Part shown: piece by piece, positions 1 to 64,000 of the stretch | Numbering within the stretch: position 1 is the first letter of the stretch | Layout of the letters: each line of letters begins with the position of its first letter | Source: Sialis fuliginosa | Lineage: Eukaryota; Arthropoda; Insecta; Megaloptera; Sialidae | DNA: 64,000 nucleotides | Assembly: GCA_961205875.1 (NCBI GenBank) | Contig: OY540816.1 | Span: 248,001 to 312,000 of the forward strand | Direction: 5' to 3' | Position numbers and translations under genes: made by a program | The notes under the pieces: generated by a model | What the model was told of the DNA's origin: nothing | The model's input: only the letters and a program-made list of their open reading frames with translations | Databases searched by the model: none

Positions 1-3000
1 ACGAATAAAAATATAGTTATTCGTAATCACGAGTACTCACGAATAACGATTGATTAGTTTTTATTCGTAAGATCTTCGAATAACGAATAATCATTCGTTA
101 GTTTCAGATTATTCTAACTAAAAAATTACGAATAAACTATTACTACCTGTACTTTGGCGTAATAATATAATTATGATGCATGATGGGGGTTATTGTCACT
201 TCTTGAATTAATTTTTTTTTTAAGTCCAGACACGTATTTAGTGATATTTTAGACCCGTATTGTTAAAATAACAAATAATACACATATACTAAATAGAAAC
301 CTTATAATTTAATAAATTAAAAAAAATTGTACAGAAGAGTATTGAGTGATATTTGAGGCCCGTGTATTAAATTAATTAATAAACTCACAACTCGCCCCCT
401 GTCACAGATGGAGGGTTGCAACTGGTTTCATTCGATCCGGCGGGAAAAATACTTCGGGATTCTAGGGGATTAGGGGGCAAAACAACCCTCTATCTAGCAC
501 AGGAGTCGAGATATTTACGATTTTCTGTAATGAATACCATAAGTAGCGAAACAGAAAATTTCAATATTTACAATAAATACAGCATATAAACATAAGATAT
601 TATTATTAAATTTAATAAAATGAAAAAAAAGTACAGACACGTATTTAGTGATATTTTAGGCCCGTATTGTTAAAATAACAAATAATACACATATACTAAA
701 TAGAAACCTTGCTTATAATTTAATTAATTTAAAAAAAATTGTACAGAAGAGTATTGAGTGATATTTGAGGCCCGTGTATTAAATTAATTAATAAACTCAC
801 AACTCGCCCCCTGTCACAGATGGAGGGTTGCAACTGGTTTCATTCGATCCGGCGGGAAAAATACTTCGGGATTCTAGGGGATTGGGGGGCAAAACAACCC
901 TCTATCTAGCACAGGAGTCGAGATATTTACGATTTTCATTAATGAATACCATAAGTAGTGAAACAGAAAATTTCAATATTTACAATAAATACAGCATATA
1001 AACATAAGATATTATTAAATTTAATAAATATCTGTACAATTTTTTTTAAATTAATTAAATTATAAGCAAGGTTTCTATTTAGTATATTATGTGTATTTGT
1101 TATTTTAACAATACGGGCCTAAAATATCACTAAATACGTGTCTGTACTTTTTTTTCATTTTATTAAATTTAATAATAATATCTTATGTTTCTATGCTGTA
1201 TTTATTGTAAATATTGAAATTTTCTGTTTCGTTACTTTAAAAAAAGTACAGACACGTATTTAGTAATATTTTAGGTCCGTATTGTTAAAATAACAAATAC
1301 ACATATAACAATACGGGCCTAAAATATCACTAAATACGTGTCTGTACTTTTTTTTCATTTTATTAAATTTAATAATATCTTCTTCATTTTATTAAATTTA
1401 ATAATAATATCTTATGTTTATATGCTGTATTTATTGTAAATATTGAAATTTTCTGTTTCGTTACTTATGGTATTCATTACAGAAAATCGTAAATATCTCG
1501 ACTCCTGTGCTAGATAGAGGGTTGTTTTGCCCCCCAATCCCCTAGAATCCCGAAGTATTTTTCCCGCCGGATCGAATGAAACCAGTTGCAACTCTTCATC
1601 TGTGACAGGGGACGAGTTGTGAGTTTATTAATTAATTTAATACACGGGCCTCAAATATCACTCAATACGCTTCTGTACAATTTTTTTTAAATTAATTAAA
1701 TTATAAGCAAGGTTTCTATTTAGTATATGTGTATTATTTGTTATTTTAACAATACGGGCCTAAAATATCACTAAATACGTGTCTGTACTTTTTCTTCATT
1801 TTATTAAATTTAATAATAATATCTTATGTTTATATGCTGTATTTATTGTAAATATTGAAATTTTATGTTTCGCTACTTATGGTATTCATTACAGAAAATC
1901 GTAAATATCTCGACTCCTGTGCTAGATAGAGGGTTGTTTTGCCCCCCAATCTCCTAGAATCCCGAAGTATTTTTCCCGCCGGTTCGAATGGAACCAGTTG
2001 CAACCCTTCATCTGTGACAGGGGGCGAGTTGTGAGTTTATTAATTAAATATCTGTACAATTTTTTTTAAATTAATTAAATTATAAGCAAGGTTTCTATTT
2101 AGTATATTATGTGTATTTGTTATTTTAACAATACGGGCCTAAAATATCACTAAATACGTGTCTGTACTTTTTTTTCATTTTATTAAATTTAATAATAATA
2201 TCTTATGTTTCTATGCTGTATTTATTGTAAATATTGAAATTTTCTGTTTCGTTACTTTAAAAAAAGTACAGACACGTATTTAGTAATATTTTAGGTCCGT
2301 ATTGTTAAAATAACAAATACACATATAACAATACGGGCCTAAAATATCACTAAATACGTGTCTGTACTTTTTTTTCATTTTATTAAATTTAATAATATCT
2401 TCTTCATTTTATTAAATTTAATAATAATATCTTATGTTTATATGCTGTATTTATTGTAAATATTGAAATTTTCTGTTTCGTTACTTATGGTATTCATTAC
2501 AGAAAATCGTAAATATCTCGACTCCTGTGCTAGATAGAGGGTTGTTTTGCCCCCCAATCCCCTAGAATCCCGAAGTATTTTTCCCGCCGGATCGAATGAA
2601 ACCAGTTGCAACTCTTTATCTGTGACAGGAAACGAGTTGTGAGTTTATTAATTAATTTAATACACGGGCCTCAAATATCACTCAATACGCTTCTGTACAA
2701 TTTTTTTTAAATTAATTAAATTATAAGCAAGGTTTCTATTTAGTATATGTGTATTATTTGTTATTTTAACAATACGGGCCTAAAATATCACTAAATACGT
2801 GTCTGTACTTTTTCTTCATTTTATTAAATTTAATAATAATATCTTATGTTTATATGCTGTATTTATTGTAAATATTGAAATTTTATGTTTCGCTACTTAT
2901 GGTATTCATTACAGAAAATCGTAAATATCTCGACTCCTGTGCTAGATAGAGGGTTGTTTTGCCCCCCAATCCCCTAGAATCCCGAAGTATTTTTCCCGCC

Positions 3001-3406
3001 GGTTCGAATGGAACCAGTTGCAACCCTTCATCTGTGACAGGGGGCGAGTTGTGAGTTTATTAATTAATTTAATACACGGGGGTCTAAAATATCACTAAAT
3101 ACGTGTCTGGACTTAAAAAAAATTAATTCAAGAAGTGACAATAACCCCCATCATGCATCATAATTATATTATTACGCCAAAGTACATGTAGTAATAGTTC
3201 ATTCGTAATTTTTTAGTTAGAATAATCTGAAACTAACGAATGATTATTCGTTATTCGAAGATCTTACGAATAAAAACTAATCAATCGTTATTCGTGAGTA
3301 CTCGTGATTACGAATAACTATATTTTTATTCGTTAGTTGCGAATAAGAACTGCGATTTATTCGTAAATTTTTATTCGCAATCACGATTGAATTTTGCCCA
3401 ACTCTG
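1..3406. mobile_element. hAT-like foldback element, left end outside window
   Basis: Positions 1-270 and about 3083-3333 are near-perfect inverted copies rich in the word CGAATAA. The right arm runs on through 3334-3406 and ends GCCCAACTCTG, a hAT-like terminus; the mirror of this part lies left of the window. The interior is built of repeated AT-rich units in both orientations, each carrying a GC-rich module (TCGATCCGGCGGGAAAAA). No transposase is seen, so the element is non-autonomous. The bases after the terminus, ACATATTG (3407-3414), match an uninterrupted site at 27749-27756, so they are probably one copy of an 8-bp target duplication. Confidence 0.75.
1021..3060. repeat. Tandem duplication, two units of 1020 bp
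   Basis: Positions 1021-2040 and 2041-3060 are almost identical at a constant offset of 1020 bp, differing at only a handful of bases (for example near 2613-2632). Each unit contains smaller direct and inverted copies of the same AT-rich sequence. A different pair of direct repeats, about 420 bp apart, lies in the left part (about 225-560 and 632-980) in the opposite orientation. The near identity points to a recent unequal exchange or an assembly duplication inside the foldback element. Confidence 0.85.
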
Positions 3407-4641
3407 ACATATTGTACGTGTTAACTTACAACTTATTCTATTTACGATCGATGTTTAGAAACCTATCTCGGTTGTAAGTCGAGGAATACCTGTACTACGA
3501 TATATAACGTATGTCTTATCAGTTTAAGCGTAAAAAATATCAAAGTTAATATTCAATGTTTTTAAATGCTGCGAGAAGTTCAAACATGCTTGACTGATTT
3601 AAATTTACTTTTTTCCTTATTTTATATATTACTTACAAAATAACCAAGACGTTCCATTAAAATTTCAGGATTTGTGAAGTGTTCTGTCGTAGGAAAAGTT
3701 TAGGAAGCACTGTTCTACATCATACTTCAATATCAACCAAATTGAGTTATTGAGGGTAAAAAATATATTGAAAAAACCTCATAGAGAAACCATATTTAGT
3801 TTGTGCAATAAAGTTTTAACAGGTACGATTTTTCTAAAATATCTTAAAATTAATAAAATTAAAATTGATAAAAGCCCAGCTCTAATGAATAAATAAGAAA
3901 GCACTCCGTCACAGCACTATATTATTCCGTCGCGGGAAAGTACCTACCATATAGGCCAGTCAGGATCCACTCAGGGCTAGCTACGTCACTGGTTACGATA
4001 CTATATTATTGTTGGCTATGATATTTCATAAAACAGATATCGGTGCTTAGAATACATTGTCTGGAGGAATACGATAAAAGTTTTAACAGATTTTTTAGCG
4101 GAAAAGAGAATTTTGTCGCTTATATATGAGATTTTTAGAATCGATAACTCAATTTCGCAAAGTGTATCTTACGATACTTTGCCTTGGAGGGGACGATATA
4201 GAAATAATTTAACCAGGTATGTTATAATTTAGGTATATAAAAACATAGTACCTAGCCATGGAATACGGAATTTTATAATTTACGGTTTCAATATTTTATT
4301 TTATTAATTTAGGTTACTATGATTATGTCTCTTTAAAATATTTTGTCGAACAATTAAATGATTTTTGACACATATTAACAATTAAATATTTTGAAATGCC
4401 TATATTGATTGAAAATTTAAATATGAAGAAACATTTCACTTCTATGAAAGGTAAAATATCGAAATTAATTATTAGGTTTGGTGTAAATTTTTCGAAACAC
4501 AATTTTTCGAATCACAATTTTTCAAATCAAAATTCTTCGAATGAACAATTTTTCGAAAAATTTAAGTTTTATTGTTCAAATTTTAATTAGTTAATAAAAT
4601 ATTAAGTAAAGTAATATTTGGACATTTTACGATATTCATAC

Positions 4642-5631
4642 TAGGGTTTGCAATCCCGCAATGCGGGATCCCGCATTCCCGCGGGATCCCGCACGTTTTG
4701 GAGATCTGCGGATCCCGCACTGAAAATGCGGGATCCGCGCGGAATTTTTTGAACATTAAATTTTTAGGTCGCGTGCGTTTTGAATACTTATTAAGCGTAA
4801 ATATGGATAAAAAAGGTAACAATTTTGAAAAAAAAAAATTAAGGTTGAGATGACTGAATATGAAACTAGTGAAATAAATTATATCTAGTTCACGATTAGT
4901 TAAGTGGTTACATACTCCAGAATTAAAAAAAAAAACGTTCGAAAAATGTGACCGCGCAACCGATTAAAATATGCCAGGATTCGCGCGACTCAGGCGACGA
5001 AAGAAGCTCGAACAACCCGCAGATTACAAAAAAAACATAAAAAATACGAAATAAAAAAATTTAGATGAAGAATGCAGATTAAACGAAAGTTAACCACAAA
5101 AATTTCAAAATTGTCACAAAATTCGTGTTTTCTCAAAACTATCTTTTTCTATACGATCTACACGATATTTTTTTAACAGATTGTCCCTAAAATGCAACCG
5201 TAAATAATGATATTTAGTGGTTTAGTTTTACGTGACATACCGTATATACCAGCGCGGCGTAAAAGGCGACCTACGTATAAAACAAGGGCTAATTTATACG
5301 CAACGAAAAAAAAATTGAAATGGATAATCGAACAAAAAGACAAAAGTAGTTAGAAGCATCTTGTATTTGTATCTAACATATTAGACAGTCTCCTATTCAC
5401 AGGTGTATTTTATGGATTTTACGTCGGTCTATACGGTACATGTTACGTTTATGTATCATATGTTACCGCTATGAAACTATTTTTCATTATTTAATTGTCA
5501 TGTTAACTAAATAATAGTAATTTTAAGCATGAATAATACAAATTTTGGAAAAACTGCGGGATCCCGCGGGATTTGCAGATTTCCCGCAAAATTCCCGCGG
5601 GAAAAAAAAGTCTGCGGGATTGCAAACCCTA
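4642..5631. mobile_element. Non-autonomous hAT-like element, 990 bp, with 8-bp TSD
   Basis: The ends are inverted repeats: TAGGGTTTGCAATCCCGCA on the left and its complement on the right. The direct repeat ATTCATAC flanks both sides (4634-4641 and 5632-5639), the 8-bp target duplication typical of hAT elements. Copy 2 of the surrounding duplication has a single uninterrupted ATCCATAC at this point (about 28976), which is a paralogous empty site. Just inside the termini are palindromic GGGATCCCGC arrays. The interior has no transposase reading frame. Confidence 0.92.
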
Positions 5632-5633
5632 AT

Positions 5634-6586
5634 TCATACTAATATTATAAATGCGAAAGTGTGTTTGTCTGTCTGTTTTCTGTTTGTTACCTTTTCACGG
5701 CTAAACCTCTTTACCGATTTTGATGAAATTTGGCAGTGAGATAGCTTGCATCCCGAGGACGGACATAGGCTATTTCGTATCTTAAAAATTCAACCCCTAA
5801 GAAATTGCAAGGGGTTGGAAATTTTTTAATTTTTTTTAGTAATTATTATTTTACCCCTCGATACATATGAAGGGTTGTAAGTGGTTTTATTCGATCCGGC
5901 GGGAAAAATACCACGGGGGCGTAGGTTTTAGGGGGCAAAACAACCCTCTATCTCGCATAGGAGCCGAGATATTTACGATTTTGTATAATGAAAGAAAACT
6001 AAAAATAAGAAAAATTTAATATTTTACCCCCTGTCACATATGAAGAGTTGTAATTGATTACATTCGATCTGGCGGGCAAAAATACTACGGAAGAGGGATT
6101 ATTAGGGGGACAAAACAACCCCTTATCTTACATAGGAGTCGCGACTTATATTATAAATGCGAAAGTGTATCTCTCAGTCTGTCTATTTGTTACCTGTTTA
6201 CGACTAAACTGCTTTACCGATTTTGATGAAATTTGGCAGTGAGATGGCTTACATCCCGAGGACGGATTAAGGATATTTCGTATCTCGAAAATTCAACACC
6301 TAAGGAATTGCAAGGGAGAGTAAAATTTTTATTTTTTTTTAGTAATTAATATTTTACCCGTTACATATGAAGGGTTGTAAGTGGTTTTATTCGATCCAGC
6401 GGGAAAAATACCACGGGGGCGGGGGTTTTAGGGCGGAAAAACCCCTCTATCTCGCATAGGAGCCGACACATTTACGATTTTGTATAATTAAAGAAAACTA
6501 AAAATAAGATAAATTTAATATTTTACCCCCTGTCACATATGAAGGGTTTCGAAATCCACGCGAGCGAAGTCGCGGGTAGCAGCTAG
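5634..6586 (+). mobile_element. Helitron-like non-autonomous element, copy 1
   Basis: It starts TCATACTAATATTATAAATG and ends with the hairpin CGCGA/TCGCG (6559-6563 and 6570-6574) followed 8 bases later by CTAG and then T. This matches the Helitron pattern of a TC start, a 3' hairpin, a CTRR end and insertion next to T. Two variants of the start sequence (5634 and about 6143) lie inside it. So do three copies of a module (about 5850-5990, 6020-6150, 6350-6490) with the words TCGATCCGGCGGGAAAAAT and CATAGGAGCCGAGATATTTA. No Rep/helicase coding sequence is present. Confidence 0.75.
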
Positions 6587-7332
6587 TATATATATATATA
6601 TATACGAGTTGAATTGATAACCTCCTCCTTTTTTTTGAAGTCGGTTAAAAATACAATTATTTATTTATTAATTTAAATTTAATTGCATCTGTTTCCAAGG
6701 CAACATGAATTGTAGACTTATTTATTAGTATTTAAAATTCAAATTTTTAAGGTGGTTTTCAGAGGGTCAGAGTGATTGAAAAAATAACTTTTTTTAATTT
6801 TGATAGTACTCTTTAAAACCTACATTTAAAAAAAATAAAATTTGGCTCCACACTATTTGCACCCAATGAATTTGACCTCTTAGTTTTTTTATTGTGGCCG
6901 TTTAAACAAAATCTATGAAATGAGATGTTGCATATCAGTTTGTACCGTTAAAAGCTATCTTTTGAAGATATTTCAAAAAAATTAAGAGTTTTATTTATTT
7001 TTTTATCTTAACTTTAAAAATATCGTTTTTTCCGCGGTTTTTATTTTTTTACGGGTGAACGGCATGACCATTTGACCTCTATCCTGGGTCATTTTATTTG
7101 TATTTTCATAGCGCATCATCTCATATTTTTTAATTTTTTTTATTCAAAATATTAGCCGAACTATCGTCAAAAAACCTTAATTCGTTATAAACAAAGGCAT
7201 TTTTGACCCTGTTCCGGAGCACTGAGAATCCGGAAAACTTACACACATATTCTTGAATCCAAAAGCAAGCGATTTAGTCAAAAAAATTTCACTACTAAGA
7301 GATTTTACGAAAAAATATAATTCGACGCTACT
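6587..7332. other. AT-rich spacer with (TA)n tract
   Basis: A short (TA)n tract follows the Helitron end (about 6587-6604). Next comes CCTCCTCCTTTTTTTTGAAG at 6621-6640, whose reverse-complement relative recurs near 57301 as CTTCAAAAAAGGGGAGG. The rest is AT-rich and no gene is seen. Confidence 0.5.
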
Positions 7333-8153
7333 AAATACTGACTCATTTTTGACACGATTCGGCTTTTGCGTACCATAATTTTACTCATCTTGAACTAATT
7401 GCGTTAATTAATTCTTTCGCAGCGGGAACCGTACGAAATTGTAAAATAATTTTGTGTCTCGCATGCTGGAATCGAATTAATATGCAAGCAAAATTTGATC
7501 AATCGGTCCGGAAAAACGGTTCGATTGATCAATTTCAAATTTTACACGACTGTTGGGGGTACATTAAGCTGTAAAATCACCTGGCAACATTAATCTTCCC
7601 ATCAATATTTGTAAAGTAGCGATAGATTTACTAAAAGACCATAAAATGTCATTTTTTTGTTCTTTTTCAAACTAATGGTGAGGGTAAAAAAAATTTTTTT
7701 CTAATAAAGTCATGAAAGGGTCTTGTAGGAAATTTATTCAAGTTTTTAAAACTGCTGTTAAATTTACTGTTTAATCATTAGTTGCTGATATATTGATGAT
7801 CGAAGACAAAAGTATCATTTTTCATTTAAAGTCAGATAATTAAAATTAAAGCTGAATAAACAAGTTAACTGACCAATGCATTGGTTTAACTGAAAAAAAA
7901 ATTTCCGAGCCCGCGGTCCCTTAAAATTTTTTAAAAAAATTGGAAAATTTTTGTGTCCCATTATTTCTTATGATTGCGCAATAACCGTAACTCAAAAAAA
8001 ATTATGCTAAAAAATCTCAAAACTAGAAACTTGAAGCTTTAAAATGCTTTTTTATTTATTTCGATACGACCATTTTTCACAAAGATACAGCACTTCAAAA
8101 AACACCCCAAAAAAATGTTTCATTTCTTGTTCCTTTAATTGTTTGGATGAGTG
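7333..8153. mobile_element. Single arm of the CACTCATCC palindromic element
   Basis: This stretch matches one arm of the element at 22353-24107. It ends TTTAATTGTTTGGATGAGTG followed by TA. The other arm is absent, so this is either a truncated copy or the unfolded parent form. It includes the shared words GATCAATCGGTCCGGAAAAA and TTTCGCAGCGGGAACCGTAC. Confidence 0.7.
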
Positions 8154-8505
8154 TATAATGGCCTCTATAATCCTAAGTCAGGTACGAAACGCGGACAGCT
8201 GTACCATGAATTTCTTAATTTTTACCTGGTTGGACTATACGTGTGCATTTTTCAATAGGAAACCGATCAAATCGTGGGGATCCAAGAGGATTTTTGCAAA
8301 TTTTCTTTAGGAAAAAAATTATTCAACAAAATGTACGTCGATAGGTGCCCGGGTACCTCTTTGGTTACACAAGGGTTAATAGGGTATTTGACAGTATGAT
8401 ATGATATATTTATTTCATGTGGATATACAAATTTATTGTTATGGCACGGATTATTCTCAGGTAATTGTAATTAATTACAAATCTTATATTATCAGGATTT
8501 CAATA
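8154..8505. other. Short unassigned AT-rich spacer
   Basis: Sequence between two mobile elements. No coding, RNA or repeat signal is recognised. Confidence 0.4.
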
Positions 8506-8983
8506 ACACTAGTCGACAGAGGTTTTGCACATGATATATTATGATATAGGAGAGTTCAGAGATTTCAGAACCGCTTTCGGATACTCTCCAGCACGTCAGG
8601 TTTTTTTTTTAAACTGAATTTTTGTAAATAAAGTCATTACAGAAACCGTTCCTGAATTGATATTTTTGTTTTCAAAACTGCGTTGAAAAGAAGAAGGATA
8701 TAGCTTTCCAACGCGCCATATAGCAGTCAAATCGAACCATTCGTTCTCGCCCTATGCTTACAACTATGTGCAATTTTATCGAAAAAAATGTGGTTTTTTC
8801 ACATTTCGACCATTTATTTGTTTTATGAAAAAATGTTTATCACATAAAAATGTCCATTTTTATTCATAGATCTAATAGAGGAGTCTTCCTAGGGTATTCC
8901 TGTTTAAATATCCCCTTGTGCGATAAATAGAACCCAAGATATGACAATTAACGTGAGGCAACCGATTTTTGTGTTTTTTCATT

Positions 8984-9330
8984 TTAATGCATTTTATTAA
9001 GTATTATCAAAAATTTGTTATAATTACATGTGTAATGTTGTTTTGTGAATATTAATATATCATATTCCAATTGTTTTTTTTTCCATTTAACGCCTTGATA
9101 GTCTGGTGTTGCTATCAAGTAACGATTTAAAAGTGCACGAGTGTCTCGGAGCAGTAACCAACAAAACTCTCCTAGCATTTTGGGTACATACAGCCCATTG
9201 AAGCGGTCTTCCATGTCGCTTATATCTTGGTGGAAACGTTCACCGTGCTCATCTGAAAATTCACCCAAATTGTCTAGACAAAATCAATGTGCGATTTGAG
9301 AAAATGCATTTTAAGCATCAAGTTGGATCC
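8984..9330 (-). pseudogene. Inverted copy of transposon-type ORF 3' part
   Basis: The minus strand reads through MGEFSDEHGERFHQDISD at about 9268-9215 and continues with a VPKMLGEFCWLLLRDT-like segment to a stop at 8984. The SDEHGERFHQD core is one I recall from large uncharacterised transposon-associated proteins of arthropods and cnidarians; I cannot name a biochemical function. This arm keeps the stretch between the core and the C-terminal segment better than the plus-strand copy. It is part of the left palindrome arm, so it is a duplicated fragment and not a gene of its own. Confidence 0.65.
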
Positions 9331-9519
9331 AATTGTGTTGAAATTTTCCAACATTATTTTTACTAGTTGTTTGTAGTTTGGGATTCTAACATTTACATAT
9401 ATGAAAAATACAATTTACAAATAGTCGAAAATTTGAAGATAATATCCCTATTAATGGGCTTACAGAGCGGTTTTACTAAGCATAACTGATTTTTATGCCT
9501 CTACGACAGTAAAGCACGT

Positions 9520-10141
9520 AACGAGCATTGGACGAGAGAAACATGGCCCTATAGAAGTATACGCCAGGTGTTTTCAGTGTCAAATCCAGACTACTTGTTC
9601 CCAAAGAGAAAATAATTTTACCACCATTACACATTAAATTGGGCTGATGACCCAATTCGTCAAAGCAGTTGGCAACACAAACACCGCTGCCATCGACTTC
9701 TTGGACGGCATGTTTCCTCCCTTCAATAGATTCAAAGTAGAAGAGGGAATTTTCGTTGGTCCCCAAATAAGAACAGCTTTCCATTCAGAAGAATTTCGTA
9801 ATCTTTTAACTGCCAAACAACAAATCGCATGGGCCTTTTTCGAGGCTGTTATTCACAGTTTTTTGGGTAATGTTAGAAGCCCAAACTACAAACAACTAGA
9901 AAAATTTCCACATAATTGGATCCAACTTGATGCTTAAAGTGCATTTTCTCAAATCGCACATTGATTTTTTCCCAGATAATTTGGGTGATTTTTCAGATGA
10001 GCACGGTGAACGTTTCCACCAAGATATAAGCGACATGGAAGATCGCTTCATGTACCCAAAATGCTTGGAGAAAAAAGAAAAGGGCCGAAAAAACACTTTT
10101 AAATCGTTACTTAACAGCAACACCAGACTATCAAGGCTTTA
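9520..10141 (+). pseudogene. Broken transposon-type ORF with SDEHGERFHQD motif
   Basis: The order of conserved blocks fits one ancestral protein. A WPYRSIRQVFSVSNPDYLF-like segment starts near 9532, followed by ILPPLHIKLG near 9614-9643. A frame change precedes LMTQFVKAVGNT (9644 on), then EEGIFVGPQIRTAFHS and FLGNVRSPNYKQLEKF. A second frame change leads to LKVHFLKSHIDFFPDNLG and FSDEHGERFHQDISDMEDRF (to about 10048). A deletion and frame loss follow, with a stop at 10140-10142. Stops and frameshifts make it non-functional. I recognise the family only as an uncharacterised protein spread with mobile elements; assignment to a transposon class is inference. Confidence 0.65.
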
Positions 10142-10836
10142 AATGGAAAAAATAAATAAAATTGAATATGATATATTAATATTCACAAAACAACATTACA
10201 CATGTAATTATAACAAATTTTTGATAATACTTAATAAAATGCATTGAAATGAAAAAACCCAAAAATCGGTTGCCTCACGTTAATTGTCATATCTTGGGTT
10301 CTATTTATCGCACAAGGGGATATTTAAACAGGAATACCCTAGGAAGACTCCTCTATTAGATCCATGAATAAAAATGGACATTTTTATGTGATAAACATTT
10401 TTTCATAAAACAAATAAATAGTCGAAATGTGAAAAAAAAACACATTTTTGTCGATAAAATTGCACATAGTTGTAAACATAGGGCGAGAACGAATGGATAG
10501 ATTTGACTGCTATATGGCGCGTTGGAAAGCTATATCCTTCTTCTTTTCAACGCACTTTTGAAAACAAAAATATCAATTCAGGAACGGTTTCTGTAATGAC
10601 TTTATTTACAAAAATTCAGTTTAAAAAAAAACCTGACGTGCTGGAGAGTATCCGAAGGCGGTTCTGAAATCTGTGAACTCTCCTCTATCATAATATATAG
10701 GTCCGATTTCATGTGCAAAAAACTTTTTGGAATTTGTCGACTAGTGTAATTATAAAATACACAATATCCAAATAATTCATTATTATATTTCACAAAGATC
10801 AATCACAATCGAGCGTCGGACAAAGACTTTCTTAAT

Positions 10837-11158
10837 TCATACTAATATGTATTATAAATGTGAAAGTGCGTCTCTCTGTCTGTCTGTCTATTTGTTACCT
10901 TTTTACTATGCAATTTGGCAAGGAGATAGTTTGCATCCTGAGGATGCTATGAGGACATAGGTTAGGTTAGGTTAGGCTATTTTGTATCCCGAAAAATTTA
11001 TTGAATAAAAAAATGAGTGTGTGACATTTGTACGCATTATAGGTTATACTTTTTTGGCATAGACATCTAGCGTGTAAATGCGAAATTAAAAACCTGTATT
11101 AACTGTCATAATAGAAATCTAAATTACTACACAGACGATTCGCACGGGTAACAGCTAT
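10837..11158 (+). mobile_element. Degraded Helitron-like fragment with GGTTA expansion
   Basis: It starts TCATACTAATAT, like the elements at 5634 and 28976, and contains the GTCTGTCTGTCTATTTGTTA stretch. It ends ACGGGTAACAGCTAT, a decayed version of the usual GGGTAGCAGCTAG. At 10958-10976 the normal GGACATAGGCTATTT context is expanded to three and a half GGTTA units. No coding sequence. Confidence 0.6.
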
Positions 11159-11175
11159 ATTCTATATATTTATGT

Positions 11176-11498
11176 CCGGCATTATAAAGGAGCTCGCAAA
11201 ATTTGCTAGCTTGCAAGCACTCTCAAATGAAGTATTCTGTACTAGTATCTATGGATTAGTTATGGAATTTAGAGCAGTGACACTTCAACTAATTGTAACA
11301 CAGTTGGCATCTTTCACCGTACAAAATAATTTTCATAATATCACCACTGTTTTAATACGTTGGTGTTTACCTACAACGCGTGCGCGAAACTTGTCAAAAT
11401 CTTCAACAAACTCCAAAATATCTGTCATATAAGTTTGATATCTCATTTGAGAGTGCTTGCAAGCTATCAAATTTGCTAGCTCCTCTTTATAATACCGG
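11176..11498. mobile_element. MITE, 323 bp, CCGGYATTATAAA ends
   Basis: Terminal inverted repeats of about 55 bp: CCGGCATTATAAAGGAGCTC at the left and a matching GAGCTAGC/TTTATAATACCGG end at the right. Both arms contain the word GAGAGTGCTTGCAAGC. A related copy lies at 16968-17250 inside the zinc-finger intron. Reading frames across it are incidental. Confidence 0.75.
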
Positions 11499-11910
11499 GT
11501 ATTATTCTATCTATGTTCTATGTGTTCAGATCTCTATGCTAAGATGCATATATTCGCAACATTATCTAGTCCCTTAAATCTTAAATCATATCATATGGAA
11601 GATTCAAGGTCATTTTGATGCCAACTTAATTTTACCAAATGGAAATATTTTTATTTTTTGCAGATTTATATTTAACAGAAAAAAAAAACAAATGACTGAT
11701 TTTTTTTAATCTTTAATTTAACGTATTTTTAAAAATTAAAATTAACATTGAAATAATTATTTTTGGCGTTCATTGAAATTATTCCCCTAGAAGTTTTAGA
11801 AAAAATGCTGATAAATAGAGATATTTTAATAATTTTAGAATTTTTTAACGCCAAAAAAACACCGAAAATATAGGTATAGTTACAAAGATAAAAAATAAAC
11901 TCCAGAACTC
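11499..11910. other. AT-rich spacer
   Basis: Low-complexity AT-rich sequence. I see no gene, repeat arm or regulatory motif that I can support. Confidence 0.4.
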
Positions 11911-12608
11911 CCCGGGAAAAAATTTCAGATCTGAAGTGATCTCGGTTGATCTTCATTTTGGAACAAAAAAGATCTTTGTAGATAAATAAACTTTTTTCTA
12001 CCTTAAATAACAAATTAATACACATATACTATATAGAAACCTTGTTTATAATTTAATCAATTAAAAAAAAATGTACAGAAACGTATTGAATGATATTTGA
12101 GGCCCGTGTATTAAATTAATAAATAAATTCACAATTCACCCCCTGTCACAGATGAAGGGTTGTAATTGGTCTCATTCGATCCAGCGGGAAAAATACTTCG
12201 GGATACTAGGTGAATTTTTCTCTGTTCCGCTACTTATGGTATTCATTATAGAAAATCGTAAATATCTCGACTCCTGTGCTAGATAGAGGGTTGTTTTGCC
12301 CCCCACACCCCTAGTATCCCGAAGTATTTTTCCCGCTGGATCGAATGAGACCAATTACAACCCTTCATCTGTGACAGGGGGTGAGTTGTGAATTTATTTA
12401 TTAATTTAATACACGGGCCTCAAATATCATTCAATACGTTTCTGTACAATTTTTTTTAATTGATTAAATTATAAACAAGGTTTCTATATAGGTAGTATAT
12501 GTGTATTTGTTATTTTAGGTAGACAAAAGTTTATTTATTTACAAAGATCTGATTTGTTCCAAAATGAAGATCAACCGAGATCACTTCAGATCTGAAATTT
12601 TTTCCCGG
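11911..12608. mobile_element. Palindromic element, about 700 bp
   Basis: The ends CCCGGGAAAAAATTTCAGAT and its complement bound two arms (about 11911-12211 and 12309-12608) with a spacer of about 100 bp. The arms contain the same units as the 1-3406 foldback, including CCCCCTGTCACAGATGAAGG and GCGGGAAAAATACTTCGGGA, which links the two families. Confidence 0.75.
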
Positions 12609-12702
12609 GTCCTTTAAATCATATTTTTTAATTTAGTCAAATACCTTATTGTTCTTAAATCATTTTAAACCTATCTAAAATTGTTCTTTTTTGCATATGC
12701 AG

Positions 12703-13619
12703 TAGGGTGGTCCTTATATGGGAGGACGAATTTTGACCGGGCCGCCTCCCAAATCAGCTCCAAATAATTTTTAAAAAATGTGGAAAAAGTTTCAGCCCTC
12801 TATCTTGAAAAATGGCCACTACCAGAAGGGGGTGATTTTCCCATTTAAAATACACGTGTTTTTTCGATTTTTCAAAAACCTGCGTTCTACAGTGTCTTAA
12901 ACTCTTTCTAAAAATCTAGAATACTCATAAAAGCATTCCTGGTACTCATATTCCATATCTAGATGAATAAATTAAATTTGTGATTCAACATTGACAGCTA
13001 TATGGGCCATTTGGCTATTTCATCTAGAGAAAATTTTTAACAATTTTTTTGTACAATTTCAGGATAATTTTGTCAAAAAAATATTTGACAATAAAAACAT
13101 TGATCTTGAAATTAAAAAAAAAATGATTCTAAAATCAAAAAAGATCATTCCATATCAATTTCTAACTGGCACGACCAATTTTTTTTTGTTAATTTTAATT
13201 TTAGAATCAAAATTTTTTATTTCAAAATTAATATTTTCATTGTCAAAACGTTTTTCTCACAAAATTATCCAGAAATTATACAAAAAAAATTGTTGAAAAT
13301 TTTCTCTTGATGAAATGGCCAAATGGCCCATATAGCTGTCAACGTTGAATCACTTTAATTTATCCATCTAGATATGGAATATAAGTACCAGGAATGCTTT
13401 TATGAGTATTCTAGATTTTTAGAAAGAGTTTATGACACTCTAGTACGCAAGTCTTTGAAAAATCGAAAATACACTTGTATTTTAAATGGGAAAATCACCC
13501 CCCTCTGGTAATGGTCATTTTTCAAGATAGAGGGCTGAAACTTTTTCCTCATTTTTTGGAGCTGATATGGGGGGCGGTCCGGTCAAAATTCGTCCTAACC
13601 CCATATAAGGACCACCCTA
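12703..13619. mobile_element. Palindromic element with TAGGGTGGTCC ends
   Basis: The left end TAGGGTGGTCCTTATATGGG mirrors the right end at about 13600-13619. The arms remain complementary through TCATCTAGATATGGA-type words and meet in an AT-rich centre near 13170. A single arm of the same family occurs at about 31010-31395. The 101-residue frame at 12991-13296 spans the palindrome centre and is low-complexity, so it is not called a gene. Confidence 0.8.
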
Positions 13620-13897
13620 ATAGGCAGTGTTGAATCCAAAATGATATTGAAATGGATGGGGAGGAATTACCTCTTCAAAATTCTATAAAAAAATGTCTTA
13701 ATTCTGCTCTGTACTGTAAAATTAAAATTTGTCTGGGGCCCAATGAAACTGTAACGCGCCACTGGTGTCTAGCATTAATAAAATAATAAAAAGTACAGCT
13801 GGGAAAAGTTATTTTCATAAATAAAAATCTGTTTAGCATTATCTGTAAAACATTACATCAAATTTAATTTATTACTGAATTGAGTCACGTTTTACAG
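13620..13897 (+). other. Probable intron end before zinc-finger exon
   Basis: AT-rich sequence ending in a good acceptor, TTTTACAG at 13890-13897. The last 90 bases (for example TGTAAAACATTACA) resemble the end of the intron of the second zinc-finger gene (17776-17836), which supports homology of the two genes on the intron side of the splice site. Confidence 0.55.
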
Positions 13898-14806
13898 GAA
13901 TACTTGGTTATTAAAGAAGAAAACGTACCAGAAACTAGAAGCGAACAACAAGAAAATGAAGATCATGTGATACCAGATTGTGATAATGAAATAATAAACA
14001 AAGAGTCCAGTTTTACTAAGCAACGTTCTCATAAAACTAGTGTAAAATTAGAAAAACATAAATGTGATCAATGCGAGTATAGTAGTAAACGGAAACAACT
14101 TTTGTTACAACATAAACTAAAACATACTACTGAAAGACCTTTTAAATGCGACCTATGTGAATATAGCTGTAAACGCAAAAAACATTTATTAAAACATAAA
14201 TTAACACATATTAATGAAAAACCATTTAAATGCGATCATTGCGATTATAGCTGTAAAAGTAGCAAGAAATTAGCAAAACATAAACTAATACATACTAATA
14301 AAATACCATTTAAATGCTACTTTTGCGATTATAGCTGTAAAAGTAGCTATCTTTTAAGAAGCCATTTACTAACATATACTTGTAAGAAACCATTCAAATG
14401 CGACCATTGCGATTACAGCTGTACAAGTAGCTTTCAGTTAACAAACCATAAAATAACACATACTAATGAAAGACCTTTTAAATGCGACCTTTGCGATTAT
14501 AGCAGTAAAAGTAGCTATCATTTGGCAAGCCATAAACTAATACATACTAATGAAAAACCTATTAAATGCGACCATTGCGATTACAGCTGTAAACGTAGCT
14601 CTCAGTTAACAAGCCATAAACTAATACATACTAATGAAAGACCTTTTAAATGCGACCTTTGCGATTATAGCTGTAAAAGTAGCTATCAGTTAACAAGCCA
14701 TAAACTAATACATACTAATGAAAGACCTTTTAAATGCGACCATTGCGACTATAGCTGTAAAAGTAGCGGGAATTTAGCAAAGCATAAACTATCACTAATT
14801 ATATGA
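13898..14806 (+). CDS. C2H2 zinc-finger protein, terminal exon (gene A)
   Basis: This is a 303-codon open exon in phase 0 after the acceptor at 13897, ending with TGA at 14804-14806. An acidic leader (residues 1-50, with VIKEEN and EQQENED) is followed by nine finger repeats of 28 residues. The consensus is KCDxCDYSCK, a 12-residue loop to the first His, then HxxxH and a TNERPF linker in place of the classical TGEKPY. Finger 4 has Tyr for the last zinc His (HLLTY). Finger 9 lacks it because the protein ends KLSLII, leaving seven intact fingers. Most fingers carry an extra Cys four residues after the second zinc Cys. A DNA-binding nuclear role is inferred from the family. No first exon equivalent to that of gene B was found upstream, where palindromic elements now sit, so the gene may be 5'-truncated. 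Confidence 0.85.
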   Translation, partial: EYLVIKEENVPETRSEQQENEDHVIPDCDNEIINKESSFTKQRSHKTSVKLEKHKCDQCEYSSKRKQLLLQHKLKHTTERPFKCDLCEYSCKRKKHLLKHKLTHINEKPFKCDHCDYSCKSSKKLAKHKLIHTNKIPFKCYFCDYSCKSSYLLRSHLLTYTCKKPFKCDHCDYSCTSSFQLTNHKITHTNERPFKCDLCDYSSKSSYHLASHKLIHTNEKPIKCDHCDYSCKRSSQLTSHKLIHTNERPFKCDLCDYSCKSSYQLTSHKLIHTNERPFKCDHCDYSCKSSGNLAKHKLSLII

Positions 14807-16272
14807 ACAACCTTATAGAATATTTAACTTGTAAATGATATTATCTATCATTTAAATCATATTACATTTTAGATAAATAATTAAATACACATCATATTAT
14901 GTTGAAACATATGTGTATACCCACAGTTTTAACAAAATCTGTTATTAGTAATAGCCATGTATATTTCCACATGGAGCTGTCAGAATCCAGAAAACAAACT
15001 GGTAACATTTAATAAAAGAAATCGGGCCTTAGTGTGGTCCCAAATAAAACGAATGACTTTTATTTCAACCTTATTTAATTCCTTTTAGGAGGTCTATATA
15101 TTTCTAAAATTCAATGTAACAAAACTCTAAAACGTTGTAAAAAATTTAAAATTTTCAATTCCCTTAAATTTGTGTACATTATCTCCTGTACCTAGTTTCA
15201 TTAATTATCTTGTTATTGATATACAGGTATCACTGTTTTAGATCACACATTCAACCAGTGAAAAAAGTAGTTAAAAGCAGTTTATAAACAAATTTGATTC
15301 TCCTACATTCTCTTAAAGTGAATATTTCAAACTTAATTTGATTTCGATCGTTCATTGCATCTACATTTACATTAAAGAACAATAAACACGAGATAAAAAC
15401 CGACGGGCCTAATGAACCCATACAAATCTGGTCTAAATAATTAAGGGTTGATATCAAAAATTGATAGCACATTATTAATATTACACTGTAACTGGTTGTG
15501 GGCATAATTTTTGAGAGGCTGTATCCCCCTAGAGAAGAACTTTGTTTATTAAAACTTTTACTTAAAATAACATCCTGAATCAACTGTTATTTTTTTTTTA
15601 CATTCTTTGCAAAGCAATCTGTAAACTGATTTACGACCAATAATGTGTAAACAATGTAAATGTTTAATAATTTAATTTGAAAAACAAGTAATTTTTATGC
15701 ATACTGTATATTAATTGCTTACAAAAATATGTAGTATAATTAATATAATATTGTATTTACTTAGAATATTTAATAAGTAATATTTGAATACCACAACGTT
15801 TGATTTGTTGCCAAGTTCTTTGTCAAATAAACAATGTGTGAAGTTATTAAATATATTTTTCTATCCTGTTTCCCCTTGAATATAATTAGTTCTAGTTTTA
15901 ACAGCAGGGCTCTGAAGTCAGAGTCGAGTCAGTAGAAAGGTACCGTCTCAAACTCCATTAATTAAATATTTTTTTTTACACACTTAATATTATTATCATT
16001 TGAAAAAATAACCAAGATATATCATATATTGCAACTTTTCATTGCTCTGGTAATAATTTATGGGGAGGGGGTGATCTGGCAATATTAAGTGTTGTCATTT
16101 CATATATCTTGCACCCAATCTATAACGAATAATTAATTATTAATATAAATTTATTGTGATACTTCAATCATCAATTAAGGAAAATATTAATCAGACCAAA
16201 ACAAATGAAACAATAAAAAAATGTTGAGTATCACTGCTCTAGTTCACACAAACAGCCACATAACGGAGGGCA
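14807..16272. other. Intergenic region between the zinc-finger genes
   Basis: It holds the 3' flank of gene A and the upstream region of gene B. AATAAA occurs at 15011-15016 and 15826-15831; the latter is conserved in the flank of gene B and is a candidate poly(A) signal. A 110-residue minus-strand frame at 15251-15583 resembles nothing I recognise. No other gene is seen. Confidence 0.5.
15789..16000 (+). repeat. Duplicated 3' flank of zinc-finger gene A
   Basis: This segment matches 19683-19857 and then resumes at 21388-21439. Shared words include CCTGTTTCCCCTTGAA, GTAGAAAGGTACCGT and TTAATTAAATA. It shows that the tandem duplication covered the gene's 3' flank as well as the coding exon. 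The gap in the second copy is the 1530-bp piggyBac-like insertion. Confidence 0.75.
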
Positions 16273-16282
16273 GCGCATGCGC
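16273..16282. promoter_or_regulatory. NRF-1-like palindrome upstream of zinc-finger gene B
   Basis: GCGCATGCGC is a perfect palindrome matching the consensus of the NRF-1/EWG family of activators. It lies 56 bp before the ATG at 16339, in an otherwise AT-rich region and without an obvious TATA box. A core-promoter role is inference from position and motif. Confidence 0.5.
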
Positions 16283-16338
16283 GGAATAATGTAGCCATGT
16301 ATTTTAGCAAGTCTGTATTATAATATTACTGTGTTGAA

Positions 16339-16449
16339 ATGTTTCACGTTAAACAGGAAGATATAAAACAAGAAATAGAAGACATCGATTGTCTTCAGAA
16401 CATTGAAACATACGATGAATTTTCTAAATACTATAAAAAGGAATATGAG
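16339..16449 (+). CDS. Zinc-finger gene B, exon 1
   Basis: The exon has 37 codons from ATG to the donor GAG|GTAAGT at 16450, ending in phase 0, and joins cleanly to the zinc-finger exon at 17837. It encodes an acidic, lysine-rich leader that begins MFHVKQEDIKQEIED. VKQE and IKQE both fit the SUMO-attachment consensus (hydrophobic-K-x-E), common in the leaders of insect zinc-finger factors. The following TYDEFSKYYKKEYE segment shows no domain I can name. The start codon is chosen because it is the first ATG after the NRF-1-like site and opens the only frame that reaches the donor. Confidence 0.75.
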
Positions 16450-16967
16450 GTAAGTAATACATAATTATCGATTAAATTGAATTACATGTTCGTAAATACG
16501 GGTTAGGTTGCATATATTGTAGTAGGTATGTTTGACAGATGCTCCAATCGAAAACAGAGGTTTCTAAACAATGTTTTTATAAACTGTCATATTATTAACA
16601 TTACATATTTACGTATGTTGATATTTATTGAAATTAAACTTCGTTAAGGTGTTTTAGGACTAAAACGAAAATATTAAAATTCAAAACTTTGACTAGTATT
16701 TTCTAAATTGTTTTCGTGAAAAAACAAAAAAAAGAGTAATTTTTTTTGCATTTAATTCATAAACGCTACGGTATATAAAAATAAATTTCGGTTAAATATC
16801 GTTTTAGTCATACAAATTATTTAATTAAAATTGTGTTTTATTTTAATATCTAGCTTTAATATATGGATATTGAAAAAAAAGCAAGAAAAATTGTAATAGA
16901 AATGATCAAAAAATATTTTTACATAAATAATTATAAAATCAAAAAAAAAAAAAAATGATTGCTTATG

Positions 16968-17250
16968 TCCGGTATTATAAACGAGCTAGCAAAATTTGCT
17001 AACTAGTAAGTACTTTCAAATGAGGTTTCTAACCTATCTGACAATTTTCGCGTACGCGTGGTATGTAAACACCAACGGTAATAAAACAGTGGTGATAATA
17101 GGAAATTTATTTGGACGGTCAGAGTCGCCAATTGTGTTACAATAAGCTGAAGTATTACTGCTCTAAATTTTATAGCTAATCCATAGATACTATCACAGAA
17201 TTAATACACCATTTGAAAGTGCTTGCAAGATAGCAAATTTGCTAGCAACC
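16968..17250. mobile_element. MITE copy inside zinc-finger gene B intron
   Basis: CCGGTATTATAAACGAGCTA at the left and GTGCTTGCAAGATAGCAAAT near the right are degraded forms of the terminal inverted repeats of the element at 11176-11498. It lies in the 1.39-kb intron between exons 1 and 2 of gene B. The rest of that intron (16450-16967 and 17251-17836) is AT-rich with nothing else recognised. Confidence 0.65.
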
Positions 17251-17836
17251 CATGAAGATTAAAAAAAATTATTTCATATTTTCCTACATTTCTGTAGATC
17301 TAAACTTAGAGGATGATAACAGGGGGGTAAATAGAATTTAATTTTAATTTAAAAAAAATACTTTAAACCTTAAGGGTTCAAATAAGTTCTACATATAAAA
17401 ATTAAGGTGAATTTTATCGTTATCTTGGAATTAACAGTTTTTAAACGTTTTTTTCAATACTTGAAATTGCCACTTTCCTTTTTTTCACTCCTCTTAGGGT
17501 TGTACAACCGCTATCAAAGCACGCTCAAAGTTGTTACTCTTTGGGCTTTGAAACAACACCACAAAAATGATTTTTCTAAATTTTCATATTAATATGACAA
17601 TTTTTAACAGAACTGTGTTACATTGAAAAAGTGTCTCACTAATTGTGACAAGCAGTGTATTGCGCGCTCGTTTCCACTTCGGTAGTAATTTCCCCATTGC
17701 AACGCGTTTTACAACATTCCTGATAGCAAATTATTTAGTGGAGGTCATTGGGATAATATCTTTTTAGTTTTATTTGTAAAACATTACAACACATCTAATT
17801 AAAAATTATATTGACTAACGAATAATCTATTTTCAG

Positions 17837-19363
17837 GGAGATTTGGTTAATAAAGAAGAAAACGTACCAGAAATTAAAAACGAACAACAAGAAAATGAAG
17901 AAGAACAAACTTTGTTAAAACATAATTTTAAACATATTAAAGAAAGCCCTCTTAGATGCGATCGGAATGAATTTAGCTGTAAACAAAAAGCAAATTTATT
18001 AAAACATATATTAACACATACTAATGAAAGACCTTTTAAATGCGACCAATGTGAATATAGCTGTAAACAGAAAGCAAGTTTATTAAGACATAAATTATTA
18101 CATACTAATGAAAGACCTTTTAAATGCAACATGTGTGAATATAGCTGTACACATAAATCAATTTTATTAAGACATAAATTAACACATACTAATGAAAGAA
18201 TTTTTAAATGCGACATGTGTGAATATAGCTGTAGACATAAAGCAAGTTTATTAAGACATAAATTAACGCATACTGATGAAATACCTTTTAAATGCGACAT
18301 GTGTGAATATAGCTGTAAACATAAAGCAAATTTATTAAAACATATATTAACACATACTAATGAAAGACCTTTTAAATGCGACCAATGTGAATATAGCTGT
18401 AAACAGAAAGCAAGTTTATTAAGACATAAATTATTACATACTAATGAAAGACCTTTTAAATGCAACATGTGTGAATATAGCTGTACACATAAATCAATTT
18501 TATTAAGACATAAATTAACACATACTAATGAAAGAATTTTTAAATGCGACATGTGTGAATATAGCTGTAGACATAAAGCAAGTTTATCAAGCCATAAGTT
18601 AACACATACTGATGAAAGACATTTTAAATGCAACATGTGTGAATATAGCTGTAAACATAAAGCAAATTTATTAAGACATAAATTAACGCATACTGATGAA
18701 AGACCTTTTAAATGCGACATGTGTGAATATAGCTGTAAACAGAAAGCAAGTTTATTACAACATAATTTAACACATACTAATGAAGGACCCTTTAAATGCG
18801 ACATATGTGAATATAGCTGTAAACAAAAACATCATTTATCAAACCATAAGTTAACACATACTAATGAAAGACCTTTTAAATGCGACCGATGTGAATATAG
18901 CTGTAAACAAAAAGCAAGTTTATTACAACATTATTTAACACATACTGATGACAGACCCTTTAAATGCGACATATGTGAATATAGCTTTAAACAAAAAACA
19001 AATTTATCAATACATAAGTTAACACATACTAATGAAAGACCTTTTAAATGCGACCAATGTGAATATAGCTGTAAACAGAAACATCATTTATCAAGCCATA
19101 AGTTAACACATACTGATGAAAGACCTTTTAAATGCAACATATGTGAATTTAGCTGTAGACATAAAGCAAGTTTATTAAGACATAAATTAACACATACTAA
19201 TAAAAGACCTTTTAAATGCGACATATGTGAATATAGCTGTAAACATAAATCAAGTTTATTAAGACATAAATTAACACATACTAAAAAAATACTTTTTAAA
19301 TGCGACAGTTGCCGTTGTAAATTTAAAACGAAAGCTTATTTATTAAAGCATATCATCATTTAA
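17837..19363 (+). CDS. C2H2 zinc-finger protein, terminal exon (gene B)
   Basis: The exon has 509 codons in phase 0 after acceptor TTTTCAG at 17830-17836 and ends with TAA at 19361-19363; with exon 1 the product is about 545 residues. The acidic leader GDLVNKEENVPEIKNEQQEN is close to that of gene A. A degenerate finger follows (CDRN has lost the second zinc Cys), then 15 intact C2H2 fingers of 28 residues with consensus KCDxCEYSCKxKxxL, HxxxH and a TNERPF or TDERPF linker. The last finger has lost its second His (KHIII at the C-terminus). One intact finger has Phe in place of the extra Cys (EYSFK). It is a likely sequence-specific DNA-binding nuclear protein; the target is unknown. Gene A upstream in the same orientation is its tandem paralogue. 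Confidence 0.9.
   Translation, partial: GDLVNKEENVPEIKNEQQENEEEQTLLKHNFKHIKESPLRCDRNEFSCKQKANLLKHILTHTNERPFKCDQCEYSCKQKASLLRHKLLHTNERPFKCNMCEYSCTHKSILLRHKLTHTNERIFKCDMCEYSCRHKASLLRHKLTHTDEIPFKCDMCEYSCKHKANLLKHILTHTNERPFKCDQCEYSCKQKASLLRHKLLHTNERPFKCNMCEYSCTHKSILLRHKLTHTNERIFKCDMCEYSCRHKASLSSHKLTHTDERHFKCNMCEYSCKHKANLLRHKLTHTDERPFKCDMCEYSCKQKASLLQHNLTHTNEGPFKCDICEYSCKQKHHLSNHKLTHTNERPFKCDRCEYSCKQKASLLQHYLTHTDDRPFKCDICEYSFKQKTNLSIHKLTHTNERPFKCDQCEYSCKQKHHLSSHKLTHTDERPFKCNICEFSCRHKASLLRHKLTHTNKRPFKCDICEYSCKHKSSLLRHKLTHTKKILFKCDSCRCKFKTKAYLLKHIII
17989..18586 (+). repeat. Internal four-finger duplication, 336-bp period
   Basis: 17989-18250 and 18325-18586 are essentially identical at an offset of 336 bp, exactly four 84-bp finger units. 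The same four fingers in the same order (KQKASLL, THKSILL, RHKASL and KHKANLL types) therefore occur twice in the protein. The near identity at silent sites marks a recent in-frame expansion. Confidence 0.9.
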
Positions 19364-19853
19364 ATGCGATCGATGTAAATATACATAGCTGTTAACAAAT
19401 ACATTTAGCAAAACATAAATGAGCACATACTAAAGACCTTTCTAATGTGACTAATATTTAATTAACACATAGTAGATATCAAAATAACGAGTTTTTTTTT
19501 AATGACTTGAGACATTTTAGTTTATTTAGTAAAATCATTCATTCAGTGAGTCCTTCCTTTCGGTAAAATATTAAAAAAAAATTTTAATAAGCCTTTAATC
19601 TGAAATTAATGATAGTAACGATCTTTTTTAGAAAGAAGCGATAAAAAAAGTTTCTTATTCGAATTTTAATTTTCATAATAATTTGTTGTAAAGTTCTTTG
19701 TAAAATAAACAATTTATAAAGTTATTAAATATGTTTTTTATTTTTATCCTGTTTCCCCTTGAAGGTAATTCGTTGTAGTTTTTAACCGACTGTGGAGTTG
19801 GAGTTTAAGCAGTTTTAGATGGAGTCTGAGTCGAAGTATGTAGAAAGGTACCG
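19364..19853 (+). other. 3' flank of zinc-finger gene B
   Basis: Right after the stop, 19364-19440 still reads like decayed finger sequence (TGCGATCGATGTAAATATAC), so the array was once longer. AATAAA at 19704-19709 is conserved with gene A's flank (15826-15831) and is a candidate poly(A) signal. Confidence 0.55.
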
Positions 19854-19857
19854 TTAA

Positions 19858-21387
19858 GGTATTACCATCGCGACAGTCATAGCAAAAAGTTTATGCTTCT
19901 ATACAGTAGAATCAGTATTGGAATCGTTATTTATAAGCCCAAAACTATTTGCTGTTTATGTACCATTTCTAGCCAATCCCAAACGAGTACTATCCACTAT
20001 GCATATAGAGCGTCGTACTCGAAATGTTATATTGTTTGTTAAAATATAAAGTATTTTCGTATGCGGTTCTATATAGATTAATTCTAATGCGGACCACTTA
20101 AAAAGTCAAGATTTCTTCGCGACGTTCTATTCAGTATTTGTTTGGATGACCATATTCAGCAACTCAGTGGTGGCGTTAAAAAAAAATAGTTTTTAAAAAC
20201 TAATTTATACACAAGCTGATTGTAAAAATAACAATACGATTTTTATGAAATAATTATTGTTATTTATTTTTTTTATAAATAATTTAATGCAGAACATAAT
20301 TTTTGAGGCACAATCTTAGGTATAAAGTATGTTTAACAAGTCTTACAAAGATAATATTATATTTCTATCATAAATAAATTATATAAATAACAGTCATAAG
20401 AACAAACTAATCACATTTTTTTTAAATTATTCTTGCATAGATTAAACGAAAGTAATAAAATAATTATCAAATTTAACTACTATAAATTGAAAAAGTTATC
20501 AATAAAATATATATCTAAAGAATACAATAATAATTATGCAGTAAATCAACATAAAATGAATCACTAATTGTTTTTGAAAAACATAACTATGTTGTTGATA
20601 ATTTTAGATCGGTTAGTTAATCGAGGTTTACCGTTTACTTTTTCTGACAAAAAATGACTTAACCCGGTTGACCTTTTTCAATAAAAATTTCTCTTAAATT
20701 ATTAGAAGACAGTTTAGCCAAAGCCATTTTTTATGGTACCACCAGAGACCGTGTTTTTTATAATGCACTTGATCAGACATTTCAATAATATTTCTAAATA
20801 AATTTATGTACGCAAATTAATAAACACAAGTGGCAATACAACTCAAATACAATTCATTACTTTCTTTCATTGTCATAAAATAAAATAAAGAATCACGTGC
20901 TTTCGATAAACATATTATTGCATTAATGTGAACGACAATTAAAATTTAATATGTCATTGTAATATATTCTATAAATGTATTTGTATTTGACTACGCCTAT
21001 GGACTGACATCGTTCAGTCGATTTTGTTCCCGCCCATTCCGGTCTTTTTAAATAATATATTAATTAATATCTCGGAAACTGTGTTGTAACTATGAATTAA
21101 ACTACTCTTAAAAAATTGCTTAGTTGTTATTGAATATTACTTTAGTTTTTTATAAAAATCGCAAGAAAAGATTCTGAGTAAAATTTATATATATGGGTAA
21201 ATATTTTGGTTTCTCGTATAGCGCAATGTATTTAAGTCTCAAAAACTCAATTTTTAGAATTTAATATCTCTGGAACTGTATTGTTCATAAATTTCATTTT
21301 GCACCAATCGATGCAGATTTATTTGAAGATTAATCTGTCCAAATTTTAAAAAAATTCCAAGAAAACCCATTTGGCGATGGTACTACC
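19858..21387. mobile_element. piggyBac-like non-autonomous element, 1530 bp
   Basis: TTAA at 19854-19857 and again at 21388-21391 flanks inverted ends GGTATTACCATCGC and GCGATGGTACTACC. TTAA target duplication is the hallmark of piggyBac elements. The flank resumes after the second TTAA with sequence that is contiguous in the gene A copy (GGTACCGT then CAAACTCCATTAATTAAATA at 15940-15967), an empty paralogous site. The interior has no transposase frame. Confidence 0.8.
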
Positions 21388-21439
21388 TTAAACTCTGTTA
21401 ATTAAATAATGTTTTTTATACACTTATTATTATCTAATA

Positions 21440-22277
21440 CTAGCTGGGCCCACGCGGTTTCGCCCGCTTAGACTACGGAATTATTGTTTAGGATTTTTGA
21501 AAAATATACATAGTTGAATTAAGTACAAACACGATTAATTATTATCGTAATAAAATCAAAACCTAACGTACCTAAAAAAAAACAAATCAGAACAAAAATT
21601 ACAAATTTTTGTTCTGTTTAAATGTAAAAGTTAATAATTGAAAACAAAATAAACAACTGCCGGCCGAGCGCTGTATCTCTCCTCTCCCCGCGACACTTCA
21701 TCATAGTTCGCGCGAATTGCCGCGAATAATATGTTATTTTATGTATATTTCACGTTATTTCCTAAACCAAAAGACCAAATTGGATTCTGTAAAGGGCAAA
21801 TTATATCTACATTAAGTACTTATGACGATGAAATCATTTATTTTGATAAGGATTAATGTTTTGCAGGTCAGAAGTCCACGTAAACAGAACCCAAATATTT
21901 TTAATTTTCTTTGTAACATAAAAGCAGTCATTGTGGCTTAAATATAAAAGTTAGACATATGATGTCGCGGACTTTATTGTAGAACTTTTGATTCTACACA
22001 GTTCTTTAATACATTATTTTGTTCTATATTGAACGGTTTAGGCAGCGTATTACAAAACAGCGCGCCGACGGCAAAATTTTTTCCGACTTGATTTACTATT
22101 ATCGTCACTGCTTAGTTGTTATGTTACCTAACCTAACAAAATATAGCCTATAACCTGGCCAGAGAATGTACCTATGAATTAAAAAAAAACACGTAAATCG
22201 GATAAGTGGTTCTCGAGTGATAAGGTAACTAACGGACAGACAGACAGAGAGACGTTGAGCTTTATATATATTAAGGA
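21440..22277 (-). mobile_element. Helitron-like element, minus strand
   Basis: Read on the minus strand it starts TCCTTAATATATATAAAGCT right after an A, contains CGTCTCTCTGTCTGTCTGTC, and ends GGGCGAAACCGCGTGGGCCC followed by AGCTAG and T. The TC start, GC-rich 3' end, CTAG end and A|T insertion all fit a Helitron. No Rep/helicase coding sequence; the incidental minus-strand frames lie in its AT-rich part. Confidence 0.75.
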
Positions 22278-22352
22278 TATAACGAAGTGTGACTGACTGA
22301 TAATAATTTTTTTGACCATTTCCACTCATCGGAGAACCTTGAATCTAATATA

Positions 22353-24107
22353 CACTCATCCAAACAATTAAAGGAACAAGAATTTAAACATTTTTTTTGG
22401 GTGTTTTTTGAAGTGCTATATCTTTGTGAAAAATAGTCGTATCGAAATAAAACAAAAAGCATTTTAAAGCGTCAAGTTTCTAGTTTTGAGATTTTTTAGC
22501 ATAATTCTTTTTGAGTTACAGTTATCGCGCAATCAAAAGAAATAGTGGGACACAAAAATTTTCCAATTTTTTAAATTTTTTTTAAGGGTCCTCGAGCTTG
22601 GAAAATTTTTTTTCAGTTAAACCAATGCATTGGTCAGTTAACTTGTTTATTCAGCTTTAATTTGCTTTTTTATTGGTCTCTCTCAATTTTTTTTCGCCGA
22701 GATATTTGTCTTTAAATGAAAAATGATTCTTTTGTCTTCGATCATCAATATATCAGCAACTAATGATTAAACAGTAAATTTAAGGGCAGTTTTAAAAACT
22801 TGAATAAATTTCCTACAAGACCCTTTCATGACTTTATTAGAAAAAATTTTTTTTTTACCCTCACCATTAGTGTGAAAAAATACAAAAAAATTACCTTTTA
22901 TGATCTTTTAGTAAATCTATCGCTACTTTACAAATATTGATGGGAAGATTTTACAGCTTAATGTACCTCCAACAGCCCTGTAAAATTTTAAATTGATCCA
23001 TCGAACCGTTTTTCCGAACCGACTGATCAAATTTTGCTTGCGTATTAATTCGATTCCAACATGCGAGACAATTTTTTTTTACAATTTCGTACGGTTCCCG
23101 CTGCGAAAGAATTAATTAATGCAATTAATTCAAGATGTGTAAAATTATGGTACGCAAAAGCCGAATCGAGTCAAAAATGAGTCAGTATTGTTTCTTGAAA
23201 TGTTTTAAAAATTTTGAAAAAAAAATTCAAAATTAAAAAAAAAATTTTTTTTTTAATTTTTTTCTCCATTTCAAATTTAACAAGTAACTAATGCAAAACT
23301 GTAAATAAAATCAAAAATCGAAAATCGTTTTCTACATTTTGATGATGATTACACAATGTTATGTTCCAGTCTGTTACACAATACACATGTTCCTTTAATT
23401 GTTTTGTAAAACTTTGATCAATCGGTCCGGAAAAACGGTTCGATGGATCAATTTAAAAATTTACAGGGCAGTTGGAGGTACATTAAGCTGTAAAATCACA
23501 TGGCAACATTAATCTTCCCATCAATATTTGTAAAGTAGCGATAGATTTACTAAAAGAACATAAAAGGTCATTTTTTTGTACTTTTTCACACTAATGGTGA
23601 GGGTAAAAAAAAATTTTTTCTAATAAAGTCATGAAAGGGTCTTGTAGGAAATTTATTCAAGTTTTTAAAACTGCCCTTAAATTTACTGTTTAATAATTAG
23701 TTGCTGATATATTGATGATCGAAGACAAAAGAATCATTTTTCATTTAAAGGCAGATATCTCGGCGAAAAAAAATTGAGAGAGACCAAAAAAAAAAGCAAA
23801 TATAAGCTGAATAAACAAGTTAACTGACCAATACATTGGTTTAACTGAAAAAAAATTTACCGGGCCCGAGAACCCTTAAAAAAAATTTAAAAAATTGGAA
23901 AATTTTTGTGTCCCACTATTTCTTTTGATTGCGCGATAACCGTAACTCAAAAAAAATTATGCTAAAAAATCTCAAAACTAGAAACTTGACGCTTTAAAAT
24001 GCTTTTTGTTTTATTTCGATACGACTATTTTTCACAAAGATACAGCACTTCAAAAAACACCCCAAAAAAGGTTTAAATTCTTGTTCCTTTAATTGTTTGG
24101 ATGAGTG
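22353..24107. mobile_element. Palindromic element with CACTCATCC ends, TA target
   Basis: CACTCATCCAAACAATTAAA at the left mirrors TTTAATTGTTTGGATGAGTG at the right, with TA on both flanks, as in Tc1/mariner-type insertions. The left arm is about 840 bp and the right arm about 700 bp; they meet in AT-rich sequence at 23193-23400. Related copies: 7333-8153 (one arm) and 49688-50932 (truncated). No transposase. Confidence 0.85.
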
Positions 24108-24142
24108 TATATAATATAAAATGAATTATTATCTACTATATA

Positions 24143-26217
24143 CAGGGTTACTGGTAATTCGATACATTTCTTTTAAGGGGTAATAGTAGAGATAACAAGT
24201 AACCATTTGAACCCAATATTGCCTTATACAAATGTTAACAGTTACTGAGATATTTAAAATTTTAGAATTTTTCAAAAATATCCCAAATTTCAACTTTAAA
24301 CTCATTTTTTTTTTTTTGAATACACAGATTTTTTTTTATTTTGCTTCTGATACTCAGACAATATGCCGGTACTTTGTTAGAAAGAACAAAATTAGTATAA
24401 TTTACTTAAACTTCGACACAGTGCCTCAAAACTCTAACACTTCGATATTTTTTATAAGTTTTTTTTTGTTTAAAATGCAAATTCTCCAAAAAAATCACTA
24501 ACTAATTTAATGTACAAAATCCTTTAAAAACTGCCTTATCTTTCTAGCTATCCAATGAGATACAAATGTTATTAAAAAAACTCTCTACTTAGGAGGAATA
24601 AGTCTCAGAAACGAAACAGATCGCAAATTGTTAAAATAGCATGCGAGGGTTATTTACACAAACGTGTTGATTTTAACAAAATAAAACAAACATCTGGTTT
24701 GAAAAAAATAACTTTTATTATTTTTACAAATCCTGCTCAATTTGAGAACCTCTATTTCTAATGCAGGCTCTACATCTACGCCGTATTTCAGTCCAGGTGA
24801 CTCTTAATATCAGATTATTTCTAGCTATCCAACGAAATAAAAATGTTTTAAATTTTTACGCATACAATAATAAAAACTACTATCACAGTTAGAGCATATT
24901 AGGATATGATAACTTTATATGAAAAGGATGAACAATTTCACTACGCTCACCATAGCGCTGATGTAGCTGTATTTTGAATTTACCGCTGTCTGTACGCATG
25001 TGAAATTTTTAATTGTTGTGATTTTGTGCAACAATTAAAATGTGTTTTCGTTTGTTTGTTTACTTATCTATGATAGTATCAGTTTTGTCATAGTAGTTTT
25101 TTCAGGGCTTCGAACCGGAACTAAACCGAAAACTGGAAAAACCGTTATTTTTAGCCGAAACGAAAACCGGAACAGAACCGAAATAAAAATATCGGTTTTT
25201 ACGGTTCAGTACATATTAAAATACGCGCGTTAACATGATCTTATTTCCCACTTCAATTGTCGTTCGGACTATCATACAAGTACCATAAAATATTCTAAAT
25301 TATGGTAGAAAAAATTTGTTTAATACAAATATTTTTTTTTAATTAATCCCTCGGAGCTGAACCGAAAAACCGGAAAACCCGTTATTTTTTGCGGAACGAT
25401 AACCGGAACCGAACCGAAATATATTTTTTTACTCGAACCGGAACGAAAACCGAAATGAAAAAAATAACGGTTCGAAGCCCTGGTTTTTATTATTGTATGC
25501 GTAAAAATTTAAAACATTTTTATATCGTTGGATAGCTAGAAATAATCTGATATTAAGAGTCACCTGGACTGAAATACGGCGTAGATGTAGAGCCTGCATT
25601 AGAAATAGAGGTTCTCAAATTGAGCAGGATTTGTAAAAATAATAAAAGTTATTTTTTTCAAACCAGATGTTTGTTTTATTTTGTTAAAATCAACACGTTT
25701 GTGTAAATAACCCTCGCATGCTATTTTAACAATTTGCGATCTGTTTCGTTTCTGAGACTTATTCCTCCTAAGTAGAGAGTTTTTTTTAATAACATTTGTA
25801 TCTCATTGGATAGCTAGAAAGATAAGGCAGTTTTTAAAGGATTTTGTACATTAAATTAGTTAGTGATTTTTTTGGAGAATTTGCATTTTAAACAAAAAAA
25901 AACTTATAAAAAATATCGAAGTGTTAGAGTTTTGAGGCACTGTGTCGAAGTTTAAGTAAATTATACTAATTTTGTTCTTTCTAACAAAGTACCGGCATAT
26001 TGTCTGAGTATCAGAAGCAAAATAAAAAAAAATCTGTGTATTCAAAAAAAAAAAATGAGTTTAAAGTTGAAATTTGGGATATTTTTGAAAAATTCTAAAA
26101 TTTTAAATATCTCAGTAACTGTTAACATTTGTATAAGGCAATATTGGGTTCAAATGGTTACTTGTTATCTCTACTATTACCCCTTAAAAGAAATGTATCG
26201 AATTACCAGTAACCCTG
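24143..26217. mobile_element. Palindromic element, CAGGGTTACTGG ends, 2.1 kb
   Basis: Both ends carry CAGGGTTACTGGTAATTCGA in inverted orientation with TATA flanks. The arms (24143-24895 and 25483-26217) are nearly identical, so the reading frames at 24232-24501 (+) and 25860-26045 (-) are the same sequence read from each arm. The central 590 bp contains a separate nested element at 25103-25482. A shorter copy lies at 31784-32592. Confidence 0.88.
25103..25482. mobile_element. hAT-like MITE nested in palindrome centre
   Basis: It starts CAGGGCTTCGAACCGGAAC and ends with the complement CGGTTCGAAGCCCTG. The interior repeats GAACCGGAACCGAA-type words in both orientations. CAGGG-type termini fit hAT MITEs. 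The flanks AGTTTTTT and GTTTTTAT are only roughly alike, so a target duplication is not proven. Confidence 0.7.
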
Positions 26218-27544
26218 TATAACGAAGTGTCCTCACTGATAATCATTTTTTTGACCATTTCCACTCATCGGAGAATCTTGAAATTTGGTATATACATTCC
26301 TTGAGGGAAAAAAATAACAACTAGTGAGCCTTTTTTGAAAAAGTTTATAAATGAAGTGACAAGGGGCCCCCAATTTTTCAAAAAAAAAGTTACAATTTTT
26401 TTATTATTTTTTTTATATTCCTTGGGCGATATAATGTAAGGTTCAAATTTCAGATTTAAAAAAAATGAAAAAAAAAGGAAAAAAAAAGTTTTGATGTAAA
26501 AAAGTATCAAAACGAAAACCGATATTAGATTTTTTTAATTTTTTTCAAATACTTTGGTTAATTGGCAACCATGAACCCGTGTCTGATTTTTGAAAAAGAT
26601 ATGTTAAAGAGGAGAAAATAAACAAAATACGTTTACATATAATGCGCTTTAAGCATTTACTAAATTAATTGCAAATGTCGTAACTATGGATACATTATAT
26701 TTTATTGATTATTTTTAAAAATTTTAAATGTCAGTGGCCATTTAAAATTTTGAAGTGAACAATAAAATATAACAAAAAAGAAATATAAAGAACATAACGA
26801 ACGAAAAAATATGCACAACTCTAATGTAATAAATAATTTAAATTTTCATAAATAAATTTGACAAAAAAATTGAAGACAAACAATTACAGCATTCGGACAC
26901 AATTCGACCAACATTCGGCGATAGATATGTGTTCCCGGTACAAATAAAAATTAAGTATATAATGACATTTTTTTAATCTTAAGTCATTGAATTACCAATA
27001 TTTTTACTTTCATAGGTATAGGTATTTTATTATATTTATTTGTAATCATAAATATCAGAAGAATTTATATAATTTCAAATTAACATTGTAATTTTAAATG
27101 ATATTATTTTAATTGTTGTTTGAAACTGTATATCTGTCATCTTTACCCAATGTACTAACCTAAAATGTACATTTACAAAATTAAAACAAGATGTTGATTT
27201 ATTGCAAATTGTTACGAAAGCTTCATTCAATTGACAAGACCTATATTTGATTGTAATTAATTAATTAATTGTACAAAGGGTGTACGAGTATCTACAAGAG
27301 CTAATAATGTATTTATATAGACACATTGATGAATTTTTGAAAGACACGAGCAGAAAAACCAAAAATGAAATTATTTTTAATATTCATAAAATGTTCAAAT
27401 CATGTAAGTACATGATGTAATACAATACATGTACCAGAAGTCATAAAATAATTTTTTGTCGTTGTCATATCAGAAACAAATGTCATAATATGTATTTAGT
27501 ATGCAATATATTTTCATACGACAAGAGCATCGTAAACAAATATA
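26218..27544. other. AT-rich gene-free stretch
   Basis: 26225-26290 repeats GACCATTTCCACTCATCGGA, also found at 22315-22334, so it is part of a dispersed repeat. The rest is AT-rich. Small frames such as 26265-26510 are low-complexity F/K/I runs and are not called. Confidence 0.5.
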
Positions 27545-27833
27545 CAGGTAATCCTCGACTTATAATTGTCTTTGTCTCTTTCTTACATGCACATATTACA
27601 TAAATGAAACAAACAGTTCCGGGAATTTCCCAAAAATGTAATTTATTATTATTTATGTAGATATTTTTGGGAACCCGCAACTGTTTGTTATGTATAGAAA
27701 ATGCGATTCGCTTCACATCAAGGAAAACGTCCAAAGCAAAAATATGTACATATTGTACGTGTTAACTTACAACTTATTCTATTTACGATCGATGTTTAGA
27801 AACCTATCTCGGTTGTAAGTCGAGGAATACCTG
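27545..27833. mobile_element. Tc1/mariner-type MITE, 289 bp, TA target
   Basis: TA then CAGGTAATCCTCGACTTATA at the left, and AAGTCGAGGAATACCTG then TA at the right. In copy 1 of the duplication only the right third is visible (3407-3492), because a foldback element splits it at ACATATTG. Confidence 0.75.
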
Positions 27834-29931
27834 TACTACGATATATAACGTATGTCTTATCAGTTTAAGCGTAAAAAATATCAAAGTTAATATTCAATGT
27901 TTTTAAATGCTGCGAGAAGTTCAAACATGCTTGACTGATTTAAATTTACTTTTTTCCTTATTTTATATATTACTTACAAAATAACCAAGACGTTCCATTA
28001 AAATTTCAGGATTTGTGAAGTGTTCTGTCGTAGGAAAAGTTTAGGAAGCACTGTTCTACATCATACTTCAATATCAACCAAATTGAGTTATTGAGGGTAA
28101 AAAATATATTGAAAAAACCTCATAGAGAAACCATATTTAGTTTGTGCAATAAAGTTTTAACAGGTACGATTTTTCTAAAATATCTTAAAATTAATAAAAT
28201 TAAAATTGATAAAAGCCCAGCTCTAATGAATAAATAAGAAAGCACTCCGTCACAGCACTATACTATTCCGTCGCGGGAAAGTACCTACCATATAGGCCAG
28301 TCAGGATCCACTCAGGGCTAGCTACGTCACTGGTTACGATACTATATTATTGTTGGTTACGATATTTCATAAAACAGATATCGGTGCTTAGAATACATTG
28401 TCTGGAGGAATACGATAAAAGTTTTAACAGATTTTTTAGCGGAAAAGAGAATTTTGTCGCTTATATATGAGATTTTTAGAATCGATAACTCAATTTCGCA
28501 AAAAGTGTATCTTACGATACTTTGCCTTGGAGGGGACGATATAGAAATAATTTAACCAGGTATGTTATAATTTAGGTATATAAAAACATAGTACCTAGCC
28601 ATGGAATACGGAATTTTATAATTTACGGTTTCAATATTTTATTTTATTAATTTAGGTTACTATGATTATGTCTCTTTAAAATATTTTGTCGAACAATTAA
28701 ATGATTTTTGACACATATTAACAATTAAATATTTTGAAATGCCTATATTGATTGAAAATTTAAATATGAAGAAACATTTCACTTCTATGAAAGGTAAAAT
28801 ATCGAAATTAATTATTAGGTTTGGTGTAAATTTTTCGAAACACAATTTTTCGAATCACAATTTTTCAAATCAAAATTCTTCGAATGAACAATTTTTCGAA
28901 AAATTTAAGTTTTATTGTTCAAATTTTAATTAGTTAATAAAATATTAAGTAAAGTAATGTTTGAACATTTTACGATATCCATACTAATATTATAAATGCG
29001 AAAGTGTGTTTGTCTGTCTGTTTTCTGTTTGTTACCTTTTCACGGCTAAACCGCTTTACCGATTTTGATGAAATTTGGCAGTGAGATAGCTTGCATCCCG
29101 AGGACGGACATAGGCTATTTCGTATCTTAAAAATTCAACCCCTAAGAAATTGCAAGGGGGTGGAAATTTTTTATTTTTTTTTAGTAATTATTATTTTACC
29201 CCCCGATACATATGAAGGGTTGTAAGTGGTTTTATTCGATCCGGCGGGAAAAATACCACGGGGGCGTAGGTTTTAGGGGGCAAAACAACCCTCTATCTCG
29301 CATAGGAGCCGAGATATTTACGATTTTGTATAATGAAAGAAAACTAAAAATAAGAAAAATTTAATATTTTACCCCCTGTCACATATGAAGAGTTGTAATT
29401 GATTACATTCGATCTGGCGGGCAAAAATACTACGGAAGAGGGATTATTAGGGGGACAAAACAACCCCTTATCTTACATAGGAGTCGCGACTTATATTATA
29501 AATGCGAAAGTGTATCTCTCAGTCTGTCTATTTGTTACCTGTTTACGACTAAACTGCTTTACCGATTTTGATGAAATTTGGCAGTGAGATGGCTTACATC
29601 CCGAGGACGGATTAAGGCTATTTCGTATCTCGAAAATTCAACCCCTAAGGAATTGCAAGGGAGAGGAAAATTTTTAATTTTTTTTAGTAATTAATATTTT
29701 ACCCGTTACATATGAAGGGTTGTAAGTGGTTTTATTCGATCCAGCGGGAAAAATACCACGGGGGCGGGGGTTTTAGGGCGGAAAAACCCCTCTATCTCGC
29801 ATAGGAGCCGACACATTTACGATTTTGTATAATTAAAGAAAACTAAAAATAAGATAAATTTAATATTTTACCCCCTGTCACATATGAAGGGTTTCGAAAT
29901 CCACGCGAGCGAAGTCGCGGGTAGCAGCTAG
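27749..29931 (+). repeat. Duplicated block, copy 2 (no hAT insertions)
   Basis: This matches 3407-4641 and 5640-6586 almost base for base. It lacks the 990-bp hAT element and shows an uninterrupted ACATATTG where copy 1 has the foldback element, so it preserves both empty sites. Copy-specific differences are few (for example CGCAAAAAGTGT versus CGCAAAGTGT near 28497). No gene is recognised in 27834-28975. Confidence 0.9.
28976..29931 (+). mobile_element. Helitron-like non-autonomous element, copy 2
   Basis: It has the same structure as 5634-6586: CCATACTAATATTATAAATG start, three GGCGGGAAAAATAC-type modules, hairpin CGCGA/TCGCG, then CTAG followed by T. The first base pair is CC rather than TC. 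Confidence 0.75.
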
Positions 29932-29965
29932 TTATTATATTATAAGGAACTGAAATTGGTGTCCT

Positions 29966-30363
29966 CGCCATGGTTGCTCGAAATCCTCATGTTGGTTCGC
30001 GAACAATTGAACGAGAATCTGGTATTAGTCAGAGGAGCGTACTCCGCATTTTGCATCGTCACAAATTCCATCCATACCATCTTAGCCTTCACCAAGGATT
30101 ACATGGAATGGACTTTTACTAATCACGGGAATGTTAATTTGCGTAACATGCATTTCTGGGTAGTGGAAAATCTTCATTGGCTACGGCAGGTCGAACATCA
30201 GAGACAATGGTCTTTAAATGTATGGTGCGGTATCATAAATGACAAAATTATTGGTCCTTATTTTTTGGACGGATATTTAAATGGCAATAGCTACGCTAAT
30301 TTTCTTGAGCATACATTAAGTCCTTTGTTAGGTTTGGTTACACTAATTTTTCTCTGGACCTTA
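29966..30363 (+). pseudogene. Tc1/mariner-like transposase pseudogene
   Basis: Two frames hold one protein. From about 29973 a reading frame gives NPHVGSRTIERESGISQRSV and RILHRHKFHPYHLSLHQ, the helix-turn-helix DNA-binding region. After about 30105 the neighbouring frame gives FTNHGNVNLRNMHFW, then WSLNVWCGIINDKIIGPYF and a LNGNSYANFLEH segment, the DDE-region fold. The part between them, including the expected TDEA-type first catalytic Asp, is deleted, and the third catalytic residue is beyond the stop at 30361-30363. It is a dead, internally deleted transposase of the Tc3-like type. It starts about 40 bp after the Helitron CTAG end. Confidence 0.75.
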
Positions 30364-31009
30364 TAAATTTGAAGATATTTAAGCTGGTAATAGTTACTGC
30401 CTCAGCCTGTATATAATAACAAGATATAAAATTATTTAGTGTAATTTGAAGCATCCGTATTAAGTATAATTCCGCAATATTTTCTTTTTATCGATATTTC
30501 TTGAAAACGGTTGATCCCATGACAAATGGACAAAGTATATTTTTGTGTATTTTGTGGCATGATCTTCTATAAGAACCCAACTCGGGAAATAATTTAAAGA
30601 ACAAAAAAATATTTGATAAAAATCCCATTGTCTCCATATAACCTTGTAGGTGAGCCAAAAAGTAGGGTCGACCGACCACGGAGAGGAAAGTGGCTAAACG
30701 ACATGATTCCTTATGTAATTTTGGTCGCTGAATCCGAATATGAAATTTATTTTCCTCTAAAGTGACAACGTCATCGAGAAAAACGCAATTTTCATGAAAA
30801 TCGCGAAAAAATAATTTTTCGATTTTTTCGTATTCAACTCGCTGTATCTTGAACAATTATTGCTCGTTTCTAGTGAAATTTTTACAGTATATTTTTGAAC
30901 CATTTTGAAAGAAAACAAGCTGTCACTCGAGTAAAACAATCAATTAGAACCGGAGATACGAATTTTTAAACATTAACAATCCGATTTAGCGAACGTTTGA
31001 CTTCAAACG
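30364..31009. other. Unassigned repeat-like stretch
   Basis: Moderately AT-rich, with overlapping minus-strand frames at 30488-30856 and 30757-30939 that resemble no family I know. The style of sequence (GATTTTTTCGTATTCAACTC, CCGGAGATACGAATTTTTAA) is like the non-coding arms of the palindromic elements nearby. Confidence 0.4.
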
Positions 31010-31395
31010 TTTTTCTGACAAAATTATCCAGAAATTATATAACAATTTTTTTATTTTATTTTCTCGTGATGAAATGACCCAATGACCCATATAGCTGTCA
31101 ACGTTGAATCAGAAGTTTACTTTATCCATCTAGATATGGAATATGAATACCAGGGATGCTTTCATGAGTATTCTAGATTTTTAGAATGAGTTTAAGACAC
31201 TCTAGTACGCAGGTCTTTGAAAAATCGAAAAAACACGTGTATTTTAAATGGGAAAATTCACCCCCCTCTGGTAATGGCCATTTTTTAAGATAGAGGGCTG
31301 AAACTTTTTCCAAATTTTTTTTTAATTATTTGGAGCTGATTTGAGGGATGGCCCGATCAAAATTCGTCCTAACCCCATGTAAGGACCACCCTAAT
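31010..31395. mobile_element. Single arm of the TAGGGTGGTCC palindrome family
   Basis: This matches the right arm of 12703-13619, including TATGGAATATGAATACCAGG and the terminal GTAAGGACCACCCTA. The mate arm is missing, so it is a solo arm. Confidence 0.75.
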
Positions 31396-31783
31396 GTTCA
31401 TATTATGAAGATTTTTGTTTAAAATAACATCCTCGATCTACTAGCTGTTAATTTTTTACAATAGTTGTAAATCACTATTAGTTCATAATGTTTTATTTTT
31501 TTGTGGCCGTCTTCTCCCAAAGGTTGCTAATCTTGCCTCATCTACTCCGTCGTTTAGTAACAAATGTAAATTAGTATTTACATTTGTTAAGAGAAACATC
31601 AACAAAAATATTCAATATAAAAGTGACATATTGATTAACGATTGCACGTAAGGTCAAAAAATCGTCACTTACTATTTAGACTTTGAAACTAGGTAGTTCA
31701 CAAACTTGAAATTTCATGTTTCTAGTACCAGAGGTTTGGGCTGTACGTTGATGATTGAGTGGTTAAGGACAAACTGTTATATA
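31396..31783. other. Spacer between palindromic elements
   Basis: No gene recognised. AAAATAACATCCTCGATCTA (31420-31439) echoes sequence near 15568 (AAAATAACATCCTGAATCAA), so at least part is an old dispersed repeat. Confidence 0.4.
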
Positions 31784-32592
31784 CAGGGTTACTGGTAATT
31801 CGATACATTTCTTGTAAGGCGTAATAGTAGAGATAACAAGTAACCATTTGAACCCAATATTGCCTTATACAAATGTTAACCGTTACTGAGATATTTAGAA
31901 TTTTTTTATTATTGTATGCGTAAAAATTTAAAACATTTTTATTTCGTTGGATAGCTAGAAATAATCTGATATCAAGAGTCACCAGGATTGAAGTACGGCG
32001 TAGATGTAGAGCTTGCATTAGAAATAGAGGTTCTCAAATTGAGCAGGATTTGTAAAAATAATAAAAGTTATTTTTTTCAAACCAGATGATTGTTTTATTT
32101 TGTTAAAATCAACACGTTTGTGTAAATAACCCCCGCGTGCTATTTTAACAATTTGCGATCTGTTTCGTTTCTCAGACTCATTCCTCCTAAGTAGAGAGTT
32201 TTTTTTAATAACATTTGTATCTCATTGGATAACTAGAAAGATAAGGCAGTTTTTAAAAGACTTTGTACATTAAATTAGTTAGTGATTTTTTTGGAGAATT
32301 TGCATTTTAAACAAAAAATCGATGCACTGTGTCGAAGTTTAAATAAATTGTACTAATTTTGTTGTTTCTAACAAAGTACCGACATATTGTCTGAGTATCA
32401 GAAGCAAAATAAAAAAAAACTGTGTATAAAAAAAAAAATGAGTTTAAAGTTGAAATTTGGGATATTTTAGAAAAATTCTAAATATCTCAGTAACGGTTAA
32501 CATTTGTATAAGGCAATATTGGGTTCAAATGGTTATTTGTTATCTCTACTATTACGCCTTACAAGAAATGTATCGAATTACCAGTAACCCTG
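31784..32592. mobile_element. Palindromic element, CAGGGTTACTGG family, deleted copy
   Basis: It has the same inverted ends as 24143-26217, with flanking TATA. Its left arm is cut to about 115 bp while the right arm is nearly complete. The two terminal parts still mirror each other exactly over the AAGGCAATATTGGGTTCAAA segment. Confidence 0.8.
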
Positions 32593-32596
32593 TATA

Positions 32597-33110
32597 CAGG
32601 ATGTCCCATAAGTGTGTTACAAATCAAAGTTATATTTTTTTAAATACAAAGTATATTTTTTAATTGATATTCTAAAAGCATTTATTTTTTTGCACATTTT
32701 GATATAAGTAAGTGTGGGATTATACTGAGCGGTTTAGAAATTATGACAATTTTTATAAGAAAATTAACATATTTTCAACACCTTGTAATTTTCTAATTAC
32801 AACAGAAACAAATTTGTTCTCTGCTCAAAATAGTTTTGGTACATGTTCTATTATTGCGATATTATATCAAACATTTACAAAATTGTAATTGTATTAGAGT
32901 GTATCAAAATTCTGAACCCAATTTATTAAAAATTTTCAAACGGAACACCCTATATATTTTCACATTTTTGAACTGCCTATTAAATTCTAAATACATTTTG
33001 TAAATTATGTTTTATACCTAAATCCAGCCGTTAAAAAGTAATTTGAAGATTTAATTTAATTTGAATGATAGGTTACAACTTTGTATTAACGCCGCTGGTG
33101 GATATTTTGA
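32597..33110. repeat. Dispersed repeat shared with CYP4 intron 4
   Basis: Starting CAGGATGTCCCATAAGTGTG, this matches 54630-54970 and, inverted, 56590-56850. Shared words include TTGTAATTTTCTAATTACAA and GTATTAACGCCGCTGGTGGA. No coding content. Confidence 0.65.
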
Positions 33111-33405
33111 ATAAAAAATTAACTTTTTGTTAGCCCTAACGGAATCGTGTATATTTACCGTGTAAACGGCGTATGCGCATAAAGACTGTGTAACAACCAT
33201 GTAAACACCCGGTATACAGCGTGTATTTATACATGCGCGTTACACTCTGTATACTTGAGAGTACTTGTGCGGTACACACGCCAATCATACAACGTAGTAA
33301 ACTCTCACAATCAGTAAACACGTGTGTTTACTGAAGGCGGTACTTCACATGGTGATGTAGATGTGACAAATACATATTTGTGAATATCAATTGGTCATTC
33401 ACACA

Positions 33406-33950
33406 CAGAGCCGGCCTTTGCGATTCTGACGCCCTAGGCGAGATTTGTTTTGTCGCCCCCCCCCCACAAGTGATGACCATAAAAACTATCCGCACAAAAA
33501 AAAAATCGAAATGAATATATAAAATGTATAGAAAAATGAAAAATACCATAAAATACACTTTTTATTAATTCATTAGTGAAATATAATAATATAATATAAC
33601 ATATAATTGATATATAATATATAATATAACTAAAATTATATAAAAGATTTCTTACTGACTTTCATGTCTGCAAAATTTTCGATTGCTGTCTCAAGATTGA
33701 GGTTTGCTACAACTTTATTTTCAATTGAAAGAATAGCTAAATTATTCAACCTATCTTCTATCATAGCCGATCGCAAATAAGTTTTATCAGTTTTAATTTA
33801 AAAATCAAAACTATTATTAAAAAAATATATACAGCTTAAATTTGGGGCCCTAGAACAGAACATAGAAAATAAGTTTAAAACAATTGGCGCCCCCATGAAA
33901 TTGGCGCCCCAGGCTGTCGCCTGGGTCGCCTGGCTGTTCGGCCGGCCCTG
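33406..33950. mobile_element. hAT-like MITE, 545 bp
   Basis: It has inverted ends CAGAGCCGGCC and GGCCGGCCCTG. Flanking octamers TTCACACA (33398-33405) and TCCACACA (33951-33958) match at seven of eight positions, fitting a hAT 8-bp duplication. Just inside the ends are C-rich runs and GGCGCCCCAGGCTGTCGCC. No transposase. Confidence 0.8.
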
Positions 33951-34328
33951 TCCACACATGGTGTTCAAACTTTATTTCACAAATAATGCAGATAGACCAG
34001 TGAACAATTATAAATGAACATTATAAAATTAATTTAATGATTTTTTTATTAAAAAAATTGTATAAACTTATTATTATTAAAACACAATAAAATAAAAAAA
34101 ATTACCCCCCCCCCCCCCAAAAAAAAACTACCTAGCATTCCTCTTAAAAAATCTTCCTAGCAACCCCCAAAAAAAATTATTTACCCCCCTTTCCCCAAAA
34201 AATTCCGCCCCGCATTGCCTTCTTAAAAAAGGGTCACCCTATTAGAAATCAAAAATTATAATAACGATTATGTTTTATATTTATAAGAATTGGACTAATT
34301 GAGAAAGCTAGGTGTGGAGGGTCAAGAC

Positions 34329-36528
34329 CAGGGATGTAACGGATGTCGTTTTAGCGGATGAGGATGCAGGAGGATATAGATGACTGTGATGTTATTTTGG
34401 AGGATGCGGATGAGGATGCGGATATGAATTCTGAATGAATAATTTATTTGATTAATAATAATAATGTATTCTATTTTTTTGAAAACTGATAATTGTTAGT
34501 AGTTGAAGCATCTGGTTAAAAATTTGTTTAATAAGTGAAATAAAAAAATAATTGGGTTATTTTTAAGTTGGTTACATAAAAAAATAATACAATTTTCGGA
34601 CTATTATTTAATTAACTAGGGGCTTTGCCCCTGGGCGCTTCGCGCCCCAACCCCTTATCGCGCCACATTTGATAAAATATTGATTGATAAAATATAAATT
34701 ATTTTTTTATATTAACTTTTGTCTTATCAAATTTTCATAAAATATTTTACTGTAATTGTTTTAAATGTTGATAAGTAAATAATTCTTGAATTTGGCGGTG
34801 ATAATCATTTATCATTATTAGTATTATTACATTTCCAGAAATGTTACTATTTACATGTACAAATCACCCTAACCTCAGACGTAGTCGGGTCTCAGCCTTC
34901 AGCTGCGACCCTCGTATACATCGTAATTTATACTTTTACTATTAATTTTGATAATACCTTTAAGAAATTACCAAAAAATCATTGTGAATATCAATTTCCA
35001 TATTTTTTTGCATACAACATATTCAAAGAATGCGTTGAAGCAATTTTCAAAACCACACTTCTGACTTTGACTTATTTATTATTTTTATAAATTTCTTTTG
35101 TTCAATTTCATTAATAAAATCAATTTTTTTTTCATCACGATTAAAAAATAGCAATTTTAAATATTTTATAATGCGATGTCACTAACAATACTAAAAGAAT
35201 TAATTAAATAAATTTAAAAAATCGTAAAAAATCAATTTTTCAACATATCTCATTGGTGTTTCCCCTTAATGCTCCACCCCTGCCTTTATTATTATTTTAT
35301 ATAAATTGTTTGATACATTACATATTTAAACTATCAAATGATTTTCAAAATTGTTTATTATACAACTCTTAAAAAATAACAATTTAAAATATTTTTTACT
35401 ACGCCGCACCTGACTTAATTGTTAATAAATATAAATTTTTGGGTAAATTACATCAATCCCCAATGACTAAAATAACTGTTTCATTTTAATACATATATTT
35501 TAATACTATATCAAAAAAAGTAATAAAAAATGTTCTTGTAACCACGCTCCTGACGTAATTCTTATTAAATATAAATGATACTAATTACATCAATATACTA
35601 ACCAATTTTGGTTAAAGTTTTCATTTATAAACAATTTAATTGTAATGTACCAATTTGACACATTTCTGTACACGCCCCTGACGTATTTCAAATAAAAAAC
35701 AGCTGTTTATGACAGGAAAATATCAAGTCCACGTGGAGTGTTTAAAATTCACACTAAATGCCAATTTTCAACCAATCATAGCGACGAAATTCTAAGAATT
35801 CCAAAAACAAAAGCCTAGTGTCGAAACTCCTAAATTTCAAATAAAACGTCAGAAAGCAAAATTTTGTGCCAATTTTACATGCCGTTTCTCGGAAAAAAAT
35901 ACATATCACAGAAACTATTGTAGTTTTTAATAAAACAATTATCCATTACACTGCATGAACGACGAATCTAAAAACAGGCAAAGTATGAAAAAAATCCAGT
36001 GAAAGGTTTAACGGGCTATAAATTGATTGTCGCCGGACAGATATACAAACAAATATACGTTTTGGTTTATATAATAGTGGGATAACCAAATATTATATAA
36101 GTAATATAACAAATTTACAGTTGGAAATTTGACTAATTCAATAATATTGAACAAATGTTCTTTTAATTTATAATTTCTGAAAAAAATTCGAATAAATACA
36201 ATAATTGATTCTTTAATTAATTATATGTATAATCAATTATTATTTTTTTAAAGTAATACAAAAAATTTACAGTTAATAATTTGACTAAAGTACCACCTGA
36301 GTACCACTCATGAAAAAATTCAATAATATTGAACATATTTTCTTTTAATGTGTCAATTTAAAAAAAAAATCTGAATAAATATGCTTCTTGTTGTAGAAAA
36401 TATCCGTTATAATATCCTCATAGAAAAATGAGGATGCGGAGTTTTAAAAATTTAAAATTGCGGATGCGGATATGTAAATTAATGCGGATAATCCGCAGTT
36501 GCGGATGCGGATATCCGTTACATCCCTG
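34329..36528. mobile_element. hAT-like element, 2.2 kb, with perfect TSD
   Basis: GTCAAGAC occurs at 34321-34328 and again at 36529-36536, a perfect 8-bp target duplication. The ends are CAGGGATGTAACGGAT and ATCCGTTACATCCCTG. Subterminal sequence repeats GGATGCGGAT in both orientations. Most of the interior is a Helitron nested at 34616-36082. No transposase frame. Confidence 0.92.
34616..36082 (-). mobile_element. Helitron-like element nested in the hAT element
   Basis: Read on the minus strand it begins TCCCACTATTATATAAACCA immediately after an A. It ends with two GC-rich hairpins (GGGCGCGAAGCGCCC, then GGGGCAAAGCCCC) merging into CTAG, followed by T. The TC start, 3' hairpin, CTAG end and A|T insertion are all present. 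The 1467-bp interior is AT-rich without Rep/helicase coding, so it is non-autonomous. Confidence 0.85.
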
Positions 36529-36725
36529 GTCAAGACAGATATTTGCGTATTTAAACCCTTTGATGCGGGCTCAAAGGGATTGATATTTGCGTATAGCAAA
36601 CTAAGCCAATATGACCATCTACACATTGGTATAATTGTACAAACATGACAAATATTTATCTGGTATCACCAAGTGAAGTGCCGCCATCAGAGTAGTTTTG
36701 TGGTACTCGCGTGTTTACTTATATA

Positions 36726-38828
36726 AACACTGACAATGAGTAAAAACTCGGTAAAAACACAATGTACTGGGTATACCAAGAAGTTATTTTTCGAGTAAAT
36801 TCGGTGTAGGGGAAGATCGGGTAATGAGAGTCAGCGGGCAATGGTGGTCATCCACATATCTACAAAACTATACATCCAAGAGTAGAGCAAATGCCCTCTC
36901 TGTCCCGCTCTGTATCCCCCACCACTGTTACGAATGCCTTGCGTTAGTAACCGTCGTGCGTTTTGGAGTGACAGTCGTTTTTTGTTTTTGCACCTAGCCG
37001 ATGTAAATTTTCGTCGAAATAAAATAAAGGTTAAGTGTCGAATTCACAATGAACCTAAATAAAACTTTTATGTGTATTTAGTCTGAAATTCAAAATAGTG
37101 ATGAGCAACTTAGATTGCGATAGTAATTTCTATTAGCACACCCAAAGCATACTATGCTTTGCAGTGTGGTATTACTCTCGTCCCATTTTTTTTTTCGTAT
37201 GAAATTTGATAAAACGAGCATTATATATTAAATTTCTTCAGTAACCCCCTAACATGTTTACATTTTATAAATGAGAACATTACAGTCTCCGTATTCACTT
37301 AATTTAATATCGATTGGTTTTAATTTTCTGTCATAAAAATATAAACAAAGTTCAATTTGTCGTTTTTGGCCCGTTTTTACACCTTGTCAACAAACTGCAG
37401 CTCGCAATACGTAATAAATTAACACAAAACTTTTTGAATTCGCTTCATCTATTTGCAGAATAGAACCCTATTAAAACTCAACCAAATCGGATAACTAGAA
37501 GTAAGGAAATTTGCAGTTTATTTACATCATTTTGCTTATTTTAACGAAATTCTGAATCGCAAATATAGGTAGTGATCGAGGTAGTTCGATAAATATCCAC
37601 AGCGAGCGCCACTATAGTTACTTAGCTTCATTGTATATTATGTTTTGTGATGACTTCATCTGTCATATTATACTTATTATTATAATTTATATGTATACGA
37701 GTATAGCTACGTCGATATGTTCTGTATTTTAAATATTTTATTCAAAGTCAATCAATGACTTTTTAAACAAGATAAAATTAGGTAAGTTCATTTTTAAAAC
37801 AAAAATATAATATCATATAGTATAACCTATAAATATTATTTTTATTTTAGATCAATGTATGTTTTTGTAAACGCCAGACATTAGGTGAATACAGCTGTTA
37901 TCGTTGTAATTTAAAAATATGTGGATGTATTTATTTTATCTTTTTAATTATTATTAAATTTTTATACATTGTCATATTAATACAATTTACGAAAAATCAT
38001 GTATCCATTTTATATGTCATTAGTTAAAAAATGTACATTTAAATTTTGTATTGTATTAAATTATGTTATTGTCACATTGTTTGATACGTTTTTCTATGAA
38101 AACATACGACGAAAATGAACATCTGGATTTGTTCATACTTTTCATTGTTGGTATGGTATGTTTTTTTTAAATTTTGAATTGTGTTTGTTGAAATTTAATG
38201 TTAATTCCGAAAAAATATAGTTGTATGATTAACGTATTATGATTAATTAAAATGTATTATTTATTATTTTTGGAAGATGTTTTTCAGGTTCTGTATTTAT
38301 TTATTCTTCTGTGACAAATTGTTTTAAGAAAATATACTACATGAAAGTGAGGTTATGTCATTTAACTTATAAAACCACTATTATTACTATTAATATCAAT
38401 TTAGACAAGAAATGAGAGTAGAAAATTAACATTTTTTAAAAACATTCTTCAAAAAACAATAGTTTCAAAAGTCTAAAGGGTGTGCTTTTTATGGCCAAGC
38501 CATGCTATTTTTTTGTATTTTCTACTTTTTTCTCATTAGTGTAGTTGTGGGCAATCAGAGTCAGGTGAGCCCCATTGCCCGCAAGTCATCACCATTACCC
38601 GCAAAGTAATGTACCTGCACAGTTAATTACCTAAATGATTTAGGTATATAGGGACATAACATACACACAAGGAATATTTCAGAAAAGAAAACATAAACAA
38701 TCACGAAGGTTCTAGAATACTGTTGTAAGAAATAAAGAACATTGTTTACAACATTCGGCGCTTGTATTTAATAATGTTGCTTCTATAAGCCAATCCAAGA
38801 ATTAATTAAGTTACCACAAAAAGCACAT
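36726..38828. other. AT-rich region, probably body of a pogo-like element
   Basis: GGGAAGATCGGGTAATGAGA (36810-36829) with GGGCAATGGTGGTC, and the partly mirrored CCCATTGCCCGCAAGTCATC (38570-38589) with ACCATTACCCGC, look like related subterminal repeats. No long reading frame or exon was recognised between them. Together with the downstream transposase remnant they suggest one decayed element. Confidence 0.4.
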
Positions 38829-39248
38829 GTCCTCAATACAAGCCAAGGTGGAAAGAAGCAGCAAGCTACAGTTTCAACTTCAACGCCAATCAAAGAAGAC
38901 CTGGTTGCAAAATAAAATTATAAAAAGACAAAGGAAAAGGGAAAGAAAAAAAGAAATGGAAAGGTAAGGGCCAAGGAAAGAAAACTAAAGCGCAGAAAGA
39001 GGACCACGAAAGAGCAAAGAGGCAAGTTTTCCAGGAATCAAACGATAGGTACTTCTGTATCAGACGTAAATACTGACGAGTTATTTCAGGATAATGAGGA
39101 TGCAGAAGACGCAGAAAACAGATGTCTAATATGCAACGAATTCGGAAAAAACGAGATGTGGTACAGATGTACCTCATGTGGGTTGTAAGCTCACACGGAA
39201 TGCACTGAATGGGATTCAGCCAAAGGTTATGTCTGCGATATATGTTAA
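38829..39248 (+). pseudogene. pogo-like transposase C-terminal remnant
   Basis: One frame runs from about 38829 to TAA at 39246-39248. It has a lysine/arginine-rich stretch (KKTKEKGKKKRNGKVR, then KRRKRTTKEQRGK), an acidic segment (DELFQDNEDAEDAEN), and a cysteine-rich end RCLICNEFGKNEMWYRC, then CGL, AHTEC, GYVCDIC. The C-x2-C, C-x2-C, H-x2-C, C-x2-C spacing is PHD-like and is known at the C-termini of insect pogo/Tigger-type DDE transposases. In-frame stops at 38913-38915 and 39186-39188 disable it. The catalytic domain was not found upstream. Family assignment is inference from the tail only. Confidence 0.6.
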
Positions 39249-39851
39249 AATTAATCTGACTAATACTTTTTGATCATTTTTTGAGATATTTTGAAAAGTA
39301 AGTACATCAAGCTGCATATCATTGAAAAGGTGATAAAATTTTCTGTTCGAAAATTACAAAATTTCATATTGTTTCTATTTAAGAAAACATAAGTTAGTCT
39401 TATATCTCAAAAACTACGGAATTTCTAAAAATTAAAAAAATATTTCTAAGTAGACAATACTATATTTGAAACATTTTTTTAAATTTCAAGTCGCTTATAT
39501 TCACGATGGAAAAAATCGGACTAAAATGGTTTTTGGCTAATATCTAGTAGACTATGAAATTTTTGTAAAATGTAAATACACCATTGAACTGTCCCCTCTT
39601 AAAGGTAACTTTTCTCTCATTTAACCGAATCTCTATCTCTTATAGTTTCCGAGATCCCCATACTGTACCCTGGTATTTAGACACCCTGTTTATTAAAAAT
39701 GTTAATTTTCAATAAAATGATGAGATAATAAAAATGGTATGAATTGAATAATAATGAACATCATTAAGGTATTCAAACATTAATATTGCTATGAACAACC
39801 AGCCTAGCCTAATTGGCCTAATATTTGAATTATTCTTTATGTCAATAACTA
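39249..39851. other. AT-rich spacer
   Basis: No gene recognised. It contains unassigned sequence typical of palindromic arms (GTCCCCTCTTAAAGGTAACT near 39590) but no mirrored partner was found nearby. Confidence 0.4.
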
Positions 39852-39859
39852 TGAACGAC

Positions 39860-40205
39860 CAGTGGCGTAGCGTGGGGGGGGGGGGGGGCAAGGGGGTCTA
39901 TCATGCCCCGGGCGCCATTTACAGAAGGGCGCCAAATGGTTCTTAACTTTTTGAACCGCATAGCATAAACCAAATTTACTAAGGGTCATAGGCCAGAATA
40001 TGCAACTTTTTTTTTGTTGTGTAAATGTAGAATGTATTTAATAAATAAGATTAGATAGAATAAAAACTGAATACCTTTTTTTTTTAGTCACGCCAATTGC
40101 AATTCAGATTTATTATAAAATTATTATTATTTTTTATTTTATTATTTTTAAGGGCGCCAAAAAGGTATCGTGCCCCGGGCGCCAATTATGCTTGCTACGC
40201 CACTG
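39860..40205. mobile_element. hAT-like MITE, 346 bp
   Basis: It has inverted ends CAGTGGCGTAGC and GCTACGCCACTG. Flanking octamers TGAACGAC (39852-39859) and TGAATGAC (40206-40213) differ at one base. GCCCCGGGCGCC occurs near both ends in opposite orientation. Confidence 0.85.
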
Positions 40206-40274
40206 TGAATGACCCAAGTTTTATAGTTCTAAATATTATAAATTGTACATTTAAGGTTACGTAGTACGTATCAC

Positions 40275-40728
40275 AAATTCGGAATATCAAATATTTATTG
40301 CCACAAAATTTACTTTATTAATTAATGTTCAGTAAAGACGTTTGCAATCTGCGTAAACGTATATTTTGTTTACTGTATTGTAATTGGTAGAACAGTGAAC
40401 TGTAGCGTAAATACGGCCTTGGCTATTGCGATTTATTACTTCTTAATTATAAAAAAAGATAGTAAACACAATTCACTTGTTGCCCATAAACATAAGTTTT
40501 TATATCAATATAACAATTGGAATGTTAAGAATTTTCAAAACAAAATACTCCCCTCCAGATTTGATGTACAGTCACCTGCAGAACTCGTCTGGCACCCTAA
40601 AGGCTAGAATCGCTTACAATAGATTCCAAATTTAAAGACAAACATCATCGGTTATCTTTTTCTATCAAGTTTAATATATTTAAATACTAAAATTCGGAAT
40701 ATCAAATATTTATTGCCACAAAATTTAC
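40275..40728 (+). repeat. Direct repeat pair, 39 bp, 415 bp apart
   Basis: The same 39 bases, starting AAATTCGGAATATCAAATAT, occur at 40275-40313 and 40690-40728. The intervening 376 bases have no recognised gene. It could be a target-site or solo-repeat signature, but no element ends are obvious. Confidence 0.6.
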
Positions 40729-41500
40729 GTATACAATTTTCAATAGATTACATAATAATTTAATTACACAAATATATATGAGTACCTATTATAAACGAAG
40801 AGTAGTTCTTTATCTAGCAAATGAATTTCAAAATATCTGTCTTTGTTTGATACATGAAGAAATGATTTAAATATTATAATAATCAAATGGGAGGAGCCTA
40901 CTAAGTTTGTGATAATTTGATAAACGAAAATGAATACAAACTGCAAGACCATTAATGCAGGCGACTGTACATATCTACTGATTGCATATATATATGAGTT
41001 CTTTCTATGTACATAGTGTTGTTCTTAACTTAAACATCTCAATGAAACATTAAGTTTATAAATATAATTCTCAAGTGTTATTTTTGTGAAATTTGTGTAA
41101 CCTAAGGTAGGTAATGTTTACAGATTGGAAAAATAGTTGATATTTAAATGAAATAGATATTATATAGTTGATTTTTTTTTCGTAAAATAGTTATTTTTAA
41201 TCAAAATAGTTACAAATTTTTTTACAATAATAATTTTGTTTTCGATTTAATCGATAATTAGTGAAATCAACGTATTAGTCAAAACTGTCAAATCCGAAAT
41301 TTTTGGGGAAAACATGTTATAGTCGATTCTAGATAGATTTTAGAAGCTAAAAAAATATAAAAACACAACATAAATATCTATTAAAAAAAATTTGTATAAT
41401 AGACAAAAAATATTTATATAAATAATTAAAACTAAAAAAATCTTTTTGTATGATTTGTATGAATAAAACTCAAAATTATAAGGAAATCAAAACAAATATA
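40729..41500. other. AT-rich gene-free stretch
   Basis: Simple AT-rich sequence with no feature I can support. Confidence 0.4.
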
Positions 41501-42355
41501 CAGGGTGGGGCATTTAAAGTGTTACAGATTATTATCTCAGAGCCATCGCATATTTGAAAAAAATGTTTCAATCAAAAAATGTTTGGTTGTGAGGGGGTAA
41601 TCGAATAGTAATATTTATTTGCTATTTTAAATTGGCCTTCAAGGATATTTGAAGGTCAACATCATTTTTTTAAATAGGAACCTATAATTTTTATTTAGTA
41701 ATTATTATTATTATTATACGCGAAAAAACACGAATCTTTCATTGAAAACTTTTTTTTGAACAACCTAAGCTTTCCAAGGAATTTACAAAAGATTTTGAAC
41801 TTTCATGAATTTTTTACTCAGAAATCATAAACCTTAGAGAAAAAATACAAAATACAAAAAATGTTTATTTTGGTCTAATGAAATTTAGAGAATTATTCTA
41901 GATTTTTTTTAACGTTTCGTATTTTTTTTGTTTTTGCTAAAATAAATAGAAAAAGTTAAAAAAAGTTTATTAAATTTTTAAAATAATTCTCCAAGCTTTA
42001 TTAGATTAAAATAACTTTTTTTCTAAAGTTTATGGTTTCTGAGTAAAAAATTCTTGAAAGTTTAAAATCTCGAATTATTTTGTTAGAAATCTTGGAAAGC
42101 TTAGGTTGTTCATAAAAATATTTTCAATGAAAGATTTGTGTTTCTTGACGTAGAATAAGACTGATAAATAAAAACTATAGGTTCCTATTTAAAAAAATGA
42201 TGTTCAAATATCCTTGAAGGCCACGTTAAAATAACAAATAAATATTACTATTCGATTACCCCTTCACAACCAAACATTTTTTGGTTGAAACATTTTTTTC
42301 AAATATGTGATGGTTCTGAGATAATAATCTGTAACACTTTAAATGCCCCACCTTG
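41501..42355. mobile_element. Palindromic element with CAGGGTGGGGC end, 855 bp
   Basis: The ends CAGGGTGGGGCATTTAAAGT and the near complement ACTTTAAATGCCCCACCTTG are flanked by TATA on both sides. The arms mirror each other to a centre near 41935. No coding content. The CAGGGTG start is shared with other palindromes in this window. Confidence 0.85.
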
Positions 42356-43089
42356 TATATTATGTTTATTTTCTATAAACATGTACTTATAATATATTTG
42401 CTTTTCACAACAATCACAAGTGTAATACCATGTGCAGTCGAGACATAGGTACCGGTATACAACAACTATTGTAAGGGCCTATGTTACCAAAAAAATCAAT
42501 TCGAATTATTTAAAACTTTGTCTTTATGATTTTTTTTCAATACAAAATGTTTAACATTGGATAAAAATGGCAAATAGTTTAAAATAGTTGGAAAGGTAAA
42601 ATAGTTGCAAATAGTTAATTTCAAATTGGGTTCAATCGATGGAGATATGTAATAAAAAGTATAGTAATTGCATTTTTCGCAATAGTTGAAAAACTATTTT
42701 TTTAATCTATAATGTTTTAATTATTTTTCATACACTATAAAATTGAGAATCATCATAGTTGAGCTAGAAGAAATTAACGGAGTACATTTTTTCAAGAAAT
42801 TGGTAGGTTCTGATGTAAAGAACAAGGTGATAACTTCGAAGGGGGGTACATAACTTTCTAGGGGCTTACGAAGCTGTCTAAAATCAGTTATTTGGGAATA
42901 AAACTGGAGCTACTAATAGGTTTTATGAATCTTAAAGCTGTTAAATGTAGAGTTTCATTCAACCGCTGTGTCTTCTATTGAATTTTAAAATGAAATTTTA
43001 AGTAATAATAGAGAAAAGTGCCAGAAATGATGCTTTGTATCTAATAATGTTTAAATCTCAAAAAATGTTTGAGTTATAAACACTCAATA
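42356..43089. other. AT-rich spacer
   Basis: ACGGAGTACATTTTTTCAAG (42778-42797) also occurs near 53683, so part is a dispersed repeat. No gene recognised. Confidence 0.4.
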
Positions 43090-43097
43090 TTCTAGGT

Positions 43098-44571
43098 CAT
43101 AGGTGTCCAACCTTTTGAACCTTTTGGGCTGCATAGCATAAACCCAATCTACCAAGAGCCGCACATGACCCCCCCCCCCCCTCCCCCTCCCCGAAATATT
43201 CAGTGTTCTAAAAAAAATGTGTTTTGAGAAAACATCAGTTCAAAGTGCCTTAAAAAAAATTCTCAATGTATTTACCCCCCCCCCCCCCCCCGAAATGTTT
43301 TCCTACTACGCTACTGAAATCTGACCATGGATTTCGAAGATACGCCACTTAATTTAAAGAAAAAAAAATCAACTTAAAAAAACTAAAAACACCGAGAAAT
43401 ATACATATATAATAATTAAATTTAACAGTTTTTGAAATCAGTTCCAAGCCAATAAAAAACTTTTTAATAAAGAAAAAAGAAAAACGAAATCAAAAACTTA
43501 AATTTAATTATTAGGTATACATTAAAATGCTTCTGTTTTTTTAAGTCTGTTTTATTTTTGTTTCCACGCTAAATTTGCCAACCAATTAGAATCTTCCAAA
43601 TAAGGTACCTCCATAGACATAGAGAATGAACAGTGCATTTTTTATTAACTTAATGGTGTAACATCTGTTCAAAAAGTGAGAGAGAGATGCAGTGTAGTTT
43701 GGAATATACCTATCTCTTTTTCTAAAAATCTGATTGGTAGCTTACTATAGTTCAGGGTAGTATTTCTGTCAGATATATTTTTGTATATCTATCTTGTGAT
43801 TTTTGTGCAATACGTTTTTTATTAGAAAAGTAAATAATATAAACAATAAACATACTATAATGGTTCATATTTCATCGAGGAAATTTAAAAAAAAACATCA
43901 ATTGATCTGATAGAAATTTGTAAAATTATGAACGGATATTCCGGGAAAATAACATTTTTGCTATTAAATATATATTAATAAAAAATAGTTTTAAATCAAT
44001 TCCCATGTGGTTGCAGCAAAATGATGAGGTGGATTCCTACATTTACAAACAGCACATACAAAACAAACAAACAAAATTTTAAATATTTTTTTAATATTAG
44101 GTTACATTACGAAGCTACGAAAAAGGAAGAACAAGATATTAAAATTGAGTCAAAAAATTCGAAACTTATATTATTTAGAAATCAATAATTGTTTTTTTTT
44201 TAAATAAAATTTTTTTATAACGTTAATTATTTTTTGTTTTTTAACCTCTTTATCTATGAATATTTTTAATGTTCGGGGCCAAGAATGAAATAGTTACACT
44301 CCTGTTTAAAAAAAGGACAAGTATATTCCAAACCTGTTTCCATCTCTTTCTTTTGACACGACTCTGCTCTCGAGTCAGATGCGTGGTCCATTCTCTATGT
44401 CTAGTTTTTCTTTTTGATTCTAAAAACATTGTATTTTATTTTTTAAATCGTAGAATCCTTTTAGCGTTGTGTTGTGTTATATTCATTATTTTATTATTAT
44501 AAGATTTTTTTTTAATTATCCGATGAGGGCCGCACCAAAGATACTCGCGGACCACGGGTTGGACAAGCTTG
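43098..44571. mobile_element. hAT-like element, 1474 bp, with perfect TSD
   Basis: TTCTAGGT at 43090-43097 and 44572-44579 is a perfect 8-bp duplication. The ends are CATAGGTGTCCAACC and GGTTGGACAAGCTTG. C-rich runs lie near 43168 and 43275. The 77-residue frame at 44269-44502 is not recognisable as a protein. A foldback element is nested at 43613-44402. Confidence 0.85.
43613..44402. mobile_element. Foldback element nested in the hAT element
   Basis: AGACATAGAGAATGAACAGT near the left mirrors CCATTCTCTATGTCT near the right, and further in GTTTGGAATATACCT mirrors AGTATATTCCAAAC. The arms are about 130 bp with an AT-rich centre. Confidence 0.6.
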
Positions 44572-44602
44572 TTCTAGGTATTACAAAAATTTAAGAAAAC
44601 TA

Positions 44603-44794
44603 TTCATGTTTTTCGACGACAGCAAAAAAGACCTACACCGAATAAAATAAAATCCAAAAATAATAATAAAATAATTACTAAAATAAAGTAATCACGGTCG
44701 GAAAATAACCACCATTAAAAATTCATAGATTCCTAGTAGGATTTTATTTTCTTCTTTGTAGAAGGTCTTTTTTGTTGTCGTCGAAAAACATGAA
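44603..44794. mobile_element. Small MITE, 192 bp
   Basis: TTCATGTTTTTCGACGACAG at the left mirrors TTGTCGTCGAAAAACATGAA at the right. The arms continue through AAAAAAGACCTAC against the complement, with a short centre. No coding content. Confidence 0.75.
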
Positions 44795-45290
44795 TAATAA
44801 GAACACAAATCATTATTTAGGGCACTCTTTTCTCTATTACCTATTACTTAAAATTTTATTTTAATTAAAGACATATTAATATATAGAATAATATTATTTA
44901 TTATTATTATACACGGAAATGTACTCGAGTACTTTTTCGCGGTTTAAAATGGATTAAGTACAAGTACATTAAAAGTAAAGTACTCGTGGACTGAGTAACG
45001 AGTACACTAAAAGTACTTAGAGTACAGTACTCGAGTACCGCATAGCTCTGTTAATAACTCACTCAAAATTCTTAATTCGTATACATTGATAATTCGAAGT
45101 AATAATAAATACCGTAATGGCGCCACTTTCTGATCGAAATCACTATTCTTTTAGTGAATTTTAAAGTGACTAATTCAATTAGTGATATAACTACTAATTC
45201 AGTTTCAGAGAGCACAGTTATTTGAAATTATGTTCTAAAAATTTAACCAGAAAAAAATCCGAACATCTAACATTCTTGTTGTAATTAATA
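44795..45290. other. AT-rich upstream region of the CYP4 gene
   Basis: It contains a cluster of AGTACTCGAGTAC-like words (44929-45040: GTACTCGAGTACTTTTTCGC, GAGTACAGTACTCGAGTACC) forming overlapping palindromes. Any 5' exon or promoter of the P450 gene should lie here or further left; none could be assigned. Confidence 0.35.
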
Positions 45291-45294
45291 TTAA

Positions 45295-45543
45295 CCCTCC
45301 GTTAGGCGCGCGTACTATTGTCGCGAGTTTAGGCGCGCGGCATACATGCGTAGACCAGCCGTTTTTGATTCGCTATAACTCAAAACACCGGGCTAAAAAA
45401 TTGCAACTAAGTAACTAATAATATATAAGGATATGTAATCGACAGCTACTCAAAAGGGCACGTGCTAAAATAAAACGTGGTTTGTATTGTTACAGTTTTT
45501 ATAGTAGTGGTCTACGCATGTACGCCACGCGCCTAACGGAGGG
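45295..45543. mobile_element. piggyBac-type MITE, 249 bp, just upstream of CYP4
   Basis: TTAA at 45291-45294 and 45544-45547 encloses inverted ends CCCTCCGTTAGGCGCGCG and CGCGCCTAACGGAGGG. Inner inverted words GCATACATGCGTAGACCA and TGGTCTACGCATGTACG extend the pairing. The right end is 37 bp from the P450 ATG at 45581 and 27 bp before a potential splice acceptor. Confidence 0.88.
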
Positions 45544-45580
45544 TTAAGTACCAAATTGTCGATTGTTTTTAGGTGAAGAA

Positions 45581-45764
45581 ATGGTTTACCAAATCTACAT
45601 TTTTGCAGCTATGTGCACGATTTTATGTGTGCTAATATTATTGTTATTTATTCAACACTGCATAAAAAGAAGACATTTAAATAAATTAACTGCAAATATA
45701 CCATGTTATCCATCATTACCTTTCATTGGTATTCTCAATAAAATAGTAAACCAAAATTGTGAAG
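45581..45764 (+). CDS. CYP4 exon 1: membrane anchor and proline hinge
   Basis: ATG at 45581 opens a hydrophobic segment (IYIFAAMCTILCVLILLLF), a basic stop-transfer stretch (KRRHLNK) and the hinge PCYPSLPFIG. The donor GAAG|GTAAAT at 45765 leaves phase 1, completed by exon 2 (GAA G|GT). Reading on past the donor gives about 35 residues unlike any P450, so the splice is preferred. GTTTTTAG at 45565-45572 is a plausible acceptor just before the ATG, so an untranslated 5' exon is possible. Confidence 0.8.
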
Positions 45765-48700
45765 GTAAATTTATTGATATAAACTATTTTAGATTGTTTA
45801 TTAAAAAAAAACATCTGCCAAGTAAATACACAGTGCTTCCTCGTGTCAAATTCATCACAGGTAGTTAATTATTGAACAAATTTAAATAAAAACCGATAAT
45901 GTTTAGATAAATTGCCTAGCATTGGTTAACCATTTAATTTTTATACAATATTACTAAAAAATATTTGACAATTTCAATCTAAATCTAAATTTATGCAAAC
46001 GTCAATATGACATTTAAAACGTCAAAATGACATTTAATATGTCCAAGCAAATATCAATTTAGAAAAACAAAACACGAATTTTTAAAATAAATTTGTAAGG
46101 GAATTTTTTTTTTTTATATATATATTTTTTGGCCTCATCTATATACATATAATAACATGTCCTGACTGATTCATCATCGCCCAGCCGAAACCCCTGGTCC
46201 TAGAAACGTGAAATTTTAAGGGTATCTTCCTTTTATGACGTAACCACCCACTAAGAATGGTTTTTTCGATAATCAACCCCTAAGGGGGTAAAGAGGGTGT
46301 AAAAGTTTGTATGGAAAAAATATTTTTTGGTCCTAGAAACGTGAAATTTTAAGGGTGTCTTCCTTTTATGACGTAACCACCCACTAAGAAAGAACTTTTC
46401 GATAATCAACCTCTAAGGGGGTAAAGAGGGTGTAAAAGATTGTATGGGAAAAATATTTTTTGGTCGGATTTACTTGAAACTTAAAATAAATACTCTTCAA
46501 TACAAACAATGAAACACATATTTCAAGCTTTTCCAAAATTAACTCATTAAGGGGGTGCAAGGGGGTGGATAAGTTTGTATAGGAAAAATATTTTTTGGTC
46601 AGATTTACTTGAAACTTAAAATATATACTCTTCAATATAAACAATGAAACACATGTTTCAGCTTTTTCCAAAATTAAACCCTTAAATGGGGTAAGAGGGT
46701 GTAAAAGTTTGTGTGGGAAAAATATTTTTTGGTCGGATTTACTTGAAACTTAAAATAAATACTCTTCAATACAAACAATGAAACACGTATTTCAAGCTTT
46801 TCCAAAATTAAATCTTTAAGGGGGTGCAAGAGGGTGGATAAGTTTGTATAGGAAAAATATTTTTTGGTCAGATTTACTTGAAACTTAAAATAAATACTCT
46901 TCAATACAAACAATGAAACACGCATTTCAGTATTTTCCAAAATTAAACTCTTAAATGGGGTAAGAGGGTGTAAGTTTGTATGGAAAAAATATTTTTTGGT
47001 CGGATTTACTTGAAACTTAAAATAAATACTCTTCAATACAAAACAATCAAACACGTAAACATTTTCCAAAATTTAACACTTAAAGGGGGTTGCAAGGGGG
47101 TGAAAAAGTTTGTATGAGAAAAACATTTTTTTTGTATTCACTCGAATGAAACTAGGCACAGATACTCTTTTGACATGTTTATCTGCATAGCTGCTTAATT
47201 TATAAAAATAAAAATTTCGACATTCAACCCAGGTGGTGGGTTTCGAGATATTTACGATTTTGTATAGGTAATGAATAAAAATAAATAATTATTTAATATT
47301 TCATCCCCTGTCACGTATGGAAGGTTGTAATTAGTTTCATTCGATCCAGCGGGAAAATATTTCAGGGGAGGGGGATCTAAGGGTAAAAACAACTCCTTAT
47401 CTGGCATAGGAGCCGAGATATTTACGATTTTGTATAATGAATAAAAGTTAAACAAAAGAAAAAAATTATATTTCACCCCCTGTCATTTATGGAGGGTTGT
47501 AATTAGTTTTATTTGATTCACTGTGGGGGAGGGGGTGTTACGGGGGAAAACAACCTCTATATTGCATAGGAGCCGAGATATTTACGATTTTGTATAATCA
47601 ATAACAAACAAATAAAAGAAAGATTAAATATTTCACCCCATGTCAGGTATGGAGGGTTGTCATTAGATTCGAAATCCACGCAAGCGAAGCTGCGGGTATC
47701 AGCTAGTTTTTTATATACAGCCAGTTACATCACACCCCTCACCGAACAGGGATTACTGTTAGGAAGGGAACTTACCCCGGGGCAACCAGGGCAGGCACAT
47801 TTACGACGCCCAAATGACCATGGATTTTCGGGTTAGGTTTACACAATAGGATCTTATTCTATCTTAATCTATACCCGCATTCATGCGACCACCCATACCC
47901 CCTCGTGTATTCACGGAGTTGTATGAGTGAATCGTCTTCCTGCGGGTATTACATTTATCCCACTGGCTTTTACAATTCTATTTTATTTTGTTTAATAAAT
48001 TTGTATATTAAATTATATATTTGTAAGGGAATATTTTACAACAAACGTTGTAGACCCATATTATAGAAATTTAATGCTCTACAAAAAATATTCTATAAAA
48101 TTTTCACATAACATGTGTCGTTCTTGAGATATCTTGAAAAAATAAATATTTTGGGGTGTCACCCCCCCCCCTCCCCTTACACACGATTTTGAAATGGGAA
48201 CGTCCTCAAGCCAGACCCAACCATCCGACCAAGTTTCATTAATATCGGTTCAGTGGTTCATGAGTTATGCATGTGACAAGGATTCAGGGGACATACGAAC
48301 ACACACACTGACGGACGGACGGACAGAGAGACAGAGAGACAGACAGACACGGAACGAATAGTGTTTGTATTGACGTGAAACGAAAAGATCAATTTAAAAT
48401 TTTGAAATCGGAGAACTTTTTTTTTGTCTCAATCTAAAACGATCACAAACTTTCTCGCATCTTCGATATTGCGAGGAAGCAAAACACATTCTTTAAAGTA
48501 TTACATATACATTATTATTAATTAACATTTATGATTTATATTCATGCTCTATAAAAATATAAAGCGATATTGACATAATGTTATAAATATCAGTCGACAA
48601 GTATGAAATTTGTAGAAAAAAAAACAAAGTTTGTAATGTTTTATATATACAAGGAATAGTTTTATTCATCAAAGTATGCACCCATGTTGCCAATACACTT

Positions 48701-51700
48701 TTGCCATTTCAGCAGTAGCTTATTCAGTCAGGTGGTGTCAAAGCTTGTTAGAAGGCCTGTTTTAAAGCATTGTCGTAATTAATCAAAAATTATCAATTTT
48801 TGATTCGAATGATGTAGTGAGATGAGAAATGGATCCAATACGACAACCGTAAACATTCAGCACGATGGCTGAACAAGGACGAACCCCCAAAACATATCTC
48901 AAAGCGCATTATTCGTCAAAAGCTGATGGTAATTTGGCACAGATGTGATCTATTATCATTTAATGAAACCTGGATCATCGATCATGGCAGAAGTATACTC
49001 GTACCAAATGATCCAAAAACAGCTTAGATTGGTCAACCGATCGACTCATATCTATTGCACAACAACGGTCAGGAGGTAAAACTACAATAGTTGGAGTTAG
49101 ACGTTCTTCATTATCCACCATACTCACCAGATCTTGCCCCTATTGACTACCACTTGTTTCGAAATTAGGATAACTTTTTTATAGGAAAAAAATATTTCCG
49201 ACAATGCTGTAAAACAGGCCTTCCAAGATTTCATTGACTATTGATTACCAAATTTTTACACCACCGGATTGGACAAGCTACCGTTGAAATGACAAAAGTG
49301 TATTGACAACATGGATTGCATACTTTCATTAATAAAACTATTCCTTGATTTATAAAACATTGATAAACTTTGTTTTTTCTTCTTGTACAAATGCCATACG
49401 TACATATTGTTTATTATTTTAGGTATATACAAACTCTTTGTGAGTCTTCTTGATGCTAATGTAGATACTCTTAAGACAAGACCGGTAAAAATATGGATTG
49501 GACCGAAACTTTGCATCGTTATTGCTAAACCTGAATATTTACAAACAATTTACACTTCGTCAAGCACAATTGAGAAGGCAATATATTTTTATAAAAACTT
49601 AAGCGACATTTTAGGAGAAACATCCTATTTATATAAGCCAGGTGAATATATTTTTGTAATTTATTATTCTAACTTTCAAGAAAACTACACTCATCCAAAC
49701 AATTAAAGGAACAAGAAATTAAACATTTTTTTGGGGTGTTTTTTGAAGTGCTGTATCTTTGTGAAAAATGGTCGTATCGAAATAAAACAAAAAGCATTTT
49801 AAAGCGTCAAGTTTCTAGTTTTGAGATTTTTTAGCATAATTTTTTTTGAGTTACGGTTATCGCGCAATCAAAAGAAATAGTGGGACACAAAAATTTTCCA
49901 ATTTTTAAAATTTTTTTTAAGGGTCCTCGAGCTTGAGAATTTTTTTTTCAGTTAAATCAATGCATTGGTCAGTTAACTTGTTTATTCAGCTTTAATTTGG
50001 TTTTTTTTGGTCTCTCTCAATTTTTTTTCGCCGAGATATCTGCCTTTAAATGAAAAAGGATTCTCTTGTCTTCGATCATCAATATATCAGCAACTAATGA
50101 TTAAAAAGTAAATTTAAGGGCAGTTTTAAAAACTTTAATAAATTTCCTACAAGACCCTTTCATGACTTTATTAGAAAAAAATTTTTTTTACCCTCACCAT
50201 TAGTGTGAAAAAGTACAAAAAAATGACCTTTTATGTTCTTTTAGTAAATCTATCGCTACTTTATAAATATTGATGGGAAGACTAATGTTGCCAGGTATTT
50301 TTACAGCTTAATGTATCCCCAACAGTCCTGTAAATTTTGAAATTGATCCATCGAACCGTTTTTCCGAACCGATTGATCAAATTTTGCTTGCGTATTAATT
50401 CGATTCCAGCATGCGAGACAAAATTATTTTACAATTTCGTACGGTTCCCGCTGCGAAAGAATTAATTAATGCAATTAATTCAAGATGAGTAAAATTATGG
50501 TACGCAAAAGCCGAATCGTGTCTTAAATTTTTTGGAATTTTTTTTCTCCATTTCAAATTTAACAAGTAACTAATGCAAAACTGTAAAAAAAATCAAAAAT
50601 CGAAAATCGTTTTTTTCATTTTGATGATGATTACACAATGTTATGTTCCAGTCTGTTACACAATACACTTGTTCCTTTAATTGTTTTGTAAAACTTTGAT
50701 CAATCGGTCCGGAAAAACGGTTCGATGGATCAATTTCAAAATTTACAGGACTGTTGGGGATACATTAAGCTGTAAAAATACCTGGCAACATTATCAATAT
50801 TTATAAAGTAGCGATAGATTTACTAAAAGAACATAAAAGGTCATTTTTGTGTACTTTTTCACACTAATGGTGAGGGTAAAAAAAAATTTTTTTCTAATAA
50901 AGTCATGAAAGGGTCTTTTAGGAATGGGGCCACCTCGGGAGTATACAGTGCGTTCACGATGAATGAAACAAATTCGTTTAAAATTCAGGTAATTATTTTG
51001 TGCAAAAACGCTCAGACACGTCGATTCGTATTTTTAGTTGCGGATTTTTTGACATAAGAAAATTGTATACAGGGTGTCTCAAGAAGAACATAAACAGTCA
51101 TCATTGATTTTTTTAAATGGGACACCCTATATATTATGCCATTTTTGAATTGTACGATGTATTTTGAATACTTTTTGTACAACATATCATATCTCTAAAA
51201 TCAGCGGTTTTCGGAATAATGACGTTTGAAAATTGACATTTTGAAATACACACTTACAAGTCAAATAAAATGTTTAAATTGAAGAAATACACCTTGAATT
51301 TTTTTCTAAAACTAACAAAAACAACCTGGTATTGCAAAAAAAAAAAACAGAAAAAAAGTTCAATATTTTTTTTGCAATACCAGGTTGTTTTTGTTGGATT
51401 TAAAAAAAAATTCAAGGTGTGTTTGTTCAATTTAAACATTTTATTTGACTTGTCAGGGTGTATTTCAAAATGTCAATTTTCAAACGTCATTATTCCGAAA
51501 ACCGCTGATTTTAGAGATATGATAAGTTATACAAAAAGTATTCAGAATACACCGTACAATTCAAAAATGTGCATAATATATAGGGTGTCTCATTTAAAAA
51601 AATCAATGATGACTGTTTATGTTCTTCTTGAGACACCCTGTATACAATTTTCTTATCTCAAAAAATCCGCAACTAAAAATACTAATCGACGTGTCCGAAC

Positions 51701-54700
51701 GTTTTTGCACAAAATAATTACCCGAATTTTAAACGAATTTGTTCCTTTCATCATGAACGCACTGTATTATTTCAAATAAAAAAAAATCGTCCAAATCTGT
51801 GCATATTTGTTGGAGTTATGCCTGAGCATGCATAAAAAAATATATTGTCGAATTGAGAATCTCCTTCTTTTTTTGAAGGCAAAAAAGTTATCGATAACAG
51901 TATCAACTTCGTCCTGGACGCTAATATTACATTTGCAATATTTTTTTCAGCTTCATTATGGAAACCGCATCGTAAACTTTATCAAACGGTTTTTACAAGC
52001 ATTAAATGTTCTAACAAAGTCAATTACATGGGGACAATATGCACTGAGTATCTAAAGGAAAATGAAAGTCAAATATCAAATAAAAACTTGAGTTTCGAAA
52101 ATGTGTCTGATATGTTAAATGTGATGGTTGGGAAAATGGTTTGTTGTAAGTAATATTTTTTTTTACTATATAATATACAAGCTGTGCCCGCGGCTTCGGT
52201 CGCGTTGTATAATTTTTTTATGTTAGCAGCACAAATAATATTTTAAGACATTTTTTTGCTTTTTATTTATTAGATATACAAAATCGTAAATATCTCGGCT
52301 CCTATGTTTGTTATTCCTTCTAAAACCCCCTTTTCCCATAGTATTTTTCCCGCCAGATCGAATGAAAGTATTTACAACCCTCCATATGTGACAGGGGATG
52401 CTATATTAAATTATTCTTTTTTCTGTTTTTTCTTTATAATATAAAATTGTAAATATCTCGGTTCTTATGCGAGATAGGGGATTGTTTGTCCTCCAAAATT
52501 CCCCTCCCCCAAGTATTTTTCCCGCCGAATTGAATGAAAGTAATAACAACCCTTCATACGTGACAGGGGATGCAATATTAAATTTATTATAATCTATTAT
52601 ACGTATTATAAATTTTATTCAATTTCGCGATAACGGCAAAAAGTCAATTTTTTTTAATAATAATACATTTATAGATCTTGGCTTCTGGGTGTAAGCCGCG
52701 TCGGTTTGGTCGTGTTATCGGCCAACGTTTCGTCACACATTGCAGTGGACATCTTCACCGCGGAAGCCTCAAGACTTGTATAATAATACATTTAATTAAA
52801 CACCTTTTTGGCAGGCTTTGCGCTGTCATACCGCTCTTATTTTGTTTGTATGGTCTTTAACCGTCAATTAATATAAAACTTATTTAAATCCACGATAACG
52901 GCAAATTTACTGTTACCGACTCTCGATCTATTAGATATACGGTATCACGGACTTTATTTTAGATCTATTGTTTCTACACAAAGAGCGCGCTGGCGGCAAA
53001 CTTTTATCCGATTTAATTTAATATTATCATCACTGCTTATTCCTTATGTCACCTAACTTAATAAAATATATCCTATATATAGTTCTAAGCGCACTAACGG
53101 ACAGACAGACAGACGTTGAGCTTTATATGTAGGTACTACATACCGGGTGTTCCAGACCACCCGTCCACTATGTTTTACGCCCAAACTATTGAAGATAAAA
53201 ATATAGATGATAAAAAATTTACTATTGTATATTGACCCTAAAGAATTTCAATAAAATATTTTCAACCCTCTAAAACTTGGAGGGTAGTTTGAGGGGCAAA
53301 TGCCCGTTTCTCAGCAAAATCAAATGGAATACTACATCTAAAAGTACATAATTTTAAAGATCGTAAAAAGTAAGAATCTTTTGTAAAAAAATTTTTTTCA
53401 TACATTCAATTGTTTAGAAAATATGCCGACTTGTTCCCAAATTTCAGGGTTTTAATAAAAGTGCTCTAGTTTCGTTAAATATTAATGAAATTTTATTTTT
53501 AAAATTTGCTTTGAAAGTAGAAATAATGAGCTTTCTAATGATGTATGATTATTTGAGATTTGGATAGTTTAAAGTGTCATACGCGACATGTCAAAAATGC
53601 AAAAGTTCAATCCCAAATAATTCAAAATTTTTGAATAGAATGATGTATCCAGTCATTAGAAGATTTGAGCTAGAAAAAAATGACGGAGTACATTTTTTTC
53701 AAGAAATATTTTATAAGAATTATAATAATAAATAACTGTATTATCATAATTTATCTATTACAGTTAACGTAATGGACACAAAAGTTATCGATTCAAACAG
53801 AATATTCAAATATATGAAAGGAGCACATATGTAAGTATTACTGGAAAACGGAGAACCTATGGTTTCTTTGTCATTTAAATCAAATATATAAAACCTTTAG
53901 CCACAAAAACACGATGTTACTTGCCAAGTCTTTCAATTTTACAAGATGTCCTCATCAGAAACCTAACAGTTACAGTTGGCTATATATATTTTTAATTCGG
54001 TCGAGGTCAAAGTTATCTGAAGGTGAAGTTTTTTTTGAAGAATCGAATTTTACACAAAAAAAGATACAACTTTTTTTATATTTCGGCAAAAAAATGTGCG
54101 GAAATACACGTATAAAGTTCTAGGAGCTTTATCGCATTAAAATAAGCATTTTTGTTCACTTGAAATTTTTCTGTAAATTCGATATCCTACGAAATAAAAA
54201 ATCATGAACTTTTTTTTTGATATTTCGAAGTCTAGACAAAAAAAATCACCTGTGTGCAGTTAACACCACAAGTTTCGAAAAAAATAGAGTTATGGAGTTC
54301 TTTAATATTTTGAAAAAGAGTTCTGTCAATTTTACCTCCCCCTAAAAAAAAATGATTTAAAAAAAACGGTATAGTTTCGGCATTGACATAATTTCATTTT
54401 TGTAATTTCTGTTTAAAGTTCTTGAAAATGAACATAATTTCTCATTAACCCTTTCCTGGAAAACGAACAGATAAAAAATTATTTAAATTAAAAATATTTC
54501 TTTAAAGTTCAAGAATTTTGGTCATTTAATTATTCAAACTTAAGTGTACGTTTAAATTAATTAATGATAATATTAATTAATTAATTATTAATTAGAAATT
54601 ACGATCATTTTTTAAAGAAAATTGTAACCTTTTCAACATCTTGTAATTTTCTAATTACAAAAAAAAATTATTCTCTGCTAAAAATAGTTTTGGTTAGGTT

Positions 54701-57700
54701 ATTGCGATATTACATCAAACATTTATAAAATTGTATTCTTTGTACAGGATGTATCAAAACTCTGAACCCAATTTTTTTTCAAAATATTCAAATGAAACAT
54801 CCAATATCAATTCTAAACACATTTTATAAACTATGTTCTATATCCAGCCGCTAAAAAGTTATTTGTACATTTAATATAATTTGAATGATATGTTACAACT
54901 TTGTATTAACGCCGCTGGTGGACATTTTGAACAAAGAAATTATCTTTTGTGCATCATTTTGTTTATTTAATTTCTAGATTTTATGATGTTAAAGTTTGTA
55001 AGTTCTAGCGAATTGTTTTATGGATTATATATTATTTTATATATGGATTTATACAGGGTGGGGCAATAGTGTGTGGTAGTTCGATAGCTCGTAGACCATA
55101 ACAGATAAAAAAAAATTTCTAATGCAGATGTAAACTGTGGGTAAATGTGCATACATAGAAATTATTTTCAAATATACAGGGTGCTACAAAAAAGTGTGGC
55201 ACGCTTAAGGTAATTTTTTTTAAATGGAATGCCCTGATTATTTTTGCATATTTAAAACTTCTCTTGGGATGTTTATTCATATCAAAAATATTAGCCCCAT
55301 CTGATGTCCAGTTTAGACATAATAATATATTTTTCAAAAAAATTGACTTTTACATTACTCCACTTAAAAATTCACCACTTCCGCGGCCGGAGCTTTGAAG
55401 ACGAAATTAAATATGGACCTTATTGTAGGATGTTGGTGAGTACTTTTGCTTCAATATCTTAGAGCCACCATGTACAGGGTGTTCAAAATTAATTTTCAAA
55501 TTTTGAGAACTTCAAAGTTATTTTTCTCAACTATTTCAAATGGAACACCCTATATATTTTTTAATGATGTTATGTAGAATTACATAACGAACATTTTTTG
55601 TTTGTTCATCCTTATGGTTATTTGTAACCATTTTTGAATTATTGAGCAAAAAGTACAAAATTCAGCAATATTTACTAAAAAAAAATATTTTTTTTCAAAT
55701 AAAATAAAATACCATGTACAGTATGTTCATGTTGCCCATAAAAACAGCTTGAATTTTTTTCAGCTAGCAAACAGATGCTTTATTATTTTATTGAACACAA
55801 ACAACCAAAATAATTTACAATCATATAAATTCATTAATGAGCAGTGTGAAATTGAGACAGAAACATAAAATGCTGTTTTATGGGCAACATGAAGAGCCTG
55901 TACATGGTGTTTTATTTTATTTGAAAAAAAATTAATTTTTTTTAGTAAATATTGCTGAATTTTGTACTTTTTGCTCAATAATTCAAAAATGGTTACAAAT
56001 AACCATAAGGATGAACAAACAAAAAATGTTCGTTATGTAATTCTACATAACATCATTAAAAAATATATAGGGTGTTCCATTTGAAATAGTTGAGAAAAAT
56101 AACTTTGAAGTTCTCAAAATTTGAAAATTAATTTTGAACACCCTGTACATGGTGGCTCTAAGATATTGAAGCAAAAGTACCCACCAACCTCCTACAATAA
56201 GGTCCATATTTAATTTCGTCTTCAAAGCTACGGCCGCGGAAGTGGTGAATTTTTAAGTGGAGTAATGTAAAAGTCTATTTTTTTGAAAAATATATTATTA
56301 CGTCTGAACCGTACATCAGATGGGGCTAATATTTTTGATATGAATAAACATCCCAAGAGATGTTTTAAATATGCAAAAATAATCAGGGCATTCCATTTAA
56401 AACAAATTACATTAAGCGTGCCACACTTTTTTGTAGCACCCTGTATATTTGAAAATAATTTCTATGTATGCGCATTTACCCACAGTTTACATCTGCATTA
56501 GAAATTTTTTTTTATCTGTTATGGTCTACGAGCTATCGAACTTCCACACACTATTGCCCCACCCTGTATAATATGATCATTTATTATTATAATTATATTG
56601 TTTTTATAAAATGTGTTTAGAATTGAATAGGCAATTCGAAAATTTAGAAAAAATAGGTTCTGAGTTTTGATACACCTGTACAAAGAATACAATTTTGTTA
56701 ATGTTTTATGTAATATCGCAATAATAGAACATATACTAACATTATTTTTTTGGTAGAGAACAACATTTTTTTATTGTAATTAGAAAATTACAAGTTGTTG
56801 AAAAGATTCCAATTTTCTTACATAAATGGTCACCCTTACGGACTTCGTGTATATAACTCATCTGTTTAGTAAATAATCATATTTTAGCTATATCGATGGT
56901 CTAAGGATTCTAAGGCACTCTAAGATCATAACATAAGTGTAAATTTTTAATTTTAAATGGACAGAATATTAATAATCATGTTACGAATATACCATCGATA
57001 TTAGGTACTATTTTATATGTATTAATTAAAAATGAACTATCCATCTAGGTAACTGATAAGAGTAAGACTCGGAAACACTTGCCTTTGATAATAAAAATGT
57101 TTGTAATTTATTCATAGATCAATCGGTACATCATGTCAGCGAATGTTAAAGTTTTGGTTACACTTTGATTTTATCTACAAGTTTTCTAACCAATATAAAA
57201 TACAAAAGTATCATCAAGATCAATGTAATGAATTTACAACTTGGGTAAGAAATTATCAAATATTAACATATATAAATACGCCATAATTTTTAATCGACTT
57301 CAAAAAAGGGGAGGTTCTCAATTCAATCGATATCTAGTTTAGGGGAGTCATATTAGTTTATCACTTCGGAAAAATTCTTCGACCGATGACAAGTGTGTAG
57401 AATAACATATCAAAATGTATCCGCGAGAAAGTGGGTGCTAAAGTTTTTATTTAAAAATTTACATGCAAAAATGCAGTTTTTTGCTAATAACTTTTTAAAT
57501 TTAATTTTTGTTAAAATTCGAAAAAACAGAAAATTTTACAAAAGAAACATATATAATACCTATTTTTTGGGTTCCAAAGAGACCCTATTAATCTCACTTT
57601 GCTAGAAACTTGAAATTTTTACTGAACATGTAAAATGATGCCCTCTAGTAAAAGATGTACAAATATATTGAAAAAATATTTTTTAGGGGGGGGGGGGGGC

Positions 57701-58921
57701 ACTAAGGAGCTAAAGCTAGGTAAAAAAATTATTTTTTTATACCAAGGTATGTGGCTAGAGCTGGGCGCAGACCGTTAATTTTTCGGGTCACGTCTGGTCA
57801 GCGATTTTCAAATCTTGAATCGTGAGCGGGCGTGATCGTGAGTCAAATGAAAACAATACGTGACCGTGCGTGAATCCATTTTTTTCGTGCGTGAGTCCGT
57901 GAATATATTTTGAAGCAATTTTTTTTATAAACTTTTTTGATCTTTTTTTAATATCTATGCATAAATATAATAATTTTTAAAAGCACTTGGTCAGTATTGC
58001 CAACTATATCAGAACACCAAAAAAAAGATTTGAAAATGTATTGTAGCTTTATTTTATAATTGTTTTGTTTGCTATTACTGTACTAGAATGCAATTAAGAA
58101 GAAATAATATGAATATAAAATATACACAATATCTTGCACGTAAAAAACATTAATTTTCATCCTTTTAAAATTTAATTTACAACAATCACATTAAATCGTG
58201 TCACGAGCGTGACCCGCCGTGCGTGATCGGACGTGAGTAAAAAAATAGAATTCGTGAGCGAGCGTGATCGTGAATACCTTTTTTGTAACCGTGAGTGAGC
58301 GGGCGTGACTAAAAAATTTTCTCTCGTACGCGTGCGTGACCGTGAGCAAAAATTACTCACGCGCCTAGCTCTAGTTCCAATTATGTATAACAAAGTTAAC
58401 AATGATCACTCGATTCCCATGAACTTCCTGAATATAAAATGAATTATTAGTACATAGAAAATAGGAGAGAAAAACGAGCTATGATGAAAATGAATAAGGA
58501 AAAGTATTTTGACGATGAAAACAATGAAACATGTCTACTTGATTTATTGCTTGATTTGGAAGAATCCGGTGAACTGACACCGCAAGAAGTAAAACACGAT
58601 TGTTTTTTATTTTTTTTTGCGGTATGTAAATAAACATAATAGCTTTATTAACATTAATAATAATAACTTTGTAAACATTTAAGGGTGCAGAAACAACTAC
58701 ATTTACTACTCAAGTGGCTCTGTTAATGATTGCAATGCATTCAGAAGTTCAGGAAAAATTGTACGAAGAAATTAAACACGTTTTAGGTGACTCTGAAAAA
58801 CCAATTGATGCTGAAAATATAAAACAAATGAAATACTTGGAGATGGTGGTAAAAGAAACCATGAGACTTTACACCGCACTTCCTCTACTTGCCCGAAATG
58901 TTACAGAAACTATGTATCTGG
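45581..58921 (+). CDS. CYP4-like cytochrome P450 (seven exons, 3' end outside window)
   Basis: Exons: 45581-45764, 49423-49641, 51951-52145, 53764-53830, 57118-57244, 58451-58621 and 58684-58921. Every junction is GT-AG, and the phases (1, 1, 1, 2, 0, 0, then 1 at the last donor) fit one frame of 400 codons. The order matches microsomal class II CYP4 monooxygenases: membrane anchor (residues 5-24), proline hinge NIPCYPSLPFIG (39-50), C-helix WKPHR (138-142), a WLHFDFIYKFS segment, I-helix AGAETT (321-326) and K-helix ETMR (379-382). CYP4 enzymes typically hydroxylate fatty acids, hormones or xenobiotics using NADPH-P450 reductase; the substrate here is unknown. The heme-Cys exon was not found in 58922-64000, so activity cannot be judged. 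AGAETT replaces the more usual GHDTT type. Confidence 0.85.
45765..46104 (+). repeat. Intron 1 repeat block, left half (copy at 60070-60410)
   Basis: From about 45805, ACATCTGCCAAGTAAATACA and what follows match 60083 onward (ACATCTGCTAAGTAAATGCT). The match continues through TTAGATAA, GGTTAACCATTTAATTTTTA and AATCTAAATCTAAATTTATG. The same block is therefore present in the introns after exon 1 and after exon 7. Confidence 0.75.
46138..47706 (+). mobile_element. Helitron-like element in CYP4 intron 1
   Basis: It begins TCTATATACATATAATAACA after an A. It ends TCCACGCAAGCGAAGCTGCG, then GGTATCAGCTAG and T, a decayed form of the 3' end seen at 6586 and 29931. The left two thirds is a minisatellite; the right third (47230-47670) has three GATCCAGCGGGAAAATATTT-type modules as in the other Helitrons. 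No Rep/helicase coding. Confidence 0.75.
46190..47150. repeat. Minisatellite, about seven units of roughly 134 bp
   Basis: The word TTTTTTGGTC recurs at about 46327, 46462, 46597, 46731, 46866 and 46998, spacings of 132-135 bp; earlier and later units at 46192 and 47116 are more diverged. Each unit also has AAGGGGGTGCAAGGGGGTG-like and TTGAAACTTAAAATAAATAC words. Because the unit is near 135 bp, the minus strand stays open over several repeats (46384-46671 and 46674-47069). These frames are repeat by-products. Confidence 0.88.
48033..48483 (+). repeat. Intron 1 repeat block, right half (copy at 60420-60822)
   Basis: It matches 60420-60822 from ATTTTACAACAAACGTTGTA through CCGACCAAGTTTCA, a GACGGACGGACAGA tract and CTTCGATATTGCGAGGAAGC. 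A third partial copy starts near 63836 at the window's right edge. The GACGGACAGACAGACA tail is like the 3' end of several insect retroelements, but no coding part is present. Confidence 0.75.
48614..49382 (+). mobile_element. Dead mariner element in CYP4 intron 1
   Basis: The ends are inverted over about 65 bp: CAAGGAATAGTTTTATTCAT with GCATACTTT-type words at the left and ATTAATAAAACTATTCCTTG at the right, continuing to AACTTTGTTTTTT. It contains the transposase remnant described separately. It ends about 40 bp before the acceptor of exon 2. Confidence 0.75.
48876..49310 (+). pseudogene. mariner transposase remnant (DD34D type)
   Basis: The plus strand keeps the C-terminal half of a mariner transposase over several frames. 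It shows a KLMVTIWWHRCDLLSFNE-like block (about 48920-48965) where WWD or WWS is expected, then LHNNGQE where LHDNARPH is expected (second catalytic Asp lost). VLHYPPYSPDLAPIDYHLF follows at about 49103-49162, with the third catalytic Asp still present at about 49145. Stop codons follow at 49166-49168 and elsewhere. It is inactive. Confidence 0.7.
49423..49641 (+). CDS. CYP4 exon 2: beta-1 region and B helix
   Basis: Acceptor TTTATTATTTTAG ends at 49422. The exon gives the A-helix/beta segment (IYKLFVSLLDANVDTLKTR), then KIWIGPKLCIVIAKPEYLQT and SSSTIEKAIYFYKN, close to the CYP4 pattern of VWLGPKL, then a segment around a PE dipeptide, then SSS. The donor CCAG|GTGAAT leaves phase 1. The next exon begins with CT, making Ala and continuing SLWKPHRK, so the junction falls just before the C helix. 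Confidence 0.85.
49688..50932. mobile_element. Palindromic element, CACTCATCC family, truncated
   Basis: It starts CACTCATCCAAACAATTAAA after TA, 46 bp beyond the exon 2 donor. It follows the left arm and centre of 22353-24107, then stops partway into the right arm at GAAAGGGTCTTTTAGGAA, where another palindrome begins. It lies in CYP4 intron 2. Confidence 0.8.
50946..51764. mobile_element. Near-perfect 819-bp palindrome in CYP4 intron 2
   Basis: The ends CAGTGCGTTCACGATGAATG and CATCATGAACGCACTG are flanked by TA. A second set of ends, CAGGGTGTCTCAAGAAGAAC and its complement, lies inside at 51070 and 51640. The arms pair almost to the centre (51340-51360). The frames at 51254-51439 (-) and 51270-51779 (+) are the same palindrome read both ways. 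Confidence 0.88.
51951..52145 (+). CDS. CYP4 exon 3: C and D helices
   Basis: Acceptor ATTTTTTTCAG ends at 51950. The exon encodes SLWKPHRKLYQTVFTS (the C-helix W-x3-R that contacts a heme propionate), then EYLKENESQISNKN, FENVSDMLNVMVGKMVC. The donor TGTT|GTAAGT leaves phase 1. No start or stop limits it; it was found by the WKPHRK motif between splice sites and would be missed by a simple ORF scan. Confidence 0.85.
52180..53143 (-). mobile_element. Degraded Helitron-like element in CYP4 intron 3
   Basis: The left end CAAGCTGTGCCCGCGGCTTC resembles the reversed Helitron terminus at 21440 with CTAG decayed to CAAG. The right end GGACAGACAGACAGACGTTG and AGCTTTATAT matches the start at 22277. 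Two reversed copies of the GC-rich module (TATTTTTCCCGCC with CTCGGCTCCTATG, about 52270-52400 and 52445-52570) lie inside. It begins about 35 bp after the exon 3 donor. Confidence 0.65.
53144..53763. other. Rest of CYP4 intron 3
   Basis: CCGGGTGTTCCAGACCACCC at 53146 looks like one end of another CAGGGTGT-type palindrome, but no mirrored partner was found. The intron ends ATCTATTACAG at 53763. Confidence 0.4.
53764..53830 (+). CDS. CYP4 exon 4: short E/F-region exon
   Basis: A 67-bp exon between TTACAG and GTAAGTATT. With the base left by exon 3 it reads FNVMDTKVIDSNRIFKYMKG then AH, matching the CYP4 block around the ETAMG...Y-KA(V)H segment. It ends in phase 2. The usual ETAMG is here NVMDT. 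Confidence 0.78.
53831..55053. other. CYP4 intron 4, left part
   Basis: AT-rich intron. 54630-54970 is a copy of the dispersed repeat at 32597-33110 (GTATTAACGCCGCTGGTGGA is shared). No further exon was found here. Confidence 0.55.
55054..56566. mobile_element. 1.5-kb palindromic element in CYP4 intron 4
   Basis: The ends CAGGGTGGGGCAATAGTGTG and CACTATTGCCCCACCCTG are flanked by TA. The arms (55054-55745 and 55873-56566) are nearly identical, with a 127-bp spacer. Nested CAGGGTGCTACAAAAAAGTG and CAGGGTGTTCAAAATTAATT starts inside each arm suggest repeated insertion into one palindrome before its duplication. Confidence 0.88.
56590..56850 (-). repeat. Inverted copy of the 54630-54970 repeat
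   Basis: TTGTAATTAGAAAATTACAA (56775-56794) and GTATCAAAACT-type words mirror 54630-54800, on the other side of the 1.5-kb palindrome. The palindrome therefore sits between inverted copies of an older repeat. Confidence 0.6.
56851..57117. other. CYP4 intron 4, right end
   Basis: AT-rich, ending with acceptor TTATTCATAG at 57117. Nothing else recognised. Confidence 0.45.
57118..57244 (+). CDS. CYP4 exon 5: F/G region
   Basis: The 127-bp exon completes the AT left by exon 4 to Ile and reads SIGTSCQRMLKFWLHFDFIY, then KFSNQYKIQKYHQDQCNEFT and TW. This fits the CYP4 block R-x2-x-PWLHPDFIF...KEQ...LH-FT. Eight residues lie between AH and RM, as usual. The donor TGG|GTAAGA is in phase 0. The acceptor at 57117 was chosen over CAG at 57141 because only it keeps phase with exon 4. 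Confidence 0.82.
57245..58450. other. CYP4 intron 5
   Basis: It contains a (G)n run at 57687-57698 and a CGTGAGCGGGCGTGATCGTG-rich element at about 57752-58374. The latter's ends, TAGAGCTGGGCGC and GCGCCTAGCTCTA, are inverted, so it is a MITE with no clear target duplication. The minus-strand frame at 58172-58402 is an R/T/S-rich reading of that repeat and not a gene. Confidence 0.6.
58451..58621 (+). CDS. CYP4 exon 6: H helix to start of I helix
   Basis: Acceptor GAATTATTAG ends at 58450, giving phase 0 after exon 5. It reads YIENRREKRAMMKMNKEKYF, then ETCLLDLLLDLEESGELTPQ and EVKHDCFLFFFA, the CYP4 I-ENRR...LDLLL...EEV...FMF(E/A) pattern. Other AGs at 58457 and 58464 break the phase. Donor GCG|GTATGT at 58622. 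Confidence 0.85.
58684..58921 (+). CDS. CYP4 exon 7: I helix to K helix
   Basis: After a 62-bp intron, acceptor CATTTAAG ends at 58683. GAETTTFTTQVALLMIAMHS completes the I-helix oxygen-binding motif AGAETT. SEVQEKLYEEI, then NIKQMKYLEMVVKETMRLYT and LPLLARNV give the J and K helices with the invariant E-x2-R. Donor CTGG|GTAATA at 58922 leaves phase 1. The next exon, expected to begin in the beta-1 strand/PERF region, was not found to position 64000. Confidence 0.88.
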
Positions 58922-60069
58922 GTAATATTTCATTTTATTTATTTATTAAATACTATTTTTAAAGTTTCGCGGTTATTACTTTAAACAGGCTGTCCCGTAA
59001 ACATACAGACAAACTTTGAGGAGTTGTCGAGGATATTGAAACAATATATGAGCCGTTTATTTTGAAAGTGACCTAACTCCATTTATGTTTAAACTGAGAT
59101 ATTAAAGAGTTTACGTTTCAATAAAATTAAAAATATACTTGTAAGATATCAATGTGCCACAAGTGTTTCTAAGGGAGTTAAATTTATAATTACTGTTAAA
59201 ATAACACCAATTATTAAATGAATAATATGTGTTTTTTTACCACAAATGGAGTTAAGCCACTTTCATAATTAACAATTACATTTGTTATTAATTTAAAAGA
59301 ACTCATCTCTATTTGTTGTTAGTTAAAATGCTTCAAATTGAAAAAAAACACTCACTTTATTTTATATTATTTCTTTATAACTCTTAAAAAATTTATACAA
59401 TTCAGGAAATCTATGTATGTATACAGAGTGATTTTTAAGTTTTGAGATTGTTTAATATCTGGAAAACTATGGATTTTTAGGGAAAATATTTGATACAAAA
59501 GTTTCAGGCTTTAGAGGGGCAAAATCAATGGAGGTAACAATTTTAACCTCGAGGGGAGGTTTGAAGGTCATTTTGGGGTCAACAAATTTTTTCAAAGGAA
59601 ATCTATTTATTTTTTTGAAGATTCGTATTTTGCAGAAAAGAAAGATACGTTTGTCTGAAAAGTTTTATAAAAAATTTCAATTTAAAATTTTTTATTTTAT
59701 TTTGTAATGAAATTATAAAAAAAGTTATTTTTTTAAACTGCATTTTTTCTCTTAAGATAATAATTTTAAAATTTTTGATCCCAACGAACCGTTTTAGCAG
59801 TAGAGCCATCTGGGTTTGTGAGGCTTTGTGCAAATACAAATACAAGGACGGAAAAATAAACTTTAATTTGCTCACTCGTCAAAAAAATGATTTTTTATTT
59901 TCCTATAAATAATGTAATACTTAAATAGCTGCTTTGGTAAAAACAACAACATAGAAATTTTCTTAAAGAAAGTTAAATTATGAAATTCTAAGATTTCTTA
60001 AAAAAATATTTTCATTTACATTGTAAGAAGTTAAAGACCAATAAATGGTTCGTCTAGAAATTTTAAAGC
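58922..60069. other. CYP4 intron 7, left part
   Basis: AT-rich. CAAATGGAGTTAAGCCACTT (59246-59265) is a partial inverted match to AAGTGACCTAACTCCATTTA near 59066, so a decayed palindrome may be present. ATACAGAGTGATTTTTAAGT at 59420 resembles a palindrome end. No exon recognised. Confidence 0.4.
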
Positions 60070-60822
60070 AAGTGTAAAAAAACATCTGCTAAGTAAATGC
60101 TCAGTGCTTCCTCGTGCTAAATTCACCAAAGGTAGTTAATTATTCAACAATTTAAATAAAAACCGATAGTGTTTAGATAATTTGCCTGGAATTGGTTAAC
60201 CATTTAATTTTTATACAATTTTACTAAAAAATTTTAGTTCGAAATTTTTCTTAAAACGCACCTGAATATTTTTTCATATATTTTTAATTTTTTGATGATT
60301 ACAATCTAAATCTAAATTTATGCAAACGTCAAAATGACATTTAATATGTCCAAGCAAATATCAACTTAGAAAAACAAAACACGAATTTTTAAAATAAATT
60401 GAGATAAATCTTTGTAAGGGAATATTTTACAACAAACGTTGTAGACCCATATTATAGAAATTTAATGCTCTACAAAAAATATTCTACAAAATTTTCACGT
60501 ACGTTCTTGAGATATCTTGAAAAAATTAATATTTTGGGGTGTCACCCCTCCCCTTACACGCGATTTTGAAATGGGGCCGTCCTCAAGCCAGACCCAACTA
60601 TCCGACCAAGTTTCAATAATATCGGGTCTGTGGTTCATGAGTTATGCGTGTGACAAGGATTCAGTGGACAGACGGACGGACAGACAGACACAGAACGAAA
60701 AGTGTTTGTCTTGACGTGAAACGAATAGATCAATTTAAAATTTTGAAATCGAAGAACATTTTTTTGTCTCAATCTAAAATGATCACAAAACTTCTCGTAT
60801 CTTCGATATTGCGAGGAAGCAA
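60070..60822 (+). repeat. Intron 7 copy of the intron 1 repeat block
   Basis: This matches 45805-46104 and then 48033-48483 with no gap other than the retroposon/Helitron insertion in the first copy. It keeps the single CTTTGTAAGGGAAT target at about 60411-60424. It includes the tail GGACAGACGGACGGACAGAC. Small frames here (60517-60714, 60644-60958) are incidental. Confidence 0.8.
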
Positions 60823-61547
60823 AATTGCCATTATGTTTGAAAGCTTAGAATTTAGTTCCTTCAAAATGTTTTTTAAATTTTTTTTCCACCGAGTCCTGCA
60901 ATTTTCACTTTGTGAGCTTCTACAAACTAAACAAATCGTACAAAAAAAAGCATTTTAAAGTGTACCTGCTTTTCAATTCTTTTAGGGAATTAAAAATTGA
61001 GGGATTTTTACAGAAGCTAAATTCAAAATATCTGCCATTGAACCTATGGGACTTTCTTATACGTAATCTTAACAGTGTACGTGATTCATAAGTTATTATA
61101 ACATATTTCTGACAAACTAATAAAAGATAAAATAAAATGAATGGGACATAAACTATACATAATATTATTCTCTATATTACGAGTATGTATCACATGAATA
61201 TTTTGAACGTTTTTAAAGAAAACGGATGTTTACTCTTGTCAATTTTTGATGATTTAGTTAGAATTTTTTTTTTAAAATAATTATTTAGAATCACCCACAC
61301 AGTTCACTCTCAGTATTACGTATAAGAAAGTCCCACGACACTCATGGCAGATATTTCATTTCTGTTATGAACCATTTGAATTATAATAAAATTATTTTTT
61401 TCAAAAATTATTTTTTCCCAAAAAATGAATAGAACATAAATTATAGATATTGATATTACCTACAATTTTAACGTGACCATTTTTCTCTCTATTTCGCACT
61501 GTTTCAGAGTAATTCGAAAAATTCAAAAATCGATATATGTATGTAGG
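60823..61547. other. AT-rich spacer in presumed intron
   Basis: GGGACTTTCTTATACGTAAT (61048-61067) and its mirror ATTACGTATAAGAAAGTCCC (61314-61333) form an inverted pair about 250 bp apart, probably the core of a small palindromic element. No exon seen. Confidence 0.5.
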
Positions 61548-62723
61548 TTAGACCGGTGCGTTTTGCACGAATGTTTAAAAATCGTTGCGGCACCGGCAAA
61601 ATTGGATAGTCCAACTATCCAAATGAAGATTGCCGAGACCCTAGCTCTGACAGATCACGGGAACAGGTCTCGATATGTTTTGAAAGGTTTAAAAACGTAG
61701 TTAAAAAACCCAGCCTTATCAGTACACAATGCTTCAATTCCCAGCTTCGTTGTAGGTCAAAAATTTAAATCCAAGATACGTAATCTTGTGTATTTTTTTC
61801 CGCTGAATTGAATGGTGCTATTAGTTTTTGGATCAGACGTCAATTTTTGGCGTTACGTAGACTAAATCCGAAATTTATAAACGAAATATGTACTTTTTTG
61901 TATTCAATTTTTGATAAATTTTGTGCGTACAATATTTTTCCATCACAGTTTTTGATTACATATATGATACATAATCTATCCAGTGACTATGTAAAATTAT
62001 TACCATAAGTTTAATTGATTATTTGAAAATCACCGTTCTTCACGTAACAACGCTCATTTTTTTTTCTCCATAAAGCAAAGACAACGGTGCTACTGAATTA
62101 TGCAAGGAAAATCTCGACAGTATATTTAATTTAATAATTTTATACAATTTGATAATTTTTTAGTGATTACGATCGTTCACCAATCATTTAAGCCCGATTT
62201 TGTGATATTTTTAGATTTAAAAAAATCGAAAATTCATTTTTTATCAATGAAAATAATTTCTTAGGGCCAAAGCAATAATACCACCGGATTCTGCAGGAAA
62301 AATCCCAAACAAAAATACGTTTTAAATATTTTTCAGATTGTTTCTGTTCATTTGCAGAGTGCGTAAACAGGGGGTTTACGAAAAATCTCGATTTTCCCGC
62401 TCAGAAAAGTCTACGTAACGCCAAAAATTGACGTCTAATCCAAAAACTAATAGCACCATTCAATTCAGCGGAAAAAAATACACAAGATTACGTATCTTGG
62501 ATTTAAATTTTTGACCTACAACGAAGCTGGGAATTGAAGCATTGTGTACTGATAAGGCTGGGTTTTTGAACTACGTTTTTAAACCTTTCAAAACATATCG
62601 AGACCTGTTCCCGTGATCTGTCAGAGCTAGGGTCTCGGCAATCTTCATTTGGATAGTTGGACTATCCAATTCTGCCGGTGCCGCAACGATTTTTAAACAT
62701 TCGTGCAAAACGCACCGGTCTAA
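61548..62723. mobile_element. Foldback element, 1176 bp, TGTAGG repeats at both ends
   Basis: TTAGACCGGTGCGTTTTGCA at the left mirrors TGCAAAACGCACCGGTCTAA at the right. The arms are about 320 bp (to about 61865 and from about 62403) with a 540-bp spacer. TGTAGG precedes (61542-61547) and follows (62724-62729), a possible 6-bp target duplication. The 66-residue frame at 61808-62008 and the 75-residue frame at 61473-61700 lie in this element and are not genes. Confidence 0.82.
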
Positions 62724-63835
62724 TGTAGGTGAACATCCGTATCCGGTCGAAAGACCGTTTTCAAAAATAGAATGTTTTCTTCCCAGATAAAAATTAATCT
62801 TAAATATAAAATTTCACCCTTCTACGATTTGTCGTATTTGAGTTACAGCGCTCACAGATCGACAGACAGACAGACATCATGGTGAAAATAGTCAGAATGG
62901 ATTCAGGGTAGGTCAAAATGGATAATTCCATCAAAATCCGGATTTCGAAAAAAATCGGCTTCACTATAAGGTACTGGCACCAGTCTTGGCAAGGAACCCA
63001 GTAATGGCAAATTTTTAATTAAATTTACTGAATTAAAAAAACCTATGTGTTGATATTTGATTACTACCATTTCTGAATATTAATCTATATACATTTAACT
63101 GTCTTACAGCCTGATTTGATGATAATCGACCAACAGATGTCAAAATGGTGGACATTTAGACTAATTATTAGTATAATTTATTTGTTAATTATTATATTAT
63201 CATAGCAACTGCTTTACATTGTTTCAAAGATGATTCATTCTTTTATATAATTTGTGTGGTAGTACTTATTATTTTGTAATCATTAGCAAGTGTCCATCAC
63301 TGCGTGCTCATTACTGGTTTTACTTTATCCATTACTGGAGAAAAAAAATAAACAAAATAAAAAGCTATAATTTAAAAAAGAAACTATATTTGTGGACTTT
63401 GGTAACTAAATTAATTAAATAAAGAGTTAACTACTTGTTTTATTACTAACATGAGTTCATGAGAATTGCAATTACATTACATCTAAGCTTTTCAAATGGT
63501 TGTATACTTTATTGGCCTGTATTTTTTTTAAATATCAATGAAAATAAAAATTTTAATTTGTACTTTCAAAATGAAAATTATAACTAACACTGTAGCAAAA
63601 ATAGAGAGATTTCAACGGAATTACACGTATTGAAGGTCTCTGAACCACGTACGACCATTATCTCAATGACGTCTGTGTGTCTGTGAACGCTCTACAGCCA
63701 AAATGATGAGACTTACAGAAATTTTAAACTTAAGGTTCTTGTATACCTACTCTAGATGTGCACCTCCTATTTTTGAAAACCATCACTAAACCGGAAACGG
63801 ATGTTTACTGATGTCAATTTTTGAATTTTTCGAAT
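62724..63835. other. AT-rich end of window, presumed intron
   Basis: GATCGACAGACAGACAGACA at 62857-62876 is a retroelement-tail-like tract. The remainder has no exon, including no heme-binding F-x2-G-x3-C-x-G coding signature. Confidence 0.45.
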
Positions 63836-64000
63836 TATTTAATATGTCAAAATAAATATCAATTAAAAAAAACAGACGATTTTTTAAAGTAAATAGAGAT
63901 AAATCTTTATTGTTCTTGAGATATCTTAAAAAAATATATTTTGGGATGTCATCTCTCCCCCTTACACACGATTTTTTTTGATTTTGAAATGGGACCGCCC
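63836..64000 (+). repeat. Third, partial copy of the CYP4 intron repeat block
   Basis: TATGTCAAAATAAATATCAA, then TTGAGATATCTTAAAAAAAT and CCCTTACACACGATTTT match 60340-60580 and 48110-48195. It runs off the right edge. Confidence 0.65.

Follow-up and report, generated by a model that had tools for sequence, protein, structure and literature searches.

The window, by which we mean the whole stretch of 64,000 nucleotides of Sialis fuliginosa DNA analysed here, contains a series of long inverted repeats and, towards its end, an exon of a P450 gene. The inverted repeats were located by BLAST self-comparison of the window; at an equal BLAST threshold, none were found in 20 out of 20 first-order Markov sequences of matched dinucleotide content. 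The elements and the exon are listed below, with the strand given where one was assigned and with families named after the start of a window member.

7333..8153, minus strand: solo arm belonging to the 22353 family, with its outer end at 8153 and its inner end ~40 bp away from the palindrome-centre position
11911..12609: inverted repeat with CCCGGGAAAA ends (CCCGGG), without TA flanks, related to the 1-3333 repeat cluster
12705..13617: palindromic TA element with GGGTGGTCC ends, 84.9% identical over its length; older
22353..24107: palindromic TA element with CACTCATCCAAAC ends; arms of ~690 bp, 93.6% identical
24143..26217: palindromic TA element with CAGGGTTACTGG ends; arms of 739 bp, 99.6% identical (one substitution and two gap positions), spacer of 605 bp
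25107..25483: nested element with CAGGGCTTCGAACCG inverted ends, in the spacer of the 24143 palindrome; ends set by eye, limits approximate
31003..31391, minus strand: solo arm of the 12705 family, stopping ~73-85 bp from the palindrome-centre position
31784..32592: short copy of the 24143 family; a left end of ~125-129 bp joined to one full arm, i.e., an internally deleted palindrome
41501..42355: palindromic TA element with CAGGGTGGGGCATTTAAAG left end, 80.5% identical over its length
49688..50924: copy of the 22353 family with a truncated right arm, within a putative P450 intron
50946..51764: palindromic TA element with CAGTGCGTTCA ends; arms of ~400 bp, A/T-rich loop with GTTCAATA, 93% identical over its length; within a putative P450 intron
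55054..56566: palindromic TA element with CAGGGTGGGGCAATAG ends; arms of ~660 bp with 15 substitutions in 659 aligned positions; 93.6% identical
58675..58941, plus strand: exon of a P450 gene, matching Pfam p450 at profile positions 272-356; hand-picked pieces at 49.4k, 51.9k, 57.1k and 58.5k are collinear with it

The original prediction listed nine long near-perfect palindromes in this stretch, six of which stand (50946, 55054, 24143, 22353, 12705 and 41501). All six have TA on both sides, as read directly from the sequence and as had been claimed. The element at 31784 is symmetric only over its ends of ~129 bp, to which one full arm is added, and the copy at 49688 has lost part of its right arm. 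The third exception, 11911-12609, lacks TA flanks and is therefore a different kind of repeat, outside the palindromic TA class. A CAGGGT start, said to be shared by many of the elements, occurs in only four of the nine (24143, 31784, 41501 and 55054); 50946 starts with CAGTGCG, 22353 and 49688 with CACTCATCC, 12705 with GGGTGGTCC and 11911 with CCCGGG. The solo arms at 7333-8153 and 31003-31391 exist as predicted. Further inverted repeats, absent from the earlier list, lie at 222-3333, 8534-10698, 48614-49383 and 61548-62723. Scanning the window against Rfam with gathering thresholds gave no matches.

Other repeats share the window with these elements. Positions 1-3333 are densely packed with repeats in direct and mutually inverted orientation, among them a direct duplication of 1028 bp at 99.5%. 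Two segments in 3407-6602, 1239 and 971 bp long, recur at 99% and in the same order in 27748-29944, ~24 kb apart, which is a recent duplication or mobile element. Arrays of C2H2 zinc fingers with 84-bp units and long open frames lie at 13868-14803 (7.8 copies) and 17819-19360 (16.6 copies), and a tandem array with units of ~133-135 bp at 46195-47131. Within both arms of big palindromes, short CAGGGTG...(AAATGGRACACCC)TATA-like units were seen by eye (51070-51145, 55177-55238 and 55475-55560); these resemble small elements that were nested there beforehand or were copied from one arm to the other.

The P450 exon at 58675-58941 is firmly identified. Adding it to the hand-picked exon chain gave a p450 match over profile positions 37-350 with 99.3 bits, versus 82.3 bits for this last exon alone. 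The putative upstream exons by themselves had no Pfam match and no P450 among their PDB matches. Because the hand-picked chain without the exon at 58675-58941 gave no p450 match in Pfam, the placement of the 49688, 50946 and 55054 elements in P450 introns is only likely. Assignment of the gene to CYP4 was made by eye. Adjoining a putative P450 exon, 48614-49383 carries inverted ends of ~130 bp (86%) and a mariner Transposase_1 fragment (E-value of 2e-4, below the family cut-off), and is a mariner relic.

Abundance, end spacing and target sites

We took exact end patterns from the window elements and searched the 392-Mb assembly (20 contigs) for them, using each reversed pattern as a control. 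As had been predicted, the palindromes are abundant elsewhere in the genome. Exact ends numbered 656 for the 50946 family, 634 for 41501, 452 for 22353, 253 for 55054, 74 for 12705 and 69 for 24143, whereas the reversed controls gave none for any of the six families.

Convergent ends at most 4 kb apart were paired among the ends listed in contig order (at most 100 per family). The 50946 and 41501 families yielded 26 and 16 pairs, each from 100 listed ends, at spacings of 590-873 bp and 713-891 bp, respectively. For the 55054 family, 34 of the 37 pairs from 100 listed ends were spaced by 1498-1539 bp, the others by 933, 1381 and 3452 bp. The 26 pairs from 100 listed ends of the 22353 family comprised five at 494-807 bp, eighteen at 1639-1790 bp and three at 3445-3613 bp, while the 69 ends of the 24143 family gave 22 pairs at 777, 813, 1602-2080 (nineteen pairs) and 3423 bp. 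Listed paired ends in these five families thus lie mostly at full palindrome spacing, and neighbouring ends within 4 kb in any other orientation were absent from the ends listed for five families. Only two pairs were found among the 74 exact ends of the 12705 family, where solo or diverged copies therefore prevail. Under exact matching, the unpaired share of the listed ends ranged from 26/100 (55054) to 68/100 (41501), or about a quarter to two thirds. In the 50946 family, many of the missing partners are present in altered form, since both outer ends are preserved to within 30 nt in 39 of the 44 loci of a position-ordered sample (C1, see below). The best reading of these data is that the mobile unit is the whole palindrome, with several families abundant and dispersed over many contigs.

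Long-read sequencing is known to produce chimeric inverted reads, and an assembly or library artefact from such fold-back reads was weighed as a source of the palindromes. It is ruled out for practical purposes by the many loci with different flanks, the TA-flanked ends, the fixed family lengths and arms that are several per cent apart.

TA had also been named as the insertion target. For the 50946 family, we joined the flanks of individual elements with one TA and compared the products with all available sequence to find related repeats free of the element. For locus L029, the alignment passes through a single TA with an ungapped junction at eight distinct places, three others being gapped nearby or poor; for L042, it does so at four. 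The relative of L086 that lies in the window has TT rather than TA at the junction, all relatives of L035 are gapped across it, and some alignments of L036 and L066 have gaps at or near it. L066 and L067 represent a single locus, as do L006 and L012. Given the ungapped empty sites of L029 and L042, we read the element of this family as CAGTGCG...CGCACTG with a duplicated TA. The claim thus holds for the 50946 family through its empty sites, and for the remaining families through the TA on both sides only.

As RNA, the 50946 element has a predicted energy of -568.7 kcal/mol versus -149.8 for shuffled sequences (20 shuffles), and a central segment of 1001 nt from the 55054 element reaches a predicted -681.2. 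Hairpin folding of elements lying in the sense direction of the CYP4 pre-mRNA had been proposed; the folding is indeed predicted, but "sense direction" has little meaning for a palindrome because both strands fold. If transcribed in introns, the palindromes are candidate sources of dsRNA and, as had been proposed, might give rise to hairpin siRNAs or RNA editing. One could go further and regard them as host hairpin-RNA loci, producing siRNAs and retained to regulate the P450 gene, as both the very stable predicted hairpins and the position between putative P450 exons would allow. Yet any palindrome folds likewise, and the families number dozens to hundreds of copies spread across many contigs, which makes such host loci very improbable. 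A special role of the P450 gene was rejected on account of this dispersal. If the palindromes are transposons, effects on host RNA would be possible by-products.

Similarity between arms and loss of arms

To quantify how alike the two arms of a copy are, we sampled 82 loci of the 50946 family (the window copy and L009-L097, minus eight duplicates), of which 45 passed a filter for two full arms and 41 of these could be oriented by the loop. Arm conversion was sampled in this family only, and the other families are represented by single copies. Partner arms diverged by 4.9% on average versus 6.5% for other arms across the 45 two-arm copies. An arm's nearest relative was its own partner in just 11 of the 90 arms, so this is a shift and not strict pairing. 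Oriented arms were 6.39% from same-side arms versus 6.57% from opposite-side arms. Common variants were present on both sides, with a mean F of 0.46 over 31 columns; F was near or below 0 at three of these columns (170, 258 and 377), two of them mainly one-sided, and the loop-side columns 413 and 424 differed between sides. Rare variants, defined as those in at most two arms, were confined to a single arm in 299 cases versus 8 in both arms. By frequency, F rose from 0.13-0.22 for variants in 2-12 arms to 0.53-0.64 for those that were more common.

At 23 diagnostic sites, the two arms of a copy were discordant in 18.0% of cases versus 38.8% when arms were re-paired at random. None of 2000 random re-pairings was as low as the observed value, the lowest reaching 28.2%. 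Discordant sites were clustered (0.533 versus 0.191 when permuted). These two-sided common variants in tracts suggest gene conversion between the arms in the 50946 family. In other families, single copies were compared. The arms of the 24143 element differ at one of 736 sites, versus 24-25 mismatches and 44-46 gap positions to the related copy at 31784, and the arms of the 22353 element are 3.7% apart versus 4.7-6.9% to other copies. In L098, a copy of the 24143 family, a nested insert marks the boundary between an outer arm portion of 285 bp, where the two arms are 100% identical, and an inner portion of 471 bp, where they are 96.6% identical. The latter value is no higher than the 95-97% at which these inner parts match the window copy.

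Similar arms might instead reflect diverged founder palindromes that later underwent ectopic recombination, so that concordance within copies marks founder subfamilies and not ongoing conversion. This is the main rival to tract-wise conversion. Two main haplotype classes are visible, much of F stems from them, and four copies (L018, L030, L032 and L056) have one arm largely of each class, which could be marks of ectopic recombination between elements. They recall the chimeric copies 4 and 5 of GalileoN, whose arms are described as ~6% apart within a copy, a difference attributed to ectopic recombination (PMC2775673). Against this, founders that diverged but have matching arms still require a step that changes both arms together, the loop is shared, and concordance extends to the block at columns 140-162 and to inner sites that vary within a class. 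We regard founder subfamilies as a serious but minority possibility. An GTTCAATG-like loop common to the haplotype classes, together with loop-adjacent sites that differ by side, points to one origin, and on these sequence comparisons we read the pattern as conversion of tracts within source lineages, following a single origin of the palindrome.

We next determined what had become of copies without two complete arms, using two samples of the 50946 family: a best-arm sample of 39 loci and the C1 sample of 44 loci (L032 and L035 are in both). Two full arms were present in 18 and 31 loci of the best-arm and C1 samples, both ends with an internal deletion in 6 and 8, and a solo arm in 15 and 5, respectively. 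All 15 best-arm solos stop at or within ~185 nt of the palindrome centre, eight having no second arm and seven retaining 26-185 nt of it beside the centre. The five C1 solos are scattered: one stops at the centre, another passes it by 72 nt, two fall ~45 and 200 nt short of it, and one is a short hairpin. Six of nine inspected solo copies keep the central loop motif (L015, L019, L022, L026, L028 and L047), L026 and L047 with the first bases of the lost arm in addition, while L020, L025 and L027 stop short of the loop. In the window, the solo arms at 7333 and 31003 stop near the palindrome centre and the 49688 copy is cut well away from it. Among short forms of the 24143 family, L099 and 31784 have different junctions: an end of ~96 or ~125 bp runs into the opposite arm at its inner end, and by eye a few bases are shared where the two meet. 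To judge from these junctions, they are independent deletions.

Solo arms had been taken as a sign that palindromes form from single-arm parents. Under this view, palindromes would arise repeatedly by inverted duplication and similar arms would reflect recent duplication, not conversion. The almost identical 24143 arms, the existence of solo arms and single-arm-type copies, and the few pairs in the 12705 family are compatible with it. However, the loop is retained in most of the inspected solo copies, the two single-arm-type copies examined differ in their junction, the listed pairs of five families are mostly of full palindrome length, and discordance occurs in tracts rather than all-or-none per copy. 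The prediction is therefore not supported, and single-arm parentage appears improbable. Solo and short copies seem to fit loss from palindromes better than they fit parents of palindromes.

The outermost 5-25 nt are missing or altered at one end at least in L009, L013, L015, L020, L022, L025, L027, L030 and L043 of the 50946 family, perhaps through failed transposition or simple decay.

A single genome thus holds several abundant palindromic TA families, one of which, the 50946 family, offers sequence evidence for arm homogenisation and for arm loss near the centre. With such families, the way in which cells deal with long palindromes can be tested quantitatively in a natural setting.

Transposon class and known systems

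The palindromic elements have terminal inverted repeats, as in Tc1/mariner transposons, and their long inverted repeats form most of the element, as in foldbacks. No coding capacity was seen in them. Four of the six families have CAGT or CAGGG ends, which we take to resemble those of Tc1/mariner elements. The target duplication of the 50946 family is TA only and not the 7-10 bp of foldbacks, and a foldback of the Mutator or P type was rejected on this difference.

Genes for transposases of the Tc1 type, with long open frames, are present in the genome, and two such loci (L100 and L101) match HTH_Tnp_Tc3_2 and DDE_3 in Pfam. The 16-nt ends of the six families, allowing up to four substitutions, were absent from both loci save for two poor internal matches in L100. 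L098 and the transposase loci L100 and L101 thus included no autonomous element with the ends of these families. L098, with a 3423-bp spacing, was rejected as an autonomous partner: it carries a nested insert, and no stop-to-stop frame exceeds 96 aa. The insert (L098:344-2070, ~1.7 kb) has CACTATGGGCCAGGAGACC inverted ends and lies in one arm of the 24143-family palindrome. In the window, an ORF at 29932-30366 that resembles a piece of a DDE transposase by eye matched no Pfam family.

Taken together, the palindromes are probably non-autonomous, TA-duplicating cut-and-paste transposons of a Tc1/mariner-like kind that spread as complete palindromes, with arms that convert each other and with solo and short copies as degradation products. 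The entire element body is duplicated in inverted orientation on either side of a short asymmetric loop, and a transposase of the Tc1/mariner type presumably mobilises the elements in trans. The arms of source copies would swap tracts by gene conversion, most simply if one arm templates the repair of the other. Solo arms and short copies would follow from breakage or deletion, often near the palindrome centre to go by the breakpoints, and subsequent end joining. More speculatively, these may be self-correcting transposons, in which mutual repair of the arms, within a hairpin or when the gap left by excision is repaired, keeps both ends of source copies competent for transposition. This would explain why palindromes persist in several families despite their unstable centres, but we put it forward as a tentative idea that is rather doubtful at present.

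In behaviour the families resemble non-autonomous TA transposons, in appearance foldbacks. Caenorhabditis genomes contain palindromic TA and TTAA repeats (the PAL series of Repbase), which by their general description are likewise palindromic, non-autonomous and inserted at TA sites. With MITE-like, non-autonomous Tc1/mariner elements, the window elements share the TA duplication (50946 family), the high copy number and the lack of visible coding capacity. MITE-like elements have short ends around a unique middle, whereas the window elements consist nearly entirely of inverted repeat and measure 0.8-2.1 kb.

Foldback-like elements are parallels in structure. Galileo is a foldback-like member of the P superfamily with 7-8-bp duplications (PMC2775673, PMC4168063), and Tetris, also foldback-like, is placed in Mutator with duplications of 8-10 bp (PMC4079207). 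Arms are reported to be more than 99% alike within, and ~7% apart between, the copies GalileoN-1 and -2 (PMC2775673), and TIR-220 repeats to group by copy in two of three complete Tetris elements (PMC4079207). Likeness of long inverted repeats within a copy is therefore already known, with Galileo and Tetris as precedents. The palindromes described here share with both their very long inverted repeats and the similarity of arms within a copy, but differ in that the 50946 family duplicates TA and not the 7-10 bp described there.
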